64,000 nucleotides of DNA from Prorocentrum cordatum (taxonomy: Eukaryota > Sar > Dinophyceae > Prorocentrales > Prorocentraceae): NCBI GenBank assembly GCA_963575745.1, contig CAUYUJ010009779.1, forward strand, positions 653,811-717,810, written 5' to 3'. This document shows, piece after piece, positions 1 through 64,000 of the stretch. The translations under genes were made by a program, and so were the position numbers. Every line of letters begins with the position of its first letter. Position 1 is the stretch's first letter. Under the pieces are notes generated by a model that was not told the DNA's origin, searched no databases, and was given only the letters and a program-made list of their open reading frames with translations.

Positions 1-55
1 TATGTTCTGATAATCAACGGTTCATTGTGTCTGTGTGTTTGTTCCTCTCCTGATT
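1..55 (+). repeat. Dispersed repeat R1, truncated 3' end
   Basis: This is the 3' part of a roughly 155-bp dispersed repeat, cut by the window edge. It shares the TTCATTGTGTCTGTGTG segment and the closing CTCCTGA with copies at 14518-14684, 32530-32685 and 61697-61856, all in the same orientation. Confidence 0.7.
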
Positions 56-831
56 GGTGTCCGACGCGGGGCGAGGTTGTGCCAAAACGCGGCGTCGTGA
101 GAGGACACGCCGCTGCGGCCCTCACCCCCAGCTCGTCGCAGGACCCCTCTGGCTGGATAGGCTCGTGAGGGTCCTGGGGCCCGCAACGGCACGACACCCG
201 GATGGGGGGGGGACCTGCTGGCCGTGCAGTCCTCCGCCGCCGCCTCTCCTGCCATACTCTTCCTCGCGCTGCTCGCGGGCCAGCGTGGGCGGCGGATCGG
301 CGGACCTCGCTGCAGCGCAGGGCCGCTCCCTCGGATCGGACAGCGACGACTACGGCGGCGACGGCGACCACGCCGACGATCGACGAGCACGGCAACGGCA
401 ATGATGATCAAGGTCGCCGCCGCCGCCGCTGACGCCGACGACGGCGGCGGCGACAACTCCGGCGGCGACGACGCCGACATCGGCTCGGACAGGCGGTCAT
501 CCGTGAGATGGCCCGGCGCAGGGGGGCCTGGCCTGAGGGAGTGGGAGGGGCTCGAAGTGTGCACCAAGTCGACTGGTCGGCTCGTTGTATCGACGCCCAC
601 AGCTTCCCAAGCTGCGGGACGCTGTAATGCAGATGCACCTGACTCCTCCGCCAAATTCAATGGCTCCCTGGCCGAGCAGACTGGGGAAATGACCAGGCAC
701 CGATACCTTAGGAACCTCACCCAGGGCGTGCTCTGACCAGAATCTAGACGAGAATCCAGCCGTGGCGACAGCACGAGCATCGGCACCTTGCCCTCCACTG
801 ACCAGACGGCGCGGTGTGCACGTCGAGCCTT
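56..831. other. GC-rich stretch without a recognisable gene
   Basis: The stretch is biased to CGG/CCG triplets, densest around 410-475. Open frames exist on both strands, but they encode Arg/Pro/Ala-rich low-complexity text that follows from the composition. I see no gene, RNA or clear mobile element. Confidence 0.5.
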
Positions 832-832
832 A

Positions 833-882
833 AGAGGAGGAGGAGGAGGAGGAGGAGGAGGAGGAGGAGGAGGAAGAGGAGG
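833..882 (+). repeat. (GGA)n microsatellite
   Basis: A nearly pure GGA run with the purine strand on plus. It is the first of many GGA arrays in the window. Confidence 0.95.
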
Positions 883-1029
883 GCTAGCATGGGGGAAACG
901 GGTCCTGGACCCCAGGGCCTTCCCCCACGACCGGCTGCTCCTCCCGGGCCATTTTCTGACCAGTCCCAGGGCGTTTGGAGGGCCCCGATGGCACGAGACC
1001 GGCGAGCAACCCCTGAAAACCTCCTAGAT

Positions 1030-1248
1030 TCATGTTACTCCCATCGTACGTAAGGGCCACCTCCCAGAAATAATTTCGAGCACCCGAAACAAAATGTCGA
1101 ACGAGCGTCGAAACAATGTCGAAACAGTGTCGGACGAGTACCTCCCGGGGGGCCGACACGTAGAGACCCTAGAGTTTCGGTATTTGGTTGGTGCTCGAAA
1201 TTCTTTCTGGTGGTCAAGGCTAAAGTAGGTTGGAACATCATACGTAAT
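1030..1248 (+). repeat. Dispersed repeat R2, copy 1
   Basis: The diagnostic parts are TCCCAGAAATAAT, a run of GTCGAAACA-type words (the words GTGTCGAAACAGCGTCGAGC in other copies), GGAGTTTCGGTA-like text and TGCTCGAAATTCTTTCTGG. Related copies lie at 26186-26250 (3' part), 26880-27130 (5' part) and 29190-29612 (fullest). No coding potential is seen. Confidence 0.75.
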
Positions 1249-1458
1249 CCAAGATCGGGCCCGAGTAGGTGGGGTGGAAGGATCGCGCCGCATCGCCAAT
1301 GCATCGGCGATGCATCGGCGACGTCGGCGATGCATCTGCGACGTCGGCGTGGGGAATCACGGGCTCCACATCGACCCACATCGTCGATGCATCGGCGATG
1401 CGGCGCGAGCCTCCGACCCTATCGAATTACCTGGGGACGCGCGATCCTCCGACCCTGA
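1249..1458. repeat. Foldback element M6, diverged copy
   Basis: Both ends carry GATCGCGCCGCATCGCC-type sequence in inverted orientation around a centre of repeated GATGCATCGGCGATG words. It matches the better-preserved copy at 23626-23850. The outer termini and any target-site duplication are not clear here. Confidence 0.7.
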
Positions 1459-1629
1459 CGAATTGCTTGATGAGGTGCCCTCCCCAAGCTGCAGCCGGTA
1501 CCGCCTCGTTCGGCGGCGGAAATCTGGATCTTCCCATGGAAACGGGACCCGTCGCTAATCCGTGCCCCCTTGATCCATGTTTGCGATCGCCTGATTTACT
1601 CGGACCCCATCAGTGAAGCCTCGAACAAC

Positions 1630-1860
1630 AGGAGCCACTTCTGAGCAGGGACCGACCGTGCGGGCATTCCAAACGTCCTACCACGAAATGTTCTGAGAAC
1701 CCAAACATGTTCTGATAACGCAAACAGTGTTCTTAGAACATCAACCCGACAGACATGTTTCAGAACATTTCTTGGGAACCACAAAAGGTTCTTAGAACAC
1801 TGTTTGCTACGGCTCCAGGCGAGCCAGGACGCCTCGCCGTTGCTTGACACTCGCAGCAGG
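1630..1860. repeat. Foldback repeat R3, copy 1
   Basis: An inverted-repeat element rich in TGTTCTNAGAACA-type half-palindromes, starting near GTCCTACCACGAAATGTTC and ending near GTTTGCTACGGC. Its second copy at 26384-26636 also shares the flanks GAGCAGGGACCG and AGGCGAGCCAGGACG, so the repeat unit is larger than the hairpin. Confidence 0.75.
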
Positions 1861-1888
1861 ACGCGGTGCACGTGCCGCGCACCTACCT

Positions 1889-2082
1889 TTATGTCGGGCC
1901 TGTCTCCCTACAAGTGGATTTTCGACGAAAAATGAACATACCCCAAAAATAATAAAATAAATAATCCAAAAATAGACCAGGGACATTTGTTTTTAGTATT
2001 TGTGTTGCCTTTTTGGGGCATGTTGGGGGTATCTTTTATTTTTCGTCGAAAATCCCCCTGTAGGGGGACAGGCCCGACATAA
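1889..2082. mobile_element. MITE-like element M1 (copy a), perfect 8-bp TSD
   Basis: A 194-bp element with inverted termini of about 50 bp; each end reads TTATGTCGGGCCTGTC inward and continues through GGATTTTCGACGAAAAAT. It is flanked by perfect direct repeats ACCTACCT at 1881-1888 and 2083-2090. The interior is A/T-rich with no reading frame, so it is non-autonomous. It defines the most abundant small element family in the window. Confidence 0.92.
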
Positions 2083-2090
2083 ACCTACCT

Positions 2091-2507
2091 CCGCGGGCGC
2101 GCCCGGGGAGGGGCCCGCCGAGCGGCAGCGGGGCGGGCCGCGGCCTGGTCAGCAGCGACGCGAGGAGGGAGAGGAACGTGTGCGCCGGCTCCTCGCGGGC
2201 AAGCGCCGGCGGGTCCCGCGCGGAGGCCCTGCTGGAGCGGGGCGGCACGGCCAGCAGGGCGCCACGGGGCGCGAGGGAGGAGCGTCAGGCCGAGCAGGCA
2301 CCCCCCGCGGGGGTGCCTGCTCGATTGCGAGGCCGCGCTCTCGCTCGCTCGCTCGCTCGCTCGCTGGCGATGCCTCGAGGCAGCGTTTGCTCGTGCCCTG
2401 CGAGGCCGCGCTCGCACCGGGGAACATACAGAATCCCTGTGTTTCTGGCTGCTGCTCGCCGCGAGCATGGGGGGCCAGGGGGGTGGAGGATGAGGAGGTT
2501 CGGACAA
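2091..2507. other. GC-rich spacer with short CTCG tandem
   Basis: GC-rich sequence with a short (GCTC)n run near 2339-2366. Open frames on both strands are compositional. No gene is recognised. Confidence 0.5.
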
Positions 2508-2672
2508 CCTGTAGGAGAAGGAGGAGAAGGAGGAGGAGGAGGAGGAGGAGGAGGAGGAGGAGGAGGAGGAGGAGGAGGAGGAGGAGGAGGAGGAGTAGGA
2601 GGAGCAGGAGGAGGGAGGGGGCGAGGACGAGGACGAGGACGAGGAGGAGGAGGAGGAGGAGGAGGAGGAGGA
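2508..2672 (+). repeat. (GGA)n microsatellite with GGACGA interruption
   Basis: Long GGA runs interrupted by GAGGACGAGGACGAG. The reverse strand would read as a proline or serine run, which is a product of the repeat. Confidence 0.95.
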
Positions 2673-2741
2673 CCGCTCCGATGACCAGTGGTCAGATTCC
2701 AAAAACCAGAACCTCCCATTTGGGAGGGTGGGGTGCGGGCC

Positions 2742-3236
2742 TCAAACAAGGCTTTTCATGAATTTCTTATCCAGAAAAATTCGACCTGATGGAGTGCGCG
2801 ACTGGCACTCTTTCAGCAAGTTCTGACTACTGCGGGTAGCGTGGGACCCGCAACTCAAGCACAGGAAAGTCCCTCTCTGTGTGACCACCAACTCATGCGA
2901 CGGGTGCAGGAACGAAGCCCCGAGGAACGCCCCTCGCACGGATTTCACGCCGTGGACAGGACCAGCCCAAGGGACGGCGGGCACACAAGGGGTTCTCAGA
3001 AATTCCTGTGTGGGCTTAGCCCCGTGTGAGTTAATAGAGACCACCGACATACACTTGACGCATTGAAATCTATTGCCAGCTTCGACAGACTGCACCTCAT
3101 GACTGCTGTCAGCCATAAAGTTTAGCCATCTTTGGGCCGAGGATAGGCTTGGGACCAGGGGCCTTGGGTCTCGGCTTCGGCGTCGGCCGAGGCCGTCGCG
3201 GCATCCTGGGGCCCACTTCCTGAGACTGCTCGGCAT
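2742..3236 (-). pseudogene. Retroelement C-terminal region with paired zinc-finger-like motifs
   Basis: In the RNase H frame. Two motifs are seen: FQCVKCMSVVSINSHG and TFLCLSCGSHATRSSQNL, the second preceded by a His (HELVV) and followed by a Cys. I recognise the H...CL.CG.....R...L...C pattern from dinoflagellate retroelement proteins. The domain order supports assigning it to the same element. Confidence 0.6.
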
Positions 3237-3296
3237 ATCTACTTAGGAAAACGTCGGTGGCTCTGTTTCTTATATTTAGACAAGGCGAGGCCGAGC

Positions 3297-4037
3297 TCAA
3301 CAGCTTCGACCTCTCCTACCTGCTACTTCGTCTGCGAGCTTGTCCGCTAGATAATTACCAGCAAATGCGAAAACGGGCGTGCCTCTCAGAGCGGCTCTCT
3401 CAGCAAACATGTGCGATTCTATCTTCAGGACACTGACTGACCGTCGATCGACGGCTGTTCGACCTCTTTTCCACTCGTTGTTGTACGTATCTGGGAACAT
3501 GCTGCGCTTAACCTTCAAGAAACCTTGGGAAACATACGAACTGTCCGTGACGTAGACCAAGTAGGGGCCTTCAGGGGAGTCCTCCAGGAATCTCAAGAAC
3601 GCCAACAGCTCCCCGAGATTTATGGTCTGCTCGTTCCAGGCAGCTCCAGAGACTTGTCTGGCCACTTCAAGTCGTGGCTCCTGCTCGGAGATGTCGAACT
3701 GCCTGAACACGATGTAGGCCCAGGCAACTCTCCGAAACAGATCAGATGACGTGTGCCTCCCGCCAGACGCGTCACCCGCTCCCACCAAGATGCCCGAGGA
3801 GACTGGAAATTCGCCACGTGCGCGAAACTCGGCGTCTTCCTCGAGCGGCGGAGGGGTCACTGATGTCCAAGCAGCAGGCGTGACGCCTCTCAGCCATAAG
3901 GACGGCTGAGCCTCGTGCTGTGTGTAAGCTCGAGACAACGACGGCGGGCAGCTCCTTGTTGCAACTACATCCCCAAATCCTGTGAAAGTAATCCTCCTTC
4001 TCCTCCCCGCATCTGTCACACAGCTCAGAGTAGTCAT
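3297..4037 (-). pseudogene. RNase H domain of the retroelement
   Basis: The four acidic positions of RNase H can be placed: Asp in GAGDASGG, Glu in INLGELLAFLRFLE, Asp in YVTDSSYVSQGF, and Asp in GNYLADKLADEVA. The acid residues appear complete. Downstream, the same frame reopens at 3236 in the C-terminal zinc region. Confidence 0.75.
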
Positions 4038-4584
4038 CTGGCAATTGACAAACTTGCTTGGTGCGGGTGCGAGGCCGCCGGCCTCCCGTGGAAACAGTGA
4101 GCAGAGATCCTGCCCGCGCGTGCTGCTCGGCTGCTCGAGCAGCCTTCAACTGGCTGCGTATATCTTCGAGGTATACTCCTGCTGCTACGTCCTCGCTCGC
4201 ATGGTGGCCTGCTGCTCTTCTCCAAATCATCCTCCTGACAGAACTGGCTAACTCCTGCTTGAGATCGTCAACGTCGAAAACCTTTGAATCCAATATCTCC
4301 CCCGTCGCCAAAAACCGTTCCCCTTGGTCCGACGTCCAGCCCCAAGGCCCCGTGGGAACCCAATTGAGGTCCAAGAGAGTATTGATAATGGCCCTTGTGG
4401 GCCCAGTAACTTTCCTCCAACGATGCTGCGGTCGAGCTCGAGCTCGAGCGAGATGGACGCCCCAATCTCGAAGGGATAGAGCACGAGCTCGGGCTCTTGA
4501 TGTGATGATGGTAAGCCAAGAATCTACTGATCTCCATACATGCGCCACTGCAGGATCCTTGTCGCCCAGCTCGATCTGTAGCAA
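3772..4584 (-). pseudogene. Retroelement linker with zinc-knuckle region
   Basis: In the same frame as the RT but after a stop. It contains LCDRCGEEKEDYFHRIWGC, a CxxC...HxxxxxC arrangement typical of the region between RT and RNase H in non-LTR elements. The true sequence leaves this frame near 3930-4030, where the RNase H frame takes over with QPSLWLRGVTPAAWTSV; a small indel is inferred there. Confidence 0.65.
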
Positions 4585-4602
4585 CGTGTCTAAACAGCGG
4601 CC

Positions 4603-5895
4603 TCAAACTGTGCTGGAAAGAGTCTTGCCCAGCGCACGTCGCCAGGCCTGCGCTGAAGACGGTGGCGTGCCATAGACGGTTGCATCGCAATTTACTTTAG
4701 CCAAACTACCTTGCTGGATCACTCGACGAACGGCTGAACGACCTCGACGACCAGTAGCTGATAACTTGCCTGCTGCTCTCACTTGTTGCCATGCTTGCCG
4801 ACGACGCATTGCAGCGTTAGGCCTAGCTCTCACATCTCGACTTCTATCCACCCCCAAATCCACCGCCTTTTGCCCGACAGTGATGAGCATGCTATGTTGC
4901 GCTAACTTGCGGGCAACTTCACGGGCCACTTGAGGGTTGCTGCAGACTAAATTTGACTTCGATGCTATGGTCAGGTGAGCTTTATTGCAGAGTCGCCCTA
5001 GAGTAGATCCAGCTTTAACTAGCGCCTGGGTCACGAACTTGACTGAACCATAACAACTCCGGGAAATATCGTCAACCCAAGGAGAAACCTCCACAGCAGG
5101 CGAGTATTTATTGTAAACAATCTCCAAAACAGAATACACATAAAATCTTCCAAAATCCAAGCCTCGGCGGGCCCCTGCGATGATACTCTTGGCGGGCTGC
5201 GCGGGCTCCGAGAAACTGCGGGCCCCTCGGAATATTCTGGAAGTCAGATGGACCAGGCCTTCCAAGACGAGCACCTGCGGGGGGAACTGCTTCTCGAGGC
5301 CCTGCTGAAAGAGTCTGTCGAATTCGAACGAGTCGTAAAATGCGTCGATATCCCATGAAAGAGCAGAAGAGATGGTGTGGTCGGGGCCTGTGCCCACTGA
5401 CTCATCCATGAACGTTCGAAGCAAGCCGACTCTGAGGCAAGAAGATCCTCTGACTGCCCGGCCCCATTTACCTGCTACCTGGCCCACCCACTCTGCCGGA
5501 TAAACTTCGCGAGCTGCGCTCAACAAGCGAAGGATGTCTGGGGCTCGGCCTATCGACCTGTCTGTCGTGGGCCCTTTGCGCAGCAACGCGATGAACGCTG
5601 TCATAATCTGCCGCGGCCAGGTGCCGTGAGATTCGCAAGCGTTGACAAATTGTACAAGGTCCTCCACTCCTCGTGCCGGCAAGTACTTAAAAGCTCCACC
5701 GATCTGTTCAACTCCTAAAGCTTTCTTTGAGTTGACACTGTCGAAGGCGAGGGATACGTCCATTGGCGCAAGGAGAGGTAGTGGATCCTCTCGAGCGCGG
5801 GTATGCGCCTCCTGTAGCAGGCTAAAAACCCTCGCCTGTGAAAGTCTCGAGGAGGTCCATTTCTTTTGCCAATGGACACGTTTGACTGCGAGCAT
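4603..5895 (-). pseudogene. Reverse transcriptase domain of the retroelement
   Basis: 430 codons. RT motif A is visible as WDIDAFYDSFEF (catalytic Asp), motif B as AGARRGLDFGRFYV, and motif C as PWVDDIS with the paired aspartates. Upstream, LGVEQIGG...WPRQIMTAFIALLRKG is the usual fingers region (host-factor-free, priming-type RTs of non-LTR elements). The frame ends at a stop near 4600 although the following segment at 4584 is in the same frame, so this is a premature stop. The catalytic residues are intact; the element as a whole is not. Confidence 0.8.
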
Positions 5896-6012
5896 CTCGC
5901 AAAGGAAGGAACGTTCACGTCGTTGTACCTCAGCTCATTATCCGTCCTGGCCTTGGGCTTGACGTGCTTGTGCAAACTGCCGCCGGACAACTCGAGGCTC
6001 ACTGAAATCCAA

Positions 6013-7021
6013 TCACGAGGCTGACGCTGACTTCCTCTCCAGAGATTGTGCAATCTTGTGCGTGCTGTCCTTTAGAATCTCCAGAGCGTCGTAGGTCAGG
6101 TTGTGGATGTTTAGTAGACTGGTCGCCCAAGCTGGGCTATCTTCCAAAAGAACCGTGCCCCAACCAACATTGGGCATGTCCGAAACTGCTTGCTGTAAAT
6201 GTTTGGTCAGAAAATTGATTCGCTTGTGTGGTGTCGAACGATCTCTGCCCGAAATAATATCCGTTCTTTCCCAAGGCTGTCGTATATTCAACATCTCCCC
6301 AACCAACTGTCAACTTGCAACCACCATCTGATAGAGCTGTATGTATGTGATTTGGCGGATCTGGGTGTAGCCACTGCGATTAGCTTGAAAGAAAGTGGTT
6401 CAGCTCTACCGCAGTAGTGCCAAGCTGTGGCTTCGGGTATGTCTAAAATCCTGCAGAGGTACTGCTCCATGCAAGAGATAAAATTTCTGTATTTGGTCCT
6501 AAGCGTTGTAGACGCAGCTGATTGAGACTTGAAAGCCAGCGACTCGGATATCCAGGTAGGCGGCGACGACCATGCGCTCTTCTCCATAGTATTCTCCGAG
6601 ATCCTGTCCCACAACTGATTCAAATCGGTAGTCTCCCATTGTCTGTTCCTGATATGTCTCCCATCGGTTCAACTTTCTTCTCCTCAATACATGCTGCGAC
6701 GGTGGTGCTCCACAAAACCTGCAGAGCTTCCTGGTCGTAGTCGGAAAATTCCTTGATCAAAAACTTCCTAGCTCTCTCAGGGAACGGGGCCCGAATGCCC
6801 TGGAGTGGTTCCGAACTCGCAGCTTTCTCGTCCTCGTCTTCTGGAAAATCCAATTCCCCATCTTCCTCCTTTCCCGCCTCCTGAAGACCCGAGTCCGTCC
6901 GCATGGCCTTCTTGGACTCCTTCTCCAGCTTCTTCTGACTGCGCTTGCTGTCGGGATTGGCCTTCTGACGCTTCGGCGGCGGGGGCTGGAAAAGGCGGGG
7001 GAGGTCCAGAACTCTACGCAT
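6013..7021 (-). pseudogene. Retroelement N-terminal region, broken into three frames
   Basis: Three overlapping open stretches (7021-6620, 6623-6288, 6306-6013) probably formed one N-terminal region upstream of the RT. The first is Lys/Glu/Asp-rich with a PPPPKRQK basic cluster. The second contains MEQYLCRIL and the third WGTVLLEDSPAW. No nucleic-acid-binding knuckle or endonuclease motif is evident. Two frameshifts separate the three parts, and another separates them from the RT. Confidence 0.55.
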
Positions 7022-7023
7022 GT

Positions 7024-8216
7024 AGGAGGAGGAGGAGGAGGAGGAGGAGGAGGAGGAGGAGGAGGAGGAGGAGGAGGAGGGGGGGTAAGGAGTAGGGTAA
7101 GGAGGAGGAGGAGGGAAGGAGGAGGAGGAGGAGGAGAAGGAGGCGAAGGAAGAGGAAAAGGAGCAGGAGGAGGAGGACGCAGGAGGAGGAGGAGGAGGAG
7201 GAGGGGGACGAGCACGAGGGACGAGACGAGGAGGAGGAGGAGGAGGAGAAGGGGAGCAGCGAGGAGGAGGGAGGGGGCCGAGGACGAGAGGAGGAGGAGG
7301 AGGAAGGGGGAGGGGGCAGGAGGAGGAGGAGGAGAGGAGGAGGAGGAGGAAGAGGAGCAGGCGGAGAAGGAGGAGGCGGGGGAGGAGGAGGAGGAGGAGG
7401 AGGAGGAGGAGGAGGAGGAGGAGGAGGAGGAGGAGAGGAGGAGGAGGGGAGGAGAGGGAAGGAGGAGGAGGAGGAGGAGGAAAGGGGAGCAGGAGGAGGA
7501 GGAGGAGGAAGGGCCCCGAGAGAACGAGGAGGAGGAGAAGCAGGAGCAGGAGCAGGAGCAGAAGGAGGAGCAGGGGAGGATGGGGACGAGGACGAGGAAG
7601 GGACGAGGAGGAGGAGGAGAGGAGGAGGAGGAGAAGGGGAGCAGGGAGGAGGAAGGAGGGAGGGGGCGGGACGAGGAGGAGGGAGGAGGAGGCAGGGGAG
7701 CAGGGGAGGAGGAGGAGGAGAGGAGGAAGAGGAGCAGGAGGAGAAGGAGGAGGAGGAGGAGGAGGGAGGAGAGGAGGGGGAGGAGGAGGAGGAGGAGGAG
7801 GAAGGGAGGCAGGAGGAGGGAGGGGAGGAAGGGGGCCGAGAACGAGGAGGAGGAGGAGGAGAAGAGGAGCAGGAGCAGGAGCAGAAGGAGGAGCAGGAGG
7901 AGGAGGAGGAGAGGAGAGGAGGGAGGAGGAAGGAGCAGCAAAGGAGGAGGAGGGAGAAGCAGGAGGAGGAGGAGCAGGAGGGGAGGGGACGAGGACAAGG
8001 ACGAGGACGAGGGACTAGGAGGAGGAGGAGGAGGAGGATGGAGGCGGAGGAGAGGAGGACAGGAGGAAGGGGAGCAGGGAGGAGGAGGGAGGGGGCCCCG
8101 AGGAGGGAGGAGGAGGAGGAGGAGGGGCGGAAGGGAGCAGGAGCAAGGAGGAGGAGGAGAAGGAGGGGAGCGAGGAGGAGGAGGAGGAGGAGGAGGAGGA
8201 GGAGGAGTGGGGAAAG
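7024..8216 (+). repeat. 1.2-kb (GGA)n-rich block
   Basis: Imperfect GGA repeats, purines on plus, interrupted by GGGG, GAC and AGC words. It starts three bases after the retroelement N-terminus. All six frames are largely open because the repeat lacks stops, and the predicted Ser/Pro/Leu or Arg/Glu proteins are not credible genes. Confidence 0.95.
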
Positions 8217-8362
8217 GGCCCCCCCCGAGCAGCAGCGCCGGCAGCGCGCAGGCCTCCGCGGTCGCGGCCGCGGCGTGCAGCTCCAGCAGCGCCTCGGGGG
8301 GGGGGCGGCAGCACGGCCGCCTCTCCGTGCCGCGCCACCGGCGCCCGCTCGCCAGCGTAGGC

Positions 8363-8500
8363 TTAGGTCGGGCCTGTCCCCCGACAGGCGATTTGAAAGA
8401 AACAAGACAACATGAAACAAAAACACAAAAAAACAAAACAAAAAAGTGGAGCAAAAAACAAACGGGCAAAACAATAGGCAGAAAGAGTCAACACATCGTC
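8363..8500 (+). mobile_element. M1 element (copy b), left end only
   Basis: Begins TTAGGTCGGGCCTGTCCCCC and continues into A-rich text resembling the M1 interior (AACAAGACAACATGAAAC). No right terminus is found nearby, so the copy is truncated. Confidence 0.7.
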
Positions 8501-8804
8501 CCACAAAGCGTGGGGGGGGGATCGCGTGGGGGGTAGGAAACCGCTGTCTTTCGGGGGGCGTGGGGAGGTTGGGGAGCGAGAGGGAGTGAGTTTGGGGCGC
8601 GTCAGGGGGCGGGCAAGGGGCGTCGGACAGGTTGGCACGGGGGGGGTACTTATTGAAGAATCTGGAGAGCGTTTCCCACCTCCCACACAACTTGTCCGGC
8701 AAGGTCCGCGACAAAACTGTCCTCGCATGGCGCATCTCCTCCCTGCGCCCCACGTCGAAGAGCAAACTACTGCAGAAAAAAACAGAAATTAGCCAGCGTG
8801 AACC
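8501..8804. other. Spacer without recognisable feature
   Basis: GC-rich text with G runs at 8511-8520 and 8640-8647. No credible frame, RNA or repeat copy was identified. Confidence 0.4.
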
Positions 8805-8892
8805 ACACATAGGGCTTGCTTGCAATCTAGGCGGTGAAGTCTAGGTGGCGCAAAACAAGGAAGTGCAACCTAGGTGGTGCAACCCATGCCGA
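8805..8892 (+). repeat. CTAGGTGG-type degenerate repeat, copy 1
   Basis: Words such as GCAATCTAGG, TAGGTGGCGCAAAACAA and GTGCAACCTAGGTGGTGCAA recur here and at 10735-10815, where the same words precede the AATGCAAC repeat. The two copies bracket 8.9-10.7 kb. Confidence 0.6.
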
Positions 8893-9395
8893 CACTGCCG
8901 GCGTGTGTAAGGGGCGTGTCCGTTCGAGTCGTCCTCTCCATCATTCCTGAGTCGTCGTCTCTGCCAGCTCCTTTCCCTGCGGCCCCCAATTCCCTGGGCC
9001 CGTCGTTGCCACCCCTCTTTCCTGGGCCCTCCGCCGACGCGAAAACGAGGAACGCCGTAATCCAATCGGAAAGATTCCCCTCCCTTTGATCCCTCCCCGT
9101 CCTAATTCAATCCGAGGGCCCTCCTTTTGATCCCTCCCTCGGTGGGGGGGTCCCAAAGGGTCCCAGAGGGGGGGACGTCCCGGGGGAGATGCGAATCCCC
9201 CGGGGGGAGTCCCCAGGGGGTTCGCCACCCAGATACGCCTCCCTCCTGGGGGGCCCTGGGTCCTCGAAAGCCAAGACGGTGCCTGAAGAGGCTCCCGAGA
9301 CGGTCCAAGAAGACCCCGAATCGCCGAAAGATGTGTCCAAGACGCCTTGGCGGCCTCCAGATGGCCCATGAGGCCCGCAAAACGCCCCAAGAAGC
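8893..9395. other. GC-rich spacer with R4-like CCAAGACGGC words
   Basis: No gene. From about 9240 the text takes on the degenerate CCAAGACGGCC wording of repeat family R4. Confidence 0.5.
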
Positions 9396-9403
9396 CTCCA
9401 GGA

Positions 9404-9655
9404 CTGTGTGGGCCCCGGAAACGGCAGGGCCGTTTTTTCACCGTTTCCAAAGAAGCGTCCCGTAAAGAAAGAAACGGCAAAAGAACGGCGACCGAAAACG
9501 GCAAAAAAAAACGGCTCCAGGAATGGAACCGGAACCGGAACCGGTAAACAAACGGCGACGGAACCGGTAACAAAAACGGCGTCGGAACCAGCAAAAAAAA
9601 CGGCAAAACGGAACAGGTAACAAAAACGGCCCTGTCGTTTCCAGGGCCCACTAAG
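9404..9655. mobile_element. Foldback element M2, perfect 8-bp TSD
   Basis: A 252-bp element with about 36-bp inverted ends built on TGGGCCCNGGAAACG and CAGGGCCGTTTTT. It is flanked by perfect direct repeats CTCCAGGA at 9396-9403 and 9656-9663. The interior is AACGGC and GGAACCGG tandem text without a gene. Confidence 0.85.
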
Positions 9656-9709
9656 CTCCAGGAGCACTCCCAAGAGGCCACAAGACGCAAACATTATAGA
9701 TTTCCCTTT

Positions 9710-10065
9710 CAGTGTTTGAAGGATTTTGGCGTTCTCGCCTCTTCGGCTTCCCGACGCTCCAAGACGGCCCAGGATGCCCTCAGGATCGCACCGAGACGGC
9801 CCAGCGTCCCCCGAGAGGTTCTGAACATGGCCCGGCCGAGAGGGCCACAACACGGCCTGAGGCGCCGCCAAGGCAGGCCGAGATGCACCCACGACGGCTC
9901 CCAAAGCGTGCCCAGACGGGGAGCCAGAACGGACATCTCTCGAGCCCTCGACCCCGGGAAACTCTCGGGAGGCCTCCAAAGAGGCCTCCAAGAGGCCCCC
10001 TAAGAGTCTCCCAACACGCTCCCAGACTGCCCACCCCAGAGGCTCCCGAACATGCTCCGAAGAGA
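9710..10065 (+). repeat. R4 repeat: degenerate CCAAGACGGCC array
   Basis: It starts with TTGAAGGATTTTGGCGTT and TTCGGCTTCCCGACG, then runs as degenerate words of the CCAAGACGGCCC or CCCAAGAGGCCTC type. The same lead-in and array recur at 28363, 28743 and 29110, and inverted near 13310-13360. Confidence 0.7.
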
Positions 10066-10074
10066 CCCCGACAA

Positions 10075-10675
10075 GCAACCTCTTCTCCCCCTGCTCCTCA
10101 CCCTCCTCCTCCTGCTCCTCCGCCTCGTCTTCATCGTCCTCCACCTGCTCATTGCCCACCTCGACCTTCTTCTGCCCCAACTCCCCCTCCTCATCCTCCT
10201 TCGCATGCTCTTCGTCATCCTCCCCCTCCTGCTCCACGGCGTCCTCCTCCTCCTGCTCCTCCTGCTCTTCCTCCTCCTCCTCCGCCTCACACTTTCACCC
10301 CTCCTCATCCCCCTCCTTCGCATCCTCCTTAGCATCCTCATCCTCCTGATCATCCTCCTCATCAAACTCCGCCCCTCCCCCGCGTGCTCGTCTCCCGGTG
10401 TTCCGCAACCTGTCCTCGACCTCGTCCTTCCCGTCCTCATCCTCCTCTTTCTGCCCCTCCTCCTCCCCCGCCTCCGCGTTCTCAAACTCCTGATCCTCCG
10501 ACTCTGATTCTCCTCATCCTCCTAATGCTCCTCCCCCCCCGTCCTCCCCCTGCCCCTGCTCCCACTCGTCATCCTTCTCCGCATCCACCTCCTCCTCCCC
10601 CTCCTGATGTTCCACCGCATCCTCCGCCTCCGCCTCCTGCTCCTCCCCTCCTCCAACTCCTCGTCGTCCTCGTCT
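10075..10675 (-). repeat. (TCC)n-rich block (GGA on minus)
   Basis: Imperfect CCT/TCC repeats, i.e. GGA with purines on minus, opposite to most arrays here. Open frames on both strands are caused by the repeat. Confidence 0.93.
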
Positions 10676-10734
10676 TCTTCAGGGTCGGCGGCACCAGCCG
10701 TAAGGCCTTCACAATAGACAACAGGGATTGCTTA

Positions 10735-11120
10735 GCAATATATGCGGTGTAGTCTCGGTTGTGCAATCAATGATGTGCAATCTAGGTGGTGCAACCCCTA
10801 TGATGCAGCCTACGTGGCGCAAAACAAAACAAAGCAATGCAATACAAGACATCACAAAGCAATGCAACACAACGAAACGCAATGCACATCAATACAACGC
10901 AATGCAACACAATGCAACGCAAAGAAATGCAAAATAATGCGAAACAATACAAAGCAGTGACAAGCAACGCATTGCAATGCAACATGATGGAAAGCAGCGA
11001 GAAGCACCGTGAAGCAATGCCATGCAGCGCCAAGCAATGCCAAGCAAACCGATGCAACGCGAGGCCAGGCCATGCAGACCAATGCGAAGCGGTGCAGAGA
11101 AAGTCGAACCACTCACTGCA
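10735..11120 (+). repeat. Degenerate AATGCAAC minisatellite
   Basis: Starts with the CTAGGTGGTGCAACC words shared with 8805-8892, then runs as degenerate decamers such as AATGCAACAC and AGCAATGCAA. The GCAATGCA words also recall the ATTGCA-rich foldbacks at 30960-31150 and 33049-33493. Confidence 0.75.
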
Positions 11121-11321
11121 AATCCGTGTGTACTGCACTGCAGAGCAGCGAGAGACGGTGCAGCGCAACGCAGGCCCAGACGGCGACGGCGACCACGCAG
11201 CCACCAGACCGACGCACAGACCCCGAAGACGAAGCGGCGACGAGGCGGCGACGAGGCGACCACGCTGCCGCCACGCCGACGGGCAGGCACGGCTCCTCCG
11301 AGAAGCAGAACACACAACACC

Positions 11322-11650
11322 CACTTTAGGAGGCAACTACAGGGATTTAAAACGTATAAGATTTCTAATACATGATTAATATATGAATGAATTTATGAAC
11401 TCATCGTTGTTTTTATACTAAATCCCTGCATGCTTAATACATGATCCGCACGCGGAGCATATATAAAAACAGCACTGTACTGGGACGGTTCCGGCGGAAG
11501 GATTTAAAAGGAGCAACCCCATTGGGGGGCTGTTACGGAGTGGGCCTCGGATTGAGCGGGATTGCACGGGATTCGGCGGGATGAAGCCGGAGTTCGGCCC
11601 GGGGCAGAATCAGCAGTGGACCTCCCGGGAGCTGCAAACCGAAGCTACCA
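11322..11650 (+). repeat. Dispersed repeat R5, copy 1 (interrupted by M3)
   Basis: Shares AGGAGGCAACTAC, CGGAAGGATT, CCCCATTGGGGGGCTGTTAC, GAGTGGGCCTCGGAT and GACCTCC with the uninterrupted copy at 29826-30070. M3 is inserted at 11346-11477. The A/G-CGGGATT decamers are fewer here than in copy 2. Confidence 0.8.
11346..11477. mobile_element. Small insertion M3 inside R5, 8-bp TSD and empty site known
   Basis: A 132-bp A/T-rich insert containing ATACATGATCCGCACGCGGA. It is flanked by TACAGGGA (11338-11345) and TACTGGGA (11478-11485), a duplication with one mismatch. The copy of the host repeat at 29840 reads ACTACTGGGAGG with no insert, which is the empty site. A second M3 copy lies at about 27622-27766. 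Confidence 0.85.
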
Positions 11651-12275
11651 GTCAGCGCAGGCGCTGCTTGGGGCACCTCTCCCCGGCTCCGCGCGGACTC
11701 CCTCGACATCGGCGCTGACCGCCCTGCCCCGGCGCTCTCGCCATGTGGCGGCGCCTCGGAGAGGCGCCGCCGAGAAGGCCCAGCCCGGATCCTGAAGACA
11801 TCTGCGCGGGCCTCCGAGCGCGACTTGTGCTTACGCAGCTGCCTGGGGGCTCTTCTCGGGCCGGACGAGAGGGGGGGATGGAAAGGGGGGGCTTTTGAGA
11901 ATCGGCTCACGTGGCTGATCCTCCCCAGCGCCTCCCGGCGCCGGGAGGCGCCCATGCATCGAGGAGTGGGCCCGGCGGCGGGGCCGAGACCAGCTGCACG
12001 CAGCAGATGTCGTACCCCCCCCCTTTCCCAATACCCCCCTCTTCGTCCGGCCCGATAGTCGATCACGCGCGCGCGCTTGCCGCCTGGGGCATCTGCGGCG
12101 GCTGCTCGGACAGCGCCTGGTTGATCTCCTCCGCGCGCGCGCATGCGGCGCGGCAGCCGCGGCGGCACCCCGTCGAGGGGCACCTTCCCCCGAGACCAAG
12201 TGCGCGTCTGAGGTCGCAGGCTCTGCAAGGGCGAGGGTCGAGGCCTGCACGTGTGCAGGAGCCCCTCCCCCCCCT
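11651..12275. other. GC-rich spacer
   Basis: GC-rich text with CG-alternating words (GCGCGCGC near 12065 and 12133). No credible coding exon or repeat copy was identified. Confidence 0.4.
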
Positions 12276-12298
12276 ATATATATATATATATATATATA
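12276..12298. repeat. (TA)n microsatellite
   Basis: A pure TA dinucleotide run following CCCCCC. Confidence 0.9.
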
Positions 12299-12663
12299 CT
12301 AGAACCACGCGCGCGCTTCGCGCGCGCTTAGGTTCTAGCTAGGATCGTCACCGTCGTCATCATGAACATCACAATCGCCATCATTCCCCCCGCCAGGGCT
12401 AATGTACATCGTTTCTGGATGCTTCTGGCCGGAATACGAAGGGAGTTTCTGTAGTCAGAGTCTCCGGCGGAAGTCGCGGGGCCCCTCAGGATACTTACGG
12501 ATGCCTCTGATAGTACTTAAGAAATGATGGACCCATCATTTTGTACCTGTGCCTTGATCAGTGGGACGGGCTTCGCACCGCCGCACATCACAAGACACGC
12601 TCGAGCGGATCCAGCCGTGGCGACGTCGGGGACTGCAGAAGGTCGCAAGGACACGGAATCTGA

Positions 12664-12668
12664 AAGGA

Positions 12669-12705
<37 letters not shown>

Positions 12706-12845
12706 AAGAGAGGGAGAGAGAGACAGACAGACAGACAGAGAGCGAAGGAGAGAGAGAGAGAGAGATGGAGTGAGAGAGAGAGAGAAAGCAAAAAACAACA
12801 GAGCGAGAGAGAGAGAGAGGCAGAGAGAGGAAATGGAGAGGAGGC
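12664..12845 (+). repeat. (GA)n microsatellite, interrupted
   Basis: AGAGAG runs interrupted by AAAG, GGGAG and (ACAG)n words. Frames through it are repeat artefacts. Confidence 0.93.
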
Positions 12846-12914
12846 GAGCTTGAGTCAACGAAAGTCGCAGGGAAGGGGGCAAGGGGAAGAAGGCCAGAGA
12901 GCGCTGAAGGATAC

Positions 12915-13625
12915 AAATACTGGAACCCTCTTGGGATTTTTTGGGGGGCCTCGTCCGGCCGCTCGCTGGGAGTTTGACGTAGCTTCTCGGGAGCCTCTGA
13001 ACCTGTCGGGGGCCTCCTGGAAGCAGGTTCGAAGCATTTTGGGGCCGATTTGGGGCTTCTCGGGGCCTCCTTTGGGCCTCTTGGGGGTCTCCTGGGGCCT
13101 CTTGAGGGGCCTCCTTGGGGCCTCCTGGCGGCCTCTTGGGGCGGAAGGCTCGAGCTTGCGGTTCGTGGTCCCCCTCTGGGCCCCCTCTTGGGCCCGTCTT
13201 GGGGCCCTCTTGGGCCATCTTGGGCGCCTCTTGGGCCGTCTTGGGGCCCTCTTGGGCTGTCCTGGGGCCCTCTTGGAAGCTTCTTGGGCCGTCTTGGGGC
13301 GGTCTTGGGCGCCTCTTGGGCCGTCCTGTAACGTCGGAAAGCCCAAAAGACAACTTTGTTGAAAATGTACGTTTTACGAAGGGAATGGGCCAATTTTTTG
13401 CGTCTAGGGGCCCTCTTGGGACGCATGTTGGAGGCTTCTTGGGGCCTCTTGGGGGCGTCCTTGGACGTCTGGAGGCCATCTTCAGCATCTCGGAGCCCTC
13501 TTGGAGGCCTCTTGGAAGTTTCTTGGGCCGTCTTGGGCGCTTCTTGGGCCGTCTTGTCTGACTGGGGAGGCCTCCGGCAAGCCCCGACGAGCCTCCGGGC
13601 CCCCCGGGGCGCACATTTGTGGTCG
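12915..13625 (-). repeat. R4 repeat array, inverted
   Basis: The reverse complement of the CCAAGACGGCC/CCCAAGAGGCCTC wording: plus-strand words are TCTTGGGCCGTCTTGGGGC and similar. GTAACGTCGGAAAGCCC near 13330 is the inverted R4 lead-in. Frames are open on both strands but encode only degenerate repeats. Confidence 0.75.
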
Positions 13626-13659
13626 AGGTCCCGGCCCCAGGCCCCCGGACCCGGTGCGC

Positions 13660-13662
13660 CGT

Positions 13663-13693
<31 letters not shown>

Positions 13694-13935
13694 GAATGTA
13701 TTAAGGAGGAGGAGGAGGAGGAGGAGGAAAAGGAAAAAAAGGAGGAGGAGGAAAAGGAGGAGGAGGAGGAGGAAAAAGGGGAGGTGGAGGAGGAGGAGGA
13801 GGAGGAGGAGGAGGAGGGAGGAGGAGGAGGGGGAGGAGCAGGAGGAGGAGGAGGAGGAGGTGGAGGAGGAGGAGGGGGATGAGGAGGAGGAGGAGGAGGA
13901 GGAGAGGAGGAGGAGGAGGAGGATATGGTATGACT
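13660..13935 (+). repeat. (TA)n followed by (GGA)n
   Basis: A TA run at 13663-13692, then an imperfect GGA array with AAAAGG interruptions to 13935. Confidence 0.93.
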
Positions 13936-14012
13936 CCTCGGATGTCCGCGCGGGTGTCCTGGGCGGGCGCTGGACCTCCCGCCCGGGGCGCTGGAGGCCG
14001 CCGTGGGGGGCC

Positions 14013-14068
14013 CCAGGACTGTGTCGGGCGTGTCCCCCTGCAGGGGGACACGCCCGACACAATCCTGG
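14013..14068. repeat. Palindrome made of two fused M1-type termini
   Basis: GTGTCGGGCGTGTCCCCCTG at 14021-14040 is followed directly by its perfect reverse complement at 14041-14060. With one mismatch the symmetry extends to 14013-14068. The arm is the M1 terminal sequence, so this looks like two element ends joined head to head with the interior lost. Confidence 0.85.
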
Positions 14069-14119
14069 GGCGGGAAGGGAAACGAGGGAGGAGGCGGGAA
14101 GGGAACGAGGAGGGAAGGG

Positions 14120-14127
14120 AACGAGGA

Positions 14128-14158
<31 letters not shown>

Positions 14159-14230
14159 GAGGAGGAGGAGGAGGAGGAGGAGGAGGAGGAGGAGGAGGAG
14201 GAGGAGCGAGGAGGAAGAGGAGCGAGGAGG
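14120..14230 (+). repeat. (GGA)n microsatellite
   Basis: A pure GGA run that abuts the M1 fragment at 14234. Confidence 0.95.
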
Positions 14231-14233
14231 AAC

Positions 14234-14398
14234 AGGATTGTCGGCGAAACAGAAAGAATACCCCAAACATGCCACAACAAGATGGAAAAAACTCAGAAAA
14301 TAGTCCCCAGGCTATGTTTGGACTAATTGTTTTACTATGGCTGAATTCTTGTTATCTTTCGTCGAGAATCCCCCTGTAGGGGGACAGGCCCGACTTAA
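14234..14398. mobile_element. M1 element (copy c), left terminus replaced by GGA array
   Basis: The interior begins GATTGTCGGCGAAACAG, followed by AGAATACCCCAAACATGCC; the right end is CCCCCTGTAGGGGGACAGGC then CCGACTTAA. The expected TTAGGTCGGGC left end is absent and the GGA run stands in its place. Confidence 0.8.
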
Positions 14399-14517
14399 CC
14401 GCAGGGGGTCTGCGCAGCTCTTCCCAGCCCTCCTGCGTTGGGTGTTTGTTTCGACTCGAGCACTGTGGTCCGCAAACCTCCTCCCGCCTCCCCTGTCCTC
14501 CCTGCCTCCCCCCTCCT

Positions 14518-14684
14518 TGAAGGGGCCCTGGGACACACAAATAAATGCACACAAATAACAGGATTCCCCATATCTTCTCATATTTTCTGGGTTTTTGTCT
14601 TCCCGCCCAAGACCCATATTTTCCCATCTCTTCTTGGGAATCGGCGACTCATTGTGTCTGTGCGTGTTTTCCCCTTCCTGACTC
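14518..14684 (+). repeat. Dispersed repeat R1, copy 2
   Basis: Runs from AAGGGGCCCTGGGACACAC through AAATAAATGCACAC, CATATTTTC and ATTGTGTCTGTG to CCTGACT. It matches the copies at 32530-32685 and 61697-61856 and the fragment at 1-55. No coding content or clear inverted termini. Confidence 0.8.
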
Positions 14685-14769
14685 CTGCCGTCTGCCTCCC
14701 GTGTCCTGCCTCCTGCCTCGTCCTGCTGCCTCTCAGTGGGCTCCTGGGAGGCGCGGCGGCGTCAAGGGA

Positions 14770-14873
14770 GTGAGGAGGAGGAGGAGGAGGAGGAGGAGGA
14801 GGAGGAGGAGGAGGAGGAGGAGGAGGAGGAGGGGGAGGGGGAGGAGGAGGAGGAGGAGGAGGAGGAGGAGGAG
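14770..14873 (+). repeat. (GGA)n microsatellite
   Basis: A GGA run with a GGGGAGGGGGA interruption, directly preceding the 104-bp satellite. Confidence 0.95.
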
Positions 14874-14874
14874 A

Positions 14875-16190
14875 TCCAGGCGGGACCTCGCAGCTCCCCA
14901 GGCGGCTGCGAACTGCGCCACCGTCCCCACTTCGTGGGCTCGTGGGGGGCACGGCGGGGCCGCGGAGCACGCGGAACCAGAAAGGGACCTCGCAGCTCCC
15001 TGGGGGGCTGCGAACAAGGGCTCCCAACTTCGCGCTTCGCGCTGCGCGAAGTGCGAAGTGCGAATAACTTCGCGCTCTCGCGCCGCCTCCCAGGAGAAGA
15101 GAGGAGGATGAGGGGGAATCGGAGCCGAACCGCGAAGCGCGAAGCGCGAATAACTTCGCGCCCTCGAGGGCGCCCTTGGCGAAGAGCGCAAGTGTCCCCA
15201 CTCTCGTGGACCTCCTGGGGGTCACGGCTCAGTTGGGGAGCGCGCGGGTCCAGACGGGACATTTCAGCTTCGGGGTCTGCAAAAAGCGCAACGGTCGCCA
15301 CTTTCGTGGGCCTCCTGGGAGGTCCAGCGGAGTCGGGGAATACGCGGTTCCAGGCGGGACCTCTCAGCTCCCTCTGTGGCTGCGAACCGTGCAATGACTC
15401 CACTCTCGTGGGCTCCTGAGAAGCACGGCGGAGTCGGGGAGTACGCCCGCTCAGTCGAGACCTCGCTGCTCCCTGGGTGACTGCGAAGTGCGCAATTGTC
15501 GCCACTTTCGGGGGCCTCTGGGAGGCACGGCGGAGTCGGGGAGTGCGCGTATTCAGGCGGGACCTCGCAGCTCCCTGGGTGGCTGCGAACTTCGCATCTG
15601 TCGCCACTTTCGCTGGCTCCGGGAGTACGCGGATCCAGGCTGGATCTCGCACCTCCCTGGGCTACTGCGAATCGTGCAATTAACGCCACTTTCGTGGGCC
15701 TCTGGGAGGCACAGCGGAGTTGGAAGTACGCGGATCCAGCCTCTGTGCTCCCTGGTGGCTGCGACGTGCGTGTGCGATTGTCGCCACTTTCGTTGGCCCC
15801 CGAGGGGCACGGGGGAGCCTGGGAGCACGCGGATCCAGGCAGGATCTTGCAGCTCCTTTGGTGGCTGCAAGCTGCGCAGCTGTCGCCACTTTCGTGGACC
15901 TCCCGGGGGGCACGGCGGAGTCGGGGAGTACGTGGATCCAGAGGGGACCTCGCTGCTCCCCGGGTGGCTGCGAACTGCGCAACCGTCGCCACTCTCGTGG
16001 GCCCCTGCAGGGCACGGCTGAGCAGGGGGAGCACGCTGATCCAGGTGGGACCTCGCTGCTCCGTGGGTTGCGCACTGTGGAGCTGTCGCCGCTTTTGTTG
16101 GCTCCTGGGGGGCACGGTGGAGTCGGGGGCCACGCGCACCCTGGGTGGCTGCGAACTGCGCAACTGTCAACGCTTTTACGAGCTCGTGTG
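14875..16190 (+). repeat. Satellite of about 104-bp units, about 11-12 copies
   Basis: The unit carries GGCTGCGAACTGCGCAAC, GTCGCCACTTTCGTGGGC, GGCACGGCGGAGTCGGGGAG and TACGCGGATCCAGGCGGGAC, repeating at about 100-105 bp. Units diverge strongly at the left, where 15020-15170 also holds inverted CTTCGCGCTTCGCG and GCGCGAAGTGCGAA words. Frames through it are open on minus but are satellite translations. Confidence 0.85.
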
Positions 16191-16585
16191 AGGCAAGGCG
16201 GGGATGAGGGCAACGCACATCGCGCATATCGCGTGATGCGTTCTGTATTTTGGAGGGTTCATGCAAATATTCGTGTCGCGTGGACAACAAGGTTGGCTAC
16301 GTCTCGAGTAAGTAATTATCCTTTGACCATTGGCACCAACCACCAACACAGAAGTGTCTCCACCTGGGGAAGATGATCTTCAATTTGAAACTGATACTAA
16401 TCTCTGAGAGAGCGCGTTTCACGGGCGCTTGCCTTGGGACCATTCGGCGGCGCGTTTCGAACCGGGGGGTGGGCCCCCCCCCAACACTCGGCGCCGTCGA
16501 TCAGAACCAGGGGGACTCCCGTCCTCCCTAATACCCCCCCCTCCCGAACCTCCCCCCCCCCTCCCAAGGAGGGAGGGGGTTCAAA
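16191..16585. other. Spacer without recognisable gene
   Basis: Nothing assignable. CATCGCGCATATCGCGTGATG near 16217 is a local near-palindrome; C runs follow from 16478. Confidence 0.4.
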
Positions 16586-16589
16586 CCCC

Positions 16590-16760
16590 CCCCCCGGCGC
16601 CGGCGGCCGCCAGCAGCGCCGACGGCGGGGACGCAGCGACGATGACCAGAGGCAGCCCAGAAGGGGGGGGGTCCAAACCATCCCCCCCGGCGCCGGCGCC
16701 GGCGCCGGCGCTGGCAGCGGCCAGCAGCGCCGACGGCGGGGACGCAGCGACGATTACCAG
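16590..16760 (+). repeat. Short tandem duplication (GCCGACGGCGGGGACGC)
   Basis: Two copies of a segment with CAGCGCCGACGGCGGGGACG and CAGCGACGATNACCAGAG, at about 16613-16651 and 16725-16763. Confidence 0.8.
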
Positions 16761-16841
16761 AGAGGGCCCACAGGCCGCAGAGGGAACACATATATCGCCA
16801 TATCGAGCCGTCGCCCCCCAGGAAGGTCCACGAGGCTTCAC

Positions 16842-18212
16842 GCATGCTCCTCAGACGCCCCCGAGACCCTTCTCGCGAGACCTCAAGAGGCATCCATTAA
16901 AACTCTGACCCACAGCCAAAACACAGTGGCGGGAAGAGCCGAAGGCGACACCGCCACCACCACCAGCACCAGCACCACCCACCACCAGAAACCACAACAC
17001 CACCACCACCACCACCACCACCACAACCCACCACCACCACAACCCACCACCACAAACCACAACCACCACCACTACCATCACCACCACCCACCACCACAAA
17101 CCACCACCACCACCAGCACCGCCACCAGCAGCACAACCATCACCACCACAAACCACCACGCCACCACCACCACCGCCACCACCAATACCACCACCACCAC
17201 CACCTCAACCCACCAACACCACCACCAAATTACCACACAACCACCACCGCCACAATCAACACCACCACCACCATCACAACCCACACCACCACCACCACCA
17301 CAACAAGCCACAACATCACCACCATCACCACCGCCACCATCACCACCACTAGCACCTCCTCCACAAACCACCGCCGTGACCACCACCGCCACCGACACCA
17401 CAAACCACCACCACAACCACCACCACCGCCACCACCTCCACCACAACAACCCACCACCACCACCACCGCCACCTCCACCACCACAACAACCCACCACCAC
17501 CATTACCACCAAAACCACCCAAACCACCACCACCAACCACCACCACAACCACTACCATCACAACAAACCGCAGCACCACCACCACCAGAACCACCGCTAC
17601 CACCACCACAACCCACCACCACCACCACCACCACAAACCACCAGGCCACCACCACCACGACCACAACCACCAGCAGCACCACCCACCACCACTACAACAA
17701 ACCACCACCACAACCACCACAGCCACCACCACCGCCACCACCACCTCCACAACCCACCACCACCACCACAACCACTACCACCTCCACAACCACCACGACA
17801 AACCACCACACCACCACCAGCACCACCACCAGCACCACCACCACCTGAGCCCACCACCACCACAACTACCTTCACCACCACCCCCAGAAACCACCGCATC
17901 ACCACCAGCACCGCCACCACCACCACAACCTGCCACCACAACCACCACAACAACCACCACAGCCATCACCACCAACCACCACACCGCCAGCACCACAACC
18001 GCCACCACCACCACCGCCACAATCACCACCACCACCACCACCATCACAGCCCAACACCACCACCACCACCTCAGAAAGGCCTCAAGAGATGCCGAAGAGG
18101 CGCTCAGGAGGCTTCACAGATGCCCTTCAGAGACCCCCGAGAGCCCTCCGACGAGACCCCAAGAGGCATCCATTAGGACTTTGACCCAAAACCAAGGCAC
18201 GTTGGCGGAGCG
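16842..18212 (+). repeat. (CCA)n-rich block bounded by a duplicated flank
   Basis: 16950-18075 is almost entirely CCA/ACC with CAACC and GCC interruptions. The flanks are duplicated: 16842-16940 and 18105-18212 share GAGGCTTCAC, CAAGAGGCATCCATTA, CTNTGACCCA and GGCG. The block therefore sits between direct repeats of about 100 bp. The His/Pro/Thr and Val/Gly/Trp frames are artefacts. Confidence 0.88.
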
Positions 18213-19135
18213 TCGTCGTCGTCGTTATCGTCGTCGACGTCGTCCTCGTCGACGCTCCCCGCCGCCGCCGCCCGCCGCCGCAGGCGCCGCCGCCGGCCAA
18301 GAAAACGAAGTCGTCGCCCCCGCCGCCGCCGCCAGCCGCCGCAGGCGCTGGCCCGAGGAAAGGGAGAGAGGAGGAAAAGTAGGGGAGAGGGGGGGGGGTT
18401 GAACCCCCCTCCCCCTCCGTCACGGGAAGGGGGGGGGGCTCGAACCCCCCACTTCGATGCAGGGGGGAGGGGGTCCGGTTCCAAATCCCCCCCCCTTCAA
18501 GCGACCACAAAACGCGCTCTTTCAAATCTCTTGACTACCCAAGAACTCCGACCATCACCCAAATCGGGATCATCTTCCGTCAGGGGAGACCACCGCCGAT
18601 ATTGGTGCTGGTGCCACCTCTAAGACATGCGAGACGAGACCGGGCGCCGGCGATGGCGAGGGCGGCGGCGGCGGCGACCCGCAAGTATGGCCCAGAGATT
18701 CCCCCAGGGCGGCACACGACCGTCCCTACAGAGCCACAGGATGCACGAAAACTTCCCCAGGGAGGCCAAAATGGTTCAAGAGAAGGCCCGGATGGCCACG
18801 CAGCGCGTACAATGGGGCACGGGGAGAGGGAAGCTTCTTAGATGGAATCCGCTTCTTCGAAGGCGCCGACCTCACATCTATAGACAAGGCCCGCGCCTTC
18901 TAAGAAGCAGGGGTGTTTCTAAGAAGCCCTCCCCCCTCCCCCATACCCCCTTCTGCGCGTGGCCGAACTTCGTCATCTAGCTTACCGATTGTGTGGCCCG
19001 CGTGTCACCTGGGGAGCCCCGCGGATCTTCCAGGAAACGTGCAGGCCTTATCTTGGAACTAAGTATGTTGAGCTGGACAAGGAAGAACGTCAAAAGGTTG
19101 GCAACAAACATGTGCTGCACGAATCTAGCGTCTCG
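18213..19135. other. GC-rich spacer, no gene recognised
   Basis: Contains a CGTCGT run (about 18208-18255) and G/C homopolymer runs around 18388-18495. No credible exon found. Confidence 0.4.
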
Positions 19136-19139
19136 GATG

Positions 19140-19350
19140 CGTTCCGTGTGAGTGAGTCCGTCTGAGTGAGTGTGAGTATGACTGAGTGTGGGCATGAGTG
19201 AATCAGAGTATGAGCGAGTGATGTGGGCACGATCGAGTCCGACTATGAGAAAGTCTGAGCACGAGTCAGTCTGTGTGATCTGAATCTGAGTACGCATGAG
19301 TCTGAGTATGAGTGAGTGACCAGTCGAGAGCCTAAGTATGAGTGACTCTG
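19140..19350 (+). repeat. Degenerate GAGTGAGT minisatellite
   Basis: Words such as TGAGTGAGTGTGAGTATGA recur with small changes over 200 bp. Confidence 0.8.
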
Positions 19351-19497
19351 TATGTGGATGCGTGTGAGAGCCAGTAGGGGTGAGACGGTGGTGGCGGAAG
19401 GTGAGGGGGAGGCGGAAATATCAAATCAAAACTTCTCCTGGCGAACGACCCAACCACGTGCAACTGTGAGTACCGCCGTTGTGAGCATCGCCTTCGG

Positions 19498-21440
19498 TAT
19501 GTGGGGTGTGTGCCGAAATGGGGCGGGACCGCCACGCAGGCGCTGCCACTGGGGTCTGATGGCGCTGCCACTGGGGCCACGGAGCATGTGAGGGGGTTGC
19601 CAAACTCGGTGGCGGGGCCGCCATCGAATCTCCGATGGGGCCACGAAACATGCGCGGGGAGAGTGCGAAAATGGGGCGGGGCCGTCATGCGAACCCTGCC
19701 ACTGGGGCCTTCGGTGGGGCTCCCCATGCGGCCACGAAGCGTGCGCGGGAAGTGCCGAAATGGGGCGGGGCCCCCATGCGAACCCTGCCGCTTTGGCCGT
19801 CGGTGGGGCTCCCCATGGGGCCACGAAGCGTGCGCGGGAGTGCCGAAATGGGACGGGGCCGCCATGCGAACCCTGCCACTGGGGCCTTCGGCTGGGCTCC
19901 CCATGGGGCCACGAAACGCGCGCCGGGAGTGCCGAAACGGGACGGGGCCCCCATGCGAACCCTGCCACCGTGGCCTTCGGTGGGGCTCCCCATGGGGCCA
20001 CGAAGCGTGCGCGAGGAGTTCCGAAATGGGGCGGGGGCGCCATGCGAACCCTGCCACTGGGGCCTTTGGTACTGCTCCCCATGTGGCCACGAAGCGTGCG
20101 AGGGGAGTGCCAAAATGGAGCGGGGCCGCCATGCGATCCCTGCCACTGGGGCCTTCGAGAGGGCTCCCCATGGGGCCACGGAACGCGCGCCAGGAGTGCT
20201 GACATGGGGCGGTGCCGCCATGCAAACCCTGCCACTGGGGCCTTCGGTTGGGCTCCCCATGGGGCCACGAAACGTGCGCGGGGAGTGCCGAAATGAAGCG
20301 GGGCCCCCATGCGAACCCTGCCACTGGGGCCTTCGGTGGGGCTCCCCATGGGGCCACGAAACGCGCGCGGGGAGTGCCGAAATGGGACGGGGCCGCCATG
20401 CGAACCCCGCCACTGGGGCCTTCGGTGGGGCTCCTCATACGGCCACGAAGCGTGCGCGGGAAGTGCCGAAATGAGGCGGGGCCGCCATGGCAACCCCGCC
20501 ACGGGGGCTTTCGGTGGGGCTCCCCGTGGGGCCACGAAGCGCGCGCGGGGAGTGCCGAAATGAGGAGGGGCCGCCATGCGAACCCTGCCACTGGTGCCTT
20601 CGTTGGTCCCCATGGGCCACGGAAAGTGCGCGGTGAGAACAGAAATTCGTTGGGGCCGCCATGCGAACCCTGCCACTGGGGCCTTCGGTGGGGCTCCCCA
20701 TGGGGCCACGAAACGTGCGCGGGGAGTGCCGGAATGTACCGTGGCCGTCATGCGAGCCCTGCCACTGGGGCCTTCGGCTGGGTTCCCCATGAGGCCACGA
20801 AGCGTGCGCGGGGAGTGCCGACATGAGGCGGTGCAGCCATGCGAACCCTGCCACTGGGACCGTCGTTGGGGCTCCCCATTGGGACATGAAACGTGCGCGG
20901 GGAGTGTCCAAATGGGGCGGGGCCGCCACGCGAACCCCGCCATAGTGGCCTTCCGTGGGACTCCCCATGGGGCCACAGACCGTGCGCGGGGAATGCCGAA
21001 ATGGAGCGGGGCCGCCATGCGACCCCTGCCACTGAGGCCTTCGAGAAGGCTCCCCATGGGGGGCGCGAAACGTGCGCGGGGAGTGTCGAAATGGGGCGGG
21101 GCCGCCATGCGAACCCTGCTATTGGGGCCTTCGGTTGGGCTCGCCATGGGGCCACGAAACGTGCGCGGGGAATGCCGAACTTGTGCGGGGCCGCCATGCG
21201 AACCCTGCCACTGGGGCCTTCGGTGGGGCCCCCCCATGGGGCCACGAACCGTGCGCGGGGAGTGCCGAGATTGGGCGGGGCCACGATGCGAACCCTGTCT
21301 CTGGTGCCTTCGGTGTGGCTCCCCATGGGGCCACGAAGCGTGCGCGGGGATTGCCGACATGAGGCGGGGCCGCCATGCGAACCCTGCCACGGGGGCCTTC
21401 GGTAGGGCTCCTCATGGGGCCACGACGCGTGCGCGGGGAG
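19498..21440 (+). repeat. Satellite S, 89-bp subfamily
   Basis: The core reads GCCATGCGAACCCTGCCACT, GGGGCCTTCGGTGGGGCTCC and CCATGGGGCCACGAAACGTG, then GCGCGGGGAGTGCCGAAATG. Successive CCATGCG positions (19773, 19862, 19951, 20040, 20129, 20218) are exactly 89 apart. About 22 units. Long frames on both strands result from a unit that lacks stops. Confidence 0.95.
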
Positions 21441-22220
21441 GACGCATGCGAACCCTGCCATGGCGGCCTTCGGTGGGCCTCCCCGTGGGGCCACGAACCG
21501 TGTGAGGGGTGTGCCAGAATGGACATGCGGTGGGCGGGGAGGGCGCATGTGGACTCCGGACTGTGCCCCTGGGGCCTTAGGTGGAGCTCCGCATGGGGCC
21601 ACGAAGCGGGGCTGGAATGGACGTGCGGCGGGGCGGGGGGGACGCATGTGTACGCGCCCACTGGGGCCTTCGGTGGACCTCCCTGTTGGGCCGCGAAGCG
21701 TGAGAGGGGTGTGCCGAAATAGACGTGCGGTGGGCGGGGGCAGCGCATGAGGGCCCTGTCATGGCGGCCTTCGGTGGAACTCCCCATGGGGCCACAAACC
21801 GTGTGAGGTGTGTTTGCCAGAATGAACATGCGGTGGGCGGGGAAGGCGCGTGCGGACCCTGCCACTGGGGCCTTCGGTAGAGCTCCACATGGGGTCATGA
21901 ACCGTGTGAGGGGTGTGCCGACATGGGCATGCGGTGAGACGGGAGGACGCATGCGGACGCGGCCACTGGGGCCTTCGGTGGAGCTCCCTGAGGGGCTACG
22001 AACCGTGTGAGGGGTGTGAGGAAAGGGCATGCGGTGGGCGGGGAGGACGCATGCGGACGCAGCAACTGGGGCCTTCGGCTCCCTGTGCGGCCACGAACCT
22101 TGTGAGAGGTATGCCAGAATGGACATGCGGTGAGCGGGGGAACCGCATGCGGACGCGGCCACTGGGGCCTTCGGTAGAGCTCACCATGGGCCATGGGGCC
22201 ACGACCCGTGTCAGGGGTGT
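21441..22220 (+). repeat. Satellite S, ~100-bp subfamily
   Basis: The same core continues, but units gain GAATGGACATGCGGTGGGCG and the period rises to about 100 bp. It is a distinct subarray of about 7-8 units, joined directly to the 89-bp array and ending in the junction module at 22225. Confidence 0.88.
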
Positions 22221-22224
22221 GCCG

Positions 22225-22400
22225 AAATGGAAATGCGGAGGGCAGAGGCAAGGAGGGGGAGGAGGGAGGAGGGGGAGGAGGACGAGGAGGAGAGGATGCG
22301 GAGGGCGAAGGCGAGGAGGGGGAGAAGGGAGGAGGGGGCGCTGTCTCTTCAAAACGAGGACCCAACACCACAGGAAGGTTGGGAACAAGACCCCATTAAG
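22225..22400 (+). repeat. Satellite junction module J, copy 1
   Basis: After GGA-rich text comes GCGCTGTCTCTTCAAAACGA, then GGACCCAACACC and GGTTGGGAA. The reverse complement of the same module borders the other satellite array at 62230-62395. Confidence 0.85.
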
Positions 22401-22439
22401 AAGAAGTACAGGGGAATAACACAACAAACACTCATCATC

Positions 22440-22575
22440 TCTCGGAGGTCCGCGCGGACTTCTTGGATTGGCGCTTGGTCCCCGCCCTGGCGCGCGGAGC
22501 GCGCGAGGGGGGGCGCCGAAGGAACTACGAGGGGGGGGGCCCAGCGCCGATCCAAGAAATCCGCCCGGACCTCCA
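22440..22575. mobile_element. Foldback element M4, copy 1
   Basis: Inverted ends read CTCGGAGGTCCGCGCGGACT and TTGGATTGGCGCTNGG inward; the centre is GCGCGCGGAGCGCGC text. Related copies lie at 34495-34641 and 36190-36389. No target-site duplication is clear. Confidence 0.75.
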
Positions 22576-22989
22576 ATAATGTTGATGCAGCTTAGCTATG
22601 CCAGAGCAAGAAGCGGCGAGCAAAGGGGGAAGTGAGAAGGAGCGGGCCTTCTCAGAAGGCTCGGAAAACCTGAGGCCGTCTGAGCCGTTTCTATGCCTTC
22701 CCTGGAGACGCAGAACACCTCCTGGAAGGCGCGAGGGCTTGTGAGAAGTCCCGCCGCCTTCTGAGAAGGCCTTCTCCTTCTCACTTCCCTCCCAGGCGCG
22801 CCGCTGATAACTCGGGTCTCCCGCGGCCGTTCGGGTCGATCCCGGCAACCCCGGAACGCTCTCGGCGAGGCGCAGCCGCTGGAACCCATCCCAAAGGTGG
22901 AAAACCGCCGAGACCCGACGCGAATCTCCGAATCGCTCGCTGCCGAAAGAAACGCATGTAACGTGAGCCACCGCTCATCCTGATGGGCC
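22576..22989. other. Spacer without recognisable gene
   Basis: Ordinary GC-rich text; GGCCTTCTCAGAAGGC-type words recur (22645, 22755). No exon identified. Confidence 0.35.
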
Positions 22990-23160
22990 TGTTTTTCACC
23001 ACTACCATACGTTGGAGGGGGGAAGGAGGAGGAGGAGGAGGAGGACGAGGCGGAGCAGGACAAAGAGGAGGAGGAGGAGGAGGAGGAGGACGAGGAGGAG
23101 GAGGGGGAGGAGGAAGAGGAGAAGGAGGAGAAGGAGGGGGCGGGGGAAGAGGAGGCGGCG
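22990..23160 (+). repeat. (GGA)n microsatellite
   Basis: A GGA array preceded by CACCACTACCATACG, which resembles the hairpin arm at 25411. Confidence 0.93.
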
Positions 23161-23202
23161 CGCCCTTTGACGGCTCCCTCTCCGCGCTGCACCCTGCTGG
23201 CC

Positions 23203-23537
23203 CTCGGGTCGGGCGTGTCCTCCTACAGGCAAAAACCCTAAGAAGGACGCGCGACTTTGCTCAGGGTACCCTTGCGTCCTCGCTCTTCCTTGCTCTTGCG
23301 TCCTTGAGGTGTTCGTCGTCCGCCGCCTCAGAAATCCCAACTTCGGCTTCCAAGGGTCTTGCGTCCTTACCGCGCGTCATTCTTAGGGTTTTCGACAGGC
23401 GGATGTTGGAGGAACAATTGACAATGCTCAAAACATGCTCTCAAAAGTTGGCAAACAGAATCCAGACATCCTCCCCAGACTAAATGTTTTTTACTATTTC
23501 TGAATGCTCCTCCTGTGGAGGGACACGCCCGACTGAA
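23203..23537. mobile_element. M1 element (copy d) carrying nested M5
   Basis: The left end is GGTCGGGCGTGTCCTCCTAC; the right end is CTCCTGTGGAGGGACACGCC then CGACTGAA. The flanks TGCTGGCC (23195-23202) and TGCTAGCC (23538-23545) match at 7 of 8 bases. M5 (23231-23392) is inserted within it just after the left terminus. Confidence 0.8.
23231..23392. mobile_element. Foldback element M5 nested in M1
   Basis: 162 bp, starting AAAAACCCTAAGAAGGACGC and ending CGTCATTCTTAGGGTTTT. The flanks CTACAGGC (23223-23230) and CGACAGGC (23393-23400) match at 7 of 8; an uninterrupted M1 would read CTACAGGCGGAT. A same-length copy in opposite orientation is at 34191-34352. Confidence 0.82.
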
Positions 23538-23625
23538 TGCTAGCCGCAAGGACCAACGTCTGGCACGTCAGCGAATGACCACAGCGGCGGGAGAGCAGGT
23601 GTGCCCTACATGTCATAGAGGCCTA

Positions 23626-23850
23626 CCAGATGGAGTCGGAGTATATGGTTTCGGAGGATCGCGCCGCATCGCCGTTGCATCGCCGATGTGTCAGCGATGC
23701 ATCGGTGATACATCGCCGACGTCGGCGACACATCGCCGACGTCGGCGTGGAGAGCATCGGGCTCCGCATCGAGCTGCATCATCGTTGCATCGCCGATGCA
23801 TCGGCGATGCGGCGCGATCCTCCGACCCCATCTACTCCGACCCCATCTGG
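23626..23850. mobile_element. Foldback element M6, perfect 8-bp TSD
   Basis: 225 bp, starting CCAGATGGAGTCGGAGTA and ending with the inverted form. Inverted ends of about 60 bp include GGATCGCGCCGCATCGCC. It is flanked by perfect GAGGCCTA at 23618-23625 and 23851-23858. The centre consists of GATGCATCGGCGATG-type words. Confidence 0.88.
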
Positions 23851-23859
23851 GAGGCCTAG

Positions 23860-25405
23860 ATTTCAAGCAACCACGAACTATCAGAAAACTGCTCCTCGAC
23901 CTGCGCGCTGGCGCGCGCAGTAGGCGTCGAGCCACAAGGCCAGCGAGGGGAGCGGGCAGAGAACATCGGGTCCGCTGGAGGACGAAACCCATGTCCCCCT
24001 ACAGCAAGGAATCCGCACGATCCATCCGCGAGCCCCTCCCGGGCTCGGGCCTGACAAATTGTCCGAACCTTCTACAGCCCATGCCCAGAAAGGCCCGCGA
24101 GCCTTCAGGGGCACGAGTCGCGCTCGCTCGCAGTCTGGGAGTCCGAGAACCGACGGAGGATGCAGGAAGGTAATCCAACCACCGCACATGCCTCAACAAA
24201 TTGGAGGGGGAGGGACTAATAGAAACGAGCGGGCAAGATTGGACACAGCTCGGCCAAGTAAGTCGTGAAGCGCAAACAACACAGCAGAGGGTGTGCTGTT
24301 TTTTTTCTACGTCCTCAGCGCTCGTCAGCTCGGAGTCAATGTTAGCTATCGCGAGTGGACGAGCAGTGGATAATATTGCGAGCAGTATGATATGGTTTGA
24401 CTGGTAACGAATGTAACAATATTGAATATGAGAGGATGTCTGGAAGAACCTAGTATGGATGTGTAACGAGGGCGAAGGTTGAAACTTTGAGCGGAGACGC
24501 CAGAGGTCCCACGCAACGAGGATACCACGATATATCCTAAACGAAGCGACGCAATTGCATCGTGCCAAAAACTATAACTATAATCACTGGGACGATCCGC
24601 CCAAGGGATCCCGTCCCTCAGTCACGTATTGAAAATGCTGGCACAGAGGAGCAAGGATCACACTTCACAAACAAGTGTCTGTAGAAGGCTGTCCGACATT
24701 GACCGCCAGCGGTGACCTTCAGATCACAGGGTCTAGGACAATTCGCCAGCAAGTTGAACAAACTGAGTGCCTGCTACCTTAAATATTAACTCGCATTCTT
24801 GCGCAGCCAGCCTTACCAGATGAGAGCATGGAGGGAAATGACAGGGAAACAAAGCTGGCATCAGGCTGGGTAATAACTATCCTAGTCTTTTGGTAGAGAT
24901 ATGCGCTGGCGGTGTACGGGAAAAAGAATGGGAACGAAGGCAGCCCGGTACCTCTGACTCCGTGGTTGCCCAGTACCTGCTTGAAGAATGGCTGGAACAT
25001 CGTGGAATAATGGGATCATGGGGGGCGATACATAATCGGCCGCTCCCAATTCCCACACTAGACTCACGATGCCGTCGCCCGACTGAGACAAGGGGCCGCT
25101 AAAGGCTGGCAGACCGCGAGCACTGCCAGCGACCGCCTCTTCGAAGCCCCTCCACCTCCCATCGGAGGGCGTCCACTATACATCTACACCGGTTCTGGCT
25201 GCGAGCGCCACTCCTGGCTACGCACGCCCTCCTGGGGACAAGACCGGTGTACGCACCGATCCAAGGCCCTCCCAGCTTGGCCAGGAGGGCAATCTGCACC
25301 GAGCTGGGGCCCAGCAGCCGCCCCGGCCAGGATCCATGTCAGTGCGCTTGCCGAAAGCACTGGAAAGCCTCGAGCCCCCTGCCCTCAGGACCCTAGTCGA
25401 TGGGG
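23860..25405. other. 1.5 kb of unassigned sequence
   Basis: Part of it (24190-25100) is less GC-rich than its surroundings. I found no coding exon, RNA, satellite or copy of the repeats seen elsewhere. Confidence 0.4.
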
Positions 25406-25410
25406 CAATT

Positions 25411-25523
25411 GTCCACCACCACTACCATGGCTAGGACGGGCCAGAAGGACTGATGGGGAAACACTCCAGCTCCTCCTCCTCCTCCTCCTCATCCCCTTCC
25501 TACCTATGGTAGTGGTGGTGAAA
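25411..25523. repeat. Hairpin with CACCACCACTACCAT arms
   Basis: CCACCACCACTACCATGG at the left and CTATGGTAGTGGTGGTG at the right form an inverted repeat around a short CTC run. A half copy of the arm is at 22995. Confidence 0.7.
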
Positions 25524-26185
25524 CATCGGCCATCACTATTCAGATGCTGCCGTGACACTGGACTACGGCGGATGCAGCTTCGGAGGCCATGATAGCCGCC
25601 AGAATACCCCTCACGAGGCCCAGAGAGCCCCCTGAGGTCCCGAATGGTGCGGGAGGCTGGGGGGCAACTTAGGCCTGGACCGCCTTTGGTAAAGTCCCAC
25701 TGTTCCGAAGTGGGGACGCGAGAAATGTGGGGACTCAGAAATGGAGATGATGTCAACGCCCGCGGCGACATCGACGGCGAGCCCTGTTTAAAGTTGGCAA
25801 GCCCTGCTGCTGGTCGTCTCGGAGCAGGGCGTGTTGAGACAGCGGCAGCTCAAAGACGGTCCCCAGAATCCTCCCAGGGTCCAAACGCACCGGCACCCCG
25901 AGCAGCGTCCAGCCGTGGCGACGAGGGGGCCCCCCGCCGAAGGCCAACTACCGTTGTCTCAGCTCTCCCTCCCCTGACCATCGCACCGGGCGAGTGCATA
26001 GCGGGCGTTTCTTTTGTTATTCGGCGTTCCGACATTGGGTGGAGGGGGGGAGTTGGGGTTCTCGCTCTGGACCCTTGCTTGGCGCGACTGCTTGCAGCCG
26101 TGCGTCCTGTGTGGGAGACCCCACCTGCTCGAGACGGGCGCCAGAAACAACCAATATCGGCTGCAGAGCTATGTTGTTCCCTGTA
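25524..26185. other. Spacer without recognisable gene
   Basis: Open frames exist but have no recognisable motif or intron-exon structure. Confidence 0.4.
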
Positions 26186-26636
26186 CTTTTTGGCCGCTCG
26201 AAATTCTTCCTGGTGGTCAACGCTAAAACAGGTTGGAGCATCATAACTCCAGAGGGGGGGGGGGAGGGCGAGGATCCGTGCCGATCGACAAGACAACGCA
26301 TAAACAAAAACGCCCGCACAGCCGACGCTCTGCGAGCCCGCCCGCCTCCCCAGAGCCCGCCCCAAACAGCCAAGATCTACTCCAGAGGTTGAGCAGGGAC
26401 CGGCCGCCCCGGCCTTCCTATAGCCCTACCACGAAGTGTTCTTAGAACCCAAAAAATGTTCTAAGAACAACAGCAATGTCCCTAGAACGTGAACCCGATG
26501 TGTTAGAACAAGAAAGGCTCCGCCAGCAATGGTCTAAGAGCATTTCGTGGAAACCACAAAAGGTTCTTGGAACAGTGTTTGGTAGGGCTATAGGCGAGCC
26601 AGGACGCTTCACCACTGCTTGAAGACGGGGTGGGGA
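26186..26636 (+). repeat. R2 3' fragment followed by foldback repeat R3, copy 2
   Basis: 26186-26250 carries CTCGAAATTCTTCCTGGTGG from R2. 26384-26636 is R3: inverted ends TATAGCCCTACCA...GTGTTCTTAGAACC and GGTTCTTGGAACAGTGTTTG...GGTAGGGCTATA, inside the flanks shared with copy 1 (GAGCAGGGACCG, AGGCGAGCCAGGACG). R2 and R3 are neighbours here and near 1-1.9 kb. Confidence 0.75.
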
Positions 26637-26702
26637 GGGAGAGGGCGAGGGCCCGTGCCGATCGGCAAAACAACGAATCAAAACGAAGACGCCCGCACAG
26701 TC

Positions 26703-26864
26703 TTAGGTCGGGCATGTCCCCCTACAGGCCGAGCTTGGACGAAACATTCGAACATGCCCAACAAAAATCCCCCTACATAGCCAACAGATGCTCAAAAATC
26801 GTCCCCAGCCTATTCCTCGACTATTTTCGAATGCGCCCCCTGTCGAAGGACAGGCCCGACTTAA
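26703..26864. mobile_element. M1 element (copy e)
   Basis: 162 bp, starting TTAGGTCGGGCATGTCCCCC and ending GGACAGGCCCGACTTAA. The flanks GCACAGTC and GTAGAAGT do not match, so the target-site duplication is lost or the flanks were rearranged. Confidence 0.85.
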
Positions 26865-26879
26865 GTAGAAGTGCCCCTG

Positions 26880-27130
26880 GCCCAAGGTGCCCCCCGCTTT
26901 TCACTCCGTTTTGGAGCCCCTGGGGCCCTTTGGGCCTCGTGAGGGGTGCCCTTGAGGCCGCCTGGGCCACCCTGAGAATCCTGGGGGGTACCTTGGGCCA
27001 GGGTTTACTTCTCGCCACGCCCGACGATGCTGCTCCAATCGCACTCGAGGACCGTGCCCCAAACATGACCTCGAGCACCCCTGGAAAAGTGTCGCGACGG
27101 CGTCGAAACAGCGTCGAGCGAGCGTCATCA
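26880..27130 (+). repeat. Dispersed repeat R2, copy 3 (5' part)
   Basis: Shares GGCCGCCTGGGCCACCCTGA, GAATCCTGGGGG, CGATGCTGCTCC and GAAACAGCGTCGAGCGA with 29190-29612, where an M7 element lies at the equivalent of the TGCTGCTCC position. Confidence 0.8.
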
Positions 27131-27154
27131 TGGCCGACGCTCTCCGAGCCTGGG

Positions 27155-27278
27155 CATCGCTCGGACGTCCATTCCCTGTGTTTTTTTTATCGGTTTCGTG
27201 CGTGGCTTTTTCGCCGAATGATCCAGGATGCTCCTCGATGGTCCTCGCCGAAGGAAAAATGCACACGTCCGAGCGATG
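27155..27278. mobile_element. Foldback element M7, copy 1
   Basis: About 124 bp with ends CATCGCTCGGACGTCCATTC and CACACGTCCGAGCGATG; the interior is TTTCGTGCGTGG and GATGCTCCTCGATGGTCCTC. Copies at 27498-27618, 29303-29423 and 37254-37374 are highly similar and in the same orientation. No clear target-site duplication. Confidence 0.85.
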
Positions 27279-27497
27279 CCAAGGAGCGAGCAGGCCCGCC
27301 TCCCCGGAGCCCGCCTCGAGCGCGCGCGCGCCCCTAGCCGCCGCGCGGCCGGCGCTCCGGCCGCGCGCGCGGGGCGGCGCGCCGCGGCGGGTCGCCCGCC
27401 TGCGCCCAGCCCCTCGCCCGGAGGACGGCGAGGGTGTACTCCTGCAGGAAGCCGCGCGCTACAGGGCAGTTTTTACTACATGGGATTTTTAACTCGC

Positions 27498-27618
27498 CAT
27501 CGTTCGGACGTCCATTCCCTGTGTCTTTTTCGGTTTCGTGCGTGGATTTTTCGCCAAATGATCAAGGATGCTCCTCGATGGTCCTCGCCGAAGGAAAAAT
27601 GCACACGTCCGAGCGATG
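27498..27618. mobile_element. Foldback element M7, copy 2
   Basis: As copy 1, with CATCGTTCGG at the left end. Its flanks extend the inverted repeat (TTTTTAACT on the left, AGTTAAA on the right). Confidence 0.83.
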
Positions 27619-27621
27619 CAA

Positions 27622-27766
27622 AGTTAAACATATATGATTTCGAATAAGACATGACTAATTTATGAATACATGTATGCATGAACTCCTCGTTGTTTTGAAT
27701 TCCAAATCCCTGCATGTTTCATACATGATCCGCACGCGGAGCACGTATGAAAAACGGCACTGTATA
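27622..27766. mobile_element. M3 element, copy 2
   Basis: Shares TTTATGAATACATG-type text, ACTCCTCGTTGTTTT, AAATCCCTGCATG, ATACATGATCCGCACGCGGA and GGCACTGTA with 11346-11477. It abuts the right end of an M7 copy. Confidence 0.78.
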
Positions 27767-28217
27767 CTGGAGCAAGGAAAGGCGGCACCAACACCAACGG
27801 GGCGAGAGGAGACGCGCGGAGGCAGGGGGGGCCTACCTGGTGGTGTGGTCCCCCCCTCTCGCGCGAGACATCCCCAGTCTTTCGCTCGGGGAGGCATCGT
27901 GGACCTCCTCGCTGGAGGTGGGCCCCCTGGTGGTGTTGGTATGGCTTCTCCTCTCTCCGAATATACACCGACGTTTTTGTGCGGCCCTGCACGGACCTTT
28001 GCGCAAGAGAGCGGAGCGGGGTGTATACGGGACCCTGGTGTATACATGTTCCAAAATGTTTCCTGGGAAAACGGGGAATCAAGTATACACTACACCACCC
28101 CGACGTCGTCCCCGACCCTCAAAAAGTCCGGGGATTGGAAGACGGCCCGCCACTGGTAATGTATGGGCTCCAATTTCCGATCCTGGTCTGGGCTTATGCC
28201 GGGTGTTGCTAGAAGTG
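27767..28217. other. Spacer without recognisable gene
   Basis: Contains local inverted words (ACCAACACCAACGGGGCG against TGGTGGTGTTGGTATGG) but no gene. The last 8 bases, TAGAAGTG, also follow the right end of the M1 copy at 26864. Confidence 0.4.
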
Positions 28218-28268
28218 TTAGGTCGGGCCTGTCCCCCTACAGGGTGATTTGGGGCGAAGAATAAAGAA
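28218..28268 (+). mobile_element. M1 element (copy f), left end only
   Basis: TTAGGTCGGGCCTGTCCCCC, then GATTTGGGGCGAAGAAT and AATACCCCC, after which R4 text takes over. No right end follows. Confidence 0.7.
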
Positions 28269-28269
28269 T

Positions 28270-29250
28270 ACCCCCAGGTCCAAGAGTTGCCCAGGAGATC
28301 TCCAAGACGGCCCAAGAGGCCTCCGAGAGGTCCTTCAGGAAGGCCCGAAGAAGCTAAAATCATTTAATTGCTCCTGTTCCGCTTTCCGACGACCCCAGAC
28401 GGCCCAAGAGCCCCCAAAGATCGCCCCCACAGCGCCCAAGAGGCCTTCAAGATGGCCTCAGGACTGCCCAAGAGGCCCCCAAGGGGACACACAGACGACC
28501 CAAGAGGCCTCCAAGACGCCCAAGATGGCCTCCAAGACGGCCCTGGAGCATTCCAAAAGGGCCCCAAGTCGGCCCAGAGAGGCGGCTTCGCTCGGCGTCA
28601 GACGGGCCAAGAGCCCACCAAGATTGCCGAAATTGGCTCGAAGCTGGCCCAAGACGGCCAAAGAGGCCTCCAAGAGGCCTCCCAGAAGTTCTCCAGGAAG
28701 GCCAGAAAAGCAAACAAAAAAAGCATGGTTCTCCTTAGGTTGTTGAAGGATGTTTGCATTTGCTTCTTTTCGGCCTTCCGACGGCCTTCCGACGGCCCAA
28801 GAGCCCCCAAAGATCACCCAAGGATCGCCCAAGAAGCTTCCAAGGTGGCCCCAGAACAGCCAAAGAGACCCCCAAGACGGCCCCACGAGGCCCCCTCAGA
28901 CGGCCCAAGAGGCTTTTAAGGCACCCAGGATGGCCTCCAAGACGGCCCTGGAGCATTCCAAGAAGGCCCCAAGTCGGCCCAGAGATGCCCCCCAAACGGC
29001 TTCCGACGGCGTCGGACGGGCCAGGAGCCCACCAAAACGCAAGACGGCCCAAGACTTGGAGGGCCTCCAGAAAGGCCCGAAAAGGCCAAAATCATTGATT
29101 TCCTATAGTGCTTGAAGGACTTTGGCATTTGCTTTTTTTCGGCCCTCGAGGCGGCCCAAGTGCCCCAAAGATCGCCGAAGAGACCCAAGACGGCCCCAAG
29201 AGGCCCCCAGGACAGCCCTGGAGGCCGCCTGGGCCACCCTGAGAATCCTG
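28270..29250 (+). repeat. R4 repeat array, three long units
   Basis: Degenerate CCAAGAGGCCTCCAAGACGG text in three units of about 370 bp, each led by TTGAAGGANNTTTGCATTTG and TTCGGCCTTCCGACG or a variant (28363, 28743, 29110). No gene. Confidence 0.8.
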
Positions 29251-29612
29251 GGGGTTACCTTAATCCAGGGGTACTTTTCGCAACACCCGATGATGCTGCT
29301 CCCATCGCTCGGACGTCCATTCCCTGTGTTTTTTTCGGTTTCGTGCGTGGATTTTTCGCCAAATGATCAAGGATGCTCCTCGATGGTCCTCGCCGAAGGA
29401 ACAATGTACACGTCCGAGCGATGCCAGGCTTAAGGATCACGTCCCAGAAATAATCTCGAGCACCCGAAAAAAGGTGTCGAGACGGTGTCGAAACAGCGTC
29501 GAGCGAGGGGTCTCCCAAGGCCCCACGTACGAAAACCCTGGAGTTTCGGTACCGTCTTGGTGCTCGAGATTCTTCCTGGCGGTTGAAGCTAAAGTAGACT
29601 GGAAAATCAGAA
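29190..29612 (+). repeat. Dispersed repeat R2, fullest copy, with M7 inside
   Basis: Carries all R2 parts: GGCCGCCTGGGCCACCCTGA, GATGATGCTGCTCCCATCG, then M7 (29303-29423), then CCCAGAAATAATCTCGAGCA, GTCGAAACAGCGTCGAGCGA and TGGAGTTTCGGTACC. In the copy at 1030 the same position reads TCCCATCGTACGTAAGG with no M7. Confidence 0.8.
29303..29423. mobile_element. Foldback element M7, copy 3
   Basis: Same ends and interior as copies 1, 2 and 4; sits inside R2. Confidence 0.83.
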
Positions 29613-29825
29613 GTCTGGGCTCCCTTTGACTATTTGACAACTCTGGGAGGCCGACTTAGGCCTGCTTGCATGAGGCCGGCGATTGGGGTCGTTGGACATG
29701 CGTAAGGAGTGCTCGTTGGCATCCCATGAGCTAATGCTTTCAAGCATGCCTGAGCGAGTCTAGACTTGGTCGCTTTGGGTATGGTAGCTTTTGAGAATGG
29801 CAGTGAATCAAGGGGAACCCGACTC
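29613..29825. other. Short spacer
   Basis: No feature recognised. Confidence 0.3.
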
Positions 29826-30070
29826 CTTAGGAGGCAACTACTGGGAGGTTTTCGTCGGAAGGATTAAGGAGGATTAAGCCCCATTGGGGGGCTGTTACGC
29901 CAGAGTGGGCCTCGGATCAAGCGGGATCAAGCAGGATTAGACGGGATTAAACGGGATTGAGCCGGATTCAGCGGGACTAAGCGGGATTTAGCCGGATTGA
30001 GCGGGATTTCGGATCAGGGCTAAATCAGAATTTGACCTCCTGGAGTTGCATCCGAAGACTCCTGCCTCAA
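29826..30070 (+). repeat. Dispersed repeat R5, copy 2 (uninterrupted)
   Basis: AGGAGGCAACTACTGGGAGG marks the empty site for M3. It continues CGGAAGGATTAAGG, CCCCATTGGGGGGCTGTTAC and a run of GCGGGATTNAGC decamers (29920-30015), ending near ACCTCCTGGAGTTGCAT. Confidence 0.82.
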
Positions 30071-30283
30071 GCTGCACTCGATGCCGTCGACCAGCTCCCG
30101 TGCGGCGCTCTGGCCGCCACCGACTTCGCCGTCCAGCCTCTCCACCAGCCGCCTGCAATGCAGCCTTGTGGCCTTGCTCGGCCGCGGCCTGCGCTGGGTC
30201 GCGTGCGGGAAGTGGCAGAAGCCGCACTGCGCGCCGTTCGCGCAGCCCACCCGAGAGCTGAAGTAGTGGCACGGCCTCAGGGG

Positions 30284-30670
30284 TTAGGTCGGGCGTGTCC
30301 TCCCACAGGGGGATTTCGGCAACAAAGAAAACACTAGTCAAAACTATGCAAAACTACTCAAAAAGTTGTCCCCAGATAATCTTAAAGCGTAGCCTTGAAC
30401 TTCTTCCGGGAAGCAGCCCGTTTGCTGTTTGCAAGGCGTTGGGCTTGCCTCGGGGCATTCGTGTTCTCTTCTTCCGGGAAGACCGATTGAGCGGCCACGG
30501 ATCGGCCGGCCCTCGCCCAGCTTCCAAATGAACTCTGGGGGGGGGGAGTTTGTGCAGCACGAATAACACCATAGCCCAAGAACGTGTAAGAATACTCGAG
30601 CCGTAGTCTCCACACTATTTGCTGCACTCTTTCTGAATCTTCCTCCTGTGGAGGGACACGCCCGACTTAA
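30284..30670. mobile_element. M1 element (copy g), long form
   Basis: 387 bp, from TTAGGTCGGGCGTGTCCTCC to GGACACGCCCGACTTAA. Flanks CTCAGGGG (30276-30283) and CTCTGGGG (30671-30678) match at 7 of 8. It is longer than other copies because of extra interior text with no recognisable gene. Confidence 0.83.
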
Positions 30671-30959
30671 CTCTGGGGGGGAGGCGGCGCGGGCCAGGCC
30701 GCCGCCGCGGGGCGACGTGCCCACGCAGAGGCGAGCGCAGGGGCCGCGGCTGCAGCCACGGCGAACGCCAGGGCCAGGATGGCACCCCTGGGTGCCCCGA
30801 GGGAGCCCAAGAGGGCGCCTCCAGGATGACCCCCCCTGGGTGTCCCGAGGGGGCCCAGGAGGGCCCCTCTCCAGGGTGCGAGGGCAGGAAGCGTGTCGCG
30901 AGAGGCTAGGGCTCAGGAGGCGCTGCAGGATATCTCCACATCTGGCGGCCCTCGCCCCT
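30671..30959. other. GC-rich spacer
   Basis: GC-rich, with two CCCCTGGGTG(T/C)CCCGAGGG words at 30783 and 30833. No gene. Confidence 0.35.
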
Positions 30960-31150
30960 TTCGGGTGGCCCAAGAGGGGGTCAAGTGATTGTTTAGCATT
31001 GTACTGCAAGTCATGCATTGCACGCGAAAATCCAGCAATACATTTGCGCCCCGGAATGTATTGCACGCCCCAAATGTATTGAAACCCCACAAATCTATTG
31101 CACCAACCCCTTGTCGCTGGACCTCTTTTGGGTCAACCGGGCTTCTGCGG
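30960..31150. repeat. ATTGCA-rich foldback R6, copy 1
   Basis: Contains TGTATTGCACGCCCC, GCACGCGAAAATCCAGCAA and AACCCCACAAATCTATTGCA, flanked by GGGTGGCCCAAGAGGGGGTC and its near-inverse CTCTTTTGGGTCAACCGG. The relative at 33049-33493 shares the same words. Confidence 0.7.
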
Positions 31151-31566
31151 TCCCCTGTGGAAGGTCGGGGGGAACCCTGGCAGTCCTGGAAATATTGGGG
31201 CGCATCCTTCTCAGGGCCACCGTGCTCCTCCGAAGCAGGGCTCCTCTCCGAGGTACCGTCGGGGCTGATTGGAGAGGACGCGCGAGAGGACACGAGACCC
31301 TTCCGACCGAGGGACACGTTGCCATGGGAATGTAGAAGGCATGGGTCGCGATACACAGGACACACTAGAAGGCCAAAAATCCACCCCCAGTATGACCACC
31401 CCGAAAAGCTCGGCCGTTTCGTAAACGCCCCCCGAAGAAGGATTCGAACAGGGCAGGGCTGTTCAGTAAACGCCCAGAACTGTTTGGTAAACTCTAATGA
31501 ACAGGTCCGGGTGGTTCTTCTTCCCTTGACACAGGGGTACTCTTGATTTGGCAGGGTCGACCCACT
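31151..31566. other. Spacer without recognisable gene
   Basis: The right end carries CTTGATTTGGCAGGGTCGAC, which recurs imperfectly just beyond the M1 copy at 31713. Confidence 0.4.
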
Positions 31567-31705
31567 ATAGTGGGGCCTGTCCCCTGGAAAAAAGAAATCG
31601 CAAAACATGCTTTGAAAATGCGCAAACATGGTCAACAAATATTTCCCGGACAATTTTTGTTACTGGTTTTCAGGGTCCTCCTGTAGAGGGACAGGCCCGA
31701 CTCAA
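31567..31705. mobile_element. M1 element (copy h)
   Basis: The left end is worn (TAGTGGGGCCTGTCCCC); the right end is GTAGAGGGACAGGCCCGACT. Both flanks carry CTTGATNTGGCAGGGTCGAC and the following CNACTA, a direct repeat of about 26 bp, longer than a normal target-site duplication. Confidence 0.7.
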
Positions 31706-31970
31706 GGATACCCTTGATCTGGCAGGGTCGACCTACTACTCAGCCTGGACTGTACTCGGGAACGGCCAAGAAGGTGGTGTCCAGGAGGGGGGGTGCAAAT
31801 CATGGCCGGCGGCATGTGCGCGGCCCAGCGGGGGGGCCAGGGACGTAATGAAACAAGAGGAGGCGCCACGAAATCTGGGCAAATATCATGGCCCCCGCCA
31901 TGATATCCCCCCCCCTAGTCATCACCCCCTCTTTGCCGCCCCCGGTGCTACTCAGCCTGGACTTTTGGAT

Positions 31971-32169
31971 GCCCGAAATGGGTACGGAAAGAATGGGTAC
32001 AATGCCCAACAACAAATGTTGTCCCAAAACAACATCGGCCGCTGTTGGGCAGGCGGCCTTCTGTCTCGAATGGACACGGGCCGCGGCGGAGTGGACAGCG
32101 AGTCCAGTTCAGAATGAACAGGAACTGGTGTTGGGCATTGTACCCGTTCTTTCCGTACCCACTTCGGGC
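31971..32169. mobile_element. Foldback element M8
   Basis: Inverted ends of about 40 bp: GCCCGAAATGGGTACGGAAA and AATGGGTACAATGCCCAACA at the left match the reverse complement of the right end with about three mismatches. No duplication of 8 bp is obvious; TGGACT occurs on both sides. Non-coding. Confidence 0.82.
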
Positions 32170-32529
32170 GTGGGATGGACTGTACGTCTGCTCCGTGGCA
32201 AGCCCCCGGGAGGCCCCAAGAATGACCCAAGAAGCTCCCGAGAGGTCTTCTCATCCTTCTCCTCATCCTCCTTGTTCCTTCCTCTCCTCATCCTCAGCAC
32301 ACCCTCCCCCACGTGTTCCCCGACGGGCTTCCACGACGGCTGGGGGAGCGCATGGCGCGTGGCCAAACAGTGCCTGAACGGTTGGCCACATAGGCGTATC
32401 CTGGACGGCAGGGGGCGGCGGTGACTCGCCGCAGGCGTCCTCGATAGCTTCTGCGACCGTCGCGACCTTTGACTCCTTCTGGGGGTCGGCGGCGGAACGG
32501 CGCAAGCCACACGAATCACGCCATTGGTG
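32170..32529. other. Spacer without recognisable gene
   Basis: Includes a CTCATCCTC stretch near 32245-32300. No gene. Confidence 0.35.
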
Positions 32530-32685
32530 AAGGGGCCCTGGGACACACAAATAAATACAGACAAACAAACACGTTCCTATATCTTAGAGGGTTTCTGCCT
32601 TCCCCCCCCCACTTCCCATATTTTCCCATATTTTCCTGGGAGTCGACGATGAATTGCGTCTGTGTGTTTCTTTCCCTCCTGACTT
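32530..32685 (+). repeat. Dispersed repeat R1, copy 3
   Basis: AAGGGGCCCTGGGACACACA through CATATTTTCCCATATTTTCC to GTCTGTGTGTTTC and CCTGACT, aligning end to end with copies 2 and 4. Confidence 0.8.
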
Positions 32686-33048
32686 GCAGGATCAGAACGC
32701 TCCAGGACCACAAACTGTCGCAGGCCCGCGCGGGATTCCGGAAGCCTGCGCTCTCACGACGCCCCTCGCCGGTTGAGCCACAGGGGCGCCCCTCCGAAGC
32801 TCTGCCTTACCTTTGGGCCCCCGTCCAGCATTTGAGTAACCCAAGATCGGGGAGACGTAAGACTCGGGTATGGGGGACTCGGGTTGGCCCGACGGGGCCA
32901 TCACAAAATGACGACGCCCAATCTGAAATTTGACGCGAGCTCTCTCTGCAGACATCCCACCAAAACTGGACCGTCAAAATCCAGGACGCGCTCGTCAAAA
33001 AAAGTCGGCAACCCCGAGCTCCGGCTTACTCGGGTCTTGCGTTTCTCT
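32686..33048. other. Spacer without recognisable gene
   Basis: 32776-32835 (GAGCCACAGGGGCGCC, CTCCGAAGCT) resembles 33497-33550, another short dispersed duplication. No gene. Confidence 0.4.
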
Positions 33049-33493
33049 GACAAAAGAAGGGGGTCCAGCTGAAAGGGGGTGGCGCAATAGATGTGGGGCA
33101 ACTGTATTGCAAAGGCATTGCGCCGGAGAGTCGGAATGCATCGTATTGCAAGTAACGTACTGCACGCGAACATCCAGCAACACACTTGCGCCCTGGAACG
33201 CATTGCATGCCCCACATGTATTGCAACCCCACAAACCTAGTGCACTAAATCGAGAACGCCGGCGGCGCATCACCGGCCGCTCCCTGGGAGTTGGACGCAG
33301 CGTCTCGGGAGCCGCTTGGAGGAAATTGTGAAGCCTGTCCGGCTTCTCTTAGGAGCCGTTAGGGGGCCTCTTGGGGCTTCTTTAGGGCATCCTTTGGGCT
33401 TATTGGGGCCTTCTTGGGGCGCAACCCCACAAACCTATTGCACGAACTCTATTGCACCACCACCTTGTCGGTGGACCCCCTTTTGGGTCAACC
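33049..33493. repeat. ATTGCA-rich foldback R6, copy 2
   Basis: Outer inverted ends GACAAAAGAAGGGGGTCC and GGACCCCCTTTTGGGTC; the next layer, GGTGGCGCAATAGATGTGGG, pairs with the inverse of the segment at 33420-33470. The interior repeats TATTGCA words as in copy 1. An unrelated GGGGCCTC-type stretch lies at about 33340-33415. Confidence 0.7.
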
Positions 33494-33669
33494 CGATGGT
33501 CGAGCTACAGGGGCGCCTCCGAAGCTTCGCTGTACTGAACCTTTTGGACCCCCGTGCCAGCTGTGCGCTGGGCACTCCCCTGCGGCCTGCATGTGCCAGC
33601 GGCGTGCGGCTCCTTTGGCCCCCTGGACGGCTCCGCGCCCCGCGGATCCACGACCTCGCAGTCGAGCCA
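33494..33669. other. Short GC-rich spacer
   Basis: No gene; begins with the short duplication shared with 32776-32835. Confidence 0.3.
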
Positions 33670-33905
33670 GAGGAGGAGGAGGATGAGGCCGAGGAGGAGG
33701 AGGAGCAGGAGGAGAAGAAGGAGGAGGAGCAGGAGGCGGAGGAGGAGGAGGAGGAGGAGGAGGAGGAGGACGAGGAGGAGGAGGAGCAGGAGGAGAAGAA
33801 GGAGGAGGAGCAGGAGGCGGAGGAGGAGGAGGAGGAGGAGGAGGAGGAGGAGGAGGAGGAGCAGCAGGAGGAGGAGGAGCAGCAGGAGGAGGAGGAGGAG
33901 GGCGT
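33670..33905 (+). repeat. (GGA)n array with internal tandem duplication
   Basis: GGA/GAGGAGCAG repeats. A segment of about 77 bp (GAGCAGGAGGAGAAGAAGGA and following) occurs twice, near 33700 and 33778. Confidence 0.93.
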
Positions 33906-34190
33906 CCTGCTCTGCCCAACGGGAGCTGCCGGGCGCCGGGGCGGACCGCGCGCTGCTGCCGAGCGCAGAGAGCGCCCCGCCCTCCGGCCCCGCGCCTGGG
34001 CAGAGCTCCCCCCGGGAGCGGCGGTTCCGCGCGCCGCTGGCGAGCGGCCCCGGTCCATGGGGCAGCTCCTGGCTGGTGGCGCTCCCAGTGGCCGGCGGCG
34101 CTCCCAGTGATTTAAGAGAAGAGCAAGCGGCGTACACGTCGGACGGAAGAGGCAGGTAGAAACACGAAGCAGGAAGGCGGAGATACAGCC
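33906..34190. other. GC-rich spacer
   Basis: No gene recognised. Confidence 0.3.
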
Positions 34191-34352
34191 AAAAACCCTG
34201 ATGAGGACGCGCGGTAAGGGCGCAAGACCCTTGGAGGCCGAAGTTGGGATTCTTGGGGCGGCGGAAGAGGCCAAGGACGAGCCGCAAGAGCGAGGAAGAG
34301 CAAGGACGCAAGGGTATCCTGAGCAAAGTCGCGCGTCCTTATTAGGGTTTTT
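34191..34352. mobile_element. Foldback element M5, copy 2 (inverted)
   Basis: 162 bp, the same length as the nested copy at 23231 but in opposite orientation: AAAAACCCTGATGAGGACGC, GGTAAGGGCGCAAGACCCTT, ending CGCGCGTCCTTATTAGGG. Flanks do not form a clear duplication. Confidence 0.82.
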
Positions 34353-34494
34353 GACTGTAGTAGATTGGGTCCAGGTCCTCCCAGAGAATAGCACACACAG
34401 CAAAAGCATGTCGATTCTTCAAGTAGGAAGGCGCTTGAAGCAGATTGGGATCTGAGAATCCAGGAATACCTGCTTCCAACGACAGGCGTGTAAA

Positions 34495-34641
34495 CATAAG
34501 CGCTTGGCGCTCCGCGCGGATTTCTTGCCCTCCCTGGCGCGCGGAGCGCGCCAAGGGGGGGGGCGCCGGAGGCACCGACGGGGGGGGGGGCCAGCGCGGA
34601 TGCAGAAAATCCGCGCGGAGCGCCAAAAGTTTATGCTTATG
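34495..34641. mobile_element. Foldback element M4, copy 2
   Basis: Inverted ends CGCTTGGCGCTCCGCGCGGA and its inverse, with CATAAG at both outer ends; the centre is CTGGCGCGCGGAGCGCGCCA. Confidence 0.75.
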
Positions 34642-35210
34642 CCGCTTCTCCGTCTCCCATGGTTGGTGGCGATCCTGGTGGCGCCCCCAGGACTCCCAGG
34701 ATGCCCGGAGCGACTGGTGGACGGGGGCGCTCCCGAGCTGGGCCTCCTCCATGCGCGCACGGCTTCTCTGAAGGTGGCCGTCGCTCTCGCTGCGGCGGAG
34801 TCCGGAGTCGGCGTCCACCACCTCCAAGAAGCAGTTCTTGACAACCAGCATTGTCCCGTCGGCCTGGCACAGGCCCTGCAGCCCGACGCTGCGGCCACTG
34901 CGGATGGGGTCCATGAGACCGCCCGTTCGGGGCAGCCAGAGACACGGGGATGCGCAGAGCGATCTGCCCTGGCCTTCCCCCCCCCGCTCTTTCTCATCAT
35001 ACTGCCCTGTTTTCCCCCTCCGCCAGGTGGGCGCGGTCCTGCACACTTGCGCGCCTGCGCGCTCGTGTGCTCACGTGCTCACACGCTTGCACGTTCGCTT
35101 GCTCGCGCCCTGGCGTAATCCCACGCTCGCGAGCCCGCATGGTTCCGAGCTGGTTGCTTGGAGAGCATGTCTATCCCTGGCCACAGCAAGCATCATGGGA
35201 GAAAGAGGAA
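34642..35210. other. Spacer without recognisable gene
   Basis: GC-rich, with GCTCGC/GCTCAC words near 35055-35110. No exon identified. Confidence 0.35.
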
Positions 35211-35754
35211 GGGGTCTATATATGATCGCGGGTTCCGGGTCCTCGGGCCCCCCCCCCAGATGGGATGGGTCCCAGGGTCCTCGGGCCCACCCCCCCCCAG
35301 ATGGGATGGGGGGGAGGAGGAGGAGGAGGAGGACGAGGAGGAGGAGGAGGAGGAGGAGGAGGAGGAGGAGGAGGAGGAGGAGGAGGAGGGAGGGGAGGAG
35401 GAGGAGGAGGAGGAGGAGGAGGAGAGGAGGAGGAGAGGAGGAGGGGGAGGGGTCTATATGTGGTCGAGGGTTTGGGCCCCCCCCCCAAATCTAATGCCAT
35501 CCCCCCCCCCCCCCCCGCGCGATGCCCCCCCCCCCTGTGGGCGTGGGCGTGGCGTGGTGGCTCCCCCCCCCTGTGGATGTGGTGTGGGTGTGGTGTGTTG
35601 CTGTGGGTGTGTGCGGGGTGACGCCATGGTCCTCCTCCCCCCCTCCCTCCCCCCCTGTGGGTGCGGTGTGGGTGCGGCGTGTGGCTGGGATTGGCGTCAT
35701 GTTGACAGCTCCGGTGCTCGACGTCGTCGCCGCCGCCGCTGGTGGTGCCGTCGA

Positions 35755-35811
<57 letters not shown>

Positions 35812-36041
35812 GTCGTGTCGTCGTCGTCGTCGTCGTCATCGTCCTCGTCGTCGTCATCGCCGTCGTCGTCGTCCTTCTCCTCCTCCTCCTCCTCCTCCTC
35901 CTCCTCCTCCCCTCCTCCTCCTCCTCCCCCCCCATCCCATCTGGGGGGGGGGGGGGGCCGAGGACCCTGGGAACCATCCCATCTGGGGGGAGGGGGGGGC
36001 CCGTGGGCCCTGAGCCCGCGATCATATATGTAAAGATCCCC
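35211..36041. repeat. Long foldback M9 with microsatellite interior
   Basis: The left arm (35211-35320) includes TATATATGATCGCGGG, GGTCCTCGGGCCC and CAGATGGGATGGG; the right arm (35925-36041) is its inverse, ending CCCGCGATCATATATG. Between them lie (GGA)n at 35312-35450, a G/T-rich middle, (GTC)n at 35750-35870 and (CTC)n at 35876-35930. The GGTCTATAT lead-in also recurs at 35450. No gene. Confidence 0.85.
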
Positions 36042-36189
36042 GCCCCACCCCAATGCGCCGCTGGAGCCGCAGGAGCGCTCGCGCGCACCTCAATTGTGCA
36101 GCGATGCGCGGACGAAGCATCCGTGCGCACCGCGAGGTGCCCGCGAACACCACGCATGGGCGCAACCACGCGATAGGGAGGAGAGGAGA

Positions 36190-36389
36190 CTAGGGGAACA
36201 AAAAGTGACATACACATAAAAACTCGGAGGTCCGCGCGGAGTTCTCGGATCGGCGCTGAGGCCCCCTGGCGGCGCCTCCGGCGCCTCCGCTGGCGCGCTC
36301 CGCGCGCCAGCGAGGTGGGTCCAGCGCCGATCCGAGAAATCCGCGCGGACCTCCGAGTTTTTATGTTTATGTGACTTCTGTTCCCCTAG
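36190..36389. mobile_element. Foldback element M4, copy 3 (fullest)
   Basis: 200 bp with long inverted ends of 75 bp or more: CTAGGGGAACA, ACATAAAAACTCGGAGGTCC and TTCTCGGATCGGCGCTG all recur inverted at the right. The centre is GGCGCCTCCGGCGCC and TGGCGCGCTCCGCGCGCCA. Confidence 0.85.
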
Positions 36390-36784
36390 AGACAGACCCG
36401 GACATATCCACATCAGCCTTGCGAGCCCCAGTGTGCGCAACACGCCCTGCGCTATCACGCGAGCAGAACAACCTGCGAGTGCCTTACTGCCTCAGCCTGC
36501 GAATGCAAGAATGGACAACATGCCATGGTAGTACATACTATGCGCAATAATATGATGCACCATTGTGGTGCACACTTGTGAATACCAGAACAACATTCGA
36601 GCGCCGCAATATAGCTGTGAACGAGACGACTTGCCCGTGAACTTCGCAATAGTCGCGACGCGCCTATGAGACCCGCCGTGCGTTCGCGACGATCACGTGG
36701 CGAGGGAAGCCGAACGATAGCCTTGGAGCGCCACATGTGTGCGGACGAGCATGCTAGACCCTGCAAGTATCACAATAGCCTGCG
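36390..36784. other. Spacer without recognisable gene
   Basis: No exon, RNA or repeat copy identified. Confidence 0.35.
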
Positions 36785-37060
36785 AAAAAAGGAGGACGAG
36801 GGGCAGAAACAGGAAGAGGACGACGATGAGCAGGAGGACGAGAAGAAGACGAGCAGGATAAAAGGAGGACGACGGGCAAGGACAACAGGGATGACGACGA
36901 GGACCACGACGGCTACGAGGACGACGGGGACGACGGAGGGGACGAGGAAGATGACGCGGACCACGAGGACGACGACAAGGATGATGAGGACGAGCATGAA
37001 AAAAGAGCACAGGACGAGGAGGAGGACGAGCAGGAGGAGCAGGAGGGGGAGGATAGGGGG
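36785..37060 (+). repeat. Degenerate GAGGAC/GACGA repeat
   Basis: Purine-rich text of GAGGACGACGAGGAC-type words; Asp/Glu/Arg frames are artefacts. Confidence 0.8.
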
Positions 37061-37253
37061 AAGAGGCTGAGAAACATGTTGACCAGGAGATCAGGGGAAG
37101 ACGTGGACGACGGAGAGGACGGGGCAATGGACGAGGAGGCGGACGAAAAGTACGACGATGACGATGTCGATGTCGACGGCGGCGCTATCCGTGAAAGTGT
37201 AGTATTCCCGATCCCCCCGATCGGGGGGGGGGAGGGCTCGAAGCGCTCCTGGC

Positions 37254-37374
37254 CATCGCTCGGACGTCCATTCCCAGTGTGTTTTTCGGTTTCGGGCGTG
37301 TTTTTTTCGCAAAATTATCAAGGATGCTCCTCGATGGCCCTCGCAGAAGGAAAAGCGCACACGTCCGAGCGATA
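37254..37374. mobile_element. Foldback element M7, copy 4
   Basis: CATCGCTCGGACGTCCATTC to ACACGTCCGAGCGATA; slightly more diverged than copies 1-3 and 8-10 kb away from them. Confidence 0.82.
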
Positions 37375-37574
37375 CTAAGGCTCTCGGAGGCCGCTGTTGC
37401 AAGAAGAGCTCGTGAGACTGGCCGCAGAGGCAGGGCCTCCCCGATTCCTGGACCCCGGGGGCGCCCCCGCCACAGCCTGCGCCGCCGACGCCCACAAGCA
37501 CCGCAGCAGTGGCGCGCGCGCGCGCCACAACGTGCCTGTGAGCACCGCGGTGTGCTCACGGACCACCATTCGCA

Positions 37575-37751
37575 GAAGGCATCCACACACCACCGCCGTG
37601 CCAAGGCAGGGCCATCCTGGGCCCCAGGATGGTGTCTACGCCCTCCTGGCGGAGGCAACGCCCTCCTGGCGGAGGCAAAAGAGGGTCTACACACCATCCT
37701 GGGGCCCAGGATGGCCCTGGCCTGGCACGGTGGTGGTGTATAGATGCCTTC
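37575..37751. repeat. Foldback with GGGCCCAGGATGG arms
   Basis: The left arm (AAGGCATC, CACCACCGCCGTGCCAAGGC, GGGCCATCCTGG) pairs with the inverse at 37690-37751. The loop holds two tandem CGCCCTCCTGGCGGAGGCAA units. Confidence 0.8.
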
Positions 37752-38158
37752 GTCGGACACCAGGACGGCGAAAGAGACCGGACCCTCCTGCCAGGACCGC
37801 ACGAAACCGCGAGCGCCACACGGGTGCGCAAGGTCACGCCGCATCCGGGCGGTGCCGCGACAACCCCGCAAGCGCCACAGCCCTGAAAAGAGGCAATCGG
37901 CCCGGGAGCATCACGGCAACCTGCGGGCACGATCTGGCGTGCCGTGCGAGCACCGAAGCAGCCCGCGAGCACCACGGTGGCCCTCGAACCCTGCGCCAGC
38001 GCCGAGAACGCACGCCGCTACGAAGCTGCGGTGCACGCGCTCGCTGCGACAGCAGTAGGGCGGCGCGCTGCGGGGGGCACCATGCTAGGGGGAGAGAAGA
38101 ACGAAAGAGAGGGGGTGGGGCGTGCCCAGCGGTCGGCCCGGCTGTCGGAGTGCCAGCG
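37752..38158. other. Spacer without recognisable gene
   Basis: GC-rich, with GCGAGCACC/GCGAGCGCC words recurring loosely. No exon identified. Confidence 0.35.
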
Positions 38159-38322
38159 TTAGGTCGGGCATGTCCCCCTCTACAGGCGGATGCTGGACGA
38201 AGAATTGGAAATACGCAGACAATACTCAAACATAAAACAAAATCGTCTCCAGACAATTGTTTGACTATGCTTGATCTTTCCTCCTGTAGGGGGCTCCTGT
38301 AGGGGGACACGCCCGACTTAAT
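38159..38322. mobile_element. M1 element (copy i)
   Basis: 164 bp from TTAGGTCGGGCATGTCCCCC to GGACACGCCCGACTTAA. Flanks TGCCAGCG (38151-38158) and TGCCAGCA (38323-38330) match at 7 of 8. The right end carries a short duplication of CTCCTGTAGGGGG. Confidence 0.87.
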
Positions 38323-38847
38323 GCCAGCACGACGATGCTTCGCATCCCTGCACATGTGGCTGCCCGGAGCTCACGTTGCTCGCTCGCGCCCCGAGGCGGT
38401 GTGCAGTCAGCCTGCTCGGAGCGACCAGCACGTCTGCTGGACAACACGGAGCTCGAGCCAAGATGTTGCGCACGATTGGAGATCGGATCCTGCTATTAAA
38501 CAGGTCAATAGAGCTCGGCTGGGCGATTCACAAAGGCAGTCCGCCCGCGCGCTGACTCGACGGCCCGAAACGCGAGCTGGCCATCCTCCAGTCGAAACAA
38601 CAAATGCGACGGTAACTTCTGAGAGCGATTCGGGCCACGGGGCGAGCGAGGAACGACGCCCAGGAGACATAGCTAGACGTCATTCCTTTAAAGTGCGGTC
38701 CATGCAGTATCTGAGAGGGTGAAGGCGGCCGATGCCTTGATCCCGTGCTCCAGGTGCAGCGATGCCAAGATGCCTCCTCCTGACTGTGGTCGGGCCGTGG
38801 CGCTGACCTGTGCCTACCACCTGCGAGCAACCCACACGATGTTAAGA
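38323..38847. other. Spacer without recognisable gene
   Basis: Frames on both strands without recognisable motifs. Confidence 0.35.
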
Positions 38848-39005
38848 TTAAGTCGGGCCTGTCCTCCTACAGGGGGATCTTGGACGAAAAAATAGAATAG
38901 TCTAAACATACACCAACATGTTCAAACAATACTCGAAAAATCGCCCCCAGACTATTTTAACATATTTTTGAATATTCCTCCTGTAGAGGGACAGGCCCTT
39001 CTTAA
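38848..39005. mobile_element. M1 element (copy j), perfect 8-bp TSD
   Basis: 158 bp, TTAAGTCGGGCCTGTCCTCC to AGAGGGACAGGCCCTTCTTAA (one end worn). It is flanked by perfect TGTTAAGA at 38840-38847 and 39006-39013. Confidence 0.9.
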
Positions 39006-39059
39006 TGTTAAGAGTTGACTGCGTGAGTGACCGAGGATAAGAACCTTGACGTTCACGCT

Positions 39060-39450
39060 GTCAAGAGTTCAAAGATGCTGCCAAGGGGCCCTAAGATGGC
39101 CCCCAGGTCGGGAAGGGGTGGGCGGGGCAATGACGGCTCAGGGGCTGCCAGAATCATGTAACAAAAACCCAGAATCTTTCAAATGGGCATTGCCTTGTAC
39201 ACCTGCTCGGCACTATGACCTCAAGTCGGCCCCAGAACGGCCCCGAGAACCTGCAGAAGTCTCCTGAATAGTGTCGAGAGGGCTTCCAAGGGTCCTCCCA
39301 ATAATTCCAACGGCGCCCCCAAAACGGACACAGGCACCCCCGACTCCCCCAGGCATGCCCCAAAACGCCCTTGGAGGAAAGATGCCCGGACAAATCCGAG
39401 ATGGCCCAAATGAGCGTCCGAAAATGGCAACCGTCGAACAGCAGTGAGCC
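39060..39450. repeat. R4-like degenerate text
   Basis: CCCCAGAACGGCCCCGAGAAC-type wording resembling R4, without the TTGAAGGA lead-in. Confidence 0.45.
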
Positions 39451-39596
39451 GCAAACCATGCAAATCATCACACGCAGGCGACGCAGGGCCGCCGGCGACG
39501 CGCGCGCCCCCCGAAGAGACGCCGGGCAGACCTCGGCGCATGGGGGGGCACACGAACAACACTACGGCAAGTTCGTGCCACAACAACCCCAGCAAA

Positions 39597-39649
39597 GGCA
39601 ACCATGAACGATCGGCGGCTTTTCGATCGCTGGAGTGTTCATGGTTGCC
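39597..39649. repeat. Hairpin GGCAACCATGAAC/GATCG
   Basis: GGCAACCATGAAC (39597-39609) and GTTCATGGTTGCC (39637-39649) are perfect 13-bp arms, with a second inner pair GATCG/CGATC. Confidence 0.85.
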
Positions 39650-40330
39650 CATTCTGGGCCACTGGCGGCGTTCAGCCTTGAAGGCCCGCGGCCGGGTCGC
39701 CGCCGCGTGGGCATGACAAAAACCCACAGAACTTGTCCCACGATTCGTGCCGACAGCTGCTTTTGCGCTGGCGCCAGTGGCCGCTTCCGCGGAGAATAGG
39801 CGGGGGGGGGGGGGGAGGGGAAAAAGGAGGACGAGGAGGACGACTACTAACTACTAACTCCTGAACGGGAGTGTTTTCGAAGCTGACCTGAAGCCATCCC
39901 AGGAACGACCGATAGCCGAGAGTTTGGGCCTCCGGCCATGAGGAGGACGAGAGGGAGGAGGGGGACGATGTGCCCCCGCACGCACACGAGCGCAGTTCAA
40001 TGGATTCTGATGTGCCTCTTTGCGGGGTGTGTTTGTTGCCCGCCCCAGGCCGCGTCTAGTTACGGCCGCTCTGGGGGGGGACAAGGACTGGGCTACCCGA
40101 AATTTCCTGGCTGGAGCGCATCCCAAGAGATCTATCGTTGCGGACGAGGGCTGCCCTCACAATTATGGGGGGCACTCGGCCAGGGAGGCGAGAGAGTCGT
40201 CCAAAGCGGGAGTCAGACGTGAATGGGAGCCGGGCAAGCGGCGGGCGGGGGCCTAGAAGACAAAGAGGACTGGCAACCACTGAATGAAGGAAGCATACCT
40301 GCTCCCGGATGGATTCACCCACGAGGATCA
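39650..40330. other. Left flank of the giant element
   Basis: No gene; a G run at 39808-39817 and ACTACTAACTACTAACTCC at 39842. It ends at the target duplication CCTTATGC. Confidence 0.4.
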
Positions 40331-40338
40331 CCTTATGC

Positions 40339-40430
40339 TTAACGATCCTGGCATGCCCTAAAGGGCATGCCAGCTGAAATAAATCGAAGTAGCTTTTAAG
40401 TAACGATAAATTAACTTTAGGGTTGAGACC
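40339..40430 (+). repeat. Left terminal inverted repeat of the giant element
   Basis: TTAACGATCC is followed by a hairpin, CTGGCATGCCC-TAAA-GGGCATGCCAG (40348-40373), then AAATAAATCGAAGTAGCTTT, AAGTAACGATAAATTAACTT and TAG. It is more diverged from the right end than the internal copy at 47319-47426 is. Confidence 0.82.
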
Positions 40431-40556
40431 ACAACTAACGCCCGAAGAGCCATAAAATAAGCAATGAAAATCGCCACGACGAAAAAGTATGCATGTTGAT
40501 AACACCCTGGCCCACGAACTCCTGGGAACCGACGGCCAATTACGCGCGTTCTGGGG

Positions 40557-40603
40557 CGCGGTTGTCATGCCGCGCAACGACGTTGCGCGGCATGACAACC
40601 GCG
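40557..40603. repeat. Perfect 47-bp palindrome
   Basis: 23-bp arms (CGCGGTTGTCATGCCGCGCA then ACG) around a single A, with no mismatch. Just inside the left terminus; cruciform-prone. Confidence 0.95.
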
Positions 40604-41497
40604 GTTGCTGCAAAGCAAACGGGGCAATGACATGGCGGGAAGAGGTCGAGCGGTGGCAGGGCGAGCTCAGAGAGCAGGGAGAAGGAATGGACACAGCGAG
40701 ACGGGCGGAAAGGGGCAGCATTGGAAGGACATGAAAAGATGGAATGTGCACGGGGCGGACGCTGACAAGAGGAACTGCGGCAACGAGATGAACTGAATCT
40801 GCAGAGGAATGGCAGGGCGGGCGGAGCGAGAGCGCAATCGATGAAAGATCAACCGACAAGTGAATGAACTCATCCCGCAACTCGGTCACGCAAGTGCAAC
40901 TGCAATCCTGGCGGCACGCCTTGCCGCGGCCCAGAGAAACGCAATCCGAAGGGGGCGGCCGACTTCCTGAACTGGCAACTCCCAGAATCAGACTCTGCCC
41001 TGGGGCCCACCACGGAAACAAACGCAATCCCCCATCCCCGCGCCCAGTCGGGCGCCGAGCCCGAACTAGCCGCCAAACTACATTCCCTAAATCCTGGTCC
41101 CCCTCCCCCACCCCCTCCCCCGATACGTGCCAATCAGGGCCCCCCATTCGAAACCTCAACGTCTACCTCCCTGCCCCCCGCTTTCGCCAACCTTGGCGCG
41201 CACCCTTTGGATTAAAAAAAAGCCTCGCGCGGCAGCCAAGCGGGTGGAAGTGGGGGAAGTTCTCTGCCCTGGATGCGTTTGGAGGGGTAGCGGGCTTGGA
41301 TGCCATGGTGAGGAGGGCCCCTGAGGCCGAGGAGAGGAGGGGCACGGATGGGGGCAGGGAGGGGAGCGAAAAGACGGCCGACGCGCACGAGAAGGAGCCC
41401 CATCCAGCGCGCCAAAAAATATGCCGACGACCTCGGCGACAGGAAACAAATCGCTGTCATCGTCAGACCCTGGCCCTGGGCACGAAGCCTGTCAACC
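40604..41497. other. 3' region of gene A, no exon assigned
   Basis: Minus-strand frames of about 100 codons exist (41544-41212, 41449-41156) and could be a terminal exon of gene A, but none has family support. A third, longer frame (41159-40056) looks like random text. Confidence 0.35.
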
Positions 41498-44400
41498 TCA
41501 CTTGTAACGTTTCCCTGGGGATCTTGGCATCGAAACCTCATCATCCATCGCCCCCGCTCCGAAGCGGCCCCGAAACCCGCGGTGCACGGCGAGCCCCCCC
41601 CCCCTCGAGGGGGGGGGCTGATTAGCGTGAGCGGAACCCCTCATCCAAAAGACGCGATCAACGCCAACTCTATGGGGCACCCTCCCTCCTGCGCCGCTGC
41701 GGGCGCCTACCCACGGCCGATTGGCGACGACCGCGCGCAACGCGTTGGCCAGCGTCGCGTGCATGTCCTTCGAGCTGCCGCCGTGCGTGCGAAAGGCGCG
41801 GAGCTCGTCCACGACGGCCGTGCGCATGCGATCTGGGGCCCCGCTGTTGATGTCCACGTGCATGCACACCAAGTTCTCGGTCACTGTCGTGCGGCCCCTG
41901 AAGACGGCGGCCTGGGCATCTTTGACGAGGGCCTCCTTAGGCTCCTTGCTCATGAAGCCCGCAGCTGCCGTGTACTTCTCGATCGCTGACTTCGTCTTCT
42001 CGTACTGCTCGGAGATCGCCTTGAAAGACGCGCCCTGCGTCCGCACCTTCATGTGAGCGATGATGGCCTTCATGTCGACTCCTGCAGCTAAGCCGTCTGG
42101 CCACGGCGTTCCGCTCGCTGTCCCGTGCATGACCTTGGTGAGCTCAGCCAACGGTTGCTGGAGCAGATCCTCGCAGCGCCCGAGCTTCTCCATGCCGCCC
42201 TTGTTGATCAACATATCTGCCTCCGCGACCCACCCGAGCAACGTCTTCGCAAAAACCTCGGGCAGCCCGCGCGGCGCCGACTCGGGCTCCGTGAAGAGCG
42301 CCTTGGCCTTGCCCACCAGGATGCCGAGCTGGTGCACGAAGCCGTCCCACTCAACCTTCGTGGTGTAGTCGTCCTCGTTGCAGAAGGCCGTAACCTGCCG
42401 CAGAAGGTCGCGCAGCTCGAAGCTGACCTTGAAGACGGCAATGATCTTCTCGATGACCGCGTCCTTGTGCCCGAGGGCACTGTGGAAAGCAGACAAGCAT
42501 CTAAATATATCGCTCTCGTGGTCGGGCTCCTCGTTGGTGGCCAACTCGACGACGAGGCCTTCAAGCGCAGCCTCAGCGAACGACCAATCGGGGTTGCCAG
42601 ACTTCTTCAGCGGGCCCGCGCGGTAGTTCTGACACACAAGTAGTAAGGCCTTGATCTCATCGAAGCAGTCAGCCTTGAAGCCAGCGTCGCGCGCGGCCGC
42701 AGCATCAGCCTCGTCGAAGAGGGCCTTGCACATCTTCATCATGTTATCCTGGTTGGCCGTGGCTTCCATCTCACACAAGAAAGTTGCCACGTGGTTGCTC
42801 GCCGAGCTGACGCCCGCATCCAGAGCGAACGTGAGGGACGCCTCCTGAGCCAATGCCGACACTTCCTTGATCCTGTCCGGCGTAAGTAGCTCAGCCTTGG
42901 CGTCCGACCGCAAGCCCAAGCAGACTGAACAAATGGTGTGCTTCATAGCTTCCTCGAGCTCGTCGGTCAAGCCCGCTGGGAACCCGTTCTTCCAGACCGC
43001 GAGCTTCGGGCACAGCCCGCGCAACAATGCAAGGTCGATGACGTCGGCGACGGCTCCAGCCTGTGAGAGGGAAACGCCGCCACAGGCGGGGCGCGGCAAG
43101 AGGCGAGAACAGGCGGGATGGAGTGACAAGGGCGACGAAGTGAGAAGCTAGATGAGGAGAGCAAGGGCGCGGGGGCCGACCGAGGCGAGGTGGGAGGCGA
43201 CGAAGGACGAACGCGAGGAGCAGGCGCATGACGCCAGGGAGGACGACGGGGACTGCAAGACGACGAAGGGAAAGCATGAAAGAGCGAGCAGGGAGGGCGA
43301 GGACGATGCGAATGGGCTGGGGCCTTCGCCACCCCCACCTGGTCAAGAGCGGTGCGGAACGCGTGCATGTTCGCCCGCATGAAGGGCAGCTTCTCCACGA
43401 ACGCATCGAACCTGGACGCCCAGAAGGTGGTCCTCTTAGTGATGGCCGCCACGAGGTGCAACGGTGACGCGCCAGACGCCCCCATCGCCTTCGAGAAGCG
43501 GATGATCGCAACGTAGGCCTCGCACTTCATCTCGAGGCACGGCCCATCGCTCATCGCTGAGTTCCAAACGAGCTGCATCTCGGTGATGTCCGTGATGATT
43601 CCAGCGAGGTCCCCTCCCACATCCAGCAAGTCGACGCTCGAGAACTCCTCGGCCAGGCCGTCGATGACGGCGCGCACGAACTCTTGCTGCGCGCCCCCCT
43701 TGGAAATCGCAGAGCACAACGAGTTCTTCAGCACGATGTCGGTGAATGCCTTCGCGCGCTCCCCCTCGTCAACGACTGCGGCCGCTAAGACAGGGTCGCT
43801 CGGGTCGAAGGAGAGGGCACTCTTGGGGAAGGGAGTCATGATGCGGATGAAGAACGAGACGTTGCTCCGATGGTCGAAGCTCTGCAACCTAGCATTCACC
43901 AAGGCGAACTTCGTTCCGCTCGGGAACACGGCGCCTGCATCAACCATGGACTTCACTGACGCCAAGATCTGCTTCCAATCGCACCCCCCGATGTTGGCGG
44001 GCTGCAGCTTCTTGGCGATCACGATCTCGTCGGAGAAAGTGGCTAAGATGGCCCCGTCTGCCTTTCCCGCGCTGGTGGCGTTCAGACGGCCGATCTTCTT
44101 GGTCAAAGCGGCGATGGTCCTCCCGTCAACCTTGTCAGCCATGATGTCGCCCAAAGGAATGCGCTTCTTCCACCTGGCCAATAGATCATCTCCTGTGGTT
44201 CCCTCGTCCCCGTCGTCGCCGAAAGCGGTCGTGGCGGCAACGCTGGCTGCGGTCGGGCTCAAAGGCTCGGCGGGTTCACCTGCGGTCCCTTGGGCCCCGT
44301 CGGCTGACTGCTTACCAAAGCGGCGGCGCCTGGCAGCGGACCCTGGGCTGAAGCCAGCGGCAGCGTCCCCAATCATTCGGGGCCTGCGACCCTGCACGGG

Positions 44401-45642
44401 CGAAAGTACATCACCCGATGGTTTGGGCTGAACAGGGCCAGTGCAGGAAGCCAAGAATTGCTCCAACGTCGGCATCGAGTCGCTGGACGCCTTGCTCAGG
44501 AGCGCTTGGAGACCGTTCTGCTGGAATGCAGATCCAGCACAGCGAGCAAGCGCTTCCTCGCCCTGGGCAGCGAAGAGCTGGTTGTCAGCCTCGAGCACCG
44601 TCCCATTCAAGGTCCACCCGCGCATGACCTGGAGCTCAGCAGTCCGCGCAGGCGTGTCGCCCTCGCTCTTGAAGACGAACAACTGCTCGTCGCCCTTCCC
44701 CGACTCGTGCGGCATCGTCACCACGGCTGTCTGGTCGCTGACCCTCTTCGGGATGCGCTCCATCTGCAACGACGCCCTGATGTCGGGCGCTGGGGCGATG
44801 GCAACGGGGCGCTTTACTACCAAACGAATGGTGGTAGTCTCCTTCACGTCGCTCGGCAAGAACTGCTGCTTGCCGCTGGATACCGTCGCCACCGCCTCCT
44901 CAAGGCGGTCAGAGAGAGCTTGGTCAGTCTCAGTCTTGTCCACAGTGCTGCGGAACGTTTCCCCTGGAGCGACTGCGACAACGCTCTTGTAGCAGTTCTT
45001 GCAAGCCTCACCACAAGCAATCATGACACCCTGGCTAGATTCCCTGTAGAGCGCCCAATCGACTTTAGCCTGATGGGCCAATCAGAAACAACAAAGCTCC
45101 ACGACGCACAACTGATCTCCAACGGTAACGGGGGCCATGTCCAAGCTGGGCTCTGGGGGGGCGGGCGTCGAGAAAGGTCCACGGGGAGAGACGCTTCGAA
45201 CGTGCATATCGCTATCACAGTTCTCAGACCCCCCGCCCCTAAAAATCCCTGAGGGCGCCCCCGTCGCCATTGTCCTGGTGGGTTCCAGCTCCTCCAAGAG
45301 GACCTGCCCCCCTCGTTGCCGCGGACCGCTGGGCCCCTTTTCACACCGCGCCCTCCCCCGTCGCCCCAAGAGGCCCACCCCTAAGAACACGGACGGAAAA
45401 AAACGCTGAATGCAATTCCATGCCCATTGCACTGGCGTCTGCTGGCAGCGGTAGCACGACGTGGCGTCCGAGTTCGACAAGCCAGCCGACTTGGCCGCCT
45501 CCGCGGCAGACGAGATCTGATGTTTCGTGCGCCTGCAACGTTTCTGGGCCTTCGCCGCGGGGGTGTCCGCAGAAGCGGCGGGCGATGCGGCAGCGGCAGT
45601 AGCGGCCTTCTGGGCTGGAGTCAGGGCCCTCTTGCCCGCCAT
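41498..45642 (-). CDS. Gene A: dinoflagellate family protein with N-terminal zinc site
   Basis: Three exons are read on minus: 45642-45433 (70 codons), 45069-43339 (577) and 43060-41711 (450), all a whole number of codons, so both introns are phase 0. Exon 3 can also read on to a stop at 41498, giving about 1167 residues. The start is ATG at 45642 (MAGKRALTPAQ); a longer GTG-started frame upstream is ignored. C63-x2-C66 at the end of exon 1 and C93-x2-C96 in exon 2 (ACGEACKNC) would form a zinc site split by intron 1, with the Trp (VDWALYRE) between them. After this come a Ser/Thr/Ala-rich linker and a long mixed alpha-helical region without recognised catalytic motif. From memory it resembles an uncharacterised, expanded dinoflagellate family whose N-terminus is C..C-W-C..C. 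Function unknown; inside the giant element it is a candidate accessory or passenger gene. Confidence 0.75.
41711..43060 (-). CDS. Gene A exon 3
   Basis: Begins AGAVADVIDLALLRG after a strong pyrimidine-AG acceptor. Cys/Leu/Lys-balanced helical protein, clearly coding in composition. It ends at ANRPW|GTAGGC if a further intron exists, or reads through to 41498. No known fold recognised. Confidence 0.75.
43339..45069 (-). CDS. Gene A exon 2
   Basis: Begins AKVDWALYRESSQG directly after the CAG acceptor and ends FRTALDQ before donor CAG|GTGGGGGT. It holds the second half of the zinc site (C93-x2-C96, with C89 nearby), a FLPSDVKE...IRLVVKRPV segment and long helical stretches. Intron 2 (43338-43061, 278 nt) ends TTTCCCTCTCACAG. 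Confidence 0.8.
45433..45642 (-). CDS. Gene A exon 1
   Basis: Encodes the Ala/Lys-rich N-terminus and the first half of the zinc site (SCYRCQQTP). The donor is CCA|GTGCAA. Intron 1 (45432-45070, 363 nt) ends TTTCTGATTGGCCCATCAG. Confidence 0.75.
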
Positions 45643-45931
45643 TGCAGTCAGTAAGTAATTACCCGCCAAGGATGGAATGGGGGCTGCTCGCCACACTCAG
45701 TTCGCTCGATCACACGGCGGCTGACCGCGGGGCCGCGCTGGGAGTCGCCAGAGAGAGAGAGACCACCCGCCTAGAAGAGCTACACCACACATAGACAACA
45801 ATATATGTCAGATGGTGCCCCTCTCCCAAAGCAGGCAGAACATGTCAAAAAAACAGACGTCCCAGAACACCTCCCAACTACTGACCCCGAAGTCCTGCGT
45901 CCGCGAACCTCTCGGGCAACTCGCGAGTGGG
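45643..45931 (-). other. Gene A 5' flank
   Basis: Upstream of the ATG on minus there is a run of possible trans-splice AG acceptors (e.g. CGAACTGAG, GGCGAGCAG). No TATA-like or other promoter motif is recognisable, as expected for a dinoflagellate. Confidence 0.3.
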
Positions 45932-46472
45932 GACGTCGCTACAAGCCTGGACAGCGTGACCAGAACGATTGGGGAGCCAACCCCTGCAGTTCCCCAAGCA
46001 CCATCTGGCTGGGGATCGTGGCCCCGCTACTCCCCACCAAGCCTCCTCCTGCGTCTCCTCTTCATCCGCTGTGTCCTCTACGTTGTTCTGCTACGGTTGC
46101 CTTCTTCTTCCTTCTCCATTGCTAAACAGAAGCACGAGGGAAACCAGTTTCGGAAACTGGTTTCCCTCGTGCCTTGTGGCAGCCACCCAAAACATGAGGG
46201 AAACCAATTTCGGAAACTGGTTTCCCTCGTGTTTTGTGGCAGCCACCCAAAACACGTTGTTCTGCTACGGTTGCCTTCTTCGTCCTTCTCCATTGCTAAA
46301 AAGAAGCACGAGGGAAACCAGTTTCGGAAACTGGTTTCCCTCGTGTTTTGTGGCAACCACCCAAAACACGAGGGAAGCCAGTTTCGGAAACTGGTTTCCC
46401 TTGTGGTTTGTGGCAGCCACCCAAAACACGAGGGAAACCAGAGTGTTTGGGGCGGCTGCCACGACACTGGGG
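45932..46472 (+). repeat. 541-bp palindrome module P, copy 1
   Basis: The lead (GACGTCGCTACAAGC, GATTGGGGAGCCAACCCCTG, GGGGATCGTGGCCCCGCTAC) is followed by two tandem subunits of about 175 bp. Each starts TTCTGCTACGGTTGCCTTCT and carries two palindromes of the GCACGAGGGAAACCAGTTTC-G-inverse type (46132-46172 perfect; also about 46193, 46303, 46363). Copy 2 at 54191-54731 has the same length and order. Confidence 0.93.
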
Positions 46473-47318
46473 CACGCGACACTCCCATAACCTAAGGTCC
46501 TGCTCACGATGAAGCACGCGAAATAAACCCAACCGCAAGGAATACGAGCGTCCCAGAAGAGCATCGGACAGACTGATGTCCAAGGGGGTCCCATGACGGC
46601 CACAAGCGTGCACCAGGAAGCCCCTAGACCCAGACGCACTAGCACATTTGAAATTGCCTACGGGGGGTGGCGGCACGCAACAGCTCGACAAAAGCAAGCG
46701 CGGGATGTGAAATCCACATCCATTTGTCGGCGCAATTCGTTCGGGTGGCGGCTCTGAGATGAGCAGACAAGGCCAGCGAGCATAACACTTCCTCAGCTGG
46801 GGACGGGAAGGGCACCTCGCACGCCCAGGGGCCACGCCCATCAGCACGATGCGCGGCAAGAGCCGCCCGTGAGCCCAGACAAACAACGTTCGAAAAGTTG
46901 ACGCGGATCCAATCGTTGCACTGAGTCCGATGGTGGCTTCAGGTCGGCCCAAAACGGCTCCAATATTGCTACGTGCGTCGCTCACCTCGTCACTCCCCCC
47001 CACCACCACAACCACCCGCGGTGCCGATCTCCGCGGGCCCCCGCCACATCTTCTGAACCCCGCGCCCGAACCCCGACGAATGTTTAACGCATCCAACGCG
47101 GAGCCTGCGTCAAGCCTCCGACGGCCGCGCAACAGACTCTACCCCCTGGACCGCCGACTCGGCATCGCCCGCGGCCCGCTCGGCCGCCAGCGCAGCCTCG
47201 GTTGTGCATGGGGGTGGCGCCAACTAGCTCGCGGCCTGCGCTGACCGCGCGCCAACGCAACTCCTGGACACGCGGTCGGCGGAGGCCGCGGAATGAATTC
47301 GGCGCCATCCCCATCCAA
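46473..47318. other. Spacer inside the giant element
   Basis: Frames exist on minus but lack recognisable motifs or splice logic. No repeat copy was identified. Confidence 0.4.
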
Positions 47319-47426
47319 CCTAAGCCACAGATTCACCAATACTCCTAAAGTCTCTTTAACGTTACATAAAACCTACATTGTTTTTTTTCTGCCCCACCCT
47401 GGTTTTAGGGATGTGAGGATCGTTAA
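47319..47426 (-). repeat. Internal copy of the giant element's right terminus
   Basis: Nearly identical to 60953-61060 (a few substitutions and one A-run difference) and in the same orientation: CCACAGATTCACCAATACTC through ACGTTACATAAAACCTACAT to GGATCGTTAA at 47417-47426. The following bases, GCCTTGGC, do not match either outer flank. I infer the end of a second, nested or partly deleted element. Confidence 0.85.
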
Positions 47427-47620
47427 GCCTTGGCCGTCTTGGCCAGTTCATCTAACTCTTGGGTCGACAAACGTGTTCGGCCATGCGGCTGTTCGGCCGA
47501 CTCCGCGACGAGGGGCTTCAATGACGCCTCTGGCGCCGCGTCGGGCTCGGCTCGGTCGGCGGCGCAGCCGCCCCAGGAGGAGGTTGCAAAATCGAGGTCG
47601 AGCAGCCTCAGAATGAGGTT
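47423..47620 (-). CDS. Possible C-terminal exon ending in the internal terminus
   Basis: Minus-strand frame ending PHGRTRLSTQELDELAKTAKA, with its TAA stop supplied by the TTAACG of the internal terminus. Composition is coding-like from about 47620 (LRLLDLDFATSSWGG) down, but I recognise no family and no certain acceptor. It could be the tail of a gene interrupted by the terminus. Confidence 0.25.
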   Translation of the reverse strand, partial: NLILRLLDLDFATSSWGGCAADRAEPDAAPEASLKPLVAESAEQPHGRTRLSTQELDELAKTAKA

Positions 47621-47865
47621 CGGGCTATCGGCTTTGCTTGCGCCTCGGGCGTTTCCGTCTCGACCCCAGCGCACCCATCCAGCTCGTCGGGCGCCGAGGT
47701 GCCACCCGAGGCGCCATCGGCTTGGAGGACGGGGGCGGCGCCCCTCGACGGCGCATCCTCCTCGGCGCCCTCCTGGGTCGCGGCCGCCGACGTCGCCGCC
47801 AATCCAGCGAATCCGAGGGGGGGGGGGGGGGGGGCGCTGGCGCTCCCACATTCAAGCGCTGCTCG

Positions 47866-47928
47866 AGGGCACTTGGGTTATCGAGCGGCTCGATAACCCA
47901 AGTGCCCTCGAGCAGCGCGGCTACGCGA
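47866..47928. repeat. Perfect palindrome, 30-bp arms
   Basis: GCGCTGCTCGAGGGCACTTG...TATCGAG, spacer CGG, then the exact inverse. Preceded by an 18-G run at 47817-47834. Confidence 0.95.
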
Positions 47929-49551
47929 ATGGGAACTTCACGCATCGCAACCTGCTCCACCCATCGGGTTCAAGGGTGGCGGCGGGGTCAGTGAGCCGAC
48001 CGACCGTCGGCGAAACTGCGATATCATCGCGCCGACGCTTCTCTCGAGCTAGCCCGCGCCACCCCGCGCTCCGACGTGCCCAATCAGATCCTGAAGCGCA
48101 TCGGTTGCACCACAGTTGCGCCAACATAGAGTGCGCTCGTCCGCGCAGCGAGGCGCGAACGGCGAGGCGCGGGCTGACATCAGGAAGGCGCAGTCTCACA
48201 GTTCGCGCCGCCGCCTACGTTGAGAACCGAAGCGCGCTCACCGCTGCTGCCTAGTGACTCGCCCCCCCCCCCCCCCTCTCCCGCGGCACCCCATGGCCCC
48301 GTGAGCGTCGAGCAGGGCGCGCAACCGAAAATTGAAGCCGAATCCTTGCGGGCCTCCTGGGGCGCGGAACGCCGCGAGGCAATGACAATACCTTCGCAGG
48401 CCGAAGCTCAACTTAACAACAATCCACAAATCGGCGAATATGCAAGACGGGGGTCAAACGACAACCAACCAACGAAAAACGTGCGAATATATATAAGTCG
48501 CCTGAAGCCAGCGCGCCGATCCGCTAGCCAGTCCACGGCGAAAAGGATACGCAATCTTCTCTAAGGGTGCTGCAAAGATGTCCACGAGCGAACAACTGCT
48601 GCCAAACACAAGGATCGGAACCTACAGAATGGGACTCCCCAAACCCACATCCGCAACAAAATCAGGGGCGGATCTCGCCGAAAGGCATTCCTATTGAAGA
48701 AGCCGCAACAGCGGCGCGCGTCTCAAGAGCGTCTGAGAGGACCCAAGGAGGACCGCCAGGAGCCCAAAACGCACCAGGAGGATCGAGCGGAGGAGGTGGG
48801 CGATTTTCTCGGCCGCCAAGGCACCCCTCGCCGCCGCAGCTGGATCCGCCTCCGAAAGCATGGCCGCGTCGCGGTGCGCTCAGATTCTGCAAAAAATGAA
48901 AGGAGGGCGAGGCTCCCCCTCCCTGCGGCTGCCTGGGGCGAGCCCCTAAGACGGGCAACCGCCTCCTGGGCCCTTTCTGCGCCCTCCGCAGAGGGCGCGG
49001 AGGAGGCCCCTCCACTGCCCACCTCCCAGCGGGAGGAAAGCACAGGAGGCGGAGCGGGGGGTGGCGCCTGCTGGTGGCAGCGGCCAATCGCTGGTCGGGC
49101 CACGGGGCGCTAACCTCAAGGGCTAGCGTACGGTATGGGCCCTTCCCGTCCTCTTGAAAGGGGAAGAAGGATCCTTACCACAATCCCCGCGGCAGCCAGT
49201 ACTTACATCGGCTTGCCATCCGTGACCCCCAACGGTGCCCGAGAGGAGGAGAAGGGGGGGAGGACATGCGACGCATGACAACTTCACTCCCAAGAGAACT
49301 AGGAATGACGCACCGCGCGGAACCAACAGCGACAGTGAAACATATACATAAACACACATACTAACCGAACGGCACCAACATAACACCGACGAGGCCCCCA
49401 AAGGCCCGCCAGGTTGGATCTCAGTCACCAACCAGAGGATCAAATCACCCCCCCCCCCCCCCCCCCCCCCCAAAGACCTCACTCCCCTCCCCTGGGTGCC
49501 CACCCTATTCCCCGTGGACCCGCCTGATTGGATCCCCGTCCAGGCCTTTGG
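47929..49551. other. Spacer with homopolymer C tracts
   Basis: Contains C runs at 48262-48276 and 49448-49471 (24 C). GGGAGGCG/CCTCCCGC-type words occur between 48700 and 49050. No exon could be supported. Confidence 0.4.
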
Positions 49552-50209
49552 CGCACTCGGAGAAGCAGACGGCGCCAACCCCCGAGCCGTTCAAAGTTCA
49601 AACTGCTGGCCCAGCACCACAAGATATGGTTAGGGATAAGTGGACCAAGATCTGTGCATTCGAAGGGACGTCGGTTCACTTATTTCTGGCGCCAAGGGCA
49701 CCAAAATCTGCCAGATCGATCTCCCGCACCCCCCTCGAGATCCTTCAGAGGCGTGTCCAAGTAGCCAAGAAACCCCCGAGCGGCTCCACAGGCCCTCCTG
49801 AGCTCCGAAACTTCCAGAGGATCCCAAACTAGGACTCCCGCGTCGGCAACGTCGCCATCGCCGTCGCGGAGCCTCCCCCCCGATCAGCGCACTCAGAAGC
49901 GGACGGCGCAGCCCCCCGAGCCGTTCAAACTGCTGGCCCAGCACCACAGGATGGTTGGGGATAAGTGAACCAAGATCTGTGCATTCGAAGGGACGTCGGT
50001 TCACTTATTTCTGGCGCCAAGGGCACCAAAATCTGCCAAATCGATCTCCCGCACCCCCCTCTAGATCCTTCAGAGGCGTGCCCAAGTAGCCAAGAGAAAC
50101 CTCCGAGCGGCTCTACAGGCACGCATGGGCTCCGGAACTTCCAAAGAAGATCCCGAACTAGGACTCCCACATCGGCAACGTCGCCATCGCCGTCGCGGAG
50201 CCTCCTATC
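49552..50209 (+). repeat. Tandem duplication, about 330-bp unit, two copies
   Basis: 49556-49877 and 49889-50209 share GACCAAGATCTGTGCATTCG (first copy TGGACC, second TGAACC), GTCGGTTCACTTATTTCTGG and CTTCAGAGGCGTG, ending GTCGCCATCGCCGTCGCGGA, at roughly 90% identity. No gene is evident. Confidence 0.92.
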
Positions 50210-50585
50210 GGCACCGTCGCCGTCGTCGTCGCCGCCGTCGCCCTCCGTCCCGCCCACCTCCACCCTCGCCTCTGCCGCGCCCGCCGCCGCCGCCGCCGCG
50301 CGTCGCCGCTGCCGCCAAGTGCCGAGCCCGCGTCGGGGGCGGGAAGGAAGGGAAAGGGGGGATGGTGGAAGAGGCCAGGGCGAACGGGCGCACGCATGCG
50401 CGCCGCCCTGCGGCTACCCCTCCCGCGCAACCCCTGGACCAGGCACGCGCTGTCACCTGCGCGCCGCAGCTATCCCTGGGACCCCCGAGTTTCATGGAGA
50501 GTTACTTTCGGCCAGGCCCGACGCCAAAACCTAAAGTTACTTTATATACACATAAAGATATTTTAGGGGGCGACGGCCACCGACT

Positions 50586-50849
50586 GCCAAAGTTACTTTA
50601 AAGTTACATGCGATGTACACCGTAAACAGCTCATAACTACACGTACACGCCGTTTAACTACACTTAAACCATGTTTAAGTGTACTTAAACGATGTTTAAA
50701 CAACCCGTTGCGGTTGCATGGTATGCTAAACACCGTTTAAGTACACTTAAGATGCGATTAACTACACTTAAACAGTGCTTACGTGTAGTTAACCGCTGTT
50801 TAGCTTGCCAAGTTGTTGCGGCCACAAGTAACGTTAAGCTAACTTTGGC
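50586..50849. repeat. A/T-rich foldback with GTTTAAGTGTACTTAAAC-type words
   Basis: The outer ends GCCAAAGTTACTTTAAAG and the inverse at 50828-50849 frame about 260 bp of repeated GTTTAA and TAAGTGTANTTA words, several of them palindromic. It lies just downstream of the transposase gene. Non-coding. Confidence 0.75.
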
Positions 50850-51166
50850 ATCCGTCGCATAAGTAGTGCGAAAGCAACTTTAAACTAAGTATGCGCCCCT
50901 CTGAACGCCATGGCCAAATCCGACGCCAAAGTAACTCTGGAAGTGTGCGCCCGCGCGCCCAAGACCGCCGAGAAACCAATCGGGGTGCGACGCTGACTGC
51001 GACTGGCATGGCGATAAGGTGTGAGAGAAGGCAATCTGTGAATGCAGCACAAGCGCGACGCCATCCTGCAACTCGCGCTCGCCGCTCGCCGAGCCGAGAG
51101 CGGCGAGCGTGAAACCCTCTCGCGAGGCTTACCGCCAAGACCCCCCGAACGACACCGCACAAACAT
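50850..51166. other. 3' flank of the transposase gene
   Basis: No gene. It begins AGTAGTGCGAAAGCAACTTT after the foldback. Confidence 0.35.
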
Positions 51167-51932
51167 CTAATCGTGCACGCCTGGGGGCCTCTGCCACAAC
51201 TGTAAAAGATCAGCCTGCTCCGCGCCCTCGCCGTCCTCAAGCACCCTCTCTGATGCGAAGAGGCCAGCGGACGCCTCAGACATCAAGACTAAGTTCCTGA
51301 AATGAGATCGGCGGGCGACGGGCCTCGTAAATTCATACACTGCACGGGCATCCTTATGCTCTGCCCTGGTCCCCGTCGACATTGCAAGGCTCAACCAAGC
51401 CACTAGAAAACCGACTGGCCTACCCCCCCGAGGAAAGCCGTCTGGCCCCTGACCCTTCGCCAACGGGGCGCGCCGCATTACGCAACAACCGTGGGCAGGG
51501 TTGCTACAGACTGCTTCGAAATTTCTGTACTTCGAATAATATCTGATGGTGCCGCCTGCCACCCGAACGCAGGCATCGGCAGGGACTGGAGCCGCCCTCC
51601 CCTCGGGGCCTGGGGGTGGCGGAGGGGGCGGGGCGAGGTCGCCAGGCGGGCCACCATCAGGCCCTGGGTCAGGGCGGTCGCCGTCGTCGAGGGGCGGCGC
51701 TGGCGGGCCGCCCTCCCCCGCCTCGGCGGCTCCGACGGCGCCTCCGCCAGGGTCGTCTGGCGGTGCATCACCGACGCCTGCTCCAGCGAGAACTTCGGCG
51801 ACCTCCCCAAGCCGCGCGGCGCGACACGACAACGCACCACCCCCATCAATCGTCGACGGCGACTCGGCGCGAGGCCCTGGCCCTCGACCCTCGGCGATCG
51901 ACGTGAAACGACGTCGACTGCGACCGCCATCA
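51167..51932 (-). CDS. Transposase last exon (GRPVGFLVAWL domain)
   Basis: Open from 51961. A Gly/Pro/Asp-rich linker (DAPPDDPGGG...) leads to CVRVAGGTIRYYSKYRNF, VCSNPAHGCCVMRR, GGRPVGFLVAWLS, AEHKDA and LFASERVLEDGEG, then a stop at 51167. The order and C-terminal ending match the family, so I join it to exons 1-3; the exact acceptor (two candidates between 51915 and 51932) is uncertain. Confidence 0.7.
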
Positions 51933-54900
51933 GCTACAGACCGACAGCACGAGCTCGGCGACTAATCCACCGCGCTCCTGCACCGTCGATGTCGGCGACG
52001 CCGACAGCCATCGATCGGAGGAGGGGGGGGGGAGGAAGAAGAGGAGGAGAGCTTGAAGGGGGGGGTGAAGAATACGATGAGGGTGAGGAAGAGGAAGAGG
52101 AAGGGCCGCGACCCGAGGTTCACCACTGACTATGGCGACGGCCGATCGCACGGCGAGAGCGGCGACGATCACGAACCTCCCAATGCTCCTTCCAACGACG
52201 CCGACTACGACGGGCGAACATGAGCCACGCACGGCCTTGGGAGACGAATCGACGCGAAGACATCACCTGGCCGCCGCCGACAACAACACTGCACACTGAC
52301 AAGATCTGAAAGGCTAAGCCTGGCCAGGGCCTCCAGACTCCAGACGGGGCACAACTCACACCATTGGTTTTTCAACGCTCTGAATGCCAGACACGCCGAA
52401 CTGGCACCTCCCTAGGATTGCGAACGTGGTTTCGAGGCTTGCGTAGGCGCCTGGCGCTCCATCTGAGGCAGAAAAGAGATTGACAATGGTGGAGCGCGCA
52501 TCCCTCTCTCGCCCTCCCCCCTCCTACCTCGCCTCCCTCTCTGCCGACGCTGGCAACCAATAAAGGCAGCAAGCGAAACTGCAGCAACTCAACAGGGCGC
52601 GGGGCGGCAAGCGCCCGCCTCGCCACGTAGGGGGAGGATCGGCTCAATCTTGGCCCAGTCGCTCAATCTGACGAGCTGCTGGAGTCCGTGAACCAGTCGC
52701 CGATGCGGTCGCCGTTCGCGTCGCGGTGGACCAGTGGGAGCACCACCTCGCGAGGCTCCGAGCTCAACGGGGCATCCGACGACGTGCTGCTGGACGACGA
52801 TGCCGCGGCTCCGATGGCGAGGGACTGGTTCGGCGGCAGCCCGCTGAGCGGCGTCGAGCTGGAGTCGCGGATCGCGCCGGTCAGCGGGATCGTGGCGTAG
52901 GTCTCGGCGACGGGCTTGATGTCTGGCAGTGGGATGGCCTTGGCGTACTTTGGGCTTAGAACATTGTATTCTGGAGTCCCTGGAACCGAGGCGCTGACCC
53001 AGACCGTAGGCTCCCCGAAAGACAACGTGGCGTCAGAGTCGTAGTACGTCGTCTCAGTTTCATCGCCCGTGAGGTCCTCCGCACGTGAGCGATGGGGCAC
53101 CACAGCGCTGTCGTCGTTGGCCTCCCCCAAAGGACCGAGCCAGTGACCTCTGATGCCGAGCGCCTCTTCGATCCTCTTGAGCCGCTGGTGGAAGCGAAGG
53201 TCGCGAGCCTCCAAGGCGTCAAATGCCTGCGGGCCGTCATGTGCCCGTTCGCCCGCTACCTCGCCATCCTGCCACCGCCCTCCCCGCCTCGCGCCCCTGC
53301 GCGCACTAATCCCGAGCCAAACGCCGCCGCGCCATCCCTGGCCAGCGCGAAAAGGAAAGCGCTGGCGCGGCGCGGGATTAGCGCGGCGTCGTCGGGCCAG
53401 GGCGCAGGAGGGCGCGACGCAAGCGGGCGAGGCAGGAGGCGAACAGACACATGGGGAGGAGGGGTGCGACAGGCGTGGTAAATGCAGACAGGCAGGCACG
53501 GGGGCGAGGAGTTATGGCGAAATTGCCATGCCAACCCTGCAGACCCAAGAGAGAAGCCAGGACTTGTAATCCTCGTGCTCCAGCCGCGCACGCTGCGCAG
53601 CGCGCTCGCCCTCGCTCGGCACCGCCTCGAGGTCGCTCGGCGGGCGGGCGCGGCGACGGGATGGCGCCGCCAGCGCTGCCATCGCACGCAAGCTGCTTGC
53701 TGCGACGCAGGCGGCACGATGCTCAAAGAAAAGCTCCGAGACAATGAAGCCAGAGCCGAATCAGCAACAGACGGCGGGCTCTCGGCTCACACCGAAACAA
53801 CGCGCGCCTTCCGAAGCCCAGACGACTGTCGACCTCGTGTACGGGGGCCCCCTCCTAACCCCCTCCCCAAACCACCGTAAGCCCCAATCCCAGCCTTGTC
53901 CCCCGCTGACCTTCTCCATCTCAAATCTCAAGAAACGTTGCCAAACCGTGGAATGATACCCGCCTTCGCATACATAAGGCTAGCGAAGGACCCAACCACA
54001 TGCCGCTGAGGATACTGTAAGTGTGAATATATTATTCGGTGGCGCCCCCTATGGGCACGCGGGCCGCATCAGGGGCGCGCCGACATTCGCGGCGGCGCAG
54101 ACGACGCGAACGAAGGCGATATGTCTGAATATGACAGCTAGGGCGCGAACGAGTCTGACCGCGAGCGAGTCTGATCATGCATGGTGAGCAGACGTCGCTA
54201 CAAGCGTGAGCAGCGTGACCAGAGCGATTGGGGAGCCAACCCCTGCAGTTCCCCAAACACCGTCTGGCGTCTGGCTGGGGATCGTGGCCCCGCTACTCCC
54301 CAACAAGCCTCCTCCTGCTTCTCCTCTTCCTCAGCTGTGTCCTCTACGTTGCCATGCTACTGTTGCCTTCTTCTTCCTTCTCCATGGCTAAAAAGAAACA
54401 CGAGGGAAACCAATTTCGGAAACTGGTTTCCCTCGCGTTTCGTGGCAGCCGCCCAAAACGCGAAGGAAACCAAATTCGGAAACCGTGTTTTTGTGGCAGC
54501 CACCCAAACCGCGTTGTTCTGCTACGGTTGCCTTCTTCGTCCTTCTCCATGGCTAAAAAGAAACACGAGGGAAACCATTGTCGGAGACTGGTTTCCCTCG
54601 TGTTTTGTGGCAGCCACCAAAAACACGAGGGAAACCAGTTTCGGAAACTGGTTTCCCTCGTGTTTGATGGCAGCCGCCCAAAACACAAGGGAAACCATAA
54701 CGTTTGGGTCGGCTGCCGCGAAACTGAAGCCCCCTCCTCTTCCTCCTCCTCGCCGCCCGCGAACGGGCACGGGCAAGCGTTCAAGCTCAACCCCCCAAGG
54801 GCAGAGCGAGATCCTAAAGGTGGTTGAGATCGGCGGCGGTCCTCCTCCTCCCACGCCTCCTCATCGACACTCCCCCCTCATTCGTCCTTCTCGCCCCTCC

Positions 54901-55287
54901 TCTTCGCCCTCAGCCCCCCCCCCCATCCTTCTCGCCGCCGTCATCTCAAGAACCTTGAGCCCCCGCCCGCCTTTCTGGCGCCTGCTGGTTTACGCAACTA
55001 GCCCGAACGATGCGTCGGGGCGTCGCCAACTGACCCGCTCCTCGACCGAGGTGCCAACGACGCGCCCGCGTGCGCTTTCGGCGCGCGCGGGGAATCTAGA
55101 CCTCGGCGGGCTATTACGCTGTCGCAACATTCAACGCCAACAATGTTTGACGCCAGACGCTGCGCTAGATACCGTCGGCAAGATTTCAAGAGCGGGAAAC
55201 GGCGGAAAGGGGGGGGGGGGGCATGGCGGCAATGCAAGATGGCATCCTCTGGAATGGCGCCTCGAAGATCTCATCTGCCATCAGCAA

Positions 55288-55318
<31 letters not shown>

Positions 55319-58300
55319 CACTCACCCCCTAACCCCTAACCAAGATCGCGCTCGGAGAACTGGCAAGCGCCGCGCATGCTGGGCGGCGTCGGCGGGTCCC
55401 GACGATCAAACCCCAATGAATTGGTAGAGAAGCCAACTCGCTCGAACGAGCGCGACAACGACAAAAAGCAAACAAACCCTGCCCCTGCCGACCTCTCGGG
55501 CCCTCTCGAGCTCGTCAGTCAAGTCCTCGAGCTCATCGGAGACGGCCTCGGACTTCCCGTCGTCGCCGATGACGTCGGCGTCCCCGCCGACGGGCTCGTC
55601 GTCAACGACGGCCTCGACGTCGGCCTCGACGACCCCGCCCTCCAATGCTGCGCGAGGTGCAGCGGGCGGGGCCCCAGCAGGACCAGCAGGAGCGGCGCCC
55701 TTGCCCCCGGCAGCGGCCGATGGCGGCCAGAAAGGCAAGACGCCATACCCAGCAAGCGGCAGCACAGGCACCGTATGAGGAGCAATATCACCAACAGGCC
55801 TGGTGGAATACTCCAGCACGTACCAAGTTGCTGTCCAGCGAGGGCAATCCAACAAAAACGCGAGAGCGTTGAACATTGACTTGAATTCGAAACATGTCTT
55901 GATATAAACTCTGTCCTCCCTCGGCGGCAACTCGACCAAAGCGTCGACGGGCTTCGCCGTCATGAAGGTCGGGCGGTACGGCGACCAATGCATCATGCCC
56001 ACGTGGAGCCACGCGTCGAGGCTGAACCCGAATAGATCATCATCCAGGTCATCACCATCGGGGCGCCCACTAAACTTGACGACAAGCCGCCCCTCGTCCA
56101 CAAGCGCACGCTCGGATGAACCAGGGCGCGTGAGTATCTTCAGCGACTGCAAGAAAGCTACAATCCGTCTATGTAAATCTTTACCACGGCCTGAACACAC
56201 ACACACACATCTCAACACTGCAACACGCAGGGAACTCCTTAGTCCGTAATCCAGGCTGCTCGGTCGGCGCCGCGTCGTGTCTGATGAAGTCGTGGGCCCA
56301 CTCGTTGAATGCCTCCAAGGCCTGGCAAATGCCGCTCGTCTTGTACTTGGGTACCGCCCATGATACAGCGCGACCGAGATGTACACCAATGTCGAAATCA
56401 GGCTCCACAGCCCGTATCTTTCCAGACGCTGGAACCGCAACGAACTTCAGGACACTGGCAAGTGGCAGTTGGCCCTCCACATCGCTAACTGGGGCCTTGC
56501 CCTTGTCTTCGCAGAACTCGCGGATGGCCGTGACGTCGCCCTCCAGGGTGGACTGCGCCTTCTCCCGCCTCCCCCTGACCACGGCGCGGCATGACGTCAG
56601 GGCCTCTTCCAACGATGGAATAGAGCCCTCCACACTCTGCAGAACAAGCTCCGCGGGGTTGAGGTCGACCTTCTGGATGGCATCGTGCATGATCTTGTTG
56701 CGCTTCGCTTCTCGCGAAGCCTCGGAGGGCGTCGCGCCGAATGAAGAACGATGGGTAGACGCGCCGCTCCTGCCAGCAACCGTGGCTAGTTGGCCAATCT
56801 CCGTCAACCTCGCCTTCTCCTCGGGGGGCAGCGTGCAATACTCCACAGACCATAGTGCAAAATCTGCGCGGCCGCCAGACTCCAGCAACTTCTCACGGCA
56901 AAATGCCCGCCACGCTCCTCCTGGCCGAGTCTGCTTCTTACAAGGGTGGTCTGGCTGGTCACGCTGAACTGGCTGGGGCCTCAACTCGTCAGTGAATGTC
57001 TGACGCGCCGCCCGCGTCCTGCATTGCCCGAACATCCAATCATTTGACATATCTTTGAAAGACATCTGTGGCAGGTGTGCCGATGCAGATTCCACTGTCC
57101 TTCTGATTCTGGCGAAAGCCCTCTCCTGCGGCCCGTTGTCGCAGATCCACTTCAATACGAAACTGAATATTTTGGCCTCGCACACGTCACCCTGGAGATC
57201 AGGGTGGCCCGAGATAATCCGACCCGCCCCCGGGGGCGCGACTGACCAAACTCGTTCTGGCACCTCCCAGCCCCCCGCCCCCCACAGGGCGCCTAAAGCC
57301 CACGCGCCAACTGGCCCCAGGCCCCAGGCTCCAGGATGGCCGCGAAGCTGGGCCCACAGGAGCGCCAGAGGCCTCCGCGGCAAGCCCTGGAAGGAGGGGG
57401 ATGGGGCGGGGGTGGCCAAGGCGCGCTCAAAGCTCCCCCTGCAGATTCCCTCCACCGCCAAAGTTAGCACATCGGGAACGCGCTATACTACCACGGGAAC
57501 GCCAAGCGGCTCCAAGACCCCCCCATGGCCTCCACCCCAAGAAGCCCTACACTACACCAAACAAGGCCCGAACTAACCCAGAGCTCCACGGGTCAACGCA
57601 TGCGAACCAACCAAGACCCTCATTCCTCGGTAGTTGCCCACCGCGCGACGCGGTCAACAACTCCCGAGGGGCGAAGGTCTTCGCCCGACTGGCCGCGTTG
57701 GGGGTGGCGGATAGAGGCCCGCGAAGCGAGAATGATTTGAAGTGAGATCGGGTCCATCAAATGTTTTGACATTTTGCTGACCGCCTCCTTCGTCGCAGGC
57801 TGCTCCAACGTCCGAAACAAGATCCATGGGAAACCTCGCCGCTCAGCTCTCCAAAGGAATTCAACTGCGCACCCCAACCGCGAAAGAGTCTGAAACACGA
57901 GAGCCCTGAACTCGACAGTGTGGCAATCGTCTGGGAGTAACGTCCACATCAACTTCTGGCTGAATAAGGCGTCGATCCTCTCGAAGCACGGGGCGTCGAC
58001 GTCGCCTCGGGCCAGCGCCAGCGGCGCGAAGTCGCGCGCGAGTAAAGCAGTCGAGCCAGCCTGAATCTCGCGAGCGGCCTTGGCAGTCTCGCGGCGCTCG
58101 AACGTTGGCCCGTTGATGTAGGAGCTCAGCTCGCGCATGCCGCGGAGAGGCTCCATGGCGTTCCGCTGCAGCACGAGCAGGCCCAGCGGGTTGCACGACC
58201 ACCATCTCCGCGCCGCCTTCCTGTACCTGGCGTGCTTGATGGCGCCGTCCTCCGCGTCGCGCCCCTGCGGCCGCGGGGCGGCGTCGGCCTCGTCGCCGCT

Positions 58301-60091
58301 GCCGACGTCGAGGATCGCTGGGGCGCCAACCTGATGCCGCCGGCCTCGGCCGCCAGCGCGACGTGCGTCCATCCCGCCGCGGCTCTCGGAAAGAGAAGCA
58401 ACCTTGTGCCCGTGAGCCAGCATGTACCGCCTGAAGGCGTGCGAAAACACTCCGTGGCACGCCTCACCAATCGCTGTCTCGTCCGTGGCGACCTCCCCGC
58501 GGCACCACTTCGCCTCCTGGTACCGCGTCGGGACATGCGGCGCCAATGCCGTGGCCAAACCCGACGCCAACACGTGGACGATGGCGCGCCTGTCGACCTC
58601 CGCGATGGCGCCGTCGGTGACGTGGTAGATCACGTGCTTCGTGTTCCTCCAGTCCCCGTTGGGAAGCGTGGACAGCAAAAGCTTGGCCATCATGTTCGAG
58701 CGTTCAGTCGTGGCGCAAAAAGTCCTGATGCACAACATCCGATGCAAGGCAGCGAACTCATCGCATCGGCCGTCCACGATCAAGCACCTGGCCTCGACGT
58801 CGTCGTAGATGCATTGTTGCCAACACATCATATCGCCAGTCATCTGGAAACTAAGCTGGTGATGAAGCATGCCACGAACACTCAGGTGTAGTGGAGCCAT
58901 CGTTTTCTTGTAAGCAGTCGCAATCAAATGGCTTCCACAACACTCGCGGTGGCGAGGCCACCCTCTCTGTTGACCAACTATCCGCTCTGCCTTCTCGTTC
59001 GTGTTTTCACCGTCCGTCATTGCAAACCTCGCCCTGCTTTGAAACTTGCCCGACCAAATGCTCGAGCCCGAAGCCCTGGCCTGACTCCGCGCGACACATT
59101 CCCCAGCCCCCCTCTCGAGCAATCCCAAGCTGGAGGCTTTCGCAAAACAAACCACCGTCAACGAGGAACCGACCGTACACAACATCGCATACCTCAATCG
59201 AGTTTGCATGGTCTGACAAACTCCCGAATATGATGGCGTCTTGATTGCGATCCTGACTGTCTGTGGCGATTCGAGAGCCGAACTTCTCTGGCTGCAATCT
59301 GTGACAGCATCAGCTGGGAGCGCAACCTTGAACGCCAGAAGCGATGAGTTCCCTGATAATGTCGTCACGAAATCTGCGGCGTCATAACAAGCGAACTCCA
59401 CGTACTGATGCAAATGACCAGCTGGGAGGCTGGATACCAAAGCTCTCTCCAACAGCATTTGAGTCATCGTGTCAAAAACCGCAACTCCTGCCCCGAGAAC
59501 ATCTGTAGCCCTGGCCGCCTTCGTCTTACCAGTTGTCAAAGCCACATTGCGAACCGTTTTGGACTGCAGCCGAGACGAGGAGGAAGAAGCCAAAACATGC
59601 TGGGCCATCTTCAGAAAGTCATCGTCCAAATCCGAGGCGCCAGCGGTCGCGCCCAGCTGAACGGCGGCGGCTAAGTTCGTGGCCAAACCAGTGGTTGACA
59701 TGAAACCCTGCATCCTGAACGGGACGATGCGCAACTTGCCACGGGCGTCCCGAGGGACGACGGCCGCGATCTCAGCCGCTGCAGCCTCCTGCGGGCTGAG
59801 TCGCGGCCCCTGGGCGGCCCCCACCGCGGCGGCCGCCTCCAAAACCAACGCCTCGATCGGGCCCTCGGCGGCGACCCTCGGGGGCCTGCCGCGCCGCCGT
59901 TTCGGCGGCGCCTCCACGACCGCGCCCTCGGCGGCGGCGGGCGAAGCAGCGGCGGGCGGCGCTGCCAGCGCCGCCAGGTCGCCCCAGCCGCGGCGCTGAG
60001 CGGCCTCAGCCATCGACACCCCCGAAAACCGATGGCGCGGAGGCGCCGCCAGCTCCGCCAGGTCGCCCCGCCCGTCGCCGGGGGCGGCCAT
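51167..60091 (-). CDS. Giant multi-domain hAT-like transposase candidate
   Basis: I read one gene on minus with exons 60091-57728, 57191-56229, 56146-55493, perhaps 53226-52670, and a last exon of about 51932-51167. Domain order: an Ala-rich N-terminus with an AT-hook (KRRRGRPPR, residues 64-72); a hAT-like core with TDGENTN (about 359) followed by CCGSH (about 384) and PNGDW (about 477); the region HTVEFRALVFQTLSRLGCAV; in exon 2 QERAFARIRRT, placed like the hAT C-terminal (SER.FS...RR) segment; an HMG-box-like GGAWRAF...LPPEEKARL...LATVAGR; in exon 3 SSERALVDEG...HVGMMHWSPYRP; in the last exon GGTIRYY...AHGCC...GRPVGFLVAWL. From memory this exact order occurs in large orphan proteins of dinoflagellates. 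Catalytic assignment is inference: the first acidic residue was not placed. Confidence 0.72.
52663..53226 (-). CDS. Candidate exon between transposase exons 3 and 5
   Basis: Open after the acceptor CGGCCCGCAG|GCATTT (phase 0): AFDALEARDLRFHQRLKRIE, then an acidic Ser/Thr/Pro-rich region (DETETTYYDSDATLSF, GTPEYNVLSPKYAKAIPLPD) and a Ser-rich tail ending at a stop at 52663. Coding-like, but not part of the family as I remember it. It may be an extra exon or an independent small gene. Confidence 0.4.
   Translation of the reverse strand, partial: AFDALEARDLRFHQRLKRIEEALGIRGHWLGPLGEANDDSAVVPHRSRAEDLTGDETETTYYDSDATLSFGEPTVWVSASVPGTPEYNVLSPKYAKAIPLPDIKPVAETYATIPLTGAIRDSSSTPLSGLPPNQSLAIGAAASSSSSTSSDAPLSSEPREVVLPLVHRDANGDRIGDWFTDSSSSSD
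53227..54190. other. Intron or spacer within the transposase locus
   Basis: No further exon is supported here. Confidence 0.35.
54191..54731 (+). repeat. 541-bp palindrome module P, copy 2
   Basis: Same lead, same two-subunit structure and same length as 45932-46472. Palindromes at about 54398, 54561 and 54624; one is reduced near 54460. It lies in the long intron of the transposase gene, whereas copy 1 lies upstream of gene A. Confidence 0.93.
54732..55492. other. Intronic sequence with a 30-C tract
   Basis: A C homopolymer at 55290-55319. No exon supported apart from the read-through of exon 3 to 55406. Confidence 0.4.
55493..56146 (-). CDS. Transposase exon 3 (WSPYRP domain)
   Basis: 218 codons, phase 0 at both ends. 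Contains SSERALVDEGRLVVKFSG, WLHVGMMHWSPYRPTFM, AFLLDCPRWTATWYVLEY and VLPFWPP, then an acidic tail (DELEDLTDELERARE) before donor GAG|GTCGGC. This arrangement matches the dinoflagellate family closely. The frame continues to a stop at 55406 if the donor is not used. Confidence 0.8.
56229..57191 (-). CDS. Transposase exon 2 (hAT C-terminal-like and HMG-like)
   Basis: 321 codons. The acceptor is CTGATCTCCAG|GGTGAC. It starts GDVCEAKIFSFVLKWICDNG, then QERAFARIRRTVES and MSNDWMFGQCRTRAA, which resembles the family segment just before the HMG-like box; the box is at codons 91-141. The donor is CCT|GCGTGT (GC type) or AAG|GAGTTC; both are phase 0. Intron 56228-56147 is 82 nt and ends TAGCTTTCTTGCAG. 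Confidence 0.8.
57192..57727 (-). other. Proposed GC-AG intron joining the transposase core to the HMG-like exon
   Basis: 536 nt. Donor GCTTCG, acceptor GATCTCCAG. Removing it restores the family order of hAT-like core, C-terminal-like segment and HMG-like box in one frame. Confidence 0.55.
57728..60091 (-). CDS. Transposase exon 1 (AT-hook and hAT-like core)
   Basis: The frame is open from 60238 to 57620. I choose ATG at 60091 (MAAPGDGRGDLAELAAPP) because the upstream 49 residues are Pro/Leu-rich and sequence-poor. A near-duplicate follows (MAEAAQRRGWGDLAALAAPP), so ATG at about 60013 is an alternative. The exon probably ends SLQIIL|GCTTCG, a GC donor giving 788 codons and phase 0; otherwise the frame simply stops at 57620 as a separate 823-residue protein. 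It carries the AT-hook and TDGENTNEKAERI, spaced about 20 residues from CCGSH as in the hAT D-x-x-x-N...C-x-x-H block. Confidence 0.82.
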
Positions 60092-60952
60092 GGCCGCGGG
60101 CGGCGGAGCAGGATGGAGGTAGAGGGCGGCGGAAAGGTAAGGAAGATGAAGGGGGGAGGGAGGGGGGAGGAGGAAGGAGGGAACAGCAGGATCAGCAGCG
60201 GAAAGGGGAGGGAGGTGCGGGAACATAATTTTCACCATGGAGGCCGAAACCCTGGAGGAGGAAATCTGGCCACACGAGGGGGCCGCAGGACCTGGGGTGG
60301 AACGGACGCCGCCCCAAGCAAACGCCCTGGGAAAGGTTGAGGTGGGAAGAGGGAACGCCGCGAGACCGACGGGAAACCCGAGGCCGCCTCCTCGCCACTT
60401 TCCGACCCCCGACCCCCCCCCTCACTCCAGGATCCTGCGCCGCAGCCCTGTCCCTCATGTTTGCCGTCGCCCTCTCCTCCCCCCCCTGTCGTCACTCCTG
60501 CTCCTGCTCCCCCGCGCCTCCACCCCCGCACTCCTCGATCCGTTTCCCGCCGATCGCGTGTTCCCAAAAGGAAAAAGAAGGAGCGGCGGAGGGCGAGGGC
60601 GGCGCGGCCGCGGCGCCCCGCGGCGTCGGAGCCAGCGGCGCCAGACGCACGCGGCGATGGGGGCGACAAGCCGAGGGGGATCGGTGGAACGGAAGAACGT
60701 AGGAGAGAAGGACGGGCACTGGGAAGAAGAGTAACGAGAGCGGGCGGGGGGGCATAGGAAGAGGGGGAGAGAAGGACTGGGGCAATGGAGGAACAATTGT
60801 GGAATTGTGGCTAGGAGAAGAAGCGAACGAACGTGAAACGTGCATAACGAACGGATACACGCGGCCGCGCGTGGTGGGCCGTAGCGGCACCCTTCCGTCA
60901 TGTTAATCCGATCGGGCCCCAAAGCCCTGAGCCACTCGTCACTTTTATCACA
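60092..60952. other. 5' flank of the transposase gene
   Basis: GC-rich; frames on both strands without family support. A short leading exon is possible but not visible. Confidence 0.4.
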
Positions 60953-61060
60953 TCCTAAGCCACATATTCACCAATACTACTAAAGTCTCTTTAACGTTAC
61001 ATAAAACCTACATTGTTTTTTTCTGCCCCACCCTGGCTTTAGGGATGTGAGGATCGTTAA
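60953..61060 (-). repeat. Right terminal inverted repeat of the giant element
   Basis: On plus it ends GGATGTGAGGATCGTTAA-like text (the exact last ten bases are GGATCGTTAA at 61051-61060), preceded by ACGTTACATAAAACCTACAT and a T run. It is followed at once by CCTTATGC. Orientation is inward-facing relative to the left end. Confidence 0.85.
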
Positions 61061-61068
61061 CCTTATGC

Positions 61069-61340
61069 TAAGCCTCCCTCTGCGAACAGCCGGTCAGGGG
61101 CAGGAGGTTGGCATGAAGGAGTGGGGTTCTGGGGTCCTGGGGGCCCAAACTGTTCCCCGTCCTTGATCGTTTCTGAACGGCCCGCCAAAGTTGGGCAGGG
61201 CAGCTGGGGGCCTCGAAACGGCGGAAACCATCTCCAATACCCTCTCCAGGACCCGTTCTCTTGGCGGAGGGGGGGGGGTCACTCGAAATACTGGCCAGAA
61301 CACGCCCCAGGAAATCGCTGTGGCCGCCAGCGTCGTCGTC
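61069..61340. other. Right flank of the giant element
   Basis: No gene. The pre-insertion site is predicted to read GGATCACCTTATGCTAAGCC. Confidence 0.45.
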
Positions 61341-61347
61341 CCGCGAC

Positions 61348-61412
<65 letters not shown>

Positions 61413-61471
61413 GGTCGTCGTCGTCGTCTCGCGACGTCGTCGTCGTCCTCGTCGTCGTCGTCGTCGTCGTC

Positions 61472-61506
<35 letters not shown>

Positions 61507-61512
61507 CGTCAC
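61341..61512 (+). repeat. (GTC)n microsatellite with (GTGGTC) tail
   Basis: A long GTC/TCG run then GTGGTC repeats. Similar to 35750-35870. Frames through it are artefacts. Confidence 0.95.
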
Positions 61513-61696
61513 AGCAGCCGTCGAGGACAGAGGGTCCGGGCTCGAGGACTGGAGTCTCCCCAACGTTCTTGGGGCGCATCTCTGGGCGGCCCCCGCATGG
61601 GCGGCGCTGTCCGAGGCGTAACGGTGAGGGGGGGACTGGCTCTCATGGAGGGGGGGGGCATCGAGCTGGAAACGGCGATACATCGCGGATAGATTT

Positions 61697-61856
61697 CAAG
61701 GGACCCGAGGACGCACAAACAAATACACACAAATCAAAAGGTTCCCCGGATTTTCCTATGCTTTCTGGGGTTTTGTCTTCCCCCACTTCCCATATTCTCC
61801 CACCTTTTCCTGGGGATCGACGATTCATTGTGTCTGTGTTTCTTCTCCTCCTGAAG
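61697..61856 (+). repeat. Dispersed repeat R1, copy 4
   Basis: AAGGGACCCGAGGACGCACA through CCCATATTCTCCCACC to ATTCATTGTGTCTGTGTT and CCTGAAG. Confidence 0.78.
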
Positions 61857-62229
61857 ATTGGGGATCGGACCCGATGGCGAATCCGCATGTTCTCTGGCCA
61901 GGTGGGCTGTCAAGCACCCATTGGCGATCATACTGCGATTGGGGATCGATGCGCCCCACCTCTGGGCCTACCCCGGCCCCAACGTTTCCCTGTGAGGTCG
62001 AAGCTCGCCTCTCTGGCGGCCGCTCGGGGCGACCTGGGCGTCCCCGAGCGCCTGCCTCTCGGCGAGGCGCAGCTGCTGGAGGGCATCCCGAGGCCGGAAG
62101 GCCGCCGAGGACCGACAACAAAAAGTCTAGACCTGGAATCCTGGAGCTGCGTGACCACCACCCCTCCCTGACTGCCTACCATGCCACCCCAACCCAACCC
62201 TAAGACCCCGATTTCGGGTTGGGAGGGAG
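61857..62229. other. Spacer without recognisable gene
   Basis: Short frames only, no motif. Borders the satellite junction module. Confidence 0.35.
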
Positions 62230-62395
62230 TGCGGGCTTCCTATGCGTTTTTCCCAACCACCCTGCGGTGTTGGGTCCTCGTTTTGAAGAGACGGCGCCCC
62301 GCGTTCTCCTCCTCCTCCCGCCTCTTTCCGCCTCCCCCTGCTCCCTCCTCCTCCTTCCCCTCCTCCCTCCCCCCTGCGTTTCATCCACCCTGCAC
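62230..62395 (-). repeat. Satellite junction module J, copy 2 (inverted)
   Basis: TTCCCAACCACCCTGCGGTG, TTGGGTCCTCGTTTTGAAGA, GACGGCGC, then CTCC-rich text: the reverse complement of the module at 22225-22400, with the satellite on the corresponding side. Confidence 0.87.
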
Positions 62396-64000
62396 AGCGT
62401 TTCGTGGCCCCATAAGGGGGCCCCACCGAAGGCCCCAGTGGCACCGCCCGCATGCGTCAGCCACCACCCGTTACAGCGTTTCGTGGCCCCGTAGGGAGCT
62501 CCACGGAAGGTCCCAGGGGCACCGCACGCATGCGTCAGCCACCACCCAGCACAGCGTCTCGTGGCCCCACAAGCAGCTCCACCGACGGCCCCAGTGGCAC
62601 CGACCGCACGCGTCAGGCACAGCGCTTCGTGGCCCGATAGGGAACTCCACCGACGGTCCCAGTGGGACCGCCCGCATGCGTCAGCCACCACCCAGCACAG
62701 CGTTCAGTGGCCCCATAGGGGGCCCCACCGAAGGCCCCAGTGGCACCGCCCGCATGCGTCAGCCACCAGCCAATACAGCGTTTCGTGGCCCCATAGGGAG
62801 CTCCACCAAAGGTCCCAATGGGAACGCCCGCATGCATCAGCCTCCCCCCAGTGTAGCGTTTCGTGGACCCCTACGAAGCTCCACCGACGGCCCCAGTGGC
62901 ACCGCCCACATGCGTCAGCCGGCCCCCAGCACAGCGCTTTGTGGACCCACAGGGAGCTCCACCGACGGCCCCAGTGGCACCGCCCGCATGCGCCAGCCAC
63001 CACCCACTACAGCGCTTCGTGGCCCAATAGGGAACTCCACCGACGGACCCAGTGGCACCGCCCGCATGCGCCAGCCACCAGCCAGTACAGCGTTTCGTGG
63101 ACCAAAAGGGAACTCCATCGACGGCCCCAGTGGCACCGCCCGCATGCGTCAGCCACCACCCAGTACAGCGCATCGTGGCCCCATAGGGAGCTCCCCCGAA
63201 GGTCCCAGTGGGACCGCCCGCATGCGTCAGCCACCACCCAGTGTAGCGCTCCGTGGTCCCATAGGGAGCTTCACCGAAGGCCCCACTGCACCGCCCGCAT
63301 GCGCCAGCCACCACCCAGTACAGAGTTTCGTGGGCCCATAGGCAGCTCCACCGAAGGCACTGCCCGCATGCGTCAGCCACTACACTTTACAGCTCTTCGT
63401 GGTCCCATAGGGAGCTCCCCCGAAGGTCCCAGTGGGACCGCCCGCATGCGTCAGCCACGACCCAGCACAGCGCTTCGGTGTCCCATGGGGAACTCCACCA
63501 AGGGTCCCAGTGGGACCGCACGGATGCGTCAACCACCAGTGGCACCGCCCACATGCGTCGTTCACCACCCAGTACAGCATTTCGCGGTCCATTGATTGAG
63601 AGCTCCACCAAGACCCAGTGGCACCGCCCGCATGCGCCCCCCCCACCCGGTACAGCGTTTCGTGACCGCGTAGGGAGCTCCACTGGCCCGCCCGCATGCG
63701 ACCCCCCACCCAGTACAGCGCTTCGTGGGCCCATAGGGAGCTCCACCGAAGGCCCCAGTGGCACCGTCCGCATGCGCCGCATGCGTCCCCCCCACCCCGT
63801 GGTCCCATAGGGAGCTCCCCCGAAGGTCCCAGTGGGACCGACCGCATGCGTCAGCCACCACCCAATACAGCGCATCGTGGCCCCGCAGGGAACTCCACAG
63901 AAATACCCCAGCAGCACCGCCCCCATGCGTTTGCCCCAGCCAGTACAGCGCTTCAGGGCCTCATCGGGAGCTCCAGCAAGTGGCACCGCCCGCATGCGTC
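62396..64000 (-). repeat. Satellite S, 78-bp subfamily, runs to window end
   Basis: Plus-strand unit CAGCGTTTCGTGGCCCCATA, GGGAGCTCCACCGAAGGCCC, CAGTGGCACCGCCCGCATGC, GTCAGCCACCACC. CGCATG positions 62673, 62751, 62829, 62907 and 62985 are 78 apart. The core is the inverse of the 19.5-22.2 kb array with a different spacer. Period is irregular after about 63340 because of deletions. Confidence 0.93.

What the first reader, a model, noticed from the sequence alone, without database searches (positions are those of the whole stretch)
40331..61068. A 20.7-kb DNA transposon with TTAACGATCC termini and an exact 8-bp target duplication
Seen directly: CCTTATGC then TTAACGATCC at 40331-40348, and GGATCGTTAA then CCTTATGC at 61051-61068. 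The two termini are inverted, similar for about 90 bp, and the 8-mer adjoins both terminal bases. The block between them has its own texture (few GGA arrays) and all its recognised genes on one strand. Known: 8-bp duplications are made by hAT and a few other cut-and-paste transposases. Inference: this is one giant, fairly young element carrying its own transposase plus at least one other gene. I know of no described element with these termini.
Basis: partly seen in the sequence, partly recalled or inferred. Interest (0 to 1): 0.95.

Follow-up and report, generated by a model that had tools for sequence, protein, structure and literature searches.

The report
Giant 8-bp-duplicating transposon in an alga
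The 20.7-kb block is a real giant jumping gene of a dinoflagellate alga, one of a small family of about ten copies with the same kind of ends and the same two large genes, whose proteins matched no known transposase family in our searches.

Summary
In detail: CCTTATGC|TTAACGATCC at 40331-40348 and GGATCGTTAA|CCTTATGC at 61051-61068. The interpretation as one mobile unit holds too. In the same 4.13-Gb genome (Prorocentrum cordatum, inferred) related termini bound other large elements. Exact 8-bp duplications flank 4 of 7 copies read at both ends: window 20,722 bp, C21505 20,699 bp, C17044 about 87.4 kb, C4518 at least 11.3 kb; C20474, C14199 and C302 lack them. A right-end pattern matches 10 places genome-wide, its reversed control none; all nine 'P0001' gene loci found have one, and the tenth is an extra end inside the window copy. 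Genes P0001 and P0002 lie on one strand in the same order in six copies and evolve under purifying selection. Flanking 8-mers carry a central TA in 7 of 12 sites, like hAT-Buster. Pfam, NCBIfam and PDB searches gave no significant relative. It works like a hAT-type cut-and-paste transposon, but hAT membership is not shown. The 87-kb copy holds a cytosine-DNA-methyltransferase ORF.

The parts
40331..40338 (.). target-site duplication, left copy (CCTTATGC)
40339..40420 (+). left terminus (TTAACGATCCTGGCATGCCCTAAAGG...), about 82 bp homologous to left ends of other copies
41501..45696 (-). P0002-type gene: ORFs 41501-43147, 42970-45081 and the conserved 45413-45534 piece inside ORF 45085-45696; dN/dS 0.32-0.42 between copies; function unknown
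45932..46486 (.). internal repeat block with 46-bp palindromes, copy 1
47316..47426 (-). extra, inner right-type terminus (95% to the outer right end), followed by GCCTTGGC; no partner left end found
52666..53511 (-). possible third gene: ORF partly conserved in the C4518 copy (52889-52950 at 85%, 53010-53055 at 80%)
54191..54743 (.). internal repeat block with 46-bp palindromes, copy 2 (88% to copy 1)
55409..60421 (-). P0001-type gene, candidate transposase: AT-hook-like RRRGRP near the start, TDG..TNEK and CxSH motifs; 55723-60104 collinear with C17044; dN/dS 0.12-0.20 between subfamilies
57218..57731 (-). about 513 bp in the window copy of the P0001 gene that the C4518, C17044, C20474 and C302 copies lack; intron-like insertion
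60951..61060 (-). right terminus (reads TTAACGATCCTCACATCCCTAAAG... on the minus strand)
61061..61068 (.). target-site duplication, right copy (CCTTATGC)

Best explanation
A 20.7-kb TIR-type (class II) cut-and-paste DNA transposon, one of a low-copy giant-transposon family in this dinoflagellate genome. SHOWN: conserved inverted termini TTRACGATYY..., exact 8-bp duplications at four independent sites, two linked co-oriented genes kept across copies under purifying selection, an excess of nnnTAnnn targets, and sizes of about 18-28 kb, with one of about 87 kb. INFERRED: the protein of the gene next to the right end (P0001; in the C21278 copy at least about 1,270 residues from its conserved start to the edge of the piece fetched) is the transposase. 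It would bind the roughly 85-bp ends, excise the whole unit and join it to target DNA with an 8-bp stagger, most likely by an RNase H-like (DDE) active site of hAT type. The P0002 protein would be a second transposition or accessory protein. The window copy moved as a whole once to this site, giving CCTTATGC. Its inner right end is probably the remnant of a nested or fused relative. Confidence below is for the giant cut-and-paste family; P0001 as hAT-like transposase alone I put at 0.5-0.6.
For: Four of seven two-ended copies have exact TSDs: CCTTATGC, AACAAGCA, CGATAGGC, GCCTACGC. Eight left and nine right ends (one of them the inner end) align almost without gaps over 130 bp. The right-end pattern gives 10 genome hits and the reversed control 0; the left-end pattern 8 and 0. 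All nine P0001 places have a right end; the C21278 end was not known when the pattern was written. P0001 and P0002 are linked on the same strand on 6 contigs; corresponding points of the two genes are 14.0 kb apart in C20474 and 14.1 kb in the window. dN/dS 0.12-0.20 (P0001) and 0.32-0.42 (P0002) between subfamilies, 0.92 between the recently separated C4518 and C17044 copies (only columns in stretches of 40% identity or more were counted, which favours low dN). Central TA in 7 of 12 flanking 8-mers and TA at no other position; binomial tail 7e-10 at the window's TA frequency of 1.9%. For hAT-type chemistry: 8-bp TSD with consensus nnnTAnnn for TcBuster (PMC3499496 passage); order TDG..N..CxxH as in a real hAT of this genome (L054); a very low-confidence model with strands, helix, strand ending in the invariant TD, helix.
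Against: Three of seven two-ended copies lack a TSD: C20474, C14199, C302. No significant Pfam, NCBIfam or PDB-sequence match; best non-significant Pfam rows were YcbB E 0.12 and ArsA E 0.18. hhalign with five own-genome hAT frames: four score no higher than reversed controls; the fifth (L056, score 38.8, probability 30%) exceeds all five controls (at most 26.9), but over 29 columns at A2 184-214, the Pro/Ala/Arg-rich stretch, not the catalytic region. The first acidic residue of a DDE site is not identified: the best candidate column is D in 4 of 5 sequences and G in the window copy. Both AlphaFold runs were single-sequence and poor (pLDDT 37.6 and 34.8). L and R ends of C302 are no more alike than shuffles (23 against a maximum of 26). 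The inner right end at 47426 has no partner.
Confidence: 0.85

Rival explanations
1. Fused or macro-transposon: the outer left end belongs to one element (40339-47426, with P0002) and the outer right end to a neighbour with P0001 whose left end was lost; the pair moved together once. The 20.7-kb span is then accidental, not the family's natural unit.
For: A second right-type terminus at 47426, 95% like the outer one; duplicated repeat blocks 45932-46486 and 54191-54743.
Against: C21505 has nearly the same length (20,699 bp), the same gene order and an exact TSD. The genome-wide pattern gives only one right end each in C21505, C20474, C14199, C302 and C17044 (exact matches only), so the two-gene unit is standard without it; fusion could still explain the inner end alone.
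Confidence: 0.1
2. The element is a cut-and-paste transposon of another superfamily with 8-bp duplications (for instance KDZ/Zisupton, or P, Mutator, Sola1, Novosib - the last four recalled), or of a wholly new one, not hAT-like.
For: No profile match to hAT models; ends unlike the CA..TG-type ends of many hATs (recalled); two very large conserved proteins; Zisupton also makes 8-bp TSDs (PMC12730594 passages).
Against: nnnTAnnn target excess and the TD..N..CxxH order point towards hAT. No model of another transposase family in Pfam-A matched either.
Confidence: 0.35
3. The ends are short independent repeats or chance matches; there is no 20.7-kb unit.
For: The bare 10-mer is at chance level genome-wide; 3 of 7 two-ended copies show no TSD.
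Against: Extended end patterns have 10 and 8 matches against 0 and 0 in controls, all on contigs with a P0001 or P0002 gene; four exact TSDs with chance about 1.6e-4 or less each.
Confidence: 0.01

Closest known systems
hAT superfamily, Buster-type (TcBuster)
   Same: 8-bp duplication, central TA in most target sites seen (nnnTAnnn, PMC3499496 passage), TIRs, an acidic-N-CxxH motif order in the candidate transposase
   Different: about 18-87 kb instead of a few kb (recalled for hAT); termini TTRACGATYY with about 85 bp of weakly conserved TIR; two large genes; no match to hAT profiles, while PF05699 finds 8 other loci of this genome
KDZ (Kyakuja-Dileera-Zisupton)
   Same: 8-bp duplications in Zisupton (PMC12730594 passages)
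   Different: no match in Pfam-A scans; no TET/JBP gene found in the window element; different termini
Teratorn (piggyBac plus herpesvirus, 41-182 kb)
   Same: giant cut-and-paste element; additional internal TIRs are described for it (PMC6431247 passages)
   Different: no piggyBac transposase or viral gene found by Pfam; 8-bp duplications instead of TTAA (TTAA recalled)
Polinton/Maverick and Starship giant elements
   Same: size range (Polintons typically 15-25 kb, PMC6431247 passage); Starships carry cargo genes (PMC12134995, listing with start of abstract)
   Different: no polymerase, integrase, ATPase or capsid domain and no tyrosine recombinase found by Pfam in 41350-61060; TSD length differs (6 bp for Polintons, recalled)

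Membership tests
TIR-type cut-and-paste (class II) DNA transposon | terminal inverted repeats at both ends | tested here: met
   L and R ends beat 300 shuffles in 6 of 7 two-ended copies; C302 did not
TIR-type cut-and-paste (class II) DNA transposon | fixed-length target-site duplication | tested here: met
   exact 8 bp in 4 of 7 two-ended copies; 3 lack it
TIR-type cut-and-paste (class II) DNA transposon | independent copies at other sites | tested here: met
   nine P0001-bearing loci, mostly different flanks
TIR-type cut-and-paste (class II) DNA transposon | recognisable transposase | tested here: inconclusive
   conserved candidate P0001, but no significant profile match and poor models
hAT superfamily | 8-bp TSD | tested here: met
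hAT superfamily | Buster-type nnnTAnnn target | tested here: met
   7 of 12 sites; consensus from PMC3499496 (passage)
hAT superfamily | hAT transposase profile (dimerisation domain PF05699 and related models) | tested here: not met
   Pfam-A scans to E 10 give no hAT model; genome-wide PF05699 search lists 8 other loci, none on C9779; hhalign gives no significant match over the catalytic region
hAT superfamily | DDE catalytic residues in an RNase H-like fold | tested here: inconclusive
   invariant TD and C..SH; first acidic residue unclear; models too weak
KDZ (Zisupton) | KDZ transposase domain | tested here: not met
   no match in Pfam-A scans; that Pfam holds KDZ models is recalled
Polinton/Maverick | protein-primed DNA polymerase, retroviral-type integrase, ATPase, capsid | tested here: not met
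   six-frame Pfam scans of 41350-61060 at E 0.1 empty
Starship | tyrosine recombinase captain | tested here: not met
   same scans empty

The most novel reading that the evidence does not exclude
This is the first seen member of a new superfamily of giant cargo-carrying cut-and-paste transposons in dinoflagellates, with a two-protein transposition machinery unrelated by sequence to known transposases. It moves units of 20 to nearly 90 kb, including a cytosine DNA methyltransferase gene that could mark the element's own or the host's DNA.
Probability: 0.35. Interest if true: 0.88.

Novelty: new variant of a known kind. Interest (0 to 1): 0.72.

Why it matters
Described TIR transposons are mostly a few kb (recalled), and transposition efficacy drops above about 6 kb of cargo (PMC6431247 passage). 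A family that duplicates 8 bp around 20-kb units, and around one of about 87 kb, shows that a cut-and-paste mechanism can move very large DNA in a dinoflagellate. That bears on how these huge genomes rearrange. The two conserved proteins, which the profile libraries tried here do not see, also mean that such elements would be missed by routine annotation; the idea can be tested in every dinoflagellate assembly.

Tried and rejected
Pfam scans of ten window ORFs and of all six frames of 41350-61060 found nothing at E 0.1 (40339-41349 was not in the six-frame scan). At E 10 only non-significant rows appeared; NCBIfam none; PDB one row at E 1.1 and 1.5. Rfam found nothing in the window. Protein searches of the 5.8-billion set gave no hit for P0001 among the 7,992 and 7,987 candidates scored, but a genuine hAT reading frame of this genome also gave none among 7,955, so that silence says nothing about novelty. 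The idea that C4518 is a deletion derivative lacking P0002 was dropped: its 100-N gap (25880-25979) sits just where homology to C17044 stops. The idea that the bare 10-mer marks the family was dropped (its list shows only the first 100 places, and I did not examine loci L001-L008). Literature searches aimed at a described giant or hAT-like dinoflagellate transposon showed none among the rows listed (20 of 373, 12 of 376, 10 of 41, 4 of 4, 10 of 408, 8 of 14 papers); only open-licence PMC papers are covered. I saw passages of PMC10666404, PMC12730594, PMC3499496, PMC5890265, PMC6431247, PMC11453091, PMC9860276 and PMC11071213; in PMC10449503 the term search returned no passage. Other papers named were seen as listings.
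Full report
OBSERVATION. Left end and inverted right end share 11 perfect bases and align at 73.8% over 84 columns; the local score of 52 exceeds all 300 shuffles (maximum 24). An 8-mer match by chance has probability 2.4e-5 by composition and 1.6e-4 by random draws from this window. The window has no gaps. The bare 10-mer is at chance level in the genome (764+801 against 783+834 for the reversed control), so it is not a marker by itself. Of 105 tandem-repeat rows, the 16 with period 3 all lie outside the element and 8 rows lie inside.

GENOME. The window lies in an assembly of 4,128,499,153 bases in 21,875 contigs; contig C1 is 3,562,531 bases. The published Prorocentrum cordatum CCMP1329 assembly is 4.15 Gb in 22,724 scaffolds with a longest scaffold of 3.56 Mb (PMC10666404, passages). 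I infer that this is the source; no call names it.

OTHER COPIES. A search with the left end found, besides the window, C4518:24657 at 77%. A search with the right end found only the window's outer and inner ends. In C4518, AACAAGCA|TTAACGATCT at 24657 pairs with AGATCGTTAA|AACAAGCA at 35983, and a protein 69% identical to P0001 over 692 residues lies in the same place and orientation. A search with the P0002 gene DNA gave 11 matches on 8 contigs; with the P0001 gene DNA, 9 places on 9 contigs. Counts are lower bounds by the tool's own word. P0001 and P0002 are linked on the same strand in six: window, C17044, C20474, C21505, C14199, C302. In C17044 the left end at 59210 is preceded by CGATAGGC and the right end at 146592 is followed by CGATAGGC: 87,383 bp with an exact duplication. 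It contains at least one assembly gap (83446-83545), so the length is approximate. C21505:10314-31012 (20,699 bp) has GCCTACGC on both sides.

COPIES WITHOUT A DUPLICATION. C20474 (20,631 bp) has GCCTACGC on the right-end side, in a flank identical to that of C21505 over the 2.0 kb compared, but TGTTAGAG on the other. C14199 (27,898 bp) has TGCTGGTG and CTCCACAG. C302 (17,709 bp) has GTTTAGTT and CAGTAGAT. So 4 of 7 two-ended copies have an exact duplication and 3 do not. Two of the three misses look like exchanges between copies: C20474 shares one flank with C21505, and the 8-mer at the left end of C302 recurs at the right end of C21278, whose P0001 region is 99% identical (CAGTAGAT). Whether these are real recombination or assembly switches cannot be told here. 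C13505 and C21278 were read at the right end only and C14937 at the left end only; C21278's left end was not in 100101-101700, where I looked.

CENSUS OF ENDS. Right-end pattern TTRACGATYYNNANWTCCCTA: 10 exact matches in the genome, 0 for the reversed control. Left-end pattern TTRACGATYYNNNNATSYCCTAMA: 8 and 0. The patterns were written from the ends already in hand, so they count this type of end only; the C21278 end was new. All nine P0001 places have a right end; the tenth is the inner end of the window copy. No swarm of short derivatives (MITEs) with these exact ends shows in the assembly; diverged ones would escape.

TARGET PREFERENCE. Of 12 distinct flanking 8-mers, which include singly observed flanks and the inner end, 7 have TA at positions 4-5 and none has TA at any other position. 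With the window's TA frequency of 1.9% the binomial tail is 7e-10. The hAT element TcBuster has the consensus nnnTAnnn (PMC3499496, passage).

GENES. P0001: in the C21278 copy an open frame of 1,403 codons runs to the edge of the fetched piece, about 1,270 of them after the conserved MAEAGWGDL start. Five sequences were aligned (A2). Near the start lies RRRGRP, an AT-hook-like motif (recalled). P0002: four sequences aligned (A3), with invariant CGEAC..CY near the start. Between subfamilies dN/dS is 0.12-0.20 for P0001, with synonymous sites near saturation, and 0.32-0.42 for P0002; between the recently separated C4518 and C17044 copies it is 0.92. Only columns in stretches of at least 40% identity were counted, which lowers dN somewhat. 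The genes are conserved between lineages and drift within recent copies, as in other transposons. Pieces of 4.4 kb from C20474, C21505, C14199 and C13505 are 98.3-99.7% identical, so this subfamily has multiplied recently, partly perhaps by duplication of flanking DNA. A possible third gene, 52666-53511, is partly conserved in C4518.

WHAT P0001 MIGHT BE. No significant Pfam, NCBIfam or PDB match. By eye, the conserved AMTD..TNEK.ERI..RHRE.C.SHLI resembles the second acidic residue and CxxH of hAT; a real hAT frame of this genome reads TLDNDTSG..CSAHGI. The hhalign alignment of A2 with that frame puts the two CxxH motifs opposite each other but is not significant. Of five own-genome hAT frames, four score no higher than five reversed controls. 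The fifth, L056 (38.8 against at most 26.9, probability 30%), matches only 29 columns in the Pro/Ala/Arg-rich part, not the catalytic part, so I do not count it. A single-sequence AlphaFold model of the middle domain has pLDDT 34.8. Its order (four strands, helix, strand ending in the invariant TD, helix) is close to that of an RNase H fold (three strands, helix, strand, helix; recalled), but at that confidence it is a hint only. The first acidic residue is unclear: the best candidate column is D in 4 of 5 sequences and G in the window copy. I commit to P0001 as the transposase, of hAT-like chemistry, at about 0.5-0.6; the existence of the transposon itself is above 0.95.

WINDOW-SPECIFIC ODDITIES. 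An extra right end at 47316-47426 is followed by GCCTTGGC. None of the GCCTTGGC-like 8-mers in the window is followed by a left end, and no other copy shows a second exact right end. Repeat blocks 45932-46486 and 54191-54743 are duplicated in parallel. A nested, internally deleted relative that lost its left part is the simplest account. The P0001 gene of the window carries about 513 bp (57218-57731) absent from the C17044, C4518, C20474 and C302 copies, and the window frame stops inside it. It looks like an intron gain; introns of P. cordatum are reported to be enriched in introner elements (PMC10666404 passage). Splicing was not tested.

CARGO. The 87-kb copy holds an ORF with a C-5 cytosine DNA methylase domain (PF00145, E 2.4e-20, L036:2442-4229 minus), closest in the PDB to HhaI methylase, on the same strand as P0001 and P0002. 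Minus-strand scans of C17044:67501-87500 show no reverse transcriptase. On the plus strand only four selected ORFs were scanned, and about 54 kb of the interior was not read. Symbiodinium LINE and DIRS retroelements with such enzymes are known (PMC5890265, passages), so a nested retroelement is not excluded.

VERDICT.

Noticed in passing
L036:2442-4229 minus (C17044:79942-81729): C-5 cytosine DNA methyltransferase ORF inside the 87-kb relative, same strand as its P0001 and P0002 genes; cargo or nested retroelement.
   Followed up: partly
window 47316-47426: Second right-type terminus inside the element with no partner left end and no duplication; no other copy shows a second exact right end.
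   Followed up: partly
window 57218-57731: About 513 bp in the window copy of the P0001 gene that four other copies lack, probably an intron gain.
   Followed up: partly
window 46130-46408 and 54396-54665: Repeated 42-49-bp near-palindromes (such as AAACACGAGGGAAACCAGTTTCGGAAACTGGTTTCCCTCGTGTTT) in two places of the element.
   Followed up: no
C20474:104001-106020 and the C21505 flank; C302 and C21278: Near-identical copies whose flanks look exchanged: a shared 2-kb flank on one side only, and CAGTAGAT at the left end of one and the right end of the other. Assembly switch or recombination.
   Followed up: partly
L052-L059: Matches to the hAT dimerisation domain (PF05699) exist elsewhere in this genome, 8 loci listed.
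   Followed up: partly
window 19635-22243 and 62385-64000: Two long satellite arrays (89-101-bp and 78-bp units) that are related to each other in inverted orientation.
   Followed up: no
C17966:305286-306707 (L029): A P0002-like gene on a contig with no exact end of this family in the pattern scans.
   Followed up: no
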